Source of the DNA: Polytrichum commune
Lineage: Eukaryota > Streptophyta > Polytrichopsida > Polytrichales > Polytrichaceae
Reading direction: 5' to 3'
DNA length: 64,000 bases
Assembly: GCA_950295325.1 (NCBI GenBank)
Contig: OX485807.1
Location: 2,668,501 to 2,732,500 of the forward strand
Shown: in pieces, positions 1 through 64,000 of the stretch
Numbering within the stretch: the first letter of the stretch is position 1
How the letters are laid out: each line of letters opens with the position of its first letter
The notes under the pieces: model-generated
What the model saw: only the letters and a program-made list of their open reading frames with translations
Databases searched by the model: none
What the model was told of the DNA's origin: nothing
Program-made: the position numbers and the translations under genes

Positions 1-412
1 GGATACCATGGGGACATGGAGGGATGAGGGTTCAGGAAAAATGAAATAGGAGATGGGAGGAGCTTAGTTTAGGGACATAAATTTGACTTTCCGTATCCCC
101 TTAGTACCTCGACATATGGATTCCTTGTAAACATATTTTAGAAAAGTATGTTCAGATAATTTGTATTTAACAATTCATGTCATTTAGTAGGTTTTCGATG
201 AAGAATCCACCCCCAAGATGCAAATGTCGTTTTCATGAACGAGACATCTTTAAAGTTCTTCAATGGTTCCTCAAATAAATATTACATATATAAATGACTC
301 AATTTAAATTGTGGAGAGGGGCTATCTGATTCTCCACAAGAGGTGGATGAAAATTCAATTTTCAATACGATGTCATTAATTTCATGAGGTGTTAGCTTGA
401 ACCACCCTTAAT

Positions 413-738
413 ATGATATTTAGTGTTAGATACTCTAAATACAAACGTATAGTACACTAAATATCACTAACCCTATGAAGGTAACTACTATTCATTGCGA
501 ACTCAAACACTTAATGTCAACTATAATGGTAATATGTGGATGTCGCATGCACAAATTTTGTGTAAGGAAATTAATATGGAAAAAACAATTAACAATGATA
601 AAAGCATAAAGGACATGGTAGTAGGAAATGTGGTGGCCCATTTAATATGTCCAACACTAATTATCAAAGAATTGAAATTTAGTGTTGACCATGATAGCGT
701 AACAACACTATATTATACAATCAAACACTAAATATCAT
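413..738. mobile_element. Small MITE-like insertion inside copy 1
   Basis: The segment starts with ATGATATTTAGTGTT and ends with AACACTAAATATCAT, a perfect 15-bp terminal inverted repeat. It has no coding content beyond a short chance ORF. The matching place in the other copy (about 34.74-34.80 kb, inverted) runs straight through without it, which supports an insertion after the copies separated. At its right edge the sequence forms an 11-1-11 palindrome (725-747). I could not fix a target-site duplication. Confidence 0.5.
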
Positions 739-937
739 ATTTAGTGTAGTGTATTTTAGCCATGTGGTCGCATGTTTTGCTAGTAGTATCAATTGATAGT
801 ATGAGCTTCCCATAAATTAAGTTAGTGCGATATGGATTATTTAGGAGTCGATATTGTTTGTGTATATAATGCATTGAAGTAACGATCTAAACCCTAAGCC
901 CGCAAACTACATAGACAACTCTTTCACAAACTCTATA

Positions 938-976
938 CCCAAACCCCAAACCCCAAACCCCAAACCCTAAACCCTA
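938..976 (-). repeat. Interstitial telomere-like repeat (CCCCAAA/CCCTAAA)
   Basis: About five heptamer-like units of CCCCAAA and CCCTAAA type. They are degenerate TTTAGGG plant telomere repeats on the minus strand. The same block occurs inverted at 34544-34616 in copy 2, so it is part of the element interior and not a chromosome end. Confidence 0.85.
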
Positions 977-2277
977 CATCTTTTTATCTTACCAACCTTT
1001 CTTATATATGGCCATGTTGTGGTCGCATCATGTCAAAATGGTCTACCAATGTTGGTTCGATTGGAAATTGCTTTATTTGGGTCATAGCAACTATAATAAT
1101 CTAGACTCATGCCAATAATTGTCATTTTGATATAAAACATTGGTTTAGGGGGTGAAGAGTGAATTTTGAAATGCTAGCCCTTTCACCTTAATAGTTTTGA
1201 GTGCAATTTGATCACACAATACACACTTAGTCTTATTATAACATAAATGGTATAAGACTTCAAATTAAATCAACAGTTAAGCTATGGTCATGCACATACT
1301 TCTTGTTGCAAATAATACAAATATATAATTGTAAGTGCATACTATTGTATGCACCATTCCAAATTCGTTATCCATTTCCACACCATGGTGGACCTAAAGT
1401 GAATTTCCAATAGGACGTCAAGTCATTTAATTAGGTGTCAACTTGAACTAACGATCGAATACTAGTGCATTAAACTTTAATTTTCACCAATGATGAATTG
1501 TAACAATGATTCATATTAATATGGGCCGATGTTTGGTGAGCCTCCAGTTCCAAATGTCCTCAATCTACCTAGCACAAGCCATTATGGATTAAGCGACTTT
1601 TTATTGGTATTCATGCACTTGGTGACCATATTACAAGCATTTTTTTTATGTGAATCATATGATACCTACAATTTTAGGGGATTCCACAATATGTTCTTAG
1701 CCACTCTTACCTCATTGTGTGTGTGAATATATATATCACTTAGACCTTCATCAATTCACTTGGACTTCACACCTTAGTCGCAAATAATTTAATACTCAAT
1801 GTTAACCCATCAACCTATATATATATAATATAATAACCCATATATAAAATAGTAAAATAGTAAAATAGTAAAATATACATATAAATATAGACATATAGAC
1901 ATATTTTCGTGCGACCTTGGTAACAACTAAGGTGTGCGACGGATTTATAGATTTACAATATGTTGCGTGCACGCAAGACATGTTCCATACATAATGCTAT
2001 TTATATATTGCACATGGATGGAATGGCATATTGTTAGGTCAAAGTAGGCGGCGGGAATCCGCTTTTTAAATAGCATCCAAGGGATTTTGAACCATCGGGG
2101 GGAAGGTACTTAAAGCTCTTCCCCCCCATAGAAGAGCTCTTTTCTGCGGCACATCCAAGTGTGCGCTCCACAGACCTGACTGGAACGCGCTCAAACCATT
2201 TTCTTGTGCGCCAACCCTACACCACCCAGGTCTACTACAGACTGCACATATCCGTATATACCGCCGCAAATACCGGA
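977..2277. other. AT-rich element interior without genes
   Basis: No convincing coding sequence. The segment is collinear, inverted, with about 32975-34540. Short poly-TA runs lie at about 1818-1880. Close to its right edge is a GC-richer stretch (about 2045-2230) that is well conserved between the two copies and directly adjoins the palindrome array. Confidence 0.6.
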
Positions 2278-3357
2278 CGTTTACGAACGCACGTTCGTAA
2301 ACGTGAGTTGGTAGCACATGTACAATAGGTACATCGATATGATATGAGTTGTTTACGAACGTGCGTTCGTAAGTTGATCACAACCGTACTCGACATTGAG
2401 TTCCTTATAGACAGAACTAGGCACGAAAATTGTGTCGATGATATACGAACGTACGTTCGTATATCTACCTTCAAGACCCAGACGCGCATGAGTGCCCGTG
2501 TAACCGTTTTCTCCAACGGAACATCTGGTGATGGGATATTTACGAACGTGCGTTCGTAAATATCACCTGGGATTATTTTTCAAGAATCCAAAAAACATTC
2601 CTTAATTTATACACTTCAGTGCATTGGCCACGTTAACAATATGCAAGTTAAATACGAACGAGCGTTCGTATTTCTCACTACCGTTTGTGTCCGCGGAGAA
2701 TTATGTTAGTTGAATTTTACGAACGCACGTTCGTAAATACCACCTGTCCACCGTCCACGCATCCACCAACAGGCCTGTTGACGCAAGCATGTGTAGAGGA
2801 CTACACCGTGTTTATGATAGATACGAACGCTCGTTCGTATCTATGCAATCATGATTTAGTGATAGATTTCGACTGTCATTTTCCACTGGTTATTGGATAA
2901 CATGTTTTCCTGTAACGTGGCTATAGATACCTCTATTCGGACGTGTCCAATCATTTTTTCCAAACACTGTCGCGGCTGTGACATACAGATGATCGGTCGT
3001 TTGCATCCACCCCTAAGTTTCGGCTGGAACTTACGAACGATCGTTCGTAAACACTCGCCCATCAAATATGATGCTTACTGCATGTGGATAAAGTGGCAAG
3101 TATATTTTAGGTGCTCTTATAATATGTCCCATTTAGATTTTATTGTATATTGGGTTGATATTTTCGTCCGCGCGTTCGTGAATATATGTGCTTGTGTTGT
3201 CCCTTGGTGGTGGACAACCCTTCCAATGTTTTATTGGCGACTCGACCCAAAGCCCTTCACGGGTAATATATATCGGAATGGGGTTCCGTTGTGCAGGGAC
3301 GTCTGAGTCCCGTGTAGGATTTGCATGTCATCGAGCTGTTGTCGAACGCACGTTCGT
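2278..3357. promoter_or_regulatory. Array of ten ACGAACG-NN-CGTTCGT palindromes upstream of the DUF7869-like gene
   Basis: Exact 16-bp cores start at 2283, 2355, 2445, 2542, 2654, 2719, 2823 and 3033, and decayed cores at about 3165 and 3342. The 7-bp arms are invariant while the middle two bases vary (CA, TG, TA, TG, AG, CA, CT, AT). Flanks often extend the palindrome by TTTA/TAAA, but some use other complementary flanks. Spacing is irregular, 60-210 bp. A 7-2-7 layout with a free centre is what a dimeric DNA-binding protein would select. Spacers are not alignable with the array of copy 2 although the gene and the region behind it are. Confidence 0.85.
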
Positions 3358-3501
3358 CTTCATATGTGAGGTCCCGCAACGGTGTGGCGAGAGTTGTTTG
3401 TGATTTTTGAGCCATATATGTAGGCATATCTCGTATCCACTTTTGTATGCATTGCGGTGGTTGTTGTGTTGGTCATTTTATTGGTGGTTTGTTTAGGTTG
3501 G

Positions 3502-6500
3502 ATGGCGATGCACGTTGGATATAGTTCATTGGAGTTGTCCACAAAAGCTTCCTCTTCCGATGATGACTGTAAACTATCTTCGCCATCGGCGGGTAGTCAT
3601 GGCATGGCAAATGCCATGGGTGGGTTTGTGGATGCATCCTCCCACGAATCATTTGAAGTGCACGAACAATCTATACGTTCCGGGGATGACAATGATGACA
3701 TTCCGTTATGTGCCGGTTTCGGTAGGGAGCAATGGGTGGGCCTTGATGTTGTTCTTTTCAACGATGTTGGTGTCCCCGTGGCAGATGGCATATGTAGAAA
3801 CTCTGATCCCCGTGATTGTGTTGATGCCAACCCCCTTGGTCCCGATGATGTGGGTGTGTGCATCTTGAATTCTTTGCTTCCGCTTGACGTCCCGGTGACA
3901 TGGAAATTTTCCTTGCGTCGATGGCCTCTTTGTCGGGTTCTCCATGACGGAGTAAGCTTGTTGGACCATGAGCGCCGCCATAATCAAACGCAATTAGCTT
4001 TGTTGACCAAAATACGTCCTCGCAAAGGCCTACGCAGATATGATTCTAACTGTGTGCCTCGTGGAGATAAGGAACGTCGACGGGATCGCATATTGGGAGA
4101 CGAAACTATCCGTCTTGTGTCCGCCAAAGACTGTTGCGAGAGGAAATGTTGCCAATTTTTCCCGCGGGAGAAAATTAAGTCCCTACGTCAAGAGATGTGG
4201 CTTGCGGATTTCCGTATGAGATCGGCAAAGAAACTCGAGGTCCACAGAAATGTCCACATTGACACCCATGGGCGTAAGGTGGTCACACTTGAGAATGTGG
4301 AAGTGTGTTGTACTGCGTGGTATACCATCCACGCCGTGTCAAAGTCTGACTTTTATAGGTTTCAAAAATATTCATTGTTCGGTCGCCGCTCTCGATTTCA
4401 TGGCAATTCGGGCACAAAGAAACCTAGGGAGGCTACACTCCAAGCCTCCGCGACACTCTCCACCATCATAGTCCCATTGGCCGATGCAATGCCCCACAAG
4501 ACGAGGACATTGTCGTCAGGGGAGAAAGTTGTACAAATGGTATTGCCCACGGGTACAAAATGGAAGAACATATTAACGGACATCAATGAAGTGGGTCGCA
4601 TAGCGGGATGTGGGCCCATTTCTTTGTCCAAGTTGAGTGTGATTAAAAACCAACAGTTTGCCGAATACATTTTGAAGAGACCTGGGGACAAGTTCGCTAG
4701 GTGTACGACGTGTGAAAAATACAAAGGTCTTCGAGACACCCACCCCATAGGCACCGAATCCCACACTAGACACCAAGCAAAATATATTGAACATGTCAAC
4801 AACCAAGAGGCTCACCGTCAAGATTACTACAAGAACCGTGCTCTATCCATAATGAGGCCTACAGAGGTTCTAACAATCATCCATGATAAAATGGACCACG
4901 CCAAGACCGCATGCCCTTGTTATGCACGCAAAATAAAGGCCACGGATGGTCTCTTCAAGTTGCCCGTATCTGTCACAGGTTTGTATTGAATCACAAATAT
5001 GTATTCAAATTCTCTCAAATTTTACTGGGTGTGTTTGCCAAATGTCCAATTTCATACCTCCGTTTGGAGTTGTCGTTGTTATTGTTGTTGTTCAAGCATC
5101 GTTTGTTTTTTTTCGCAGGGATGATTGCCCACGGCCATGGAGACATAAAGTATGCCCATTATGGGTTGGATTTTTACCCTGGCGATGCTAACCACACAGT
5201 GGGTTCATTTGCAAAACTCTTGCGCGATCTGGAGAAGCCGCCGTTACATTCATCACGTGCACTTTTTGATGGTTGTGGAACGACACCCCTTTACGAAGCA
5301 GTGCTTGTGGGGAAGGAGGTTTGTATGTCGTCATTGCCAGAACCACCGGGAGAACCTATTTGTGCAAAACCATTGCCTCCAACTCTTCACGTTCAACTTG
5401 ATAATTGCGCGAAAGACAACAAATGTCGATACGTATTTTGTTTTTGGTCATTGCTCGTGGCGAAAGGAATCTTCAAGGAGGTGTTTGTGTCGTTTTTGAT
5501 GGTGGGACATACATACGACGACATTGATGCATCATTCAGACGGTGGAGCATGAAGTTGCATGAAGAAGATTTTCCAACCATACCTCTTCTTATGAAATCG
5601 TATATGGATTTGGACCATATGCCAGTAATTCCGCACTTGATTGAGGAAGTACCAGATTTCAAGGCCTTCATCAAGTCATACATGTTGAAGGGAGGGGACC
5701 GTTTGGTGGGGCATACCAAAGCACAACAATTCCGATTCTATATAAAGGATGATGGTCTCCCAGCCATGCAATTCAAGCTTTTGTGCACATCTCCTAATTG
5801 GGGACCGGATGATGGTATACTCGTATGGCGTCAAGACAATGATGGGAAATGTTTGCTCCCGGATGGGGATCCAAAGCCTTGCAAACCCGACCCCATGAGG
5901 AATGGGCCGGAAATCATCAAAGGCATATCCGGATTCATTGAATATTGGAAAGAGTTGTGTGAGGAGGACATCACTAGACATGTTAGAGATACTCGTGAAC
6001 CTTTGATTGCGTATTGGGATCGCATTCGCTCGGCCCTAATGACACTTGGTGGCGACACCCGTACAATTTTAACACAAGGATTTTGGCCACAAAGTCGTTT
6101 GACGGTTGTCGAGTCCGACACCATGGTTTTTAGCAATGGAGACGTTCGTGAAGAGTTCGCAATGGACGAGCATTACGTTGGCCCTGCCCGCAATCGACCG
6201 GCACCGTCGTTTCGTGTAGGTGTCGATTGCCATGAAGGTTATTTGGTCCTTGTACGAGCAGGGGATGAGGAACATCCCAAGCCAATTTGGTTGGTGAAAG
6301 CATTGTCTTCACCCAATTTTGTTCGAACTAGCCCCAACTTTCGTCAGATTGAGGTGGAATATTGTCGTCCAAGTACTAAAGACCAGAACGTGCTACGCAC
6401 TTATTTAGGTTGGGACACCAAAAAGAATTTTAAGTGGACAATGGACTCAGCGTACACACCGGTTTGGATAAACACGGACACTATACTTTGTGCTTGGAAG

Positions 6501-6638
6501 CCGCGTAAAGGTTCCAAAACAGAAACAATGACCATCCCCCAAAAACATATAGATTTTGCCAAAGACAACTTGGCACGTATTGCAGCTGCGGAAAATGACG
6601 CCGATAATGGATATGAAGCGGAAGACGGAGATGTGTAA
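3502..6638 (+). CDS. DUF7869-like candidate transposase, intact copy
   Basis: Two exons, 3502-4978 and 5119-6638. The 140-bp intron (GT at 4979, AG at 5118) splices in phase and gives about 998 residues. I chose the ATG at 3502 because both copies share it and align from there on; the frame is open further up but the two copies differ by an indel there. The N-terminal half has an acidic Ser-rich region, a Cys-rich segment (KDCCERKCCQFF) followed by LRQEMW, then CCTAWYTIHAVSKSDFYRF, and a later CTTC pair. The second half carries HDKMD, LDNCAKDNK (D587 by this numbering) and GHTYDDID (D626-D629), the diagnostic blocks of the DUF7869 family. I infer these acidic residues to be a DDE/RNase H-like triad, making this the likely transposase. 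It lies 400 bp from the element end and points outward. DUF7869 assignment is from recall of the family; the catalytic role is inference. Confidence 0.75.
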
Positions 6639-7003
6639 ACATAACATAGGTGGGAGTTCATGGCGAAAAACATGGACGCTTAGTAGACTTGGTTTTTAAT
6701 AGACTTCATGGACTTGTCACACTCCATTGTGGTATACGTTTGGGATGTGCCATCTAAATTCATAAGAGCCTTACTTATGGGATGCGCACCCCAAACTCTA
6801 TAATGACATAAACCATTTGTTTTTTTAGATTCGATTGTTATTTTCCACATGGAGCTCACGTTTGCATTTTAATTGACATTCTCTATTTTTAGAAATAAGA
6901 ATATTCTTTACGTGCAACTTTTTAAATCGTTATGTTCTTGATGTTCCCAATATTCCGTATGCCCACAATATTGGCATCCCAAACTATGGGCAGATTTTAT
7001 TTT
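6639..7003. other. 3' flank between DUF7869-like gene and element end
   Basis: AT-rich, no coding sequence. It is nearly identical, inverted, to 27916-28279 in copy 2, so it belongs to the element. Confidence 0.7.
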
Positions 7004-7041
7004 GAGACTTTCGAAAGTCTCCGATTAACGAATATAGTGTT
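7004..7041. repeat. Terminal inverted repeat of copy 1 with subterminal hairpin
   Basis: GAGACTTTCGAAAGTCTC (7004-7021) is a perfect 18-bp palindrome. It overlaps the terminal repeat that ends CGAATATAGTGTT at 7041. The same end appears at 27877 (inverted) and, more diverged, at 45677. Confidence 0.75.
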
Positions 7042-9506
7042 AGATGCTAGCTATTAAGCAAATGTTAGTAGATGCTAGCTAAGCAAGTGTTAGTTTATTA
7101 GTTAGTGTGAGGCACACAAGACTATTGGAGGTGTTTTGCGTAAGAAGACAAAACCGGCTTGAAGACTTTTGCAGAAAATTAGAAAGAGAGCAAGGGGGCT
7201 ACTTGCCCACTTGCCCCCTTGCCAACTCGATGGCGGAAAAATTAGAAAGATTTCTAAAGGTTTTTTGTCGGAGCCACCTCAGCGAGAGGGTGGCAACCTC
7301 AACCGGGAAAACCCCCGAGCCAAAATTTCGGGAAAGGGTTTGAAAAATGGATCCGGTGGAGGAGCGGTCCAACCCTTTTGTGAGAGGGTTTAAAAACCCC
7401 TCCTTCCACCTTGTAGGTCTCTCTCTTCTTCTAATGCTTGGGCGAAGCCCTGCTTCAATGTAGTTAGGAAAAAACCCTTTAGCATGCATTCTCAATGGCC
7501 TAAAAGAAAGGCTTGAGAACCTCCTCTACTCTCTCTCCTAGTTAGAATGTGTGTTTATTAACACACCAATAAAATAATTCCTTCTTTTGTAGAGGTAGGT
7601 TGGATGGTAGAATTTTGAGTGGAGGCATTGTAGACCTCATCTGCCAATGCCCTGAAGGCTTAGTTTAGAAGCTAGAAAAAGATACTTATTATTTTTCTCT
7701 TAGAGATATTTCCTATAGCTATCCATAGCCGTTTCCCATTTGTGATTTGGTTAAGATGACAATTAGTTATGGATTTTCAAAGATGGAGTAGAAAAACTGG
7801 GTGGTCTTGTGGGTAGCGGCTGCTAGATCAGACCTGCGAGCCCAATAAAAATTTTAATTATAAAAAGTTATATTTTTCCCAAGTAGAACTTTTGTGTAGC
7901 TTTCCAAAATGGCTTAGAACATTTGATTTGAGCATGATTTGAATTAGATATGAATTGTGCAAGATGGGACACATAGTTTGAGAACTTTTGGTTGACTGCT
8001 GCATTACAGAGGATCTGCTGGGTTCACTTCGGCTTACCTTTCTAATCACATATTTTTATCAAATACATATTTTTAGTATCTCTCCAGGGTCATATAGAAC
8101 GTTTGATTTGAATAATATTTGAATTAGATATGAATTGTTGAAGGTGAGATACATAGTTTAAGTCTTCTTGATTGACTGCTGTGTTACAAGGAGTCTGCTG
8201 AATTTTTATTAGCTTAACCTGCTGATGTCATAATTTTCCTAGTTAGAGCTTGTTCATAGCTTTCCAATGGTATAAGGAAAGCCTAGATCCAAGTAGTAAG
8301 AAATGTGCTATGAAGTTTTGAAGTTAGAAGGTAGATAGGTGGGTTGGAAGGGTCGGTGGAATCAACCTCACACTTCCAACCCTCATAACTTTTGCATTTC
8401 TTATCCGATTAGAGTGATTTTTAGATCATTGGAAAAATAATTAGGTGCACTAAGTATAAATATTATTCTTAGGATTAAATTACAGTGCAAAATAAATACT
8501 TTATATTTTAATTGTTAACTAAGGTACGCTTACTACCAAACTAGTTACAAAGAAGGAGGCAAGGTCGACGCTAGGGAAGTGGAGCAAGGAAGGAGGTAGC
8601 GGCTCGGCCTACATCGAGCCCAAATCAACCGAGGAGAATTGAGGTAAATTTACTAACGCTAGCCTTCCATTTAGGGTTGGAGGGAGCGCGGCTAAGGTAC
8701 GCATCTATAAACCCACTCACCTATCTCGTAAGGTCAAGTGGCTTGACCACTTGACCGCCAAGGGAATACCCAACTCCATTGTTTTCGGGGCCCTTGGTAT
8801 GTTTTGTGGTAGTAGCTTCATTTATTAGCAAGTTTCGTGTGTGGTAAGTCGGATTAATCACCGACACGACCATTCTAAATGTTGTTGGTGGAAAGGTGGG
8901 GTTAATGACCCGCGAATCCACTATTATGTTGTTGGCCCCATAGATTGGGAGTAATGGCCCCAATTTATGAAAATTGTGCAACAGGTTGAACCTACAGTTG
9001 CCCGTCACCCTAGTCCCATTAAGTTGTAATTTCGTGGTCTATCCAGTGTAAACACACCTGACAATTAAAACATACAAAATAAATCGTAAACCCTTGTTGG
9101 CAAGAGACCCGAGGTAAGGGGTGATGCCTAATATGTGAATGTAGTGAGGTAGATGCCTTGGTTTCAAGGCTGGTGCGTCTGCGCATTGAATAGGTTGTAG
9201 GTTAAGGTTATAACTAGATAGGAAATTAGTTAGTGGAGTTTAGAGCCACACTAGTAAAAAACTAAGGCCTAACCTCCGGAGGTACTACGACGCATATTTA
9301 ATTTCCCTTAAAAATCTAACTACTCACGTTATACACCTATCATCCGGGTTCGGCTTGGGCGCCTGCAAGTGCAGGCCACCTTCACCGAAGGGCTTGTGTG
9401 ATACTTTTAGGCTCCTTCGAAAGGGGGTGGCCCAAAAGTACCACATAATACAATATACCTTTCCATTACCACTATCCATGGATATAACACACCCATATGC
9501 AGGGTA
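7042..9506. other. Repeat debris without a recognisable gene
   Basis: No convincing protein. The stretch 7042-7700 has LTR-like character: a short repeat of GATGCTAGCTA, a pyrimidine-rich block near 7410, and an AATAAAATAA-type signal near 7570. At 7860-8225 there is a diverged tandem duplication of about 185 bp (compare 7910-8035 with 8095-8220). The rest up to 9500 shows nothing I recognise, although a minus-strand frame stays open beyond the TAG at 9507 to about 9334. Confidence 0.4.
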
Positions 9507-12500
9507 CTATGGTATGGACGTAACGCTTGTCACATGACAATTGTTCATAAGTCCTGCACTGCTCCACTTATTGCGATGCTCAGGAGTGGGTGCATCTGAG
9601 CTTCTTCTCATGGCAAAACCGTCTCGAGTTGTAGGATGTGAGTCTGGATTCACAGGAGTTGGAAAATGTGATCTTGGAAGTGGCATGTTTGCTGCACTCT
9701 GGAATTGACGGCGCGGAGATAAGGCACCACGTTGTTGGAGTTGGAAACCTGCCTCTTCTAGAGCCAAGATTTCCTTCATAGTTAAGTTTGTACCATTTTT
9801 CACAGGCCAGGTCATAGGAACAAATGGCCAACCTACCACAAAGGATTTCTTGGTCCCCTTCACACATCGATTAATGTCATCTGCACAAAACCAAAATTTT
9901 GTAGAAATAGTTCGATGAGTTTTGTACCCCTTCTTATCGCCAACATACGTAGGGGCAGGGGTGCCATGTGGACCTCGTCCTACTCTGGTATCGCATTTCT
10001 CATTAGTATGAGCACACATGGCCTGGCATTTCCGTGCGGATTTGCTTGAAAGACGGGCAATATGCCACTTCGAAGGATCGCAGTTGGTTTCCAAAACGGA
10101 GGTAGTGTGTTGGACGCCCGAGTCAGGTTTAGATAGAGCCTCCTCAATGCGTGCTTTAGTGGACCTGGTACCATCACGTGGAATAGAGTAATTCACTGTA
10201 TCCGACCGATGCGAATCATGACTTGATCCTGGTGGCAAATCTAACTTTCGTTTTGTGGACCCAAAAATCTCTGCGCCCTCAAGGCCTCCTTTCTTGGTCA
10301 ATAGATCTGCAGCCCCAGGGTAAGAGTTAACCGCCTCAGCTATTAGCTTAGGGTCTCCAGAGCGTTGTGCATGGCGTAAACGAAGTTCAGATTTGTCTGG
10401 TCCCTTTCCTCCCTTCCCCCCTTTCAACCAAAATCGGTAGCTTGTAATCTGCATGAAAGCACGAACGAGATCGTCCACCGTAGCCTCGTACAAACATGTC
10501 ATTGTGTTTCCGGACTGTTGCAGCCATCTGTTGTGGACAGTTTCCGCTAGATTGCAAGAAGGCATGTCCGCCCTCTCGTCAAGAGTGAGGTCCTGGAGAA
10601 ACCACATGCAAAGATGAGTAATGGCCTAACGATATGAATTACAGTGAAGGTTTAGTGTATTAAAACATGTGAAGTGATGCACAAACTTATAAGTTGCATA
10701 GAGCCGCCCCACTATCTGTAGCGAAAGTGCCAGAATGCCATCTAGTCATTTAGAGAACGCCTTCCATCCTCTGTTGTAGCACCAGATGAAAGCCACCAAC
10801 CCCGAATGACGTTATACTGCGCTTCTGCTTCTTCTTGAGACTTAGCATCCTTCCAGACTTTACACATAGCGATGTGCTGGTCTTGAAAACCCGGTAGAAT
10901 GTTTTTAGAGATGGCTCTTTGAAGGCACTTTGTCCAGTGAAACAAACATGTCCGCTCCCGGTTCTCCATGCATTTGTTGGGATCTCCGTTGCCATATACT
11001 TTGCGAACGGCATGCCAATTGGCTCCAGCACTATCAGCCATGAAGCCCTTGAAGTTTGTAGTCTCTAATCCATTCTTCCGCATAACTTCGTTCAAATGAA
11101 GCCAAAACAACTCTTGGGCTTCTGCATCCTCAGATTGCATATCACAAAGGGCAATGGTCATTACCTTACAGTACTTGCTGTCGTAGACATGGCATGCCAT
11201 AGTAGTCCAACTAGAAACACGCTTCACATGGTCGAACATGACCCAACAATCTTGAAGGTCACCGCCGGGCTGCATGCGCTTCACCAAGTCCACACCACTC
11301 CCTGGACGGTCCACGGACATCTTGAAAACAAATACCTTTCCCTTGTTTTGACCTAGAAATTGATTTTGGTGGATGAAAACAAAGTTGGAGTAGTCTTTGA
11401 GTTCGAGAATGTTATCCGTAACTCCTCTCCCCTGACGGAAGAATCTCTTTGTTCCAGATACAAAGTTGCGTAAGTTTGGTGAAGTAAGCGTCTCAAACTG
11501 GTCCATAACAACATCCATAGATGTTCCTTGAAGGTTGCTTCCGCCTGGAGTTGGACGAATCAAGGCATCCGCAAGATAGTTCTTACTTGCCGCCATGATG
11601 ATAAAAAAGTTCTTTGCATTAGGAGTCTTCTGGACTTCCTTGGCAACACAATCATACATAATGTCCATGGAATCTTGACATGTTCCTTGAGATACTGGAT
11701 GATTGTGACATCCTAAGTGGATTGCAGCACGAGTGACATCATTGTCATTGGACGACACATGGTAGATTCTAGCATCACATAATGCTAAGCAAATGGGAGG
11801 TGTTTGACAAACCTTACACGCTAATGTGGATTTCTCACTTGGACCCCTTCCAATTGAAAATGGTATCAAAGCCACTCCAGACCACTCTGTGCAGTTTACC
11901 TTGTCATTGTTCATGCAGATGTAATCACAACTCTGGTTTGGGCACTCAAGGTGTCCAGTACAAGAGGACCTACGATAGGTAAGGCCAAATTCATTCTTGA
12001 TATTAGTTGTCATGGTTTTGCACCACGTATGGCCATCGTATTGTTTGCTCATTCCATCCATACTACCTCCAAATTGAGTTGGAATTCCTTCAGGAAGAGG
12101 AGGCAACTCAAATATCTTCTCTCCATCATAAGTTGGAGGTAAATACTTGATTTGTTCGTGATCATTACTGTCAAAATCTATTCGTGAAAGCTCTGAACGA
12201 GAACCCTTTCTAGAGGCAATCTTTCTAATAGCAAATAAGATACTACGACTCTTCCTACAATTAGGATGAATAGGTGGATGTCCTGAAGAGAGTGACGGTG
12301 ACACACTTGAGCGACTATGGTGTTGAAATGGACGTGCGGATCCAAGCAAGCCACGTGACTGAAATGGATTACTTGAAATGTCACTTAGCTTGATCTCATT
12401 AACATTGTCATCGTCTGAATCACTCAATATATGTACATTTGATTCAGTCAGTTCGACTTTGACAGTAGCTAGACCAGGTACATGAACGGTTGATGTGGAA

Positions 12501-12796
12501 GTAGGAGGTGTCATGATTATAGTAGACCCGGACATTTGAACATCTGATAAACCATACACTTTGTAAGTACCACTTGTTAAATTCCAGACATAGCCCTCAT
12601 CAGTACTATCCTTGACCTGAAATATAGACTCACATAACTCTCCATTAGCATCAAACACTTCCTCTTCCACATAAATTGTACCAGATCTGAAACCAAACCT
12701 AAGACTAAGAAGTTGTTCATGGACAACTACCTTGTCGTCTGGGCCCAAAGACATCACAAATGGAACACCTCCAGCGTGGGATCTAAGAGAAGCCAT
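9507..12796 (-). pseudogene. GCM/WRKY-zinc MULE-type transposase, interrupted
   Basis: The first exon runs 12796 to about 10712 and the second from about 10607 to 9507. The intron of about 80-100 bp between them has splice sites I cannot fix. The N-terminal third is low-complexity and acidic. Next comes a Cys/His zinc module of the WRKY-GCM1 type: YDGHTWCK, then LECPNQSCDYIC, CKVC, and HLGCHNHPV. The MULE-like catalytic region follows with CWVMFDHVKRVSSW, GFMADSAGANWHAVRKVYG and CLFHWTKCLQRA. The second exon begins with DERADMPSCNLAETVHNRW, usual for this transposase family. Two in-frame TAG codons (10742-10744 and 10712-10714) stand where TGG would give NDWMAFWHFRYRW, so the copy is probably dead by two point mutations with no frameshift. 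It points away from the ParB-like gene at 18.9-23.2 kb and may be the transposase of that second giant element. Confidence 0.7.
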
Positions 12797-13538
12797 TCTA
12801 AGTGTGCTATAGAAGATGGAAGACGTACAATCATGCTTTGAATAAGAAAATGCTTAGAAGAAGATGTAAGGTTTCAATTGATATGCTCATTATATATCTC
12901 ACCGAGGATGGGATTGTAGACCTTGTGGTCACACTATAGGTAGTGTGTGGAAGCTCAATAGAATATTTGTTGTATATGACAATGATCTGTAAAGTAGGTG
13001 TTGAAAGAGGCAAAGCATATTTTATAAAGCATTGAAATTAAGAATTCCATTGACGGCTGAGACCACCAAGCATAAAGGTGTTAGGTGATACAATAATAAC
13101 ATCCAACCGTATTTATGCCAAAATTATAGATGTCCTTTAATAGCACTGAAATGGAGTTCATGACTCTATTCTAAGGCATGCAAGCTAAGACCACTATTCA
13201 TAGTCACTTAAATCTGTTAGATCCTAGATACTTAAAATTGCCTGACGATCGTACTTTGTCCTATGAGCTAATTTGATGCTTTATAATTATCAATTGCTAT
13301 ACTTGTTTGTTTTGGAAGACCTGTATTGAGAACATCGTGTAGAAGTACTCTAATAATAACAATGAGAATGTTTATCTAAATATAATCATGAACCATTAGT
13401 GAAGTATCTGATGGGAAGACCCTAAAGCAATTTGAAGAGAATAATGAGTCATTCTATTGAAATGACAATGTACATTATCCTTGGCTTCTATTTCGTTTCT
13501 AGTAGTGACTAGTTGTGGTGTGATTGTGAATCAGACAC
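12797..13538. other. Intergenic region, possible bidirectional promoter
   Basis: AT-rich, no coding sequence or clear repeat. It lies between the start of the GCM-type transposase (minus strand) and a plus-strand exon at 13539, so promoters for both are expected here. No copy of either palindrome family was found in it. Confidence 0.4.
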
Positions 13539-14310
13539 ATGAAGGAGGGCGAGGTTCCAAGCGCAGTAGTTCCAAGAGCTCTTAGATCATGTAGAGGTAG
13601 AGGAAGAAGACGAAGTAGCCATTTTACACTGCCAAAGCAACTGAAGGCTCAACGGAGACGACGGGAAAAAATGGCTCTTAATCAAATTGTTGAGGTTGAT
13701 AGCAACTCAAATGATACAAACCATTTGAACTTTAAGGAATTAGGGGATATTTGCAAGGTAAATATTCTCAATGGTTTATGGGTAGTCTGTTGAGGGTTCG
13801 CGTATTGACCAAGCTGTGTATTCATAGACTTAAACTATGGCTGAGAAAACTCGGAGCTTTTTGCGTAACTTGCATTTTTGTGACTCTGACTGTGATCACT
13901 AGGGTTTTTATCATTAGGGTTTTGAGCATTCGTTGAATGATTCGCAGGGTATTGCCTGTGAAGTTGGCGACCTAGGGGACGCATGCCCCGGAGATCAGCC
14001 AACAATTGAGGCTCAATCTCCCCTTGCCGAAGAGGTAGGTTTTAGTAATTAGTTTTGAATGCCTTATGTAATTATTTTTGGAGGAGAGGAGGCTTCGCCG
14101 GGTTTACACATCCCTCATAGTGTGCGGTCCGGCTCTAGAACAACCTACATGAAGCCTTGTCTCGGATCCGAGACAAGGGTGAAAGGGCAATTTTTTCTTG
14201 ATTCTTTTGAAAATCTCAGGCGAGGAATCTGATATTGAACCATCCAACCTGGCGAGAGTTTCAGTGTGCAGCTTCGAGGTTGGGTGGGATCCTAGAGAAG
14301 CATCTTCACA
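13539..14310 (+). CDS. Three-exon gene fragment of unknown function
   Basis: Three segments splice in the same phase: 13539-13757, 13948-14034 and 14220 to about 14310. Donors GTAAAT and GTAGGT and acceptors TTCGCAG and AATCTCAG are all standard. The product starts MKEGEVPSAVVPRAL and is rich in Arg (RGRGRRRS, QRRRREK), then acidic, then NHPTWREFQCAASRLGGIL. I do not recognise it. A basic region followed by an acidic one would fit a DNA-binding accessory protein, but this is a guess. The second intron carries a copy of the GGATCC-centred palindrome. The reading frame is lost where the rRNA-derived sequence begins nearby, so the gene is probably truncated. It could also be the beginning of the ParB-like gene that resumes at 18923. 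Confidence 0.45.
14155..14178. promoter_or_regulatory. GGATCC-centred palindrome, 24 bp, in an intron
   Basis: Perfect palindrome with core TTGTCTCGGATCCGAGACAA, extended by CC and GG. First of ten copies between 14155 and 20216. It sits in the intron between exons ending at 14034 and starting at 14220. Confidence 0.85.
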
Positions 14311-14715
14311 ATCTCAACTGCTATAGAGAAGCATCTTCACAATTACATTACACGGATTGTTCATTATTTTTTTTTGTAGACTCATTCCATTGCATACTTG
14401 CTCACAAATCACAAGTCTGCTTCTTCACCCGATACCCTAAACTGCGTCATTTGTGGGAAATGTGTGGTGAGTTGAGGGGGAGAGTGTCGATTTCGAGGTT
14501 GTGTGAGTGAGACCAGTGTGGTGAGTTTTAGCCTCTCCCCCACCTGGTCCCGGTCATCCATCCATCCATCCAGAAACCTTTTACCCCCTCCACCCTCTTC
14601 TCTTCTCCTTCCCGTGTCCGGAGAGGGAGTTTGCTTCTCCGCCATTGAAGTGGCATATGCTTTGGCCTTTCCCTCATTAGCCAGTTGCTCTGCCCTTTCC
14701 TGTAACACGATCTGT

Positions 14716-15430
14716 GTCTATCTCCGGGTGATCCGATTCCAGGGTGGGCGGGCTGTTAAAAAGAAAAGAGAACTCTTCCCGGGGCCCTCGCCGGCGTCTC
14801 TGGATTCGGCCACGTCGCCGTCCGCTGCCGAGGCCCGGTTCGGGAATATTGACCCGATCCCCTTTCGATACACGGGGCGCATTGCGCCATTGACACAGGA
14901 TTGCCCCATCTCTTAGGATCGACTAACCCATGTCCAATTGCTGTTCACATGGAACCTTTCTCCACTTCAGTCTTCAAAGTTCTCATCTGAATATTTGCTA
15001 CTACCACCAAGATCTGCACCGGAGGCCGTTTCACTCGGGCTCACGCCCAAAGCTGCTCCACGACCCCCGCGCCCTCCTTTCCCTCGCGGTACTTGTTCGC
15101 TATCGGTCTCTTGCCTGTATTTAGCCTTGGAAGGAATTTACCTCCCACTTAGGGCTGCATTCCCAAACAGCCCGACTCGCAGACAGCGCCTCGTGGAGCA
15201 ACAGGGTCCGAACTCGACGGGGTTCTCACCCTCTCCGATGTCCCGTTCCAGGGAACGTCCGTTGCAGAGGACGCTTCTCCAGACTACAATTCGAGGGGCG
15301 AAGCCCCTCGATTTTCAAGCTGGGCACTTTCCGGTTCGCTCGCCGTTACTAGGGAAATCCAGGTTAGTTTCTTCTCCTCCGCTTAGTGATATGCTTAAAC
15401 TCAGCGGGTAGTCTTTCCTGATCTGAGGTC
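14716..15430 (-). rRNA. 25S rRNA pseudogene fragment with internal deletion
   Basis: The minus strand starts at 15430 with the 25S 5' end (GACCTCAGATCAGG, then GCTGAGTTTAAGCATATCAC and GTAACGGCGAGCGAACCGG) and runs to GTACCGCGAGGGAAAG near 15077. It then jumps to a region normally about 1 kb further on (GGTGCAGATCTTGGTGGTAG, GGTTCCATGTGAAC, ACATGGGTTAGTCGATCC, AACAGCCCGCCCACCCTGG) and ends near 14716. So two 25S blocks of about 350 nt are fused. No 18S, 5.8S or ITS is present. This is a captured, non-functional piece inside the second giant element. Confidence 0.9.
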
Positions 15431-15543
15431 AGTCTCACGGCTCAGTCTCACGGCTTAGTTGTCTCGGATCCGAGACAACTAAATTTCAATCATCCATGGC
15501 CATATTTCATCCCAAGTTTTAGGGTTTCCATTTTGTCTCGGAG
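15329..15543. repeat. Direct repeat, copy 1 (25S 5' end plus palindrome)
   Basis: About 213 bp nearly identical to 16227-16439. It contains the first 100 nt of 25S, a doubled AGTCTCACGGCT motif, the GGATCC-centred palindrome and a following AT-rich piece. Both copies stop at TCTCGGA, itself half of the palindrome, which hints that palindromes were recombination points. Confidence 0.9.
15455..15482. promoter_or_regulatory. GGATCC-centred palindrome, 28 bp
   Basis: Core TTGTCTCGGATCCGAGACAA with flanks TTAG and CTAA. Lies just outside the 25S 5' end, within the duplicated block. Confidence 0.85.
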
Positions 15544-16226
15544 ATTCTGACCAGTTCATACGAAGTGACCAACATTTAATGTTGAGTGAGTCGAGGTTTT
15601 ATATCTTTTGCAGTGCTAACTCAACATTTAGCCAGTGATTCATTCCACATTGATTCAACTTATTGTTCATCCTTTTAGGTGATTCACAGAAACAAAAACT
15701 AAAATTGCAAGCCTGTCTTTGGTTTGTAGTTTAATGTGATTGAATGAAATCAGCGTTGATACATGAATTTAGAGATTTGTGATATTGTTAGCCAGTGAGA
15801 TTCAAACTTCACTCTTTAGCTCCAATCTCCAATCTCCAAACTGCAATAGTAATCTGCAAAGCTAACCTGGAAAAACAAATCTGTCTGGAAACTACTCCTG
15901 CTCCACAGTACCTGAAATAATGAAAGAAAGAATGCATCAAACTGTACAATGCCGTATTTCGCATGTGGGGGGCTACTCAGGGTATGTCAGTTGAAGTGAA
16001 GACAATGATGAGATAGATGAGGAAAGAAGAAAAAGGTGGAAAAGGTTGGGCTTGCCTGCCACCAGAGACTCCTCTCAAAATCCGCCATTTGTATACTCTC
16101 TACCAATATCATAATATTTCTATGTTGGAACTTGGAAGCATTTGAATCAACAGCCAGGAAAATTGAATATTCATAACTGCTCATAGTCAATACATTATAG
16201 GTAAGAGGTAGACAACCCTTACTCAG
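15544..16226. other. Spacer between the two 25S-end repeats
   Basis: AT-rich, no coding sequence or known feature recognised. Confidence 0.4.
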
Positions 16227-16439
16227 TTCCGGTTGCTCGCCGTTACTAGGGAAATCCAGGTTAGTTTCTTCTCCTCCGCTTAGTGATATGCTTAAACTCA
16301 GCGGGTAGTCTTTCCTGATCTGAGGTCAGTCTCACGGCTCAGTCTCACGGCTTAGTTGTCTCGGATCCGAGACAACTAAATTTCAATCATCCATGGCCAT
16401 ATTTCATCCCAAGTTTTAGGGTTTCCATTTTGTCTCGGA
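16227..16439. repeat. Direct repeat, copy 2, with the first 100 nt of 25S
   Basis: Second copy of 15329-15543. The rRNA part ends at 16327 and the palindrome is at 16352-16379. Only one base is missing near its start (GGTTGCTCGCCG against GGTTCGCTCGCCG). Confidence 0.9.
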
Positions 16440-17406
16440 TCTTGTTGTCTCTTAAATGTTTTGATGTTCCTGTAAGGTTAGGATTGCAATACATGTATTT
16501 CAAAATCGAAGTTCTGGTGTATTGGAGTCTCGAATTAGAGTATCCAATGAATGTCAACAACTCCGATTAAGAACAGTAGCCACTTAAGACCCATCTACCT
16601 TATAGCAGACTTACCCAAACACAGGAATATTACTGATGTTTTAAGCATCTGTAATACAGCAGAAAAAAAAAGATGTAGGGGAATTGCAGAAGAAATTGTT
16701 GATAGGTAGTGAGATCGATTACAACCCTCATCGTTGTTATATCGAGCTTGAACTGGTCGTACCTTTACTTAATCTGATGCAGGTGAATTGGGGTTGTTTT
16801 TTTTTTGTTTTTTTTTTTTCATCTTCTTCCTCATGAATATAATGGATCCTCTGCTATGATTAAAGCTTGTTGACTTTCTGAAAATCCCAAGCTGTGTGAT
16901 TTATATTGCAAATGTGGCATTGGCTTATACCAAAAGAGATGAGTGTTGAGTTATGTATCCCCCCACACAAAGCGCACGAGAGGTTGGATATATGCCTCAG
17001 GAGCTTATTAGTACAGCTGCGTTGAGTGCCTGTCACCCTGACTACATTCCCACTACCTTCAGTGTGTATTCTCAATGGACATCCCGCAAAGAAGCTTACG
17101 GTATGTGGTTGTTATGTGGTTCCTTTTTCATGTTCTCCAACTACTGTTGATTATATTTACACATCAAAAGACATATATCCATGTCCAAAGACTAAACCAG
17201 GTGCAATCTCATATAATACTCTTGCTACCAATGCATAGACTATGTACTTAGAAATTTAATGGGTTATTCTAAAGATTACCCAAAGGGACACTTGAGAAAA
17301 CCTATCAGATGTGCACGTTAATGACAGGAACTCAGCTCTCAAAACTCTTCCTAGTCTCCCTTTGTTACCGGGGGATCCCACCTGTCAGGTTCCTTGCGCC
17401 TCAATG
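16440..17406. other. Captured or non-coding DNA inside the second giant element
   Basis: A long T-run lies at about 16795-16820. An exon-like stretch around 17010-17100 (reading LISTAALSACHPDYIPTTFS) ends at a good donor, GTATGTGG, but I do not recognise it. No gene is claimed. Confidence 0.3.
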
Positions 17407-17436
17407 AAGCCTTGTCTCGGATCCGAGACAAGGCTT
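17407..17436. promoter_or_regulatory. GGATCC-centred palindrome, 30 bp
   Basis: Longest perfect copy: AAGCC and GGCTT flank the 20-bp core. It stands just upstream of a splice-acceptor-like CCCAACAG and the MnmA-derived exon. Confidence 0.85.
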
Positions 17437-17452
17437 TGGGGTCCCAACAGGT

Positions 17453-17914
17453 ATGCTCACACTCAAACCTTTCACAGAAGATCAGGGTCGGTCGATTTCA
17501 GCCACCGTGAATTTGAGCGAGGATGATCAAGGGCTGGCACCTGGACAATACGCGGTATTTTATCAAGACGGTGTATGTTTAGGGTCTGCTGTTATCACGG
17601 AGGCACTAGGTGGAGCTGATGAATTAAGTGTCTCTTCTCAAGCTCTAGAAGTAGCAACACAACTTTTTGATGTAACAGCTTACAAAGCCTCCAAACCAAA
17701 AGTAAGCAGCTCTCTTAGGGTAAGTGAAGGTAGTGAGAAAATACTTCGGAAAACACGAATTCGTCCTAGTCGAAATTCGGAGGAGGGTAAAGCTGATGTT
17801 AAAAGTCACAATGGTTCAGGGAACATAATCCCATCTTGTGGAGATGATAATGAGCATGAGACTAATCATGGTGGTTCACATGGTTTTCCTAGTTACACCT
17901 TTTCTCAAGTTTAA
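17453..17914 (+). pseudogene. Captured C-terminal fragment of MnmA-like tRNA 2-thiouridylase
   Basis: The frame contains ISATVNLSEDDQGLAPGQYA followed by VFYQDGVCLGSAVITEAL. This is the C-terminal beta-barrel of MnmA/TRMU, the enzyme that thiolates uridine 34 of tRNA (organellar in plants), and the wording is closest to plant proteins. The N-terminal PP-loop ATPase part is absent from the window. After about residue 60 the frame goes on with a Ser/Lys-rich tail (VSSSLRVSEGSEKILRKTR) to a TAA at 17914. An acceptor-like CAG stands just before the fragment. It lies between palindromes of the second giant element, so I read it as a host exon picked up by that element. It could be expressed as part of an element transcript. 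Confidence 0.65.
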
Positions 17915-18189
17915 TGTTTAGTGTCGTGGGCCACATGATTTATCATGAACGTAGAATAATGTGGGTCAATTACCTTGCAGTATAAGTAGACTTGTGACAA
18001 GTGGAGGAGAAATTGTGACAGGTTGTCCTGAAGTTGTGGTAAATGGCGCAAAATTTATGACAAGCGGCATAGACATTATGACAGGTGACACTAAGACAAG
18101 AAGCTCCAGAGTGTTGAAGATAATTGTCAAGTAGCAGGGCTTCATGTACATCAGAGAAACCCGTCAATTTTCCTCTAGGATTGTGCATT
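17915..18189. other. AT-rich spacer before the tandem palindrome array
   Basis: No gene. It holds imperfect repeats of a TGTGACAAGTGGAG / TATGACAAGCGGCA type (17992-18090). The 60 bp from about 18130 recur at 18606-18667 inside the following array. Confidence 0.4.
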
Positions 18190-18880
18190 AAATGGGTTGT
18201 CTCGGATCCGAGACAAGGGTGGACGGGTACTTTTTCATTTTTTTGTTTTTTGAAAATGCTCTTGTCCTCATTGCTTGGTTGTAGTTTTTATTTTCGAAAA
18301 TGCTTTATTTCTCAATTTGTTAAGGGACTCACTCCAATTTTGTGCGTTAAATTTGTTGTCTCGGATCCGAAACAAGGGTGGACGGGTACTATATCATTTT
18401 TTTTATTTTTAAAATGCTCTTGTCCTCATTGCTTGGTTGTAGTTTTTATTTTCGAAAATGCTTTATTTCTCAATTCGTTAAGGGACTCAATCCAATTTTG
18501 TGCGTTAAATTTGTTGTCTCGGATCCGAAACAAGGGTGGACGGGTACTATTTGTTTTGTTTATTTTGAAAATGCGTTTGTTCTCATAGCCTTGGGTTCTA
18601 AGCGGGCAGGGCTTCATGTACATCAGAGAAACCCGTCAGTTTTCCTCTAGGATTGTGCATTAAATGGGTTGTCTTGGATCCGAGACAAGGGTGGACGGCT
18701 ACTATTTCATTTTATTTTTTTTGAAAATGCTCTTGCACTCATTGCTTGGTTGTAGTTTTTTTTTTTTGAAAATGTTTTATTTCTCAATTCGTTAAGGGAC
18801 TCACTCCAATTTTGTGCGTTAAATTTGTTGTCTCGGATCCGAAACAAGGGTGGACAGGTACTATTTCATTTTCTTTTTTT
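18190..18880. repeat. Tandem array of ~158-bp units, each with a GGATCC-centred palindrome
   Basis: Palindrome copies start at 18197, 18355, 18514, 18669 and 18828, that is every 155-159 bp. The first is perfect; the others have one mismatch each (mostly CCGAAACAA for CCGAGACAA). Units share GTGGACGGGTACT after the palindrome and then T-rich and CTTGTCCTCATTGCTTGG blocks. The array ends 75 bp before the acceptor-ATG of the ParB-like gene, so it lies in its leader or promoter. Long frames crossing it are by-products of the repeat. Confidence 0.85.
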
Positions 18881-18922
18881 GAAAATGATCTTATTTCTCA
18901 ATTCTCTTATCCATATGCGCAG

Positions 18923-21900
18923 ATGAGTCACGAATTTGCAGAGGGTGAAAGCGAGAGCCCAAAGGTCAACATGGAGGTTGAAGATGGTGGTTTAGCAGAG
19001 ATTGAGGAGAAATTACGGACAGCCGTGAGAGGCAATTCACATGATGCAATTCAAAGTGCACTTGAATCTCCAAACTGTGAACTTGACGTGCCCTTGTGCA
19101 GGATGATTCCTATGAAGGATGTTAGAGAGCCCTTGAAGACTGACATTCAGAAGTTGAAGGCAGAGTTCTCTCGTGGGTATAGGCGGGCATCAGCCTGCTT
19201 CTATCTATCCTTAAGGAGTTTCAGAATGGAAGAAGCAACCATCACGGAGACTCATCGGGCTTCATGGTCGGATTTGTGGCGCAAGAAGGATTTGGAGTTT
19301 GAAGCTCGATTGGCAAAAAATCCAGCATTAGGAAAGTATTCTAATCGGTTTTTCTACGTATGGGACGGGAATCACTGTCATATTGCATGGATGGATGTCA
19401 TTAGTGCCCTCCATAAAGATGATGCATTTTTTCATGTTCCCGTACGTTCTGTTTTCATCAACGTATCTTCAAAGAATTGTAACATGCTATTGCATGCGAT
19501 GACAGATTGGAACAAGTAAGTTTTTAAAAATATGTTATTTGAATTTTGAATTTCTTGTTATTTATTATTTAAATACTCATGTTAGTAAATGCATCGTGTA
19601 TCATTTGTATTCTTAGTTGAGGTGTATGCAATCCAGGAAAAACCAGGTTGATCACGTCGCCCAACACTTCACGCACAATGTCAAGCGTGTCCAGCAATTG
19701 GGATTGCTAGACTTTGATCAACTTAAAGGACTTGTCAGTGATGAAGACCTTCAAGCTAGTATTCTTGAGTGGAATCGTCATGGTGGGAAGAAACGGAAGT
19801 GGTATCATCTTACTCACGATGCATTCATCAATTGTTTATACGAGGTAAATTACTTGTCTACTTTCAATTTGTCACCTACAAGTTTAAATGAGAACTTGTC
19901 TGAATTTGTTATCTTTGTTTGTAGCGAGAAATCTCCACAGCACAAGAAGGGGCAATCAGGTGGTACAAAGACAGTCTTGTCACCGGTACAGGCGAAGATA
20001 GAATTGGAAGTCCGTTTGAACTACAGGCCGCCGCAACTAAGGCTGTTGAGGCAAAGAAGACCTCCCTCTCCACAGACCTATCTCGGTACCTCGCAATTGC
20101 CAATCCAGCAAATGGAGAGGGTTTCATAAGAGAGGTATGTGCTCCATCATCTATCATAGATTTTTTTGTTTTTTGTAATTTTATTCAACTTGGTTTGCAT
20201 GGTCTCGGATCCGAGAGAAGTTAGATGGGACGTTTATAATAAATATTTATGAAATAATAATCCTCTTACTGCCCTTTATATGGTTATTGTGTTCTTTGTT
20301 TTAGAAGAAGTTCTATGTGGCTGAGGTAAGTGATTAGTTAAATTTGGAGGCCTTCACTGGTTTTTGTGATGTTATTTTGTGTGGTTGGCTTGATTACGGG
20401 TTTGAGAGGGTTAAACCTAAACAATTAATGTCGTAAATTTTGCATATATGTCATTAAATGTTTTCTATATTATGTCTTTTTTTGTAGTGCAAATTTTTAC
20501 TAATCTAATTGTACTTTTGAAAGTAGATTATTCATCACTTTGATATCTTTCAAGTGAAGCCTGAAATGACTTCAGAGAAACTACAACTTATTGCAACAAC
20601 AAAGGTTTCTTCGAAGCACAAAGAGAGATGGTTAAGGTGGTAGAATATGAGTAAGGAGAGTCGTAAAGAATACAACTTTCCTCCCTCACCCGCTTCTGAT
20701 TCAGTTCTTCGGATTTGGATAGATCAAGCTGCCTTCTGGGCTGGGGTATGTTATTTTGAACCGTATATTTGTATTTTTTATGAAGTTTAAGTTATATCTA
20801 AAATTTGAAAATTAGATGGATTGAATTGAATTTGTTTTGCTGAATAATTGTACATTGTTGCAGTTAGAGGAAGAGGCAGTAAATCGATTTGAGAAAATTA
20901 TGGAGGAAGATGCTATCATATTGAAGACCGAGGACTTGCCCAACCCAGTGGACGATATTAGAACTTGGATTGAGTCCCATTCTATTACTTTGTGGGGGAA
21001 GGCTTTCAAAGAATTTTTTTCAAATGATGGCACTTATACGAAGAAGGAGTTATTTCTTGTCCAAGCTGGTACTGAGAATGCTATGAAAAGAGCTATCTTG
21101 AGATATTTCTGGAGGGAGTTGGTGATTAAGGAGGCCATTGATAGGAAGAACATTCCTCAACGTTTTAACAAGTGGGTGGATGTTTCTAGTAGTGAATGTA
21201 TTTTTTCAAACTATCAGAAAAAATATTTTGGAAGACCTCATCTTTTTCAATGTCCTTGGTATCTTGAGTTAAAAGAAAATGAAAGATGTCCTGGAGAGGA
21301 GAGAGCCTTGAAGGCTAGTTGTGACAATATGATGCAACAATTAGAGGCTAAGAATTTGGTACATATTGAAGAAGATGCATCAGAGGTGGGTGATGACAAC
21401 TCTATATCTGACAAACAAAGGAAGAAATTGGCTGACAAGAAAGCAAAGGTTGAAACTCGTTTGAAGGAGAAAGAAGAAAAGAAGAAAGGCAAGGAGGAGG
21501 AAATAAAGTTGAAGAAGGAGTTGCAGCACGGAACAAAGAGTTGGCAAAGCTTGTGTTAAAGGAAGGGCCAGAGAAACTTCTTTCTTATGTGGGTATTTCT
21601 CCTTCAGGCAGTAGCATGCCCGCTACTATTACTCCTTTGGTTTCTCAGGTGCCTCTTTCCGTTGCCCCTTTTCCTTCACAAACGGTGTATACTATCCCAT
21701 GCTCGTAGTTGGATGATGTAGAGAGTGGGATAGAGATCATCAATGATAGTCATTCAGGTATTTTGGACTTGTTTGATGATGTTACTGAGAGTGATGAGCT
21801 AAAGATTTGGAGGCGTATGAAAGCATGGATTAAAGATCATCAAGGTAAAAAGATTCGAAGTTATGCGGATTGTGAAGCTGACAATGTAGTTGATCTTGTT

Positions 21901-23154
21901 ATCTTTGATGTTCCGGAGGATTTACCTATTCCTGGACTTGGTATTGCTAGTGAAATTCCACCTTGGAACCGTCATCCAAAGACTAAACCAGATGGTATAG
22001 ATGGAAAAGTGGAATCCATATGGATCAAGAGGCATTTTGAGTTTGCCATGGAGTTTCTTCAAGATGATGGTGCCCTCATTGTATTTTAACCTGATTCAAA
22101 GTTTATATCCAATGAGCTTTTATCTTGGGCGGATTGGGCAAATTTTCAGGAGGAATCCAAGTGGTTTGCAATTAACGGCCTTCCTTTTACTGTCCCGGAT
22201 CATCCATCCCGTACGCACAAGTGTTTCATGGTGAAATGCTTTGTTAGAAAGGAAAATCCGGATAAAGAGGTTCCAATGTCCAATTTTGTGTTTTGTGACC
22301 GTCCTGAACTTCTTGCACAGGGCATCAAGTTGTCATCAGATGAACATCTCACAAACCTCATTGATGTTGATTCTCTAACTGTTCAGTCGGAGAATAGAAT
22401 GCCATTTAGAGGTGCACGGGAGAAGTCTTTTAATTACTCATGGCTCTTATTGATCTCTGCACGGTTGAAGATGACATTGTCATGGACCTCACAGCCTCCA
22501 CAGGTATTATTTTTTCCCTATACTTTTCTTTTGATATGTTTGGTCATTAATTTATACCAAATACTAAATGGTATTGTTTATTTCAGGTGCTTTTGTTCGG
22601 GCATCAAAGAGTCTTCATCGTCATATTATTGCATTTGAATATGACAGTATCTTATACAAAGAGGTATTGGTTCCTCTTCTTCCCCAAGCTGAAGAAGTTC
22701 AGTCAGTCAAAGTTACAAGGTCTTCTCCAAAGAAAAAACGCCCTTTGGAGAATGCAGATGAGCCAGAGAAGAAGACTGTTGCCAAGCGAGCTTGTAAGTA
22801 AGTCTACACTATCTATCTTCAAATTTTTAAACATTTCCTCAATTTTTCTTACCAACATTTTTAAATGGTTGATTTTTACTTGTTTATAGATGGCGCAAGG
22901 AAGCGTTGAAGTCCTCTATGATGAAGTATGATGGAAGCCCTATTAGACCTCTTCAACTTCCTTTTCATGCTGAGATTGTTGCAGAAGCGTATGCAGCTAC
23001 TTCATCACCAGACCCTTCTCCAGAAAAACCTAGTAGTTGCCGTCCTGTAGAAAAATATTTCCATATTTCTGCAGAAGTTGATGGATCATCTAGTGACAGT
23101 GATAGCGAGGAAGGATGGATTGAGGCTTCTAATGATGTTGAAATGTCTTCGTGA
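18923..23154 (+). pseudogene. ParB-like/methyltransferase-like protein of the second giant element, decayed
   Basis: Exons by phase: 18923-19515, 19637-19844, 19925-20134, 20305-20325 (7 codons), 20527-20745, 20864-22503, 22587-22797, 22890-23154. The ATG follows an acceptor (TATGCGCAG) directly. Exon 1 holds FFYVWDGNHCHIAWM, a ParB-like DGNHR motif with R changed to C (CGT to TGT). Exon 6 has a Lys/Glu-rich coiled coil, then DLVIFDVPEDLP, in the place of a DPPY catalytic motif. Its end plus exon 7 give MDLTASTGAFVRASKSLHRH and IIAFEYD, a SAM-binding motif I. Catalytic motif before SAM motif is the beta-class order of N6-adenine/N4-cytosine methyltransferases. Exons 7-8 are basic, then acidic. 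Decay: TAG at 20641, TAG at 21706, TAA at 22087, frameshifts near 21520 and 22430. ParB and methyltransferase calls come from motifs only. Confidence 0.65.
20203..20216. promoter_or_regulatory. Partial GGATCC-centred palindrome in an intron
   Basis: TCTCGGATCCGAGA, the inner 14 bp of the palindrome, lies in the intron between exons ending at 20134 and starting at 20305. Confidence 0.7.
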
Positions 23155-23884
23155 TCATTGAAGCACTTCACATAAAAATACGTGTATTTCCTTCTAATAT
23201 ATGATCTATTTTTATTTTTATGAACCTTGGATTTTAAGAACTTTAAAGGCTTTGAAGCTCTACATAGCATTGTCCTCGACATCGACGACCAATTGCTTTG
23301 CTCCGATGTTCAAACGGAAGCTAGACATATGTATGATGAATTGTGATGATCGTTTGAGACGTTTTAGCAAAACGTCAACAAACTGACATTTAATGTCAAG
23401 CATAAAAAATTCATGCATTCGCGACAAACAACTCTGTATGACATATTCAAACAATAAAATACAAACCCTGATTTTTGTTAAAAAAAATTGTGCACTTAAC
23501 CATGATGCGTACTTAAATGGATGTGTACTTTATTAACCACTTTAATGTCTAGATGATGACTATTTAAATTGGGCCATTTGAAAAAAATTCAACCATGTTG
23601 ATATGCATGTTGAGAGATTCTAATGTACCAAAGGTGTTTTTTTTGTTTACAAGGCCTTTCCAAAAAAATTCATTTGTGTGAACTGCAAAAATCCCTCCGC
23701 GGGAATAGGACCTTGATTAATTTTTGTTAAATAATATGTAGATTTTATAGAATGAAACCATAAATTCTCCACGGTCATAGGGTCTATATCATACATTTCA
23801 TTGAAAAATTTGAAGAATAAAAATTCAAATTTTCTGCTCACGGCTCACTGCTCACCGCTCACCGCTCACAAGATAGCATTCCTG
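23155..23884. other. 3' flank of the second giant element
   Basis: AT-rich, no gene. The element's right end should be here, but I could not find an inverted repeat matching the 8.5-9.5 kb region. At 23835-23869 there is a microsatellite-like run of GCTCAC-CG/CT units. Confidence 0.35.
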
Positions 23885-25613
23885 TCTTGGGATCAAGTCA
23901 ATCCTCTCTTCTTCCAAGACCGGATGTCCTAAGGGGTGACCAAGGTTGATGATGTATCTGATGCTTCATTGTTCTCAAGGCAATCAATAAGTCATATTCA
24001 TGTTGGGCCCTGGTCAAACCTATGGACCTTTGCTATCAACAACATGGTAATGTTTTGGACACTTTATATCCATCCCCTTCCCCGGTGATTGGCAACTAGA
24101 AGCTTTTCATTTCCTCACCACTTCCCCTAGTTGTTGCTTATGTCAACTTGTTAAATCTTCACTATCAGGTACAAAGATTTGATGTTTTATCCTCCCATCT
24201 TTTAGATTATCAAGATACTATTCAACTATACCAATTGGTGGAGGCTCCAGATGTTCACATTATTCAGACATAAGGCTCAAAAGGTGTTGTGGTTGCATAA
24301 AATCCTACCTATCCACCTACGTTTGGTTTGCACCTTTGATAGTATATCCATCTCCTAGTTATCACCTTACCCTTTGATCCCCTTGACTACATATAGAAAA
24401 AATGTACGAATTTGCCAACCACACATTTTTGCAAGCTTGGAGGTGTATGGTGGAAAAACATTTCAAGTGGCAAGCTATCTTTTTTCTTAAATGTCGCAAC
24501 CCTCGCTAGCTTCCCTTAACTAACTTGGTTATTTTTTTTTCAATTCTAGCAAGGGTCATGACCACTAACCCTTCACATGCCGCCATGCAAATGGTTAGCT
24601 CCACATACTATAGACCTTATAGTTCATAGGAGGGGAACCAACCCTCCTACTTTGCTTTCGAGACTCACTCCTTAATCAATAACCAATACTTAGATGTGGA
24701 CTTCTATCCATGAAAATCCAATCTTATGTTAATCATCGCGTTGCCGGAGCAAGACTATAACAACCCGAATCGTACTAGGCAACTATGCCCTCACATTGGG
24801 CCAATGCCCATGGAGGCCGTGCCGTTCGGCCTCAGGTGGGTTTGGCCACAACACCTCACCCATATAAACCTCTAGGATTTTTGGCAGGGCCCTTACTCCA
24901 CCGTCAAGAAACCTTTTGTCTCTTTATCAAGAGTTAAAGTCAAATAGACATTTTCTTTTAGCTGTTGGGGCTGGAAGCCCCTAGCAGCTTCAGAACATCA
25001 TAACTTCCTTGTATGATATTTGATGCTAACAAACAAGCACTTTATTGTCATCTATGCTTCATGTAGATGCCGATGAACTCCTCACTTGCCCCATATGGTC
25101 AAGTGTTGAGAAAGTTATGGTTGTTCAAACCTTGGCAGTCCCAGGAACCACTCCCAGGCAACTATTGTACCAAGGTGTTGTCCTGGGACAAGGCCCACTC
25201 AAATGGCCATATCTCCTAGCTCACACCTCTGATTGAGGTATTCTTGAGCATTCTACAATCAACACGCCATAAGCTACACATAGCTTATGGTCTTATTGTT
25301 GTGACTTCTAGTCTCCATGGGTGGGAGGCGTTCCCAATGCTCATGGCTCTCACCTACACTAGGATCACTTGGGCCCTCTCACCAACAGTGCCACAAGTCA
25401 TGGGTGTCACTCCGGGGCCCCCCTTGTGCCCATGGTGTTTTGGGCACTCATCATGGAGATGTGTGCGACATTAGAGTAGACAACCCCTAAACCCTTGCAA
25501 TATTGTAAATAAAAATGGAGGACAACCTCTAATTTATCACAATAAGATTGAAGTGGATAGGCTCAAGCTTCTAAAAGAAAAGATTTGAATGAGTATGTGG
25601 TGGGAGATAATGT
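23885..25613. repeat. 1.7-kb dispersed repeat, copy A
   Basis: Direct repeat of 46204-47932, equal in length (1729 bp) and nearly identical. It includes a promoter-like block with CCCATATAAACC at about 24860 on the plus strand and few open frames, as in an LTR. A solo LTR of a plus-strand retroelement is the best guess. Neither end shows a clear TG..CA, so its class is open. Confidence 0.75.
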
Positions 25614-25639
25614 CTTATCCTTCAAGGGAAAGGCCAATT

Positions 25640-27876
25640 TTGGAGTGGACGAAAAGAATGCGGTCTCTAGATGCAACTTGGATATGGCTCTTTTGAGAAA
25701 AATATTTATTGCTCGGATTATCACTTCAAAAAAATCTTTAAGATTGTGGACACCTATTTTGTATCTCAATTGTTGAAAACTTACATTCTCCAAAGGTTTT
25801 GTGAAGAAGTCGGATTTTTGTTCACTAGTGTGAATGTAGGTCACCTCAATGTTGCTCTCTTTGACTCTTTCTTTGATGTAGTGATGTTGCAACTAGATGT
25901 GTTTAGTTCTCGCATGTAGAACTAGGTTCTTGAAAACTTTGATTGAGTTTTGATTGTCGCAAAATATCTTTGTCGATCTTGCTTGTCCTTTACCTAACTC
26001 AAACATTGATGTGCGCACCCACATGATTTCATTTGCACCATCAAAGAGGGCCTTATATACCTCTAATGTAGAAAGGGTAACTATGTGTTGCAACTTGCTG
26101 CTCCATTGTAGCAACGCGTCCCCCACCTTGCATGGCAATCTTGATGTTGATCTTTGGTGTCCAAATTTTGTCCCCATTTGAATCTACAAACCCTTGGAAT
26201 TCTATTGTGGTGTCGTTTGGTATGAATAGTCCATAATTATTTGTCCCCTTTATGTAATGGAGGACTCTTGTAGCGGCATCATGGTGTAGTTGTGGAGCCG
26301 GTACTGAGTAAGAGATTTCTGGTTCGATACGTGTGAGATATATTAGACTCCCTACCAAGCTTTGATATTTTGTAATGTCTATAAATTATGCTTCCATGTT
26401 CATGTGAAGTGTTATGCGTTTCTCTGTTGGGGTTGTTGTTAGAGGACGATTTGTCATGTCAAATATCTCAAAGAGGTTTAGTACATAGCTCCTTTGAAGT
26501 AGCAACATCCTAACTTTGACATTTTGAACCTGGTCACTAAGTTTTGCTCTAGCACATCAACACGAGTCATGTGTTTTGTTGTGATTATTAGATCACCGAC
26601 ATATATTAATACTATCAAGGTGAGTTCCCCTTCTTGGCATAGTTATAGGTTATGGTTTGCTCCACTCCTAACCATGCCAAACTTGTGTATTAAGAATACA
26701 TGAATTTCAAATTACCAAGCCATACTAGCTTGTTTTAGACCATAGATTGTTTTTCCAAGTAAACACACTTTAACTTGATTCTCCTTCTAGGAGTGGTTAA
26801 AACCTTGGGGCAATTCCATGTGCACCTCTTCTTCTAGATCTCCATTCAAGTATGCAAAATTGTTGTCCAATGGTGAATGCTCCATTCTCTGGTTGTTGCT
26901 TTGATAACCGCAAATCAATTGTTGGCCATTCGACCATAGAGGCAAAAATATCTTGGTAGTCAATTCCCTTTTGCTCAAATCCTTGAGCAAATAGCCTTGC
27001 GTTGATTTTTTCTATCTTGCCGTCAACTGTTAGCTTGATTTTTAGACCCCATTTTGATGTGATTTCCTGTTGGTCTATGAACTAGTTCCTAGGTTTGATT
27101 TTCCTAGATGGAATGGAGTTCCTCCTCCGATACTCAGGTCTATACTGGGTGTTATTTTTCCTCTTCAAAGGTGTCAAGATCTTTAAGATCAGTTATGTAC
27201 ATGTAATCTCCTGAATTAATAGGTGCTCCCCTCACACGGGACGATCTTCTAACTTGGGGTGTTGGAGTGCATTCAATAATGTTGTTGGCATGGCTAATGT
27301 TGATGCAACTCCTCAATGAGCCATTGGTGTACACTCCTTTTGTGACCGTGAAGGAAAATCCTCCCTGAAGTTGTGACAGGCAAGAGTGGACGCACGATTT
27401 CATTTTCTATGGTGAGATCTACTTTTGTATTGTGGTCTACATGTTGTGGTAACAATACTTTTTTAATGCTTAAAACCTTCTCATCAAATATAACATCTAC
27501 CTTGATGATCATTGTTTTGTTTCAAGGATCAAATAGTTTGTATGACTTTGTTATTGAATCAAATCCCAAGAAAAAACATATCACTAATCTAGGTAGCATT
27601 GTTATTTGTTGATTTTCTTGGACATTGACATATCCATGCAAGTGATCCAAAGATTCTTAGGTGGTCCTGCACGTTTGAATCTTGTGGACCTCTCTTCTAG
27701 TGTTATGCCATTGTTGCTCCTCGAAGGACACATGTTGAGGATGTATGTTGCAATGTTGATCGCTTTGACCACAAGTATGCAAGGGCATCACAAGCAAAGG
27801 TCATGCTTTGGGCTCGTTCAAGGAGCGACATGTTCTTTTGCTTTGTTACTCCATTTTGGTGTGGTGCATATGCTAA
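25640..27876 (-). pseudogene. Ty1/copia retrotransposon pol remnant
   Basis: Read on the minus strand from 27876: integrase core end (FLAYAPHQNGVTKQKNMSLL), then a divergent linker, reverse transcriptase (IYVGDLII at about 26592-26610, where copia has YVDD), RT end (MVGSLIYLTRIEPEISYSV), RNase H (LSTLEVYKALFDGANEIMWV, STKIFCDNQNSIKVFKN) and the copia C-terminal block (YIHTSEQKSDFFTKPLENVS). Frames are broken in several places and the YVDD aspartate is changed to Gly, so it is inactive. Gag, protease and the integrase N-terminus are missing, because the 17.8-kb element begins abruptly at 27877. The missing part does not appear beyond 45677. Confidence 0.85.
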
Positions 27877-27915
27877 AAACACTATATTCGTTAATCGGAG
27901 ACTTTTGAAAGTCTC
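27877..27915. repeat. Left terminal inverted repeat of copy 2 with hairpin
   Basis: The terminal repeat is followed by GAGACTTTTGAAAGTCTC (27898-27915), an 8-2-8 palindrome, the counterpart of the perfect one at 7004-7021. Confidence 0.75.
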
Positions 27916-28279
27916 AAAATAAAATATGCCCATAGTTTGGGATGCCAATATTGTGGGCATACGGAATATTGGGAACATCAAGAACACGACGATTTAAAAA
28001 TTCGCACGTAAAGCATATTTTTATTACTAAAAATAGAGAATTTCAATTAAAATGAAAACGTGAGTTCCATGTGGAAAATAACAATCGACTCTAAAAAATA
28101 AATGGTTTATGTCATTATAGAGTTTGGGGTGCGCATCTCATAAGTAAGGCTCTTATGAATTTGGGTTGCACATCCCAAATGTATACCACAATGGAATGTG
28201 ACAAGTCCACTAAGTCTATTAAAAACCAAGTCTACTAAGCGTCCATGTTTTTCGCCATTAACTCCCACCTATGTTATGT

Positions 28280-31200
28280 TTAGGGATCTCCATCTTCCAC
28301 TTCATATCCATTCTCGGCGTCATTTTTTGCCGCTGCAATACGTGCCAAGTTGTCTTTGGCAAAATCTATATGTTTTTGGGGGATGGTCATTGTTTCTGTT
28401 TTGGAACCTTTACGCGGCTTCCAAGCACAAAGTATAGTGTCCGTGTTTATCCAAACCGGTGTGTACGCTGAGTCCATTGTCCACTTAAAATTCTTTTTGG
28501 TGTCCCAACCTAAATAAGTGCGTAGCACGTTTTGGTCTTTAGTGCTTGGACGACAATATTCCACCTCAATTTGACGAAAATTGGGGCTAGTTCGAACAAA
28601 ATTGGGTGAAGACAATGCTTTTACCAACCAAATTGGCTTGGGATGTTCCTCATCCCCTGCTCGTACAAAGACCAAATAACCTTCATGGCAATCAACACCT
28701 ACACGAAACGACGGTGCCGGTCGATTGCGGGCAGGGCCAACGTAATGCTCGTCCATTGCGAACTCTTCACGAACGTCTCCATTGCTAAAAAACATGGTGT
28801 CGGACTCGACAACCGTTAAACGGCTTTGTGGCCAAAATCCTTGTGTTAAAGTTGTACGGGTGTCGCCACCAAGTGTCATTAGGGCCGAGCGAATGCGATC
28901 CCAATACGCAATCAAAGGTTCATGAGTATCTCTAACATGTCTAGTGATGTCCTCCTCACACAACTCTTTCCAATATTCAATGAATCCGGATATGCCTTTG
29001 ATGATTTCCGGCCCATTCCTCATGGGGTCGGGTTTGCAAGGCTTTGGATCCCCATCTGGAAGCAAACATTTGCCATCATTGTCTTGACGCCATACGAGTA
29101 TACCATCATCCGGGCCCCAATTAGGAGATGTGCACAAAAGCTTGAATTACATGGCCGGGAGACCATCGTCCCTTATATAGAATCGGAATTGTTGTGCTTT
29201 GGTATGCCCCACCAAACGGTCCCCTCCCTTCAACATGTATGACTTGATGAAGGCCTTGAAATCTGGTACTTCCTCAATCAAGTGCGGAATTACTGGCATA
29301 TGGTCCAAATCCATATACGATTTCATAAGAAGAGGTATGGTTGGAAAATCTTCTTCATGCAACTTCATGCTCCACCGTCTGAATGATGCATCAATGTCGT
29401 CGTGTGTATGTCCCACCATCAAGAAAGACACAAACACCTCCTTGAAGATTCTTTTCGCCACGAGCAATGACCAAAATACGTATCGACATTTGTTGTCCTT
29501 CGCACAATTATCAAGTTGAACGTGGAGAGTTGGAGGCAATGGTTTTGCACAAATGGGTTCTCCGGGTGGTTCTGGCAATGACGACATACAAACCTCCTTC
29601 CCCGCAAGCACTGCCTCATAAAGGGATGTGGTTCCACAACCATCAAAAAGTGCACGGGAAGAATGTACCGGTGGCTTCTCAAAATCGCGCAAGAGTTTTG
29701 CAAATGAACCCACCGTGTGGTTAGCATCGCCAGGGTAAAAATCCAAACCATAATGGGCATACTTTACGTCCCCATGGCCGTGGGCAATCATACCTGGAAA
29801 AAACAAACGATGCGTGAACAAAATAATCAAATAACTACTAAACGGATATATGGAGTTGGACATTTGCCAAACACACCCAAGAAAATTGGATAGACTTTAA
29901 ACACGTAGTTGTGATTTCATACAAACTTGTGACAGCTACGGGCAACTTGAAGAGACCATCCGTGGCCTTTATTTTGCGTGCATAACAAGGGCATGCGGTT
30001 TTGGCGTGGTCCATTTTATCATGGATGACTGTTAGAACCTCTATGGGCCTCATTATGGATAGAGCACGATTCTTATAGTAATCTTGACGGTGTGCCTCTT
30101 GATTGTTGACATGCTTAATATATTTTTTCTGGTGTTTGGAATGAGATTCAGTGCCTATGGGGTGGGCGTCTCGAAGACCTTTGTATTTTCCACACGTCGT
30201 ACACCTTGCGAACTTGTCCCCGGGTCTTTTAAGAATGTATTCCGCAAACTGCTGGTTTTTAATCACACTCAACTTGGACAAAGAAATGGGCCCACATCCC
30301 GCTATGCGACCCACTTCATTGATGTCCGTTAAGATGTTCTTCCATTTTGTGCCCGTGGGCAACACCATTTGAACAACCTTCTCCCCTGACGACAATGCCC
30401 TCGTCTTGTGGGGCATTGCATCGGCCAATGGCACTATGATGGTGGATAGTGTCGCGGACGCTTGCAGTGTAGCCTCCCTAGGTTTCTTTGTGCCCGAGTT
30501 GCCATGAAATCGAGAGCGGCGACCCAACGATGAATACTTTCGAAACCTATAAAAGTCAACCTTGGAGACGGCGTGGATGGTATACCACGCTGTACAACAC
30601 ACATCAACATTCTCAAGTGTCACCACCTTATGCCCATGTGTATCAAGGTGCAAATTTCTGTGGACCTCGAGTTTCTTAGCCGACCTCATACGAAAATCCG
30701 CAAGCCACATCTCTTGACGCAGAGACCTAATTTTCTCCCGCGGGAAAAATTGGCAACATTTCCTCGCGCAACAATCCTTGCCGGACACTAGACGGATAGA
30801 TTCGTCCCCCAAAAGCCGATCCCGTCGACGCTCCTTATCTCCGCGAGGCACACGGTTTGAATCATATCTACGGAGGCCTTTGCGAGGACGTGTTTTGGCC
30901 AACAAAGCTAATTGTGTTTGCTTATGCCGCCGCTCATGATCCCACAAACTTACTTCCTCATGTAGAACTTGACGAAGCCGCCATCGACGCAAGGAAAATC
31001 TCCATGTCACCGGGACCTCTAGCGGAAGCAAAGAGTTCAAGATGCACACGCCAACATCATCGAGACCTAGGGCGTTGGCATCGACACAATCACAGGGATT
31101 GGAGTTTCTACATATGTCATCTGCCACCGGGACACCAACCTCGTTGAGTAGAACGACATCAAGGCCAACCCATTGCTCCCTCCCGAAACCGGCACACAAC

Positions 31201-31403
31201 GGAATGTCATCGTGGTCATCTCCGGAATGTAGAGATTGTTCGTGGACTTCCAAAGATTTATGGGAAGATGTATCCACAAACACCCCCCTCACGTTTGGCA
31301 CACCATTACTATCTGCCGACGGGGAAGACACTTCACATTCAGCATCGGATGACGATGCATACGTCGACAACTCCAATGAACTATCACCCACATGCAACAC
31401 CAT
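28280..31403 (-). pseudogene. DUF7869-like candidate transposase, copy 2 with one nonsense codon
   Basis: Exons 31403-29927 and 29793-28280. The first has exactly the same length as in copy 1 (1477 nt). The 133-bp intron keeps GT/AG, with the last exon base changed from G to A. Protein identity to copy 1 is very high and all motif blocks are kept (LDNCAKDNK, GHTHDDID). Differences: a TAA at 29147-29149 (codon 708 of 996) where copy 1 has CAA, and loss of two codons (FC) after RYVF. No frameshift. The single C-to-T change means this copy is either dead, truncated after the putative catalytic blocks, or read through. All three putative catalytic acidic residues lie before the stop. Confidence 0.8.
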
Positions 31404-31539
31404 ACCACCTAAACCAACGACCAGGAAATGATCAACCCAACCACCACCGCAATGCATACAAGAGAGGATAGAATGTATGTGGAGATACATGGCCCAAAAT
31501 TGACAAACAAATTTTGGTGCACCATTGGAGAACCTTACG

Positions 31540-32974
31540 CACAAAGACGAACGTGCGTCCCAAAAAAACGTTTTAAGCATACGTCTAGGAGCCTCACTAA
31601 TGTAAACAATACATGGACAAAGAGGAGAACACTCGTTAGTCGTCCAGGAGGGCCCTGCTATTCGGACCAGCGCCTATCCCCATACAACCGACGACGAAAT
31701 CACAAATCCGAGAACGCCACATGCATTTACGAACGCGCGTTCGTGACCTCAGTAACTTCTCCATGTACATCCGGCGGCCTTCGAGATCCCTCATCTGAGA
31801 GCACCCTCAGGAATATCGGTTGTGTAGGTCAAAGTACCATGTTGACTTAGGAACCTGTGCGATATATTATCACAAGAGAACACTTGTCCATACGCACAAA
31901 AGTACTAAATCTGCAGATGATGCCTGAATCAAGTCCAACAATATTTTGAACACTGAGCACCTTCATATTGTGAATTTGATTATGTTGACTTTTGCGTACC
32001 TACCCATTCACGAACGGACGTTCGTAAATGGGTGCAACCCCGTGTTCACATCCTTCACGGACGAGCGATGAGCATATTTTTCTTGCTATTATGTGTTCGT
32101 ATATAACTGCCATACTGATGTGTATGAATGAAGATGTGTTGCTGGATGCGTAGACAATAATGACATGTATTTACAAACGCACGTTCGTAAATTCCCGACC
32201 ATCAGGTTCTAATAGACACGGGTCAAATAAGTATGTATGATCCTCGAAGGCAGATTTACGAACGCACGTTCGTAAATGACTGTCATGGATTATGTGCATG
32301 TAACTAACCATATGAGTAGCTCAATCCAGAACATGCTCTCATGTGGGATTTTAGAACGCACGTCCGTAAATTACCGACCATCAGGTACCAATAGACACGG
32401 GTCAAATATGTATGTATGAACCTCGAAGGCATATTTACGAACGCACGTTCGTAAATAAATGCCATGGATGATGTGCATGTGACTATCCATGAGTAGCTCA
32501 ATCCAAAACATGCTCTCATGTGGGATTTACGAATGCACGTTCGTAAATTACCGACCATCAGGTACCAATAGATACGGGTCAAATATGTATGTATGATCCT
32601 CGAAGGCATATTTACGAATGCACGTTCGTAAATAAATGCCATGGATTATGTGCATGTGACTATCCATGAGTAGCTCAATCCAAAACATGCTCTTATGTGG
32701 GATTTACGAACGCACGTTCGTAAATTACCGACCATCAGGTACCAATCGATAAGGGTCAAATATGTCTATATGGTCCTCGAAGGCATATTTACGAACGCAC
32801 GTTCATAAATAACTGACATGGATTACGTGCATGTGATTATCCATATGAGTAGCTCAATCCAGAACATGCTCTCATGTGGGATTTACGAACGCACGTTCGT
32901 AAATCCTTGCCATGTACAGGTCCGAATCATTTGTCTAAACCTGAAGCTCCTCATCTTTACGAACGTGCGTTCGT
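31540..32974. promoter_or_regulatory. ACGAACG palindrome array of copy 2, partly tandemly amplified
   Basis: Exact cores start at 31729, 32010, 32258, 32437, 32706, 32885 and 32959; decayed ones lie at about 31546, 32173, 32350, 32530, 32615 and 32791. From 32165 to 32900 they sit in a tandem repeat of about 178 bp, roughly four units, each carrying two palindromes (one before TTACCGACCATCAGGT, one before a segment with GTGCATGTGACTATCC). Copy 1 lacks this amplification. Confidence 0.85.
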
Positions 32975-35115
32975 AAAGTTCCGGTATTTACGGCGGTGTA
33001 TGCGGTAGGTACAGCCTGTATTGTACCTGGGTGGTGTAGGGTTGGCGCACACGAAATGGCTTGAGCGCGTTCAGTGAGGTCTGTAGAGCGCACACTTGCA
33101 TGTGCCGCTGAAAAGAGCTTTGTTGTGGGGGGGAAAAGCTTTAAGTACTTCACCCCGCTGGTTCAAAATCCCTTGGATGCTCTTTAAAAAGCGGATTCCC
33201 GCCGCCTTCTTTGACCTAACAATCTCCCATTCCATCCATGCGGAATTATATAAATAGCACTGTCATGTATGGAACATGCCTTGCATGCACGCCAACATAT
33301 TGAAAATATATAAATCGGTTGCACACCTTAGTTGTGACCAAGGTCTCATCGAAATATATGTATATACATATATATATATCTATATCTATATATACACATA
33401 ATGTCTAAATATGGAGATGGTTAACATTGAATATTTAATGATTTGCGACTAAGGTATGAAGTCCAAGTTAATTGACAATTGATGCCTAATAAAGTTATGA
33501 ATGCCGAAGTCATAGATATATATATATATTTATACATATATACACATATACACACACACACACAATGAGGTCATAGTGGCTAAGAACATGTTGCGGATGC
33601 CCCTAAAATTATAGGTATCATATGTTTCACATCAAAAAATGACCGTAATATGGTCACCAAGTGCATGAATACAACTAAAAAATCGGGTTAATCCATAATG
33701 GCTTGCACTAGGGTAGATTGAGGACATTATGAACTAATTATACCTAATAATATATGTAAGTTAGGTCTTCTTTCAAATGGTATCTAGGTGTGAAAATAAG
33801 GAATTAAAATGGCATGAGTAGGAAGGATTAATCAATTTGTAATGCTGCATAGTATGATATTGTAATGATCATTGAGACTTGAAACCATACTAGCTACCGT
33901 AACGTTGAATCATAGTTACAATTATTATGTGTTTGACGTCCTATTAGAAATTGAATTTTCCTCCACTTGTTGTAAGGGCACGGATACACATTGGTTAAAT
34001 GTTTATTAGATCATTGGTGATATTTATAGTTGAATGCATTGTTCGATTGTTAGTTTAAGTTGACACATGATTAAATGAGTTGAGGTCCTATTCGAAATAG
34101 ACTTTTAGGGTTTGGGGAAATGCACTATTAATTTGGAATGGTGCATACAATAGTATGTACTTACAATTAATATATGTTTTGCAGCCTATGAGAAGGATGT
34201 GCATCATCATAGCTTAAAGTGTTGATATAAATTGAAGTCTTAAGACATGCATGTTATTATAATAAGATCGTGGATTGTGTGATGAAATTTCACTCAGAAC
34301 TATTAAGGTGAAAGAGGGAATATTTGAAATTTCACTTATCACCTAAACCAAAGTTTTATCTCAAATCTATTAATTTGGAATGTGAAAATGACAATTGGCA
34401 TCATTATCAATTATTATAGTTGTTATGAACGGAATTAAGCATTCTCCATCCAACCAACATTGGTAGACCAATTTGACCTGCCCTCAGACAACAACATGGC
34501 CACATATAAGAAAGGTTGGTAAGATAAAAAGATGCAGGGATGTAGGGTTTAGGGTTTGCGGTTAGGGTTTAGGGTTAGGGTTTCGGGGTAGGGTTTAGGG
34601 GTTTAGGGTTTGTGAAAGTTGTGTATGTGGTATTTGGGTTTAGGTTTTAGATTGTTACTAGGATACATTACACACACAAACAATATTGACTCCTCAAAAA
34701 CCTTTGTAATTGCAGTAACTTCATTCATCGCAAGCTCGTAGTTGATGCTAGCAAAATAGTTGACCATTCCAGAAATGCATTAGTTCAAGCTAACACCTAA
34801 TATTGGAACTTGAATTGACATCCTATCGTATAGCAACTCTGCGCAATCTCATATTATTATGAATTCCTTTTTGCATGTAATATTTATTTGAGGAACCATC
34901 GAATTAATTGAAAGATATCTAGCTCTTACATAAACTATATTTTAAAACACCATATACATATCTTTGGGGGTGGATTCTACATTGACAACCTAGGAAATGA
35001 CATGCATTGTTTATTACGAATTAACTGAGCATACTTTTCTAAAATATGTTTACAAGGAATCCAAATGTAGAGGTACTAAGGAAATAAAACGAGTAAAATT
35101 CATGTATTTGAACTA
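32975..35115. other. AT-rich interior of copy 2
   Basis: Inverted counterpart of about 70-2277, without the 326-bp insertion. No genes. TA-rich microsatellites lie at 33355-33400 and 33510-33560. The GC-richer block 33000-33230 is the best conserved part next to the array. Confidence 0.7.
34544..34616 (+). repeat. Interstitial telomere-like repeat (TTTAGGG)
   Basis: About nine degenerate TTAGGGTT/TTTAGGG units. Mirror of 938-976, with more units here. Confidence 0.85.
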
Positions 35116-36247
35116 AGCTTTTCAAGTTAATGCCCTAAACGCGTCCATTACATATAAATATATCAAAGCATGAGTATAACATGAAGGGTTCCAATATACA
35201 ACCATCTCCCATCTCCCATCCCATCCCATCCCTTCCCATCACCTCCCATACCATCCCATCCCATCTCCCTCCCAGCCCTAGCCAGTGGAGCTGTACCACG
35301 TGGCAGGTGCTGGGAAACCCTAGCGGCGCAGCTACCTCCCCGCGCCCCTTCCTCTTCTCCTCATTTGTCATTTTGAGGAGAGGAGGAGCGGAGCGCTTAG
35401 AGAGCGAAGCTCTTGCTTTTTTTAGTCTTGAAGTTTTAAATTAGTTTTGTTGCAAGTTTTGAGAGATTTTAGATTGAGAGCTTGTGTGAAAGCTTTTGAA
35501 TTTGTGAAAGCTTTCATTGTGAAAGCTTGTGAGTTTGTAAAAGCTTTCAGTGTGAGAGTTTGTGAGTTTCAAAAGCTTGAGAGCTTGAGTAGGAAAGCTT
35601 CAGAGTTTCGGATTGAGAGCTTGAGGGTGATCTTTAGAAGCTTGAGAGTTTAAGGAAGCTTGAGAGTTGAAGCTTGAGAGTTTAGGGAAGCTTCAGAAGT
35701 GAAGCTTGAGAGTTTAGGGAAGCTTGAGAGTTAAGGGTTTGCTTAAGAGTTCAGAAGCTTGAGAGCTACAAGCTTGTGAGTTTTGTGTACATGGGAGTAT
35801 ACTAGGGTTTGTATATAAGCTGTGAAGGCTTGAGGTCTGCATTAGAGAGTTAACTGAGTGTGCATTTGAAAGGCAATTGAGTGTGCAGTTGTGAGGATTT
35901 CTGGGATTTTCAGAAAGAGAAGAAGCAAGGTTTGAAGTGTGCAGCATTTCAATGTAATTTGTTATCCTTTCCAACTCCTCTCACATTCTGAAAATGTTGC
36001 TTCTTGAATTCAATTTGTTTTGTTACATGCAATGTGAATTATCACTTTCTTCTTCATGTTTCATTCTCAATCTCATTCTGCATCTCAATTGCGTTCTGAT
36101 TGAAGATTTGCATCATTCTGACCAAGATTTGCAGACATGGCTGCAAGCAGGTTGCTAATAAATGAGACATATATGTATTCGTATACGTATTCGTATATAT
36201 ACGAATACGTATATGTACGGACAGGGGATCCCAAAACCATCACATTT
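35116..36247. other. Centre of the element: simple repeats, no gene
   Basis: A CCCATCC-type microsatellite fills 35204-35275. From 35450 to 35800 there is an irregular minisatellite built on AAGCTTGAGAGTTT, in which one strand stays open by chance. At 36182-36213 lies a perfect 32-bp AT-rich palindrome (centre TATATATA). No ACGAACG palindrome occurs before 36248. Confidence 0.6.
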
Positions 36248-36873
36248 ACGAACGCTCGTTTGTAAATGGACATACACTGCATACCCACCTCCATTTACGA
36301 ACGCTCGTTCGTAAATGGACATACACTGCATACCGAACCTCCATTTACGAACGCGCGTTCGTAAATACGCACTCCACGTCCTTTGGAATGCTCTATATTT
36401 ACGAACGCACGTTCGTAAATATACACCAAATATCACTCAGATGGAACCTTAACTTTAATATGAACCTATCCGAATATCTAAAGAACAAATATAAATTTGC
36501 GAACACCAATAAAATAACTCACATGTACTTACGAAAACTAAATCAACCAAATGTCCGAAAAGATAGACCAAATGGACATACTTACGAACGCACGTTCGTA
36601 AACAAAACCAAATCTAGAAAACCTATATCTTTTACGAACGATCGTTCGTAAAAATAACCAAATATATTGCAAATACATTCATGACGAGTAGTCTCTTTGA
36701 TCTTCATATCTTTTACGAACGCTCGTTCGTAAACTCAATACTAAAAATTTATATTATCTTGCAACCCCTCATTTACGAACGAACGTTCGTAAATATAATT
36801 ACATCAATTGCAAAGACGCATTAACAATGCGTAGTATGTGGGATATGCATGTCATTTACGAACGTTCGTTCGT
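36248..36873. promoter_or_regulatory. Nine-copy ACGAACG palindrome array upstream of the ParB-like gene
   Basis: Cores start at 36248 (one mismatch), 36297, 36347, 36401, 36584, 36634, 36715, 36775 and 36858. Middle bases are CT, CT, CG, CA, CA, AT, CT, AA and TT. The last copy ends 31 bp before the acceptor-ATG at 36905, so the array lies in the promoter, leader or a 5' UTR intron. Confidence 0.85.
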
Positions 36874-37445
36874 AAAGTCACTAATTGTTTATATTCTGTT
36901 GCAGATGGCAAGATCAAGCAGAAGCGCCATTGAGATGTTCGCGGTGAAGGTCGATCGCCTCCCAGAGTCGGTGTTAGACAATAACGGCAACGACAACTAT
37001 GTCCCCAAGGAGGACTTCATGGGGGAGTGGACGGCACTGCCAGAGAAGATCGGGGACGGCCTCTTCTGCATGCGCTTCACCTACGAGCTGGAGACCAGAG
37101 TGGACCAGCCTGAACAGTGGGTTCAAATGAAGACGTGGGAGATAGAGTCCATAGAGGCCCAGGGGGAGTATGTAATTCTTGACATGAAGAACAAGAAGGA
37201 TCATATCAACCTCTTGTTGCATTTCCAGAAACATACCTTCTCCTACCAATACGCCACCAATAACGTAGTGGAAGATGCCAAACACTTCGACCTCGACGCA
37301 CTCTTCTCGAAGTATGCCTTGAGCCCATACTGGACGGCAAGGAAATTGATAGCCCTCGCCTTGAACATCTCGAAGTACAACAGTGTGGTCACCGAGGCCA
37401 ACAAGAAAAAGAAGAGCCCCAGGAAACCATCCACATCAGGGGCAG

Positions 37446-39041
37446 GTGTGAGCCCAAAAGGGTGCCCACATTTAGTCTTAGACCCTTGAAACGTTAGTTG
37501 ATGCACTTTGAAGTAGCATGTTACTTCACAAAAATATAAAAAGAATGAAATGTTAGTCTTAGAAGTACCATGTTGTAAGAGGCTAGGATGTGAGTTGTTA
37601 TTGTGTTTTTACCTTCGGAAGGATTTGAGTGAATGAGGATAGGTAAGGAGAACTTGGATTGAGTAGTTAGTGAGTAGGCTAGTACAAATGGATGGAGACA
37701 ACCAAAGTGACTCAAGAGGCAAGTGCATTCGAATTGGGATGAATGGAGGATCACATGGAGCGCACAAGTGGACCACCTCATCATGGCCACTTAATGGGGA
37801 AGGCCCAAGGAAGAATGCAAGGTGGAGGATAAGCAAATTCTCAAAGCACCAATCAAATCACGAGTTAAGCATCGTGGTTTGAATTAAGTGGTGAGCGACG
37901 ATTTGGGAAAGTAAGGGGAGAAAGTTATGGCGGCGGAAAGCGAAGGAGGCTAAGTTTGGGTTGAAGCATCCCAAGTTTGGTAAAGTGTGGTAGGTAGAAA
38001 GCCAAGGCTAGTTAAATGTTCGAATTAGGATCCTTGTTGATCATTTGAGGGAGGAAGGCTTAGAAGATAGGATTGGCGCCTACTAAGTAGGAGGAAATCT
38101 CAAGGGCTTATCGTGAGCCTTGAGGGTGCTCACCCCCTCAAGCTTACTATATAATCCCTCATTCTTCCCTCACTCATCCTCTCTTTCCTTTGTGCTCCAA
38201 GGCACCCCACGAGTTATAAGTGTGGGTGTGGGAAGCCATATTGGAGCACATGTGTGTGCTTAGTTTTTAGTTTGAGAGCCAAGGCTTGTTAGCCTTGAAG
38301 AGGGCTTGACCTCTTGGTAGAATTAGTGTTGACGTGAAGGATTTTAAAGTTAATTCATGATTCCAATTTGTGGTACTTTAAGTTCATGTTTTGAATACAC
38401 GTGGTTGCAAGTTCCATGTTTAAGAGTTGAGCACTTGATGTTGTGATGAGTGCAAAAATATACTTGTGTGGATTAGTTAGTCTTAGTGAAGTTAGGAAAT
38501 TCTCTCTCCCCCTCTCCTCTCTAGGATTTTAGGATTTTAGGATTAGAGAAGAATTGTGTGATTAGAAAGGGGTTGTTAGTAGAATTAGGGAAATTAGGTA
38601 GGAAGATTAGTTAAGGGCTTGAATAATTAGTGAGGTAGTTGGGGATTACAACTACAAAGTTGTGGGTTTATGAAGGAGCTGGGTTTGTTTAGTTAGAAAG
38701 TAAAAAGCTGGGTTTATGAAGGACCTGGGTTTGTTTAGTTAGAAGCTAAGGAGCTGGGTTCATGAAGGACCTGGGTTTATGAAGGACCTGGGTTTGTTTA
38801 GTTAGAAGCTAAGGAGCTGGGTTCATGAAGGAGCTGGGTTTATGAAGGAGCTGGGTTTGTTTAGTTAGAAGCTAAGAAGCTGGGTTTATGAAGGAGCTAG
38901 TTAAATCCAAGACCACTTGAAGGGTGAACCTTGCACTATGGACTCATCCAAGTCCAAATCCAATACCGCGGAGGAATGTGAGCCCAAACCCACTACTCGG
39001 ACTACGGACGCTTAAGGGTGGGGGGTTTGGCCTCACAGCAG
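37446..39041. other. Large first intron of the ParB-like gene, with inserted repeat DNA
   Basis: The intron is 1.6 kb while the others are 90-150 bp. It contains an LTR-like block with ACTATATAATCCC near 38150 and a minisatellite of about 45-48 bp units (GGAGCTGGGTTTATGAAGG) at 38660-38905. It has no palindrome of either family, so the bulk is probably a later insertion. Confidence 0.5.
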
Positions 39042-39804
39042 GAGGATCAAGAAGTGCACCCAGGCCTGTGCCTTCCGCGAGTAGGGCGACGGAGGGCCCC
39101 AGCAGGCACTGCACGCCATCCAAGAGGACAAGGGAAGAGATGGAGAAATCGGTAGTCACAAATATCGCGGAGGTGAGCTCGCCGGTATTGATGCCTACCC
39201 CCTTGAAAAAGGGCGAGAACCCAGACGCTGTGAAGGCCACCAGAATCCTTCGAGACTTCAACAACTACTCGAAGGATTGCTGGCCCATGGGACGCCACTT
39301 CACATTCAACGTGAACTGCTTCAAACGCGAGAAGTCCCCCAACAAGTGGGTGGTTCGGTCTCGCGAGAGCGGTGGTGTGAAGTGGCAGATCAACAATCTC
39401 ATGAACAACGTCAAGTGGGATAGGTAGACCGTCTGCGTCATGCCGAAGGGGCTGACATCCCGTCCGACGGAGAAGGACTGGCCACGGATCCAGATTGGAG
39501 AGTTCTGGATCATAGACGGCCAGCACAGCTTGGAGGCGTCCCAGATAATCCTCAAGGACGACAACTTCCAGCACGAGCTGAAGGCAGATTTGCGCTACTG
39601 GAAGGCGTTCCTGGTGTGGTCGGACGACTGGGAGAGGCTGCGGAAGATTTCCACCTTCCTCAACTCCGGCAACAAGATCAAGGCATTCGAGGCGTCGTGG
39701 GCTGCCAACATAGTGGCTGCAAGAGATATCTGGGTCGCCCACGGGTGCCCCCCCAAGGAAAGGGAGAATGCCAAGACCCCGTCTCCCCAATGGAAGGTGA
39801 GTTT

Positions 39805-39875
39805 ACGAACGTTCGTTCGTAAAGTTGGGCGCATTTCTAGTTCTTTTACATTCAAATTTACGAACGTGCGTTCGT
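39805..39875. promoter_or_regulatory. Two ACGAACG palindromes inside intron 2
   Basis: Cores at 39805-39820 (centre TT) and 39860-39875 (centre TG). The intron is only 115 bp (39797-39911). The first copy starts eight bases after the donor site. Confidence 0.85.
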
Positions 39876-41259
39876 ATTGTGTGCATCACTGACTTTTGTT
39901 TTTCTCTTCAGGCTTTTTGCGATGCGATGGTGGACAAGTTCTCCTCCATCGATATGAAGTCCACAACAACCAAGTCTGTCCTGGAGCTCAAGGGCGAGCT
40001 CCGCCTCATCTGCTGCAACAGGGACACTTGGGACTTGTGGACCCAGTTTTTTGATGCACATAGCTCGGGAGATCTTGTCAACCCCGACACCGAGGAAAAA
40101 TATAGCGCATAAAAGACCGGGGAGGCCCCTCCACTGCTGAGGGAGTTCTTTAGGTCCCTTCAAGGGTTGACGGAGTCCGAGTTGCAGAGGTGCGCGGTGC
40201 ATCTTCTTGGGAACACAGTGGGTAGAACCATACCCTACCCCAAGATATTTTTGAAGAGGCCAAGGCACAAGCCCGGCACGTATTCCATAAAGGAATGGTG
40301 CGACCACCGCAAGATGAAGACGGCGGCAATGAGGGAGTTGAGTGCCCTAATACCCGAGTACGTACTCTTCCTGGCCGACGGGGACGTGAATTGGGCCAGT
40401 TGGAAGATGTTGAAGGTCGACTACAACATCTCGGGAGCCTCAATGCGTTGCCTTGTCAAGGAGCACGCCTCCATTTTGAAGCAGAAGGGGAACAAAAGGA
40501 CCAAAAAAACCGAGACGGATCCCCAGGAGGTGGAGCAATACAAAAGGTTTTTGGCGCGGAAGAGATTGGCCACATTCGAGGGAGTGGCCAGATTTTGTGT
40601 GGTGACAGCCGGCGTAGAGAGAACAACTTTCTCTAAGTGGGACGGCACCATCAGCAGGTCCGAGGTTAGGGAGGACCGACGGGGGTGTCCATTTGCCTTG
40701 ATCGATTTCAGGGGGATCCCGGGTGCGTCGAGGCAGGGGGGGAAGGACATGCCATTCTACAACCCCTTCATGACCAAGTTCAAGGAGCCCAAGTCGCCGG
40801 ACATGAGGGAGCCTCACGTTTGGCTGTGGATAGTCGAGCAGGAGAAGCTCTCTACTGTAGTCGACCTGTACGAGAAGACGATCAAATTCGAGTACAGCAT
40901 CTTCCACAGCACTTACGTGCCCGCCAAGACGGAAGGGATCGTGGCCATCAACGAGGCTAGGGGAAACAAACAGGTGGGGGCGGTCAGCCTCGTCTTCTTG
41001 ACATACAACGCGCTTCGGAATGGGCGAGCCCCTGTCAGGGCGAATACTACGTTCAAGAAGATCTACAGCATCCCCCATCCCCCTCCCAAGGATCTGCTGC
41101 AGGAGACCTTGTACACTATCTTCCCGGCGCTGGAACTCAGGTTGGAGTTCTACGTCTCCGTGTTGCAAAGCGTGGCAATAAGCGGAGAGACTGTATACAA
41201 CGTCTGTGGAGGCAACAAATTCATGTACGCTGCAATGGTAAGCTCTCCAACTAATATTT

Positions 41260-41354
41260 ACGAACGCTCGTTCGTAAAGTTCACCTCAACTTGTTTGGGT
41301 TTCATTAAAACTTGCATTGTTTCTCGTCGTTGATGTTTACGAACGCACGTTCGT
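41260..41354. promoter_or_regulatory. Two ACGAACG palindromes inside intron 3
   Basis: Cores at 41260-41275 (CT) and 41339-41354 (CA) in the 146-bp intron 41238-41383, one near each end. Confidence 0.85.
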
Positions 41355-42363
41355 ATATTCTAACGTATTTTCTTGGATCTCAGATGCTGGGGCTGGTCGT
41401 CAACAACTTCATTGACGCCATCGACGAGGAGGACTTCCAGGTGCACAGGGCGAAGGCCTCCACGATGGACCTGGAGGACATATCCCTCCCAAGGACGGAC
41501 ATCAACATGCCCGTCGACGAAGGCATGCCCGCCATGGAGACGGACGACGACGAGCCCGCGCCCTCCTACAACGTCGAGGCGATCCTCCGATCCTTGGACG
41601 TCACTCCTCTCCGCATTTTGGCGCCGTCGGGAAATCCATCCGACGTGCAGGGGACTCCGGGTGGATACATGGGGTCGTCGGCGGGGACAACCCAAGATGT
41701 CCTCCCTGCGAGAACGTCTGGAGCGGAGGCATTCGACACTCCCGGGGGATGCTCGACATCCGTGTCGCCCAGGCCAGTCGTGGTTCCCAAGATGGAGAAC
41801 CTCGACCTTCTGGACCAACGGTCCCAACCGACGTTGGACCACTACCGCAACACGAGGCGGAGGATGAAGAAGACCCCCTACGTGGAGCTGCCTCCGGGGG
41901 CAATCATCGAGGTCTCCGATGAGGACGAGGGCGACATGGAGATCATGGTCGAGCTGGGGGTAGACTTTGACAAAAACAAGAGGGTCAAAGAGGAGGCATT
42001 GTCCGTCGCCGAGCTTAACGCCAAGCTCGAGCAAAAGATGAAGGAGGACATGGCGAAGGCGGCAGAGGAGAATGCCAAAAAAATGTTCGAAATTCAAGAA
42101 GAGCTGAGGCAGTCCAACGAGAAGACGGACGCCATCCTCGCCATGCTCCAGCGTATGCAGAACTTCGCGGCGCCCCCCCAGCCGGCCTACCCCTTCCCTG
42201 GAGGATACCCCTCCCAATCCCCTCCACCAGGCATGTTCCCCGGAGGGCCTTCCCGCCAGTAGGCGCCCCACCTTACGCCTATTGGCACTCCTCCGCCCCC
42301 AGAGGTTCCCTTGACCACCTCCCACGATGTTGTTGCGGCGGCCATCCAGGAGGACGAGGATTT

Positions 42364-42862
42364 ACGAACGCGCGTTCGTGAATCTTCAGGTCCTCCAGTC
42401 CTCACCCCTCCCCCTTCAAGGGTAGGACTGCCCTCAGACACCGATACGTCGTCTTTCACCATCGTCCCCAGGGTAGTAGACAGACATGGCGATGACTCTG
42501 CGCGACACACTGACATGATCATTGTGGAGGACACGCAGGGGAGCCCCAATGACGCACCAGGAGTGCAGGGGATGGACGTGGAAGAGACCCCTGCTACGTG
42601 GATGGAGGATGTCCGGATGGACGCGCTCGACCTGGGCGCCGAGGATGATAACGTGCTGCGCATCCAGCAAATGCAAGCGTCTCAACCGGAGCGTGAAGCA
42701 GAGGCCATGGAGACAGAGGCGGCTGCAGCTGTGGAGGTTACGAACGCACGTTCGTTAATCGTTGAGGAGGGACCTGCTGCTCGGTCCAGCGCCGCTGCCC
42801 CTCCCCCCGATGACGAGGTAACTCTCCTCTGAGAATACCATTTTTTACGAACGCGCGTTCGT
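42364..42862. promoter_or_regulatory. Three ACGAACG palindromes in exon 4 and intron 4
   Basis: Cores at 42364-42379 (CG) and 42740-42755 (CA) lie in the coding exon and read DLRTRVRE and VTNARS; the core at 42847-42862 (CG) lies in the last intron. Confidence 0.85.
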
Positions 42863-42942
42863 AACCTCTCTAACATCGCGATGTTTTTCTCTTCATCGAC
42901 ATCCAGTGGCCCGCGAGAGCCCTCTTCAGCGATCCCCCTTAG

Positions 42943-43434
42943 GGACGAACAGTTTTGTAGGACACGGCATCATTTTGCCTTAGGAAAATGTGATAGACTA
43001 TCACGTGAGAAATGTAAATATTCAACGGATTAATATATGAGCCTATGTTATCTGCATCACGTTGCTTCAAATTCTCTGCCCTCAACCCCTTCTCGTATAT
43101 TGTATATGTTGATGCGATTATGTTCATTCTTGCATACCACACCTCATTCGCGAATGCTCGTTCGTGAAAGGGTGCGACCCACTGTCCACCTCATTCGCGA
43201 GCGACCGCTCGTAAATGTACGTGTAGCCGCGCTCACGAACGAGCGCTTATAAATGATGCGCACCGCCCCCGCAGCCTTCATTCACAAACGCTCGTTCGCA
43301 AGTGTGCCCTTGAGCACATTTTCCTTGCACTCTCCTCACTTCCTCGTCTTTCCCCATAATGCATCGTCTTCATTTTCTACGCAAAATTTCATTATTGGAT
43401 CATAGCATTAAACTAGTCGAGTTGTTCATCACAG
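42943..43434. promoter_or_regulatory. Intergenic region with decayed palindromes
   Basis: Four degenerate copies near 43148, 43186, 43232 and 43283 keep CGNTCGT-like half sites. They lie upstream of the phosphatase-like gene as the arrays lie upstream of the other genes. Otherwise no feature. Confidence 0.6.
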
Positions 43435-44202
43435 GACCCCCCGGAGATAGGTCGCAACCCCTCGACCAGTGGACCTCCCACCCGGAACAAACCTTTCATC
43501 GTTTTTGACCTCAACGGGGTGTTGTGTCACACCCAACACATCCCAAGGGTCCCCACGCGTCCCTTCCGTCACCCCGACGAAAGGGACTACGACGGCGAGC
43601 TCGACACCCTCATTAACCGCAAGGCTGTCCGCGCCCGTCCCGGCTTGCGTGACTTCCTTCGCGAGGTGGTCGAGTTCGCTCACGTCATTGTGTGGAGCTC
43701 CATGGTCATGGAGAACACAGAGCCCATCATCCACTTCTTGTTCCGTGATCTCCCGAGCCCTTGCCTCGTCCTCGGCCAAGAGGACTGCGACGAGCTGCTC
43801 GACGAGAAAGGTCAACCGGTGCCCAAGTTTGGCGGTCAGGGCGGAGGACAACAGTTCCTCAAGGTCCTCCGCTCTAGACTCTAGCGAGGCGTCCCCCGTC
43901 TGCAAGGGACGCCGCACGGGTGGTGGTCGACTCCAGAGAACACCGTCCTCATCGACGACAGCCCCACCAAGAGTGTCTTGAACCCCCCGGGGAACGTCAT
44001 CTTCCCGGACACTTGGACCGGCGATAGGCAAGACACATTTTTGGTCGATAGGCTAGCCCCCTACCTTAGAAGGCTCGTGCTCCACGCCGGTAGCATCCCA
44101 TTTTTTGTTAGGTCCAACCCCTTCGGCAATGCGGCACTAAGCCCCCGCGATAATGTATTCAAGAGCATCATGAGGCTCGCCAAACTCAATAAATTGATTT
44201 GA
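43435..44202 (+). pseudogene. FCP1/SCP-like HAD phosphatase with one TAG
   Basis: The frame opens after an acceptor (TCATCACAG at 43434) and reads to TGA at 44202. KPFIVFDLNGVLCHT is the HAD motif I region of the FCP1/NIF branch; plants often have DLNG where the classic motif is DLDET. RARPGLRDFLREVVEFAHVI followed by VWSSM, and ENTVLIDDSPTKSVLNPPGN, are further blocks of the family, and the C-terminal FFVRSNPFGN also fits. Related plant enzymes dephosphorylate RNA polymerase II C-terminal domain or other proteins. One in-frame TAG (43882-43884) stands where TGG would fit. The true first exon is not identified; it could be spliced to the end of the ParB-like gene. Asn in motif I may mean weak or no catalysis. 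Confidence 0.7.
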
Positions 44203-44314
44203 AATGCCTCCATGTCTTTGCTTTGTATCATGTGGTTCACATTTACTAATGCTTGGTTCGTTTTTGGATGTCTTTTGTTGTTGTGATTGTTGTTGTTGTT
44301 GTTCTTGCCCATAG

Positions 44315-45288
44315 TCTACCCCCATATGCGACGCCCCCGTGGTCGACAGCCCTTCCCGTCCCCTCTCGCCCCCTGCATCCCCTTCCCGCGACGTCACGGA
44401 CTTCCAAATGCCATCCCTCTACCACTTCTCGGCGGTCGACGCGGCCTCGGCCGTGGAGTACTCCCGCGACGTTGGCATCGATGACGGCGTCGTCAACAAC
44501 CCGCCCCCAGCACTTGTCCCCCGCGCGTACGCCCCGTCGCCCTCCCCCCTCTCCAAGGAGAAACGGACGCTCGTTCGTTTGGGACACCTCTCGCCCTCGA
44601 GGGACGACGCCGTCGCTCGTCGCGGGCCGAGCCGGCGTCTCCGCATGGATTTTGCCCCCGCCGACTCCGTTCCTCCCCCCGCAACGTCCTCCGCGATCGT
44701 GGGCCCTCCACGCCTCGACTCACCCCCGCCATCCAACAGTGCATTAGTTCCATCGGCTCCCCTCGACACCCCCCTCGTTCCCACCGTTCCCCGCATGGAC
44801 GTCCCCAAAGCCAAGGTGCCCTCCTCAACCCTAAACCCCTTTCCCGCTTTTGCTTTCCTTGTCTTCCGTGTGCGTGCCGTTCTCTTTACGAGCGCCCATC
44901 CCAAACCGCCCTCATTATTCTCCCCACTCCATTCCTATTCTTATCTTCCTATGACGTTGTTTCGCAGGTGGCTACCCGCTCGCTTGGTGCCCGGCCCTCC
45001 TCCACGTCCTCCTTGGATAGGCATGCCCTCAAGGCCGCATCTTCCGAGTCCGATCGTTGTCTGGCCCTCCGGAGAAGCGCAAGACGTTCCTTTTCGCAAG
45101 CGCCCTCGTATTCTACTTATAATACCACCTCGTTAAATTCGGGAGCGCGTCCTGAAACATGCAAGAACGACACATATTCCTTTCCAGGCAACACACAAGG
45201 ATACAGTCGTGGGCCTGAGATTTTTAGAGCCATGGAGGCCGCCAAAAAAAAGGACTTAGCCGCAAAAAAAAATAGTGGGTCGGACTAG
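44315..45288 (+). CDS. Pro/Ser-rich protein, two exons, unknown function
   Basis: Exons 44315-44815 and 44968-45288 join in phase 0 (donor GTGCCC is weak, acceptor TTTCGCAG good) and give about 273 residues after an acceptor-like CCCATAG at 44314. The first exon is full of Pro, Ser and Ala (SPSRPLSPPASPSR) with a short folded-looking stretch (DFQMPSLYHFSAVDAASAVE). The second is basic and ends AAKKKDLAAKKNSGSD, which resembles a nuclear localisation tail. I recognise no family. A decayed palindrome (GACGCTCGTTCGTTT) is embedded near 44567. It may be the last exons of a longer transcript rather than a separate gene. Codon use is GC-rich like the neighbouring ParB-like gene. Confidence 0.45.
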
Positions 45289-45646
45289 TGTGACTAGAAG
45301 CGTACTAGTGGGACAGACTCCCTAAATGGGCTTAGGTGTAGAACATATTTAAGTGTTTACTATCTATGCTATTCCAAGTTACTCAAGACATTGATGGTAT
45401 TTCCATTATAATTGTATTTCAATCCCAAGTAATTCATTCAACTTCCATTCATTCTTCGCATCTTCCCTTCCATTCATAACGAGTTGTCATTTCATACGCA
45501 ACTATTTTCATGTATGCCTCACATTTTTGTTCACTTCCATGCCTTTATGTATAATAATAGTAGCATACCATTATACATATGGGATTTTTAGTCGTCATTA
45601 CTGGTCCAATTTTGAAATGTGCATCCTTATATAGTCTCATAATCAA

Positions 45647-45677
45647 CAAAAAGTCTCCAAATACCGAATATAGTGTT
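45647..45677. repeat. Right terminal inverted repeat of copy 2
   Basis: AAAAAGTCTCC, a short gap, and CGAATATAGTGTT match the other ends. The subterminal hairpin seen at 7004 and 27898 is lost here. Confidence 0.65.
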
Positions 45678-46203
45678 TAAGTCTTTCAACATTCAAATCA
45701 CCAAGTAATGTACTATTGGAGTCTAAATACCTTCAAAGCTCTCAAGGAAACCCTTGAACACTCAAAACACTCAAGTCAAATGCTTGAAGTCTACACACCT
45801 CCAAACCTCTCAAATAAACCTTTCAACACTCAAGAAACTCAAAACACATACACTTGCATCAAACATACATTCAAACAAAAACAAAAACAAATAAATACTT
45901 ACAACAATAAAATGCGCCCTCAGACACCTTCAACGCTCCGAAGTGCCAACTCCTCAAGATCCACTCCACAAACTCAAATGCAATCAAATTTCTAGGCATT
46001 TTACTTGCATGATGAGCCCATAACCTATAGGATTCAATAGGAGATAAGATTGCACAAGCATAAACACCTATACAAAGGCATGTGAACAATGCTTGCAGTG
46101 TGTGTCCCGCAAAGGGATCCATTCAGTTGACCTTCCCACCCAATCCATGGTGTCAAAACAACTTGTTTTCTTGAGCCCCCACCTGCTCGGTTTTCAAGGG
46201 TTA
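45678..46203. other. Flanking DNA, no feature recognised
   Basis: AT-rich, with A/C-rich low-complexity stretches (about 45770-45900). It does not resemble the missing copia integrase part, so the 17.8-kb element is not simply inserted in the copia copy. Confidence 0.4.
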
Positions 46204-47932
46204 TCTTGGGATGAAGTTAATCCTCTCTTCTTCCAAGACCGGATGTCCTAAGGGGTGACCAAGGTTGATGATGTATGAGATGCTTCATTGTTCTCAAGGT
46301 AACCAATAAGTCATATTCATGTTGCACCCCGGTCAAACCTATGGACCTTTGCTATCAACAACATGGTAATGTTTTGGACACTTTATATCCATCCCCTTTC
46401 CCGGTGATTGGCAACTAGAAGCTTTTCATTTCCTCACCACTTCCCCCAGTTGTTGCTTATGTCAACTTGTTAAATCTTCACTACCAAGTACATAGATTTG
46501 ATGTTTTATCCTCCCATCTTTTAGATTATCAAGATACTATTCAATTGTACCAATTGGTGGAGGCTCCAAATGTTCACATTATTCAGACATAAGGCTCGAA
46601 AGCTGATGTGGTTGCATAAAATCCTACCTATCCACCTACGTTTGGTTTGCACCTTTGGTAGTATATCCATCTCCTAGTCATCACCTTACCCTTTGATCCC
46701 CTTGACTACGTATGGAAGAAATGTACGAATTTGCCAACCACACATTTTTGCAAGCTCGGAGGTGTATGGTGGAAAAACATTTCAAGTGGCAAGCTATCTC
46801 TTTCCTTAAATGTCGCAACCTTCGCTAGCTCCCCTTAACTGACTTGGTTAATTTTTTTTCAATTCTAGCAAGGGTCATGAGCACTAACCCTTCGCATTCC
46901 GCCATGCAAATGGTTAGCTCCACATACTGTAGACCTTATAGTTCATAGGAGGTGAACCAACCCTCCTACTTTGCTTTCGAGACTCACCCCTTAATCAATA
47001 ACCAATTCTTAGATGTGGACTTTTATCCATGAAAATCCAATCTTATGTTGATCATTGCGTTGCCGGAGCAACACTATAACAACCCAAATCGTACTAGGCA
47101 ACTATGCCCTCACATTGGGCCAATGCCCATTGAGGCCGTGCCGTTCGGCCTCGGGTGGGTTTGGCCACAGCACCTCACCCATATAAACCTCTAGGACTTT
47201 TGGCAGGGCCCCTACTCCACCGTCAAGAAACCTTTTGTCTTTCTATCAAGAGTTAAGGCCAAATAGACATTTTCTTTTAGCCGCTGGGGCTGGAAGCCCC
47301 TAGCAGCTTTAGAACATCATCACTTCCTTGTATGATTTTTGATGTTAAGAAACAACCACTTCATTGTCATCTACGTTTCATGTAGATGCCAATGAACTCC
47401 TCACTTGCCCCATGTGGGCAAGTGTTGAGAAAGTTATGCCTCTTCAAACCTTGGCAGTCCCAGGAACCACTCCCAGGCAGCTGTTGTACCAAGGCATTGT
47501 CCTGGGACAACGCCCCACTCAAATGGCCATATCTCCTAGCTCACACCTCCAATTGAGGTGTTCTTGAGCACTCTACAATCAACACGCCATAAGCTACACA
47601 TAGCTTATGGTCTTATCCTTGTGACTCCTAATCTTCATGGGTGGGAGGCGTTCCCAATGCTCGGGGCTCTCACCCACGCTAGGATCACTTGGGCCCTCTC
47701 ACCAACGGTGCCACAAGTCATGGGTGTGACTCCGGGGCCCCTCTTGTGCCCATGATGTTTTGGGCACTCGTCATGGAGAGGTGTGCGGCATTAGAGTAGA
47801 CAACCAAGGTTATTTGCAATATTGTAAATAAAAGTGGAGGACAACCTCTAATTCATCACTATAAGATTGAAGTGGATAGGCTCAAGCTTCTAAAAGAAAA
47901 GATTTGAATGAGTGTGTGGTGAGAGATAATGT
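46204..47932. repeat. 1.7-kb dispersed repeat, copy B
   Basis: Same orientation, length and content as 23885-25613, with scattered substitutions. Flanks differ, so two separate insertions or a duplication. Confidence 0.75.
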
Positions 47933-50900
47933 GGTGAGAGACAATGCAAGTAGTGTGCAAGTAGATGTATAGAACACGTAATTGTCTAAAATTTGTCTAA
48001 GACATGCCAAAATTACATTGAGATTATGTTTTCTATAAATTTTTGTAATGTTTCCGTCAAGTTTATAATGAATTCAAGAAATATTAAAAAAATCCAACTT
48101 CAAAATATTTGAGGTCATGAAATCTATGTCCAAACTAGATTTAGGCATTAACTTTTGAGCAACACTTTTAATGATAAGTTTCAAAGATCTTATCTTCATA
48201 GTCTACATTTGAGTACCTAACACAACAATAGAGGGTGCCATGAACAAAAATCCAATTTAATCAATAATTTGCTACTACGTTTATGCATTTGACCCAAAAA
48301 CATATGGTTTTAGTATACTAGAGCACTTTTCTTATATACATGACTAACCTTGCTCCCTATATATAAATAAATAAATATAAATTTATAAATTAGGGTCTTT
48401 ATCTACTTGCAGTTAAGAATAAATATAGCACTATGGATGCCTAAGAGGAGATTTAGCTAAAAGTAACATCTTGGTCCCTATTTACTTGCCTATCCCTTTG
48501 TAAGGCAAGTTGCAATGAGGTGGTGATGTAATCATTCATCCATTTACCTCAATATAACCATCCATCTAGAATAATCGAGAAGAAGTCTATGGAGGGTGAA
48601 ATGGGCTTCTGGCCTCTCGTGAGGCCACGTCGTTCTTTGCTACCTTGGAGACTCCGTCCATGTTGTTCCAAATCTACCAATCCTAGTATCTTCGTAATCC
48701 TGTCATTTTCTGTCTTCCCCGTTTGTTTCTTCGCCTACGCCTCGCTCGTGTGTTTTCCCTCTTCTCTTCACTTTGGGTGCGGAGATAATGTGGGTGCCCG
48801 TATGTGTCATTTGAGCATTGAAAGGGGTTTTAGATTGATTATTAAAGAATGATTAGCTTCAAATATGTGGATAGAAGGTGATAAGTTTGGTTTAAAATCT
48901 AGTTCTAAATAATAAGGTCCACAACAAAGAGAAGAAAGAGTTCAAAATACCAATAGACTTATCTAGAAATTCTCTTGGTCAAACTTGGGTGAGTTCGCTA
49001 AAAGAAGAATCTGAGAATGTATTCATAAAGTCATCCAAATACACTTAAAGTTTTTACATGATAAAAGAGTAACATCACACTAAAATTTCTTTGACTTTCT
49101 AGCTTGCTATGATAGGATGGGTGGGCACAACTCACCTTGTATGAACAAATATGAGATTTAGGATGACATGTCCTAGACGTGGTTTATTGGCTTTCCCATG
49201 TGGGAAGATCCCACGGGTGGTCTATGAATTGGGCCAAAACTTGGCAACCAACCGGAATTGGCCAACCAAAAGTAGTCCCATGTGCAAGAAAATAATAAGG
49301 TAGAGCACTCTTGCGACAAGCCACTTCTTTTAGGTCCAAAAGTTCTTCCAAAAAAAATGAGATGGAAACGGGAGGTCCAAAGAGTTTCACCTATCTTTCA
49401 TATTAACCTTCAATATAGGACAAGTGAATGACTTGTCTTTATATGAAAAAGTCACTCAAAGAGAGGCTCTTTCAATGAGTCCTAGTTCGGTCCATCTTTG
49501 AATGACTTTGCAGACAACAACTTCATACAATGTGAGAGCTCTCTTGCTCCCAAAATTATGATTTGGGGGTAGGTTGGAGGAGTTCCCATGCAGATAAGCA
49601 CATGTTGCCAACCAATCACATTATGGTAGTTTATTAGATTATGGAGGGTCATGGACATGGGCTGTTAGAAATTCACATTTAAGTAAAATTGGACAAATTC
49701 TCAAAACTTGGACTTTTTGGTTGCTTCATGTCTATGGGCGGGTCCTCTCATACATTTCTATCAACACCGAATTTTTATGGGAGATATCTGAATGTTATGC
49801 GATTAAAATATGATGAAAAAACTCAAATATTTATTTTTCGATAAATTCATATAAATAAGATTAACGTTGCATAGTGAAAATACAACAAAAAGAATTGCTA
49901 TAATAATATCATAATCAATTCTACATATTCTATCGAAGGATCTTATAATACAATCTTATCATTGGATCTTGTGATAGATTTCAACATGTTTCAATTCTTG
50001 ACTTAGTCCAATTTTACTTAAATAGTATCAGTTTAGACTCCCACTAACGCATTTTTTTTTTAACCGACCAGTGCCGGTCACCAAATGATTGAAGGAGGAG
50101 GTCCACTAATGGTAACCTAGAGGAGGAGGCTAGTAGGTGGGCCCGAATTGGAGAAGATAAGAATAGCTAGTTGGCACATATGAACCCTAGTCCCCCACCC
50201 GATTCCATCTACATTTGGGCAAGTTTGTCCTTATTCCCACTAGAATTTGGTGGGTGAGTGGCCTACATGGAAACTCACCCAACTAATCAATAACTCTCAA
50301 AATCCCTAAGCACGCCTACAATGGATAGTTTCATTGCCTCTGCACATACCTTTCTTTTCAAATAGAAACACACAATTATTAGTTAAAATACTCAACACTT
50401 GAATCTTGCACCTTAGCACTGGGAATTTTGGGAGGATCATGCCCCATTTATGTTGGGCCACCTTTGTGACAAAATGAATAATACTCAACTTGAGTGTTGT
50501 TCACTTTGTGAAGGTAAGCCAATGGTTGGACCAACACCATGGCTTGAGATACATAAATTTTCTTGAAATCTATTTAATTATTTTTTTATGTTTGTTGGCT
50601 TGCCGAGGCCCCACATGGCTTGCAACACTAGCTGGCCATGTTCTTTGATGTGCTGAATATGGCTAGGCTAGGAATCTTGCAAGTTGGATCTTTGTGGTAC
50701 CATTTTTTTGGATGGGAAGCACAAATTTTAGTTTTGGAGAGTAGATGAATGAGAAATTACATTCAGAACTCTCAAAATAGTGAAGAAATAGGCCATTAGT
50801 CACTTAGGAAGGGAAACGGGCAAGTGTGGTAGAAACTTTTATGTTGACCATAGTGTAGGAGATCTCACAAGTCATGAAATTGACATGTGAGTATTAGAAG

Positions 50901-52497
50901 TAGCTTTTTAGTATCAGAGCTATAGACATACATGACTCTTCGGAAGTAGAAGGATAAGAAGGAGGAGGACGAAGACAAGAGGGGGAGAATTAACTTTTAC
51001 CTTACTCTCATGAAGAGAGTGGATTTTCAAAACTTGTTTGTCATCTCCTCGGATTCTCAAAAGTAATTGGGTGTGAAACCCTTAGTATCCTTGTAAAACA
51101 TATTTTGAAATATATCAAGTTACAATTCAATTCTCTTATTCTCTTGCCAAGTGTGTTCATGTTTGATTGGAATGTCGAACCTTGTTATCTAATCCGAAAT
51201 CAATTTGGGAGTGTGACGCTCTTGAATGAAAGAAAGTGGGATTTGTGTCTGTCTCAAAGTCGGTTTGAGTGAAGAATATCTTGGATAGTATCTTAAGGTT
51301 GGGATTTTAAAAGAGAAAGATTGTGTTCGGGTGTGAAGCCCTTGAATCTTATTGCGTAGCTTCTCGTGACATACACCTGACTCCAGTTCTAAAAACTGTT
51401 ATTTTCCTACTTAAGTCTGGATTCTTGGAAGCGAGTACCCAGAGAAAGTAAGAACATGATAATGTGTCTGGTGTGATTGCTCGTGCACCAGTGTTGCATG
51501 AGATCCTATCATGGAAATATGACTTGTTGTGTACTCTAATTTGGAGTTAGTTGTAAGCCTCAAGTGTTTCCATAAATCGGTCTCTAACAGAATCATTCAT
51601 GAGTCAGCCTCTTGATTAAACAAACAATGAGGATCATTCCATTTTCTGGTAGGAGATAAAGATGTGAAGTCTTTAGTGGTGTGTAATGACAGGATTGATA
51701 CACCCACCTATGAAGTAAAACAATATTCAGAGTAGAATTGAGGATAGGATCTGAATGAGGTGAGAAGCAGTGCAATTGTGTCTCATCCATGAGCGCTCAA
51801 AAGTGAAGCTCTAGTTTCTCAAGAAGGCCAGGATATCAATCTTTGGTACAAGTGTTCCATTTTAGGGAGCAAATACTATGCATATCCCGATTTTGAAGTG
51901 CCTTGGCAAGTGGCACCATACTGAAATCAAACAAAAAGGGGAAAGTGAAAGCAGTCTGCAAGACTGAGTAGAAGCGGAATTCAATTAATATTGTTTCATA
52001 ATAAGTTTCAAGTGAACTATCAGGAAGCTTTTGTAAATCTGGGGTATTGCTTCTTGAGAAAAGAACCTGCGAAGTATCAACTTCACGTGTTGGTTACCCA
52101 GATTCCAAGTTGTAACTCAATCGGTTATCCTCCATCAAGACATTGAAATTGTCTTATTGGATGGGGTGAATGTGGCTCATTAGTTCACAGGATTGGGGTT
52201 CATGGAGGAACTTGCGTACAACAACCTGGAGGTGAGAATCTTCTTCGGGAAAAGGTGAAGATCAAGCGGAGTCTGCTGAAGAAACCGCCTTGCTGTCGAC
52301 GGGAGAGGAAGTAGTCGCGTGGCTGATGGAGAAGCTGTGAAGAGAGGAGGACATAAGGGCTCACTTATCCCACATTGATTAGGATAGGGGCCGGGAGCAG
52401 GTATATCCTACCATGAACACTAGTGGGACTAGATGCTTCTCTAATACTACTGGTTACTAGACTCGTTACTAGAAAATAATATTCATTTCTTAGAGTT
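47933..52497. other. Gene-poor repeat debris
   Basis: No convincing gene on either strand. TAGTATCAGAGC at 50909-50920 is one base off the primer-binding site complementary to initiator tRNA-Met used by many plant LTR retrotransposons. With the purine tract near 52650 it may mark the inside of a decayed, non-coding LTR element, but I could not match two LTRs. Confidence 0.4.
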
Positions 52498-53131
52498 GGT
52501 GATTGGACTGTCTACTTGTGACTTGGATTCTAGGCTCACTACTTGCTCTTAGACTTGGGTTACGGTTATGGTCGCTCGCTTAGGACTCGGTTCGCTTAGT
52601 CCCCGTTACTCGTAACTAGACTTTTATTTTAAAAACCCTTATATATATAAGGGGGAGTGTAAATCACAACTCTTATAATTAAAAGTCAAGGGACCAGAAT
52701 GTGACTAAGTAAATCAGCTATCCTTAATGTTTTAAGTTATGTCTAGAAGAATATTAGAAGTCGAATGAGAACACATAACTTAAGCTAATTGAGCTTCAAA
52801 AGCATTCAATTAATGGTGATTGGACTGTCTACTTGTGACTTGGATTCTAGGCTCGCTACTCGCTCTTAGACTTGGGTTACGGTTCTGGTCGCTCGCTTAG
52901 GACTCGGTTCGCTTAGTCCCCGTTACTCGTAACTAGACTTTTATTTAAAAAACCCTTATATATATAAGGGGGAGTGTAAATCACAGCTCTTATAATTAAA
53001 AGTCAAGGGACCAGAATGTGACTAAGTAAATCAGCTATCCTTAATGTTTTAAGTTATGTCTAGAAGAATATTAGAAGTCGAATGAGAACCCATAACTTAA
53101 GCTAATTGAGCTTCAAAAGCATTCAATTAAT
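52498..53131. repeat. Tandem duplication of a 317-bp unit
   Basis: 52498-52814 and 52815-53131 are almost identical. Each has CTCGCTTAGGACTCGG, a self-complementary ACCCTTATATATATAAGGG and the purine tract AAGGGGGAG followed by TGTAAATC, which looks like a polypurine tract and LTR start. Few differences separate the copies, so the duplication is recent. Confidence 0.85.
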
Positions 53132-55931
53132 GTTTTAATCTATCAATTAACCTTATCGTGACAAGCTAAAGTTACATCTGACACTCATTTGGCCTTCCCT
53201 GGGGTTTTTCGGAGTTGGAACCCTACGACAAAATCTCTACTACAATCTTGCTAGCAAGGTAGGCTGGGGTAACGGTAACCCCCTTTAGAAAGAGATCACA
53301 CTCACTAGACTTAGTAATTTTTAGTCATCATGGTGGTGCAAAGTCGCTCTTCTCTGCAAGGTTATTTTGTAGTACAAATTTTCTCAGAAGCTCATGCTAA
53401 TTGTTGTTGCTGCTGTATTTTGTTTCTCAAACATTCAAAGAGGTAGTTTGGTGGTTCTTGGCGATGTCTCTGTTTTTGAAATTATCATAACTTCAATCTG
53501 TGATAGATTCTGCACTCACAGTTACGTTTGTGGATTAGAGAAGATATCTCCTGCGATCTACAATGTACTTTCAAAGCTTCTCAGACGAAAGAAATGCAAC
53601 ACATACATTCAACGCACATTCCATCTCAACCTCACAATTCCAATTCTCCTTCACTGAAAATTCAATACAGTATATAAAACTCTCTTGCAAGAGCAATTCA
53701 ATTTGACCTATTAGTATACAAGGGAGCCTATTATGACATCCTCATATTCCAAAAGCACTTCATCTAGAAAACTACTTTTGTGCACTGGCCAGGGAGATGT
53801 TTCAACATAAATGGTTATGTTTCATCTTTGCGAATAATCAATTGCAACGCGTATTGTTGCGCTGCACCTACGCATGTGATACAATCTATTCAGAGTCATA
53901 CATAAGTGCTTGTCGTTGTGCATATCCTACAAGAACAATTAAAAGAAGTTATAGCGTTGAACAAAAATAAAGCTCTACTCATGTCATAAATCCACAACCC
54001 TGATTTTCTCACACAAACAAGCCTTCAAAAAACTTAATATGTTGAATTCAATAGCTTGGTTGAAGTAAGGCATAACTAATATGACGAGGTTCAAAAAAGA
54101 GGTACACGAATGAATTCGGATAAGGCGTATGCAAGGATTTCAACCATGGGATCGATCGTGGTCTCACATAAGTGATATGCATGATTCTTGGTCAAAACAT
54201 ACGAATTCTTTTTTCAAACATTTATATTGTTGTGGAATATGTGGCGTGACAACGATTTAGAGTTATAGTATCAATCATTGAGGAGTTGGGGTTATAGTAT
54301 CAATCTTGTGGGTGATGCATAATTTTGCAATGTTGTTCTTTTTTTGTACCTTACAAATGGAAAAATATCAACCCTCAGGTAAATGGGCCAAAAATGGACA
54401 CTTTTAGCTCTGCGCCTACTTTTTGTAGGATATGTAACTTGAAATCATTTTCGAAACAAGTTCTGAAATAAAATCATTTAAGTCCAAACCTACAAGGTTC
54501 TTAACACTTGAGGTAAAAGAAGATTATTATTTATAAACTTTTTGCATGATTTGCAGGAGCCAAGTAAACTAACATGTTGTGCCCGGCTGTGGCGATGTTG
54601 GGAGCATGAATTTTTACAGCATGATAGTAGTAATCCATCACTGCTTCGTGCAATTTTCTATGCTTATGGATGCGATTACTTCCAGATCGGTTTACTCAAG
54701 GTGCATGAGCTCAATTTGTTGAATAATAGAAGTGTGATCATAAGGCTACAATATAATTTAAGTACGTGCATGTATATTGAGTTTCGCAGATTAGAGTTAT
54801 CCTTTAATTTAATGGGATTTTTTCCAAGAGTTCGTCCCCCTTGATTTTCCGTTTGGTACGAAGGTTGAAATTCGTCAACTTCTTGCTTTGCCAACTTCCT
54901 TGCGGACATCTTCTCACACCAGCGGTGGGCCTTTGGCCCTTAGAGGCTCGTTGATGTGTCTTGTTAGGCCAAAGTATGGTAAAGTGGGCAAAAGTTGTAC
55001 CCTAATATTAGTTTAGAGGTGCATGTAGCAATCATAACACAATATGAAAATGAAGTAGGTTTTAGCTCAAATCCACCACCCAATTTTAAGATCCACTTCA
55101 TACATATCTCCATCATATTAATGAGGCACAAATTTTTACTATGTTTGGCTCCATGATCTCAAAATGACATTTGGTATAGAATTGAGCCTACTTCCCTTAT
55201 TATGTTTGAAAATTATATCACAATGAAAGGGCATACCACTTGTTAACTTTTACCATGCTTTGGCCCTACTACTATTGTCATGAGGTGTGAATGTGACTTG
55301 TTGCAACATATTATTGGGATTGATGATGGGGTCATAAACCACACATTCAAGATAGTTGTGCAACTAGAACTCTACCCTGCAAATTTGAAACATGAACTGA
55401 TAAAAGTGTAGGATACAATAGGTCTGCGAGGTTGGTGAAACAAACATGAAGGGGTTACAACATGTGCAAGTGTTGGCTGGAGCTGACGAAGTGCGCACAG
55501 AAAGAAACCACAATTGCAGGGCATGTGCACCTTCCAAAATTTCATCTGATCAAATCCAACTTAGTATCAGTATTAACATATTTAAGAACATATCGTTAGA
55601 AGGAAGAAACTTAGCAATGATGTCAGTCAAGGCTAATTTAACCTTACAATATTTTTGGTTTCTTTGAGCTTGGCTGATCTATTGTGTGCTTATACCCATG
55701 ATAAATGTCCCGACTTCAGTAGTCTTATTGAAAAAGTTCAAGCCCTATGAAATGTACAGATTTCTTTAATGCAGTTTGTTACCAACTTCGGTTCGAGGTC
55801 ATCTTATCTATAATCCCTTCAAAGATTGCTAAAATATTTTGTTCGATCCAGTCCAAGCATGTCCTCTGGTCAACTCACATAAGGATTGTAATCCGATTTT
55901 GAATCTTTGTCAGTTGTCACCTCCCATGCAG
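53132..55931. other. Intergenic region downstream of the receptor kinase
   Basis: Only short, unrecognised frames (for example 53394-53657 and 54542-54844 on the plus strand) without motifs or splice context. Nothing is claimed. Confidence 0.4.
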
Positions 55932-58900
55932 TCATCTTGGAACATTCTTATGATCATCTAAAGTTTGAGCGATCGAGCTCAACTCTATACTAGAGCTCGA
56001 TGGTCCTGTTCGCAGCCTTGCTTGGTCACTGATCTCATTTTCTTCCATCATTTCCAAGCCTGATCCTTGAACTGCCAATGACATTTTCATGTACATCGAG
56101 CTTTTTTGATGTTGAATTTCTACACCATCCACCTCCAGGTCACCTTGGAGCATTGCAAGTACCTGTTCCATGCTTGGTCTTCTTTCAGGTGCGTCCTGTA
56201 CACACATGTGTGCTACTTTGATCACCCGTAGCACCTCTTCTTCTTCATCGCCGCTCAACTCAAGTGTTGGATCAACAATACCCATGGGCATATTTTCTTC
56301 AAGCATTTCCAAAGACTGCACATGCCAAAATGCAACGTCCGTACCACAATGATCAGTGTCATTATTTTTAAGGCTTGGCTCTTGTTGACTTTTCTATCAT
56401 ACCTATGATTATGGAAAGATCTGCATATTACGTTCAATAGACTATAATAACCAAGAGTTCAAATAAGTCCTTACACGGAACATGCTGATGTATGCACCCT
56501 ATTAACTAGGAATTTCAGTCAAATCTTGCAAAAATCAATATGTAAGTACTTTTTGGGCTTACCCATCGAGGAAGATAGATTTTCTCTGGAGACAAGTTGG
56601 GATTGATGTTCTTTCTTCCACTTACAACCTCAAGAAGCACAACTCCAAAGCTATAGACATCCACTTTGTCACTAAGTCGGCCCTCAAGCACATACTCTGG
56701 TGGTAAATAACCTCTACACAGACAATCCGATTTGATTTGTTGTCAACTTATGAGCATAAAATGTCTTTGCACACAATTTTTGAACATGAATGACATCAAA
56801 GCTCATTATGAGGAGAGAACTTAGAGGAATGCTAAGATATGCATGAAGGATCCACTTACTTGGTTCCTGTAACCGAGGTTACCAGAATATGGCTTTGAAG
56901 ACTATCCTCTGGAAATAATAATGCCAAACCAAAGTCTGCAATTTTAGCTTCCAAATTTTTGTCCAAAAGAATGTTACTTGCTTTGATGTCTCGATGGATG
57001 ATTCTTGGTGTCACAAGCGCATGCAAGTAGTGTAAACCTCTAGCCACTCCCAAACATATGTTCATCCGCTTCGGCCAATTCAAAGTTTGATTACCACGTC
57101 GTTCTGCACAAACATGTCATAAGCAGGGCCATAATTAGAAGTTTCTTAATCATGTTATAAGAAGGAAAAAAAACTGAAATCCTATTTTGAACAAAATTTT
57201 GGAAAGCGCCTACAAAAAAATACTAGCACCGGATCACACATGTCAAAGTGTGATACAACAACATAATAACCTCGCAGCCTGGATGGAAAGATAAAACATG
57301 ATATCTAGAAAGTCTGAGCGGCTTCTTAAGCTTGATTAATGAAACTTCCACAACTCCTCCACAACATACAAGAGCACATTTTGAGTTATCACCTTGACAC
57401 CTGCTTGGAATTTGGAAGTCTGAATTTTAGGAGGTGGACTCGAGCTACACTATTAGGCCCATATGGTGTAGAATAGACTAACCTAGAAGAAAATACGCAA
57501 GGTCATTGTTTTCAACAAACTCGTACACTAATAATCGCTGAGTTTCCCGCAAGCAACATCCTTTTAATTTCACAAGATTTTTGTGTTTGACGGCACTCAA
57601 GAGAAAAACTTCGTTGAGAAAGTCATCTAGAGCACTGTGTTGCACTCCCATGTTGAGTTGTTTAACAGCCACCTCAGAATGACCTTGAAGATATCCCTGT
57701 AATGATTGAAGCACACACATGTCCAAGCTGTAATCAATCATACACAGTATTCAATAGCATGAAGCTATTTCATGTCAGTTTCTAAATACAACATATCATT
57801 ACTCAGCTGATGCGTTGTACGTGTTCATGGGTCCAACAATAGATTTGAGAATAAAAACTCCGAATGTCAAAATCTTATTGCTTTAGACTGCATTTGAAAT
57901 CAAGACAACTGAACACAACTCATCAATTGAGTAATGTTATGAACCCCTCCCTCAATATTGTAGAGACAACAAAATTCAAGCCCAATCATCCACTGGCAGA
58001 CCTCCCCACAATAAATAGATGTGAACATGTGTGTTGAATTTGACCTACATAATCAAGATCACCAACCTAACAAGTAACCAAGTGCAATTTTAATCCTTCT
58101 CCCTACTATTGCTAATAAGCACCTAAGATTGACACCTCATCTGCTAAAAGTGGCTCATACTTCCACTCATGTTCAAATTCCCAAAAGTTTAGACCTAATG
58201 TATCATTCCTACGTCAACTTCTACAAGTATTTCAAAATTGGTGACTTGTCAACATTCTTGAATTTTTTTAACCTCATGAAGAGATCACAATAGTTGCAAA
58301 CATAATCTTAGAGGAAGAAAAGAAGAAAAGAAGCAATTGGGTGAGATCAAACCTTGTAGACCGCACCGAATCCACCCTCCCCAAGTTTCATAGATGTATG
58401 GAAATTCCGAGTAGCCTTCACAAGATCGTTGTATACAAAAAGCGTGGGTTTCAACTCGTGCTCTGCAAATTCTATAAAAATCGATTTGAAATATGTTCAG
58501 CCAAAAGTCATACATAAGCGTGATAGCTTGGTATATACTTGTCTCTATTTGATCGTTTGAACTGTCAAAATGCTTATAGGTGAGTTTGTGTGAAATCTGA
58601 ACTTAGGGCCACTCCACAGCAGAGCTCAAGGGCCCTTGACGCATGATATACAAATTATGGGATTGGTTGGAAGCCGGAGATGGTCCAAGTTCAATTTTAA
58701 ACTAGACCTTGAAGACTTGATGGACCAAAGAAATTGGATTGGATGCAAAATCTACATGACATCCTACATGGCATCAAGTGGCATGGATAATGTTTCATGG
58801 TCTGTTGGATATTACATTGGGCCCATGAAAAAAGGTGGGTCTAACAAAAAACACGAAGTTGTGGCAATCACTTGTTTTGTCATTGGCTCTTAGAAATTTT

Positions 58901-61900
58901 AATATCATCATGGTGGGGACCCAAACCCGAATATATGAGGCGGTCCCTTAACATGGTCCACTTTTAGGGCCCATGAATTGCAAAATTGGATTTCTACTTC
59001 CCATGGTACAACCTTTGGATGCTTTTCATGCTCATGGCTCTTAGTGATGCTCTTGTTAATAGTTTAGAAGATGCATAGCATTATTCATTGGTCATTGCAA
59101 GTTGGGTGGGGCTGGGAATAAGTCTAATGGTTTTTTGGTCTATACCTTGCTTATTTTCTCTTACTAGCAAATTCAACCTTATAAACTTGGGTGAACCACT
59201 CTCATTGATATTATTAGAATGGAACGGTTGATAGCAGCTAAATCATGTTCTGTGAGCAAACACCACAATGTCTAGAGTCTTACTTTGCTTCAGCTGAAGC
59301 ATGAGGTAGTTTCTGTATCTTCTACTCCTCTGGAACACGAACACTGCAATGACCACCACCACCACACAAAACAAGGCACTGGTGCTTGCTGCGATTGCAA
59401 TGATTCTCTGGCTTGATGCATTGCTCCCATTTGGGGCTACTGAACCACAATATTCAAAGTCATCAATTCCGGTGACCACTATAGTTGGTCGCATTTTGAT
59501 AACACAGAAAATGTTTTAGTTTGGTAAAATTAGAACGGGTGTTAGAAAATCTTGGGCAGTAGAGTCAGTTGTGCTTGTTTAAATTGTTAAACGGAAAAGA
59601 GTTTTAACATACCAATTAAGACTTCAATGGGTGATTAGAACAACTCTTGAGCTCAGGTGCCTAGTAAACACTAACTTCAATTACCCAAAGGAAGTGAACT
59701 TTGATATATTAACCCTTAAACGTCAACAAAGTCTTGATGGGGGGGTTTGGAGACAAGAAGAATGTAGTCATTAAATAAAAAAATATACCTTCTTAGAATA
59801 GTTTTCTCTTTCCTCTAATGAGATACTCTAATTGAAGGATTAAGGTGAAAGAGATGTAAATATAGGCCATATATTTTCAAAGAATCCAACATATAATTCT
59901 ATGGGATATCTAGTATTTTGGCCATCATTTCGACAAATTGTTGTACTTTGTCTTTCTTTGAAACTATGTTGTACAGATTCAAGCCTTGCAATACAAAACT
60001 TGTATCCAGTATTACTTGCTATGATTTCTTATTGATAGTGTGCAATTGGAAATCTTATGTGCATGTTTTTATGGCATGTCAAGATGTCAAATTTAGCTTT
60101 CAAACATAAGGACATAAATTATGAGTGACAAACAACATTTCTCTATCTTAATCACGGGTAGATCACTCTAAGGCATTTTTGTGCACCACGTGCGGCTGGG
60201 GTTTTTTTGTTTTGGGGCTATTTACCTTCAAGGGTTGAATTAAAGCCTCCCTATAATTACTTAAATTTCAAAAATGACCCATTTTTTTGCACCCTTCCAT
60301 TACTTATATTGTCCAAGTCACTGCAATTTTTTGTACTCTATATTCCTTTTAAGTAATTTTGGATAGACGGAAATCCCAATTATCATCCATCCCAGTGAGT
60401 CCTAAACCCATTTACATACCATTCTAAACATACCTTCTAGGATCCTTATCTTCAGCCCCTATATTAATTTTACAAAAAAATAATGGCCCACATTTTATGG
60501 CCATCTAACTTACTTATAATGGGATTGTCTACATTTAATGGCCCCTTCATTATTTGGAATTCCTTTATAATTTTTATTTCATATGATTTTAATCCTCTCT
60601 ATATTATGCCGCACGTCGTTTTTAAAATGCACTAAGTGATCTACCCGTGATCTTAATGGAAACAACATTTGAACAAATTTAGTAGTCCTTCATCTCAAGT
60701 CATGTCAATTTTCAAGACATCCTTTCACCTTTAAGGGTTGACATGCACAATAGATAGTTGATGCTTAGGGGATACCTGGGGGTGTATCATAACAAACTCC
60801 TTGACATAAACATCTTTGCAAATCAGTTTGTGGTGTCCCGGTGGAGTTCTTACAATATGGATTGCCTTGGAGTCTAGAATATTTGTCACACCCACATTTT
60901 AGTACACATATGGGCACCAATAGAATATTCAGCTTCTACGGGACCTATGTTGCACTACCAACATATAGTCCCAAAGCACAAGTCTTAATGTGAAGTTGAA
61001 AAGGTTAGCATACTAGTTGATTTTCAATTCATCCTATCATCTATGTTCCACCCAATTATAGTGGCGATATCCGGGCAAACCATATATTTTCAACCTTACA
61101 TTCAACCTAGGGGACTTGCTTTTCAAGACAATAAGTGCAGTGGCTTGTCCGCGACCATTCACTTATAAAAAGAGACAAGAGTCCTTGAAGGTCCTCTAAT
61201 TCTTGTGATGCCTGCTTTAAGATTACATATAGATTTGAACCAACTCGAGGACAATTTAACAATACCTTAATTCAAGTGAGTGGCAACATGTCGGAGTCAT
61301 CTCTTTTGCAACTTAAAAATCTACAAATCTACCACAAATTTGCAAATCTACCTTCGATTGCACAGTTCGTGTGCCCTACGACTTGTACATTGGTAGGCAC
61401 CACACCAGGTGAAATTTTCTAAGATGTGCTTGCAATATTAATAATGATGAGGCAAAAATCCACAAAAAGTGTCTTACTTGACGATGGTATTAAAACTCGT
61501 GACAGAGAAGCCTCCATAGTAAACAGACGTTATTTGATTCTTCGTCAAGCTTAATTCAAGTAGGCTGGAGTTAGAAGACACAATGTCGTCAAGGTATAAG
61601 GTACCATTGATATTGTTATCATCCAGATACCTGCAAACAATGTGTTCTCACACAAAGTATATGAGTTGCTTGACATGATATAAGAATGTTTCCGACTCAT
61701 GTACAACAATTCTTTTCCGCATCTATCACATCCATTAGGGGCTCAATTACGTGAATTTTGCACGTGACCACCACCAAATTTGATATGTGGGGTCTGGTAC
61801 ACATATTATTTGGCAAATCCCCTTTTATTTCCATGTTTTTAACTCAAGCGTGGTGTGAGCCAACTTGCCATCAGCTGTCATGCCCAAGGGATGGTAATGC

Positions 61901-64000
61901 ACTAGAGCCACACACCAAACCTAGGTTCTAACAGTGCAAATCATTAGAGTTATGATGTGTCACATAATATGCATACAAGTCATTTAAAGTAGCTGAATAG
62001 TCAATAGGTATGCCACTTTGCATCATAAAACCATCGCTCTCAAAATGAAGTTTGCGTATTTACAAGAGGATATGAAGGGAATTCTTACAGATAATTCAAC
62101 TTTGTAAATTTTGTAATAGAGGTGGATAAATTTAGGTTGGTATCCATCAAATTTATGTCTTGTAACCCCCTGCAAAGATCAAAGTTTAGTCAATGATTGG
62201 AAATCTAAAACTAGAAGAATATAGGCATGGGTACATTGATGTGAACAAAAGACTTCCCATGTTAGCATCAATCTCATCATTGTTTTGTTACTAATCTTCT
62301 ATATAATATTAGGTTTATTGTTCTATCCTTTGAAAGAACATGGGTCTTCCACATTGGTGACAACACCCAAATGGTTGTAGTTAGGACACCCACAATTTTA
62401 AGGATAGTTAGGACTCCGTTAACGTCTCTTGCATTCATTGGGTGAACTATAACCAATGTTACAAGGAATCTTGTTGACTTTAAGTGGTTGTTTAGAGGAT
62501 GATTATAACCCATAGCCATATACCCTCATCATTGATGCTATATACTAGCAATGTGGCTCTTAATAAACAAGCGCCATGTTGGAAGAGACATGTAGCGAAG
62601 ACCATATACCTCCTATGATTTTGTTCATGTTTTTTTGGGGGGAGGGGGAACACAAGAAGCATATGGCCACCTGGCTAGTTATTCCGTCAAAGTAGAGGGA
62701 GTATTTCACGGTCAGGAATCAAACCATCAACTATTCCATTTGGTTTTGGGTACCTCTCCACTATCATCTGGTACTTTAGGGTCATCTCAGACCGTTCGCC
62801 ATTCTCTCTTGCCGTCTATACTAGTACTATTGAAATATGACACCCATGATGCCACTTGCAAGGTAGAGAGAGATGAACCACTACTAAATCATTTGAACAT
62901 AGAGGGGATTTTGTACATCCCAAATTTCTCTTTCCATGCATGATTGCATCAAATCATCATACACTGACCAACTTACTTAGTCATCGAGTGTAACTTTGGA
63001 CAAAGATATACCACTCACATGAATTGTAGTTGAGACCCATTCAACTTTGCAACCCATTTTGAAAATGACTTTGGATTAAAATGTCCACTGTGGCTTAGGT
63101 TACTGCACACATTCCAATAAACAACTCTTCTCAAATTCATGTTTTCGTTTTCATTGCAGTATCCATCATAATAAACACCGACGAGCAATCCATACTATAT
63201 TATTAAATGATCTATGAATAATGAAGAGACAAAGTATCCAAGATAGCATGGTTGCCATTTAGCAAAAACCAATTTGTGTGATCATGTCATGTGCTATTGT
63301 ACGCAAAAGAATTCATAGTACTCTCGAACATAACTTTATAATATATGGCCGATTATGGTAAAAAGGCACAAGGCTATGGTTTCTATATGTAACATGCAAG
63401 GACTGTCCACTTTCCTTCCAACACGTGAAGACATATGTCAACAATGCATGAGGGGGTAGAAGTTGTTGACACTCACAGGACTTGTAGAGCTGACCATGAG
63501 CTGAAGTTCGGGAGGAGCCCAGAGAAATTGTTTGTTGAGAGATCCAGTCTTGTAAATATAGATTCTGACGAGATATTGAAAATGGACAAGTCCACAACCC
63601 CGCTGAACTGGTTCCCACTCACATTCCTAGAGTGAAATTTGAAGTGTTCGTAGGACATGTCAGAAGGAGGCCTTGATTTCACTTGGATAAAAAAAACTTG
63701 ACAATCAGAGTAGCTCTTGCAGATCAGAAACATTTTCCAGAAAGTGGCCATGTGGAGGTTATCATCTGTGACAAACAAGTTCTGTGCACTTTGAAGTCAA
63801 GCATCCAATGAAGTGAGAATTGGGGGGGAAAAAGGTCAAATAAATGAACTCACAGTCTATGAAGTTGTTGAGCTGATGTAAGATTAGGGAGCGCACCAAC
63901 AAACGCATTGCCAGACAGGTCCCTAAGTAGAGGTGACAACAAATATAATCAGCAGATTTTATCACAGTTACTTTATTGTATTGTAAGTGTGAGGCAAACC
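55932..64000 (-). CDS. Leucine-rich-repeat receptor-like kinase (5' end outside window)
   Basis: Exons from 5': 63922-63854, 63626-63477, 62169-62089, 61630-61478, 60873-60776, 59439-59284, 58471-58353, 57696-57483, 57103-56860, 56713-56563, 56315-55932; the junctions I tested are in phase. LRR exons read [37 protein letters not shown] and [12 protein letters not shown]. Next come a Cys-rich juxtamembrane part (LQGNPYC, CLCQGVC) and a membrane helix ([20 protein letters not shown] then VFVFQRSRR). The kinase has [55 protein letters not shown] and RRPSM; all catalytic residues are present. It should sit in the plasma membrane and phosphorylate Ser/Thr on perceiving an extracellular ligand. HRDIKASN resembles the LRR-VIII-2 group. 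The upper limit of the 60873 exon is uncertain. This is the only clear host gene here. Confidence 0.88.
60151..60651. mobile_element. MITE of 501 bp in a receptor-kinase intron
   Basis: Inverted repeats of about 44 bp: both ends begin ATCACGGGTAGATCACT and run to GTGCGGC with few mismatches. CTTA at 60147-60150 and again at 60652-60655 is a likely target-site duplication. No coding sequence. It lies in the intron 59440-60775. Confidence 0.85.

Follow-up and report, generated by a model that had tools for sequence, protein, structure and literature searches.

Family-specific palindromic dyads in DUF7869 transposons of Polytrichum commune as candidate docking sites for an element-encoded protein

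Introduction

In a 64,000-nt stretch of DNA from Polytrichum commune, referred to here as the window, the palindrome ACGAACG-NN-CGTTCGT recurs many times, and the question is what might read it. Palindromic sites are used by the ParB-parS systems of bacteria. Transposons with motifs of their own include the VANDAL elements, which belong to the Mutator superfamily.

Results

Dyads in two copies of a CACTA-ended element

Thirty exact sites are present in the window (0.00 expected from 100 dinucleotide shuffles), in line with the preliminary description, which had put about 30 copies against a chance expectation far below one. With up to three mismatches there are 49 matches against 0.99 expected, some of these being overlapping readings of one site. 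As had also been described, the sites are confined to two element copies: copy A has eight (2283-3033) and copy B the other 22 (31729-42847), and no exact site falls within 7041-27879 or 45676-64000. Ten central dinucleotides were counted, where at least ten had been claimed, or seven with both strands pooled, and the true fixed arm is of about 10 bases (TTTACGAACG). The features of the two copies are as follows.

1-7039, on to about -9902, minus strand: copy A, DUF7869/CACTA-ended element clipped by the window edge (inverted repeat with copy B; TIR ends)
2283-3048: eight exact dyads of copy A, 5' of its transposase gene (pattern scan)
3457-6638, plus strand: transposase gene in copy A, made up of two open frames with DUF7869 in the second (PF25273, E 7.2e-39)
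27880-45675, plus strand: copy B, full length, ends CACTATATTCG...CGAATATAGTG (TIR positions)
28280-31580, minus strand: transposase gene of copy B (open frames; tblastn against family F502, 57-64% identity)
31729-32974: seven exact dyads of copy B, 5' of the transposase gene, some of them inside a 177-bp tandem array
36297-36873: eight exact dyads of copy B, 5' of the right-hand gene
36905-41239, plus strand: right-hand gene of copy B, with N-terminal domain, IDGQHS domain and long second exon
39805-39875: first of the compared introns in the right-hand gene of copy B, with two exact dyads
41260-41354: second of the compared introns in the right-hand gene of copy B, with two exact dyads
41384-42262, plus strand: third exon of the right-hand gene, copy B
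42364-42862: three exact dyads of copy B, of which two fall within open reading frame 42311-42832 and the third lies directly after it
43150-44578: decayed dyads with one to three mismatches
43519-43884, plus strand: NIF-like (HAD, CTD-phosphatase type) open frame of copy B (PF03031, E 6.7e-6)

Copy A is 16,942 bp long, and the approximately 9.9 kb beyond the left window edge carries 16 further exact dyads. CACTA-initial TIRs are present in copies A and B and in family F502; no exact target-site duplication of 2-8 bp was seen beside the CACTA in any of the three, while a TA duplication, judged by eye and given one extra base per end, fits A and F502 but not B. In Pfam scans the only match to the DUF7869 frame of copy A was DUF7869 itself, with no Transposase_21 (tnp2), and the other scanned transposase frame of A and one from B had no match at E up to 1. 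In copy B the right-hand gene carries in-frame stops, and its sequence is interrupted at 37447-39037, where about 1.6 kb of additional DNA lies. Since its first ATG (36905) directly follows TTGCAG, the dyad array at 36297-36873 may partly sit in a leader intron.

The idea that the dyads are a whole-element label had to be given up, as their positions are specific: none is exact inside the transposase gene of copy B, and the exact dyads nearest to its ends are 3.8 kb and 2.8 kb away, with one 1-mismatch dyad 1.1 kb from the right end. The span 2278-44570 originally assigned to them does contain real dyads, but also takes in an unrelated third element, at about 7.1-23.5 kb, that bears a dyad of its own.

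Different families, different dyads, matching positions

Across the genome the ACGAACG dyad occurs 5,602 times against four for the reversed pattern, and for five arms in all the counts against reversed controls are 5,602/4, 9,731/0, 819/0, 1,310/0 and 81/0. The spacing is nearly exclusive, with 5,602 sites at 2 bases and 14 for spacers of 3-12 bases pooled (reversed control 27). Among 100 of the 5,602 matches that were listed the genomic places are clustered, and the window DNA outside the elements has none of the nine arms that we tabulated by locus; within the DNA examined, the element specificity proposed earlier stands. Beyond the window, other DUF7869 transposon families bear other dyads, namely TTTGGGTCG-NN-, CCACGGGTG-NN-, TTACGGACG-NN- and GGTGAGGCA-NN-, each time with a 2-base centre, and almost throughout there is one dyad type per element. 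An association with CpG islands was considered and rejected, the GGTGAGGCA arms containing no CpG.

A recurrent dyad was found at 18 of 22 DUF7869 loci, six of eight in a first set and 12 of 14 in a further set, and was absent from two loci in each. The 12 positive further loci reuse six arms of the first set and add no new arm, and the offset for one stretch (L030) was chosen with the distant family in mind. Nine of 11 control chunks had no recurrent dyad; of the other two, a 4-kb chunk at 15.1-19.1 kb of the window is part of the third element and the second holds two copies of an AT-rich palindrome within a 317-bp tandem repeat. A further stretch (L013) has the same TIR and 33 dyads, and the 10 kb examined there gave no match to a transposase.

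The pairing of transposase and dyads at these 18 loci, together with the excision role of the TNPA sites in En/Spm (PMC2613891), would fit a role in which the DUF7869 transposase, or a partner, recognises the dyads and brings the ends together for excision. This seems quite improbable, as the exact sites of copy B are internal and the transposase is 57-65% identical between families whose dyads differ entirely.

The dyads of different families lie at matching places: some occupy the space that separates the divergent gene pair, and others follow closely on two 5' splice sites in the right-hand gene. In copy B the distance from the inferred 5' splice site to the start of the first dyad is 5 bp for the 39805-39875 pair, counting the 10-base arm, and 19 bp for the 41260-41354 pair; over six copies from five families, a dyad starts within 105 bp of the inferred site at 11 of 12 intron starts. 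Host transcription-factor sites borne by the elements as promoters or enhancers would account for the arrays 5' of both genes, but hardly for different dyads in matching places in different families, or for arms confined to the elements within the window, and we regard this as very improbable. The palindromes could instead work as RNA hairpins in transcripts, for example in the control of splicing or termination. Dyads do follow inferred 5' splice sites in five families, several at a distance of 5 to 46 bases, and in one family the base next outside the fixed arm is free yet self-complementary in 32 of 35 contexts (13 expected), these contexts being non-independent. A hairpin alone, however, does not need an arm sequence fixed within the family, the largest arrays sit between divergent genes, and the single centre size suits a DNA dimer, which makes the RNA explanation unlikely.

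Arms are conserved above their flanks

At orthologous sites of copies A and B the arms are identical at 137 of 140 positions (98%), the adjacent flanks at 276 of 338 (82%) and the centres at 14 of 20 (Fisher p 2.5e-7); the arms are thus kept above the flanks, as is expected for the binding sites of a dimer. This bears on whether the dyads are by-products of amplification, through tandem duplication or self-templated palindrome repair, with no selection on their sequence. Many dyads do lie in tandem arrays, and some families have a modest palindromic extension past the fixed arms; tandem duplication of one sequence, which the preliminary description had named as a result that would refute it, explains part of the copy number. 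It leaves unexplained the dyads in unrelated introns and exons and the differing sequences at matching positions of different families, and the arm conservation and 2-base spacing also argue against unselected by-products, which have in our view only a very slight probability.

Among one-mismatch sites 21 of 36 are CpG transitions (8/42 expected under equal rates for all changes), an excess consistent with methylation of decaying copies. Decay by this route indicates that old copies are not protected from methylation by their dyads, which counts against an anti-silencing role.

The right-hand gene as candidate reader

Between the protein of the window (winA) and that of F502 the right-hand gene product is 37% identical, so that, on the sequences compared, this gene evolves faster than the transposase. 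The preliminary description had called it ParB-like, for which profile searches give no support: it had no Pfam match, with no ParB at E up to 10, nothing under E 0.3 in a PDB profile search, and against PHROGs a best ParB-like E of 0.17 with two of four members. Across these Pfam, PDB and PHROGs searches there was no significant match to any DNA-binding family. Alignments of the gene, used against PDB and Pfam, likewise yielded no credible relative; a PDB match to a cytochrome trimer (E 2.6e-5) was rejected because the score adds three weak repeats with an E of 10 each. No relatives were confirmed in IMG/VR, and tblastn over 20 kb each found no right-hand gene at two distant GGTGAGGCA loci. 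Structure models of two window proteins without homologues were unusable (mean pLDDT 35.5 and 31.5). In two related families the predicted start of the right-hand gene opens with the histone H3 tail, MARTKQTARK.

A third element with its own dyad

The third element has the following features.

9507-12796, minus strand: transposase-like gene with no Pfam name (relative in L034, 52% identical)
14159-20217: ten dyads GTCTCGG-AT-CCGAGAC, five exact and five with one mismatch
18923-19519, plus strand: DGNH-motif exon of the right-hand gene
21709-22660, plus strand: DNA-methyltransferase-like region of the right-hand gene, frame interrupted

In a comparison with DNA adenine methyltransferases, the C-terminal region of this type matched the AdoMet-binding part (5hek/5hfj, E 5e-5) in a two-row alignment with one row joined by hand; the L033 protein alone gave PF01555 at E 0.021, which falls short of the cut-off of that family, and 5hek at E 0.18. 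By eye there is no DPPY-like catalytic motif, the matching stretch being DVPE or QFPD. The right-hand proteins of the two transposon types show no significant profile similarity (hhalign P 0.39, E 0.39). The TTTGGGTCG dyad is nevertheless common to F502 and members of the third-element type; as these proteins do not align, a shared dyad does not have to imply a shared reader, which counts against the docking-site reading set out below.

Discussion

We give a probability of about 0.5 to the reading that the dyads would be docking sites for each family's own accessory protein, most likely the right-hand gene product, serving autoregulation and anti-silencing. The dyads are family-specific, have a nearly exclusive 2-base spacing, occupy matching positions and have arms conserved above their flanks; these observations, with the faster divergence of the right-hand gene, the L013 sites and the VANC precedent, favour the docking-site reading, while the dyad-less loci in both sets, the two GGTGAGGCA loci lacking a right-hand gene and the lack of a DNA-binding match count against it. 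What we infer beyond the observations is binding by a dimer, the gene from which the binding protein comes and a function in anti-silencing. The fast-evolving right-hand gene, with its IDGQHS domain, would most likely encode the sequence-specific reader, a dimer with one subunit on each 10-base arm across the 2-base spacer. It would occupy the arrays between the divergent genes and, within its own gene, the sites that directly follow 5' splice sites, and once bound could control transcription of the element and shield it and its non-autonomous relatives from host silencing, as do TnpA (En/Spm) and VANC (VANDAL). A change in the specificity of the protein would be followed by joint replacement of the sites of a family, giving each family what looks like a private address read by its own protein, perhaps to escape silencing.

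The accessory proteins here have a DGxH motif, which resembles ParB-like domains. Palindromic sites are shared with ParB-parS, but there is no significant ParB profile match, the carrier is a eukaryotic transposon, and the sites are family-specific and in many copies. A more elaborate scheme, which we consider quite improbable, has a catalytically dead element protein derived from ParB and a methyltransferase loading at parS-like dyads, with a copy of the H3 tail (ARTKQTARK), in one group of families, diverting the host H3K4/H3K9 machinery so that only DNA with the private dyad would escape silencing; one module of dyad and reader would then serve two unrelated transposon types.

A close parallel is VANDAL/VANC of Arabidopsis, also an element-encoded system with element-specific short motifs, often in tandem, and an accessory protein that diverges faster than the transposase. 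VANC motifs lie in introns and intergenic parts, form tandem arrays and differ in related families (PMC5735166), and one also occurs in the unrelated transposon AT9TSD1 (PMC5735166, PMC10398659). Family-specific motif arrays in noncoding parts, including introns, are likewise present here. VANC motifs have 8-9 bases and are arrayed in one orientation, whereas here there are 22-base dyads, which lie in exons too, and the VANC domains DUF1985 and DUF287 were not found in Pfam scans of pieces of the right-hand gene. With En/Spm and TNPA the present elements share CACTA ends, a transposase with a suspected accessory DNA-binding protein and element-specific repeats, which in a soybean element can form palindromes (PMC2613891). 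They differ in their internal rather than subterminal sites, in a DUF7869 frame lacking a Transposase_21 match and in a separate, divergent accessory gene. Fungal DNA transposons encoding TET/JBP also carry a gene with a proposed action on host DNA methylation (PMC12730594); Pfam scans of the element proteins here found no TET/JBP domain.

The first statement, that no plant transposon is described with sites of this kind, goes too far: TnpA and VANC are functional precedents, though with another geometry. The literature searched contained no paper on DUF7869, and its titles and abstract openings no description of this system. The strategy is already known; the geometry, the positions, the switching between families and the H3-like start make this a new form of it. 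In this series of related transposons, present in many copies, the address changes wholly by family while geometry and position stay, and co-evolution of binder and site would be readable from one genome. The docking-site reading would extend sequence-specific anti-silencing beyond the VANDALs, and for epigenome targeting it would offer several distinct 22-base dyads together with their candidate readers. Should the H3-like N-terminus work as a mimic, this would show that a transposon can turn a histone tail against the host.

In the window the dyad is confined to one DUF7869 transposon

The palindrome ACGAACG-NN-CGTTCGT had been described as present in about 30 exact copies restricted to two element copies, and both points hold: there are 30 exact occurrences of the 16-base pattern in the window, with 0 expected, and every one lies inside copy A or copy B of a single CACTA-ended transposon. 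Both copies start with CACTATATTCG and finish with CGAATATAGTG; the left gene encodes the DUF7869 transposase (PF25273, E 7.2e-39) and the right-hand gene points away from it. The window and fetched flank together hold 46 exact sites in the two copies.

Copy A: 7039 leftwards to about -9902, traced in 20 kb of fetched DNA
Copy B: 27880-45675

About 1.6 kb at window 37447-39037, inside the right-hand gene of copy B, is missing from copy A and is probably an insertion.

Genome-wide (408 Mb) the window-type dyad occurs 5,602 times exactly, against 4 for the reversed pattern. The preliminary description had proposed a genome search for clustering, and the first 100 places listed, all on C1, do fall into five clusters. 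Among the matches listed for both, the window-type right-hand exon (109 matches among 1,095 candidates) also reaches two of these five (C1:2241408 and C1:2466424), a count that says nothing on absence at the other three. The 2-base centre is strict, since spacers of 3 to 12 bases total only 14 over the genome (reversed control 27). In fetched DNA no spacers of 0 or 1 were found for the window-type arm, and a single 0-base spacing is present in F692, another DUF7869 family. A 10-kb stretch, L013 (C1:638500-648499), holds 33 window-type dyads, some spaced 34 bp, and shares its left TIR with the window element; no transposase match was found in these 10 kb, and it is perhaps a non-autonomous relative.

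Arms are conserved above their flanks

The suggested comparison of arms with centres was made between A and B at ten orthologous sites (of 24 and 22) in alignable blocks, each exact in at least one copy, a selection that inflates arm identity solely through that copy; arms are identical at 137/140 positions and centres at 14/20. Identity is 276/338 in flanks 4 to 25 bases off the sites (arms versus flanks, Fisher p 2.5e-7) and 9,901/11,182 over the remaining alignment. Counting the window together with all fetched DNA, there are 36 one-mismatch sites; 21 of them are CpG transitions, and five more are A>G or T>C, turning one half ACGGACG-like. Paired changes beyond the fixed arm, scored in non-independent contexts, give a strong signal only in family F502, at the fourth base beyond the 7-base core (32/35, 13 expected), and a weak one or none at other positions and in other families.

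Other DUF7869 families carry their own dyads

The genome listing for PF25273 gave 150 scored matches among 1,491 candidates. Eight fetched loci were searched for recurrent palindromes with no sequence specified beforehand. Six of the eight have a recurrent dyad; L011 and L012 have none.

Dyads of other DUF7869 loci, further fetched stretches included
GTTTGGGTCG-NN-CGACCCAAAC: L003/L004, 33 copies
CCCACGGGTG-NN-CACCCGTGGG: L005/L006/L015, 20 copies
CCCACGGGCG-NN-CGCCCGTGGG: L007/L016, 7 and 15 copies
TTTACGGACG-NN-CGTCCGTAAA: L008/L014, 12 copies
GGGTGAGGCA-NN-TGCCTCACCC: L009/L018 and L010

A second set of 14 loci was picked by score and open-frame length, and the 4 kb upstream of the transposase scanned. 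In twelve, one dyad occurs twice or more, its arm always among six known ones; the other two loci are L022, with a single known arm in these 4 kb, and L028, with no dyad there. A table of nine arms by locus, which leaves out the second dyad of L034 (below), is nearly diagonal, the exceptions being lone ACGAACG sites in L008, L014 and L021, where the element's own arm is one base different. Genome counts of other-family dyads against reversed controls are 9,731 versus 0, 819 versus 0 and 1,310 versus 0.

Sites lie between the genes and close to inferred splice sites

In each of the five families whose right-hand gene was recognised, sites lie between the divergent genes and in that gene's first compared intron. 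The second compared intron has sites in four of the five; four also have sites further downstream, F543 having none there, and F692 has one extra site within the transposase gene. Splice sites were deduced from protein alignments, not transcripts.

Start of first dyad from the inferred 5' splice site (first; second compared intron)
Window family, copy A: +5; +19
Window family, copy B: +5; +19
F502: +8; +34
F543: +18; +46
F692: +45; +105
F689: +67; +451 (already in the following exon)

VANC21 binds YAGTATTAY, a motif located in introns, between genes and in terminal noncoding DNA; VANC motifs are dense and frequently in tandem repeats, and VANC6 has a different one that occurs also in the unrelated AT9TSD1 (PMC5735166). 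TNPA of En/Spm binds subterminal repeats specific to its own element, which it also regulates (PMC2613891). The DUF7869-element dyads resemble VANC/VANDAL in strategy and recall TNPA, but are set apart from both by the geometry of the dyad, by sites that are internal, near splice sites or in exons, and by the protein families; the system therefore appears to work like these two and to be a member of neither. The putative binder, its binding as a dimer and an anti-silencing role are inferred.

Right-hand proteins diverge, and some are predicted to start like histone H3

Transposase exons of the window family share 57-65% identity with those of F502; for the right-hand protein the figure is 37%, and 23% over its first 180 residues (copy B). 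The right-hand protein has a [IV]-[DN]-G-Q-H motif that resembles ParB-like domains; profile searches give no support to the earlier assignment of the gene as ParB-like.

In F692 and F689 the right-hand gene starts with MARTKQTARK, after an in-frame upstream stop and with a GT donor next.

L006 from 7599 (C5:45530598): MARTKQTARK start
L016 from 888 (C3:11277387): MARTKQTARK start

The predicted splice would extend this with V-S-G-G or V-P-G-G, recalling the H3 tail. The exon has 50 genome copies at up to 3 mismatches (reversed control 0), and a divergent DUF7869 match lies within 25 kb of 39 of them, using 52 of the 150 listed matches. MARTKQTARK is exact in 33, 14 have T at A7 (one also K at R2) and three have a single other change. 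Within the mismatch limit of the search K4 and K9 are intact in all 50; A7T is frequent, so position 7 is not strictly kept. The start, which the window's own family lacks, is possibly a histone mimic; a captured host fragment without function is also possible.

Near the right end, both the window family (43519-43884) and that of L004 (4700-5395) have a NIF/CTD-phosphatase-like gene. Its start reads DLNGVL, where the usual motif is DxDx(T/V).

A different transposon in the window has a dyad of its own

Window about 7.1-23.5 kb: third element, ends not found
9507-12796, minus strand: transposase-like gene without a Pfam name
18923-19519: DGNH exon, in a gene divergent from the transposase-like gene

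The third element has ten dyads of the form GTCTCGG-AT-CCGAGAC (TTGTCTCGG-AT-CCGAGACAA), five exact and five with one mismatch; genome-wide there are 81 occurrences of the 20-base form and 0 of its reversed control. Within reach of the dyad listing, a dyad is listed no more than 2 kb from 11 of 12 other copies of the DGNH exon (89-96% identity). Two relatives at about 40%, L033 and L034, have ten TTTGGGTCG dyads each, a dyad common to them and the DUF7869 family F502. Beside these, L034 carries eight copies of a second dyad, TGTGCGT-TA-ACGCACA (567-2160), and L035 has three of GGTTCGG-GA-CCGAACC.

The DGNH gene has a methyltransferase-like end. Ends of this type match the DNA adenine methyltransferases 5hek and 5hfj with E 5e-5 from two rows, one hand-joined, and the L033 protein by itself reaches only E 0.18; no DPPY motif was recognisable by eye. 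Profiles gave no link between the third-element protein and the DUF7869-type right-hand protein, the DGxH motif alone aligning.

Two stretches of the third element are host-like: a large-subunit rRNA-like fragment (RF02543) at window 14000-15431, its match clipped by the searched stretch and scattered across the model, and an exon at 17453-17914 matching PF20258 tRNA_Me_trans_C (E 6.7e-11). A 205-bp pair at window 15338-15542 and 16235-16439 is 100% identical, each member containing a third-element dyad (15461, 16358).

Follow-up and report, generated by a model that had tools for sequence, protein, structure and literature searches.

Predicted ParB/methylase-fold proteins encoded by moss transposons may recognise palindromes arrayed in their own elements

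Two genes for ParB-like and methylase-like proteins in the moss Polytrichum commune were found to lie on mobile elements, each accompanied by its own palindromes; among the relatives of one of them (element 2), the type of palindrome follows the protein clade. The mobility of both elements and this correspondence are the new observations here. The explanation that we favour, with a probability of roughly 0.47, is that transposon-encoded ParB/methylase-fold proteins bind their own palindromes and keep their elements expressed. The window below is the whole 64,000-nucleotide stretch that was analysed.

Results

Both genes belong to mobile elements

The gene limits proposed by the sequence-only reading were right for both genes, and so was its use of the word "elements": both are mobile, as judged from dispersed copies, from ends and, for element 2, from target duplications. 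The features of element 1 are as follows.

18923..23154, + strand: element 1 ParB-like/methylase gene (ATG 18923, TGA 23154)
18923-19515, 19637-19844, 19925-20134, 20305-20325, + strand: exons of the gene model, first part
20527-20745, 20864-22503, 22587-22797, 22890-23154, + strand: exons of the gene model, second part
23865..23884, + strand: right terminus of element 1, CTCACAAGATAGCATTCCTG

All seven modelled introns have GT-AG borders. The copy in the window is broken by three in-frame stops and two frameshifts. The relative P0001 shows 57% identity to the element 1 query (55% of the query covered), and the moss relative P0002 shows 34% (46% covered). The genome contains 17 further copies, 11 of which share the right terminus, ending at 23884 or 23885 with differing flanks. 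The left end was not found, and the reverse complement of the right terminus occurs nowhere else within the window. A MULE-like open reading frame near element 1 was recognised by eye only, and a Pfam search with it gave no relevant match.

Element 2 is a mobile DNA transposon with terminal inverted repeats (TIRs).

27878..45678, + strand: entire element 2, with ends common to other copies
27878..27890, + strand: left terminal inverted repeat, AACACTATATTCG, with TAAA directly before it
45665..45677, - strand: right terminal inverted repeat, the reverse complement of the left, with TAAG directly after it
36905..42942, + strand: ParB-like/methylase-like gene (ATG 36905; end at 42832 if the last intron is unused)
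36905-37446, 39043-39796, 39912-41237, 41384-42817, 42907-42942, + strand: coding pieces of this gene
37447..39037, + strand: 1,591-bp insert (TGTGAG...CTCACA) flanked by two copies of GCAGG, which breaks element 2

The element also carries a DUF7869 gene on the - strand and an NIF-phosphatase-like open reading frame. Its target duplication in the window agrees at three of four bases (TAAA/TAAG), and the 4-bp duplications are exact in two of the three copies with both ends (ATGT/ATGT and TTGA/TTGA). At least 39 further copies are present in the genome; among five copies examined, the left end is common to four and the right end to three. A 63% repeat-rich pair at 35712-35845 and 45845-45713 was rejected as the termini, the true ends lying at 27878..45678.

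The three modelled introns of the element 2 gene all have GT-AG borders. This copy is broken as well, by the one insert and by three in-frame stops; the sides of the insert adjoin in four of five other copies, the fifth being unclear. Identity to the element 2 query is 50% over 70% for the relative P0003, 36% over 71% for P0004 and 35% over 45% for P0005. Because the in-frame stops noted are all TAA or TAG, an alternative genetic code (TAA/TAG read as Q) was considered; it was rejected, since relatives carry ordinary residues at these places, the best named relative is from a moss, and the same copies contain frameshifts and the insert. The in-frame stops are thus read as decay.

Palindromes are arrayed upstream of the genes and inside their introns

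The sequence-only reading had also described parS-like palindromes beside the genes, and these are real. The palindrome of element 2, ACGAACGNNCGTTCGT (type A), has 39 matches in the window with at most two mismatches, where 0.09 are expected; that of element 1, TTGTCTCGGATCCGAGACAA, has 10 matches with at most three mismatches, where 0 are expected. Their positions are as follows.

14157..18847, + strand: TTGTCTCGGATCCGAGACAA, nine copies 5' of the element 1 gene
20200..20219, + strand: tenth copy of TTGTCTCGGATCCGAGACAA, with two mismatches, in an intron of the element 1 gene
31729..32974, + strand: 11 type A palindromes 5' of the DUF7869 gene, a single mismatch in some
36248..36873, + strand: nine type A palindromes (one mismatched) immediately before the start codon of the element 2 gene
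39797..39911, + strand: element 2 intron 1, with palindromes at 39805 and 39860
41238..41383, + strand: element 2 intron 2, with palindromes at 41260 and 41339
42364..42862, + strand: 3' part of the element 2 gene, with three mismatch-free palindromes

The last five of the nine upstream copies in element 1 sit in tandem repeats spaced by 155-159 bp, and most of the 11 palindromes upstream of the DUF7869 gene lie within a tandem repeat spaced by 177-179 bp. Only one of the seven element 1 introns contains a palindrome.

One alternative, which we regard as unlikely, is an accessory transposition protein whose binding to the palindromes would serve the assembly or control of the transposition complex and leave silencing unaffected. 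TnpA of En/Spm is a precedent for such a protein. This idea fits element 2 being a TIR transposon whose second gene, for DUF7869, has the same palindromes upstream. However, many of the palindromes are intronic rather than terminal, and between the outermost sites found in the window copy and its ends there are about 1.1 kb on the right and 3.9 kb on the left. Less probable still is an autoregulatory transcription factor, for which the palindromes would be ordinary operators and host silencing would not be countered. The dense arrays directly upstream of both element 2 genes are what such a factor would predict, but sites also occur in all three introns of the element 2 gene (the third of these introns, 42818-42906, is putative and includes the third palindrome of the 3' part) and in both introns of a type B gene described below.

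Palindrome type follows protein clade among the relatives of element 2

Three clades can be told apart among the relatives of element 2, and their introns contain the palindromes ACGAACGNNCGTTCGT (type A), ACGGACGNNCGTCCGT (type B) and GGGTCGNNCGACCC (type C), respectively. When labels were assigned mechanically, 20 of the 35 N-terminal relatives carried exactly one of the three types and none carried two, the label patterns having been set after the tails had been inspected. Clade and palindrome matched without exception in 21 labelled rows, a comparison that covers the relatives of element 2. On the tree including the window row, the labels change twice, which is the minimum; shuffled labels gave a mean of 10.5 changes and were as low in 0 of 200 shuffles. 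With only two label changes, the pattern could come from shared descent alone. Fifteen of the 35 relatives are unlabelled: in six, the frame ends within nine residues of the exon; P0003 is without an intron at that place; P0013 and P0018 resemble a type B variant, and P0025-P0027 a type C variant; P0014 ends inside a possible C site; and P0035 and the tail of P0037 are compatible with A or B.

The same pattern was seen in the genome. Type A sites are present in all five element 2 copies examined, and the two copies with both ends contain 25 and 13 of them, with no such site in the 21.2 and 23.5 kb beyond their ends. A type C gene has 10 type C sites and no type A site. A type B gene, located by the spacing of type B sites alone, carries them in the 5' region and in each of its two introns, and contains neither A nor C sites. 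Counts over the whole genome were 5,602 for type A and 1,394 for type B, against 4 and 1 for the reversed controls. Outside the palindromes, the CpG observed/expected ratio of three element 2 copies is 0.82, 0.85 and 0.86, compared with 0.34-0.51 in the flanks; it is 0.52-0.64 in element 1 and 0.43 in element 2 intron 1, over 67 bases. The high ratio of the element 2 copies may reflect youth or base composition.

Overall, each lineage studied has its own palindrome in promoter and introns, which points to recognition of the elements by the proteins they encode. The earlier proposal that they act on their own palindromes thus gains support from three clades with three different intron palindromes.

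The predicted domains are ParB-like and methylase-like

The sequence-only reading had assigned a ParB-like and a methylase-like part to both proteins. This stands for the pair jointly, through the methylase of element 1 and the ParB fold of element 2, and is weaker for the ParB part of element 1 and the methylase part of element 2. The motifs concerned are as follows.

19364..19375, + strand: DGNH motif of element 1 (DGNHR in P0002)
21907..21918, + strand: methylase motif IV position of element 1, reading DVPE
22485..22503, + strand: S-adenosylmethionine (SAM) motif I of element 1, DLTAST, with GAF following after the intron 22504-22586
39515..39526, + strand: DGQH motif of element 2, within the ParB/Srx fold of its relatives
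40704..40712, + strand: methylase motif IV position of element 2, reading D-F-R
41184..41219, + strand: glycine-rich SAM-motif-like segment of element 2, GETVYNVCGGNK

For element 1, a beta-class DNA-methyltransferase domain is confirmed at the level of family profiles. The Pfam N6_N4_Mtase model matched the window piece alone weakly (E 0.0048; 17.3 bits, cut-off 26.7), and P0002 passed the cut-off (30.4 bits, E 4.9e-7). In hhalign, three members of the family aligned to 11 phage methylases with a probability of 97.9% over 220 columns. The family also matched DpnA-type enzymes at E 6e-4. The ParB-like domain of element 1 is a weaker candidate, suggested by the DGNH motif and the order of domains. 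The AF2 model of P0002 has a mean pLDDT of 31.8, and the hhalign score between its N-terminal part and that of element 2 was reached by 2 of 100 shuffles, which is marginal.

For the element 2 family, structure searches confirmed a predicted ParB/sulfiredoxin fold around DGQH: with the P0003 model, the ParB family took all of ranks 1-7 in one search and 1-13 in another. In a viral structure library, half of the best six matches were named ParB/Srx proteins of phages; of the others, one was a phage "DNA methylase" and two had no name, and the matches below these were mixed. Of the 35 N-terminal relatives, 34 have DGQH, and in 33 of these the next residue is S. The methylase-like domain of element 2 has weak support: hhalign gave a score of 26.95 at a probability of 7%, a score that none of 150 column shuffles reached (best 25.3), and the C-terminal motif part scored 26.86 (best shuffle 21.7). 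Searches of Pfam, NCBIfam and PDB sequences with the gene matched no methylase. Confidence is low in the methylase half of the P0003 model, and the lack of a methylase among the matches listed is not evidence either way; MAFFT apparently placed six exon-2 relatives against the N-terminal half, which probably weakened this part of the model. Over their full length, the two families showed no significant similarity in hhalign (0.3%).

The sequence-only reading had further proposed that the proteins may bind their element's own sites and methylate or mark them. Active beta-class enzymes carry the catalytic motif (D/N/S)-P-P-(Y/F/W). Methylation activity of either protein is doubtful, as DFR or DVPE stands where the catalytic DPPY is expected. 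An active methyltransferase writing 6mA or 4mC in its own palindromes is accordingly improbable, although palindromes are typical methylase targets, element 1 has the methylase fold, P0002 alone has a plausible D-T-P-F, and the second position of motif IV is tolerant (phage enzymes have D-I-P-Y, D-L-P-Y and D-M-P-Y). Against it, eight of the nine element 2 relatives covering motif IV read D-F-R and the ninth D-F-C, the window element 1 and P0001 read D-V-P-E, and the first glycine of motif I is changed in the element 1 family.

CTP-dependent ParB proteins carry the arginine-rich ParB box GERRxRA. That the ParB domain acts at the palindromes by nicking or by clamp loading is very improbable, for although the element 2 fold is nearest to CTP-binding ParB and the ParB domain of Bacillus cereus Bce_0392 reportedly nicks DNA non-specifically (PMC5512222), DGQHS replaces this box in the element 2 family.

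Discussion

We propose that both genes are mobile-element genes that would encode a sequence-specific DNA-binding protein, in which a ParB/sulfiredoxin-fold domain precedes a beta-class DNA-methyltransferase fold whose catalytic motif would be lost in element 2 and altered in element 1. The target would be a dyad palindrome in the gene's own 5' region, in its own introns and upstream of the element's other gene, probably recognised by a dimer with one half-site for each subunit. Binding would sustain the expression of the element itself and of other copies bearing that palindrome, in the manner of VANC in VANDAL elements. The analysis shows the mobility, the arrays, the palindromes that change with protein clade and, at the strengths given above, the domains; from these we infer the palindrome binding, the reading domain and the anti-silencing outcome.

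The closest comparison is with VANC/VANDAL of Arabidopsis (PMC5735166). There, VANC targets are directional nine-base words whose motif differs between related families and whose arrays grow through tandem repeats. The moss elements are similar in that a transposon encodes the protein, a short motif recurs in arrays in non-coding DNA (upstream of another element gene and within the introns of the protein's own gene), the arrays are enlarged as tandem repeats, and the motif changes with protein lineage, here with two changes only. Unlike VANC targets, the sites here are dyad palindromes with a two-base spacer, and both binding and hypomethylation are putative. The protein would be of a different kind, and a Pfam search of P0001-P0005 reported no VANC-related model. 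VANDAL elements carry a MULE transposase; element 2 carries DUF7869, and the MULE-like frame near element 1 is a candidate by eye.

The prokaryotic fusion Bce_0392 joins ParB/Srx and adenine-methylase-type domains in one chain (PMC5512222). The predicted moss proteins resemble such fusions in this arrangement and differ as plant transposon proteins of about 1,000-1,200 amino acids with introns, extra regions and an altered or lost catalytic motif. Like beta-class N6/N4 methyltransferases (PF01555), they would have motif IV before X and I, with a family profile match for element 1; unlike them, they read DVPE, DTPF or DFR for DPPY and have an altered motif I. The element 2 ParB part departs from the ParB/Noc/KorB/PadC and sulfiredoxin fold in having DGQHS for the ParB box, and by sequence it matched nothing in the PDB. 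The ParB parts had no match in plasmid records, and no relatives in viral contigs were confirmed. Retrotransposons of charophytes and dinoflagellates are reported to have captured C5 cytosine methyltransferases (PMC5890265); these too are DNA methyltransferases on mobile elements, also in the green lineage, but the methylase class and the element type differ from those here. Among the literature matches listed, nothing concerned ParB-methylase proteins or matching palindromes in mosses, and the part of PMC12695648 available contains no moss or land-plant passage on the topic.

A broader and more tentative possibility is a plant transposon superfamily in which a bacterial-type ParB-methylase fusion, repurposed without catalysis, serves self-recognition and anti-silencing and has switched targets more than once, as an independent VANC-like invention. 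In each lineage, a new palindrome would be re-planted in promoters and introns, reaching thousands of sites per genome. If true, this would be a second, seemingly unrelated route by which transposons address themselves in a plant genome that silences transposons, and a case of a plant having reused a ParB-methylase fold of bacterial type. The table of clades and palindromes makes the claim open to a direct in-vitro binding test, and the three clades in one genome would offer natural protein-palindrome pairs for studying how dimeric DNA specificity changes.

Two mobile elements carrying ParB-like genes

The window is eukaryotic nuclear DNA, since its sole Rfam match is a eukaryotic LSU rRNA (14564-15431), a tRNA search of it with the bacterial setting found none, and its genes have GT-AG introns. 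The only named relative among the matches to the genes studied comes from the moss Ceratodon purpureus. A fragment at 56803-57750 resembles a plant receptor kinase by eye. On these two grounds a moss is the probable host. The main features are as follows.

Features of the window
61-7041, inverted relative to element 2: second element, cut by the window's left edge, with the same terminal sequence as element 2
18923-23154, + strand: element 1 gene, eight exons, GT-AG introns
27878-45678: element 2
within element 2, - strand: DUF7869 gene (the PF25273 match is that of a 91%-identical relative at 4890-6635)
36905-42942, + strand: ParB-like gene within element 2, about five coding pieces, GT-AG introns
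37447-39037: 1,591-bp insert in the element 2 gene, flanked by two GCAGG
43459-43881: NIF-phosphatase-like ORF (NLI-interacting-factor type; PF03031, 36.1 bits), inside the element 2 limits

Both elements are mobile. When 453 bases from the element 2 gene were searched against the assembly (407.8 Mb, 64 contigs), at least 40 matches were found on contigs C1-C6 (40 of 365 candidates were scored, and all 40 matched), comprising the window itself, five at 96-98% and 34 at 90-91%. We compared five of these copies, 40 kb each, with the window, which revealed a sharp left limit (27876-27878) common to the window and four copies and a sharp right limit (45677-45678) common to the window and three, the remaining limits being broken. 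The termini are inverted repeats starting AACACTATATTCG, and the two copies having both ends show 4-bp duplications (ATGT/ATGT and TTGA/TTGA); these shared limits, ends and duplications define element 2 as 27878-45678. The window copy is flanked by TAAA/TAAG. For element 1, a 782-base piece gave 18 matches with all candidates scored; the 17 besides the window lie on C1-C7 and show 96-97% identity, and 11 of them end at 23884 or 23885 with differing flanks. A left end was looked for and not found.

Both genes are broken in the window, that of element 1 by two frameshifts and three in-frame stops, and that of element 2 by the insert and three in-frame stops. The sides flanking the insert adjoin, with five bases in common, in four of the five other element 2 copies.

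Several side features were also observed. Within element 2, 31633-32067 (just upstream of the DUF7869 gene) and 42752-43207 (3' end of the ParB-like gene) share 67% identity over 465 columns, which marks an internal duplication. Direct copies of 1.73 kb (23885-25613 and 46204-47932; 94% identity) are present, the former beginning exactly at element 1's end. Sequence resembling 24489-25471 and 46808-47794 (83-86%) is found many times, for example at C1:2455745-2475744 and neighbouring stretches, both within the element 2 copies compared, where there are several, and in the DNA around them. The stretch 7041-9447 recurs (95-97%) near three of the five copies and in one of them splits a type C gene (see below); it therefore belongs to a repeat of its own. 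The element at 61-7041 carries a DUF7869 ORF (PF25273, 133.7 bits). At 9507-12853 (- strand), ORFs of 703 and 372 aa look MULE-transposase-like by eye, and Pfam gave no relevant match to them. The element 1 palindrome region holds an LSU rRNA fragment and a 205-bp exact duplication (14564-16439), and a fragment at 17453-17911, beside one of its palindromes, matches PF20258 tRNA_Me_trans_C (42.8 bits), presumably a tRNA thiouridylase; gene capture is possible.

Element 1 encodes a protein with a methylase domain and a ParB motif

As judged from its relatives, the element 1 product has a methylase domain, with a ParB part at motif level. Two protein matches were found among the best 8000 candidates, P0001 (57% identity, 55% of the query covered) and P0002 (34%, 46%). 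In P0002, DGNHR is followed by a methylase domain, residues 903-1119 matching N6_N4_Mtase at 30.4 bits (Pfam cut-off 26.7), and PADLOC and PHROG methylase models also match. When the window protein was combined with P0001 and P0002 into a profile, this matched DpnA-type adenine methylases in PDB (E 6e-4). By hhalign, the family aligned with 11 phage proteins (12 records of 20 listed, an unannotated one being dropped) at 97.9% (E 5.3e-13, 220 columns). Together with the Pfam score, this bears out the sequence-only reading that the element 1 protein is methyltransferase-like. Motif I reads DLTASTG or DLSASTG, and motif IV reads DVPE (window, P0001) or DTPF (P0002).

Each element 2-type clade has its own palindrome

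That palindromes lie beside both genes, as had been claimed, was confirmed by 39 matches in the window to ACGAACGNNCGTTCGT (type A, at most two mismatches) and ten to element 1's TTGTCTCGGATCCGAGACAA, nine upstream of its gene and one intronic.

Placement of ACGAACGNNCGTTCGT matches in the window
11: ahead of the DUF7869 gene in element 2
9: immediately ahead of the ParB-like gene in element 2
4: two in intron 1 and two in intron 2 of that gene
3: in its 3' part, one within the putative last intron
3: weaker, beyond its 3' part
9: in the second element (61-7041)

Genome-wide, ACGAACGNNCGTTCGT has 5,602 exact matches, versus 4 for a backwards-read control pattern; the two both-ended element 2 copies contain 25 and 13 sites, with none in 21.2 and 23.5 kb outside them. 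Type B, which differs from type A by one base per half-site, has 1,394 sites versus 1 for its control, while type C (GGGTCGNNCGACCC) is further from both and keeps the CGNNCG centre.

Each element 2-type protein clade has its own palindrome. The reading frames of relatives extend into intron 1, and the translated tails reveal the type by their peptides (A, TNxRS and YERxFV; B, TDxRP and YGRxSV; C, WVxRPK, FGSxDPN and GRSTQ); labels were assigned mechanically, with patterns chosen after the tails were seen. One type was carried by 20 of 35 N-terminal relatives and two types by none, and the label peptides were absent from residues 41 onward of the N-terminal exon part in all 35. With the window included, each type has seven rows, the tree needs two label changes in total, and a supported branch separates each of A, B and C from the remaining rows (96/98, 100/98 and 100/100, respectively). 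A hand-labelled version (29 rows including the ambiguous relative P0035) agrees. Genes in this genome's DNA bear out the tail-based assignment. To the right of one element 2 copy, an insert-split gene with 70-76% identity to the N-terminal half of P0005, another relative, has ten GGGTCGNNCGACCC sites, which begin ahead of its start and extend into its introns (0 expected by shuffling), and none of type A among them. A 3.2-kb stretch selected solely by type B site spacing encodes a gene that matches P0017 at 93% identity and P0003 at 69%. Its type B sites lie immediately upstream and directly behind each of its two long exons; sites of types A and C are absent.

A possible role in keeping element copies expressed

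Outside the palindromes, three element 2 copies had CpG observed/expected ratios of 0.82, 0.85 and 0.86, versus 0.34-0.51 in the flanks; the ratio was 0.33 in the 1,591-bp insert and intermediate (0.52-0.64) in element 1. The high ratio of element 2 would fit escape from methylation, and would also fit a young age or a different composition. In the reported work on VANC, an anti-silencing protein of Arabidopsis VANDAL elements, arrays lie upstream of one gene and in another's introns, spread as tandem repeats, and change motif with protein lineage (PMC5735166). The arrays here are alike in all these respects.

The VANC-like arrays, the lineage-linked motif and the CpG ratios favour a reading to which we give a probability of about 0.47: a ParB-methylase protein with degraded catalysis would bind the palindromes of its own element, and its binding may keep those copies expressed. 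This reading ranks ahead of four rivals. That the protein is an accessory of transposition is unlikely, that it regulates its own gene more so; an active methylase marking its own element is improbable, and a nicking or clamp protein the least probable. ParB-methylase fusions are already known in bacteria (PMC5512222); the setting in a plant transposon, the change in the catalytic motif and the matching palindromes look new.
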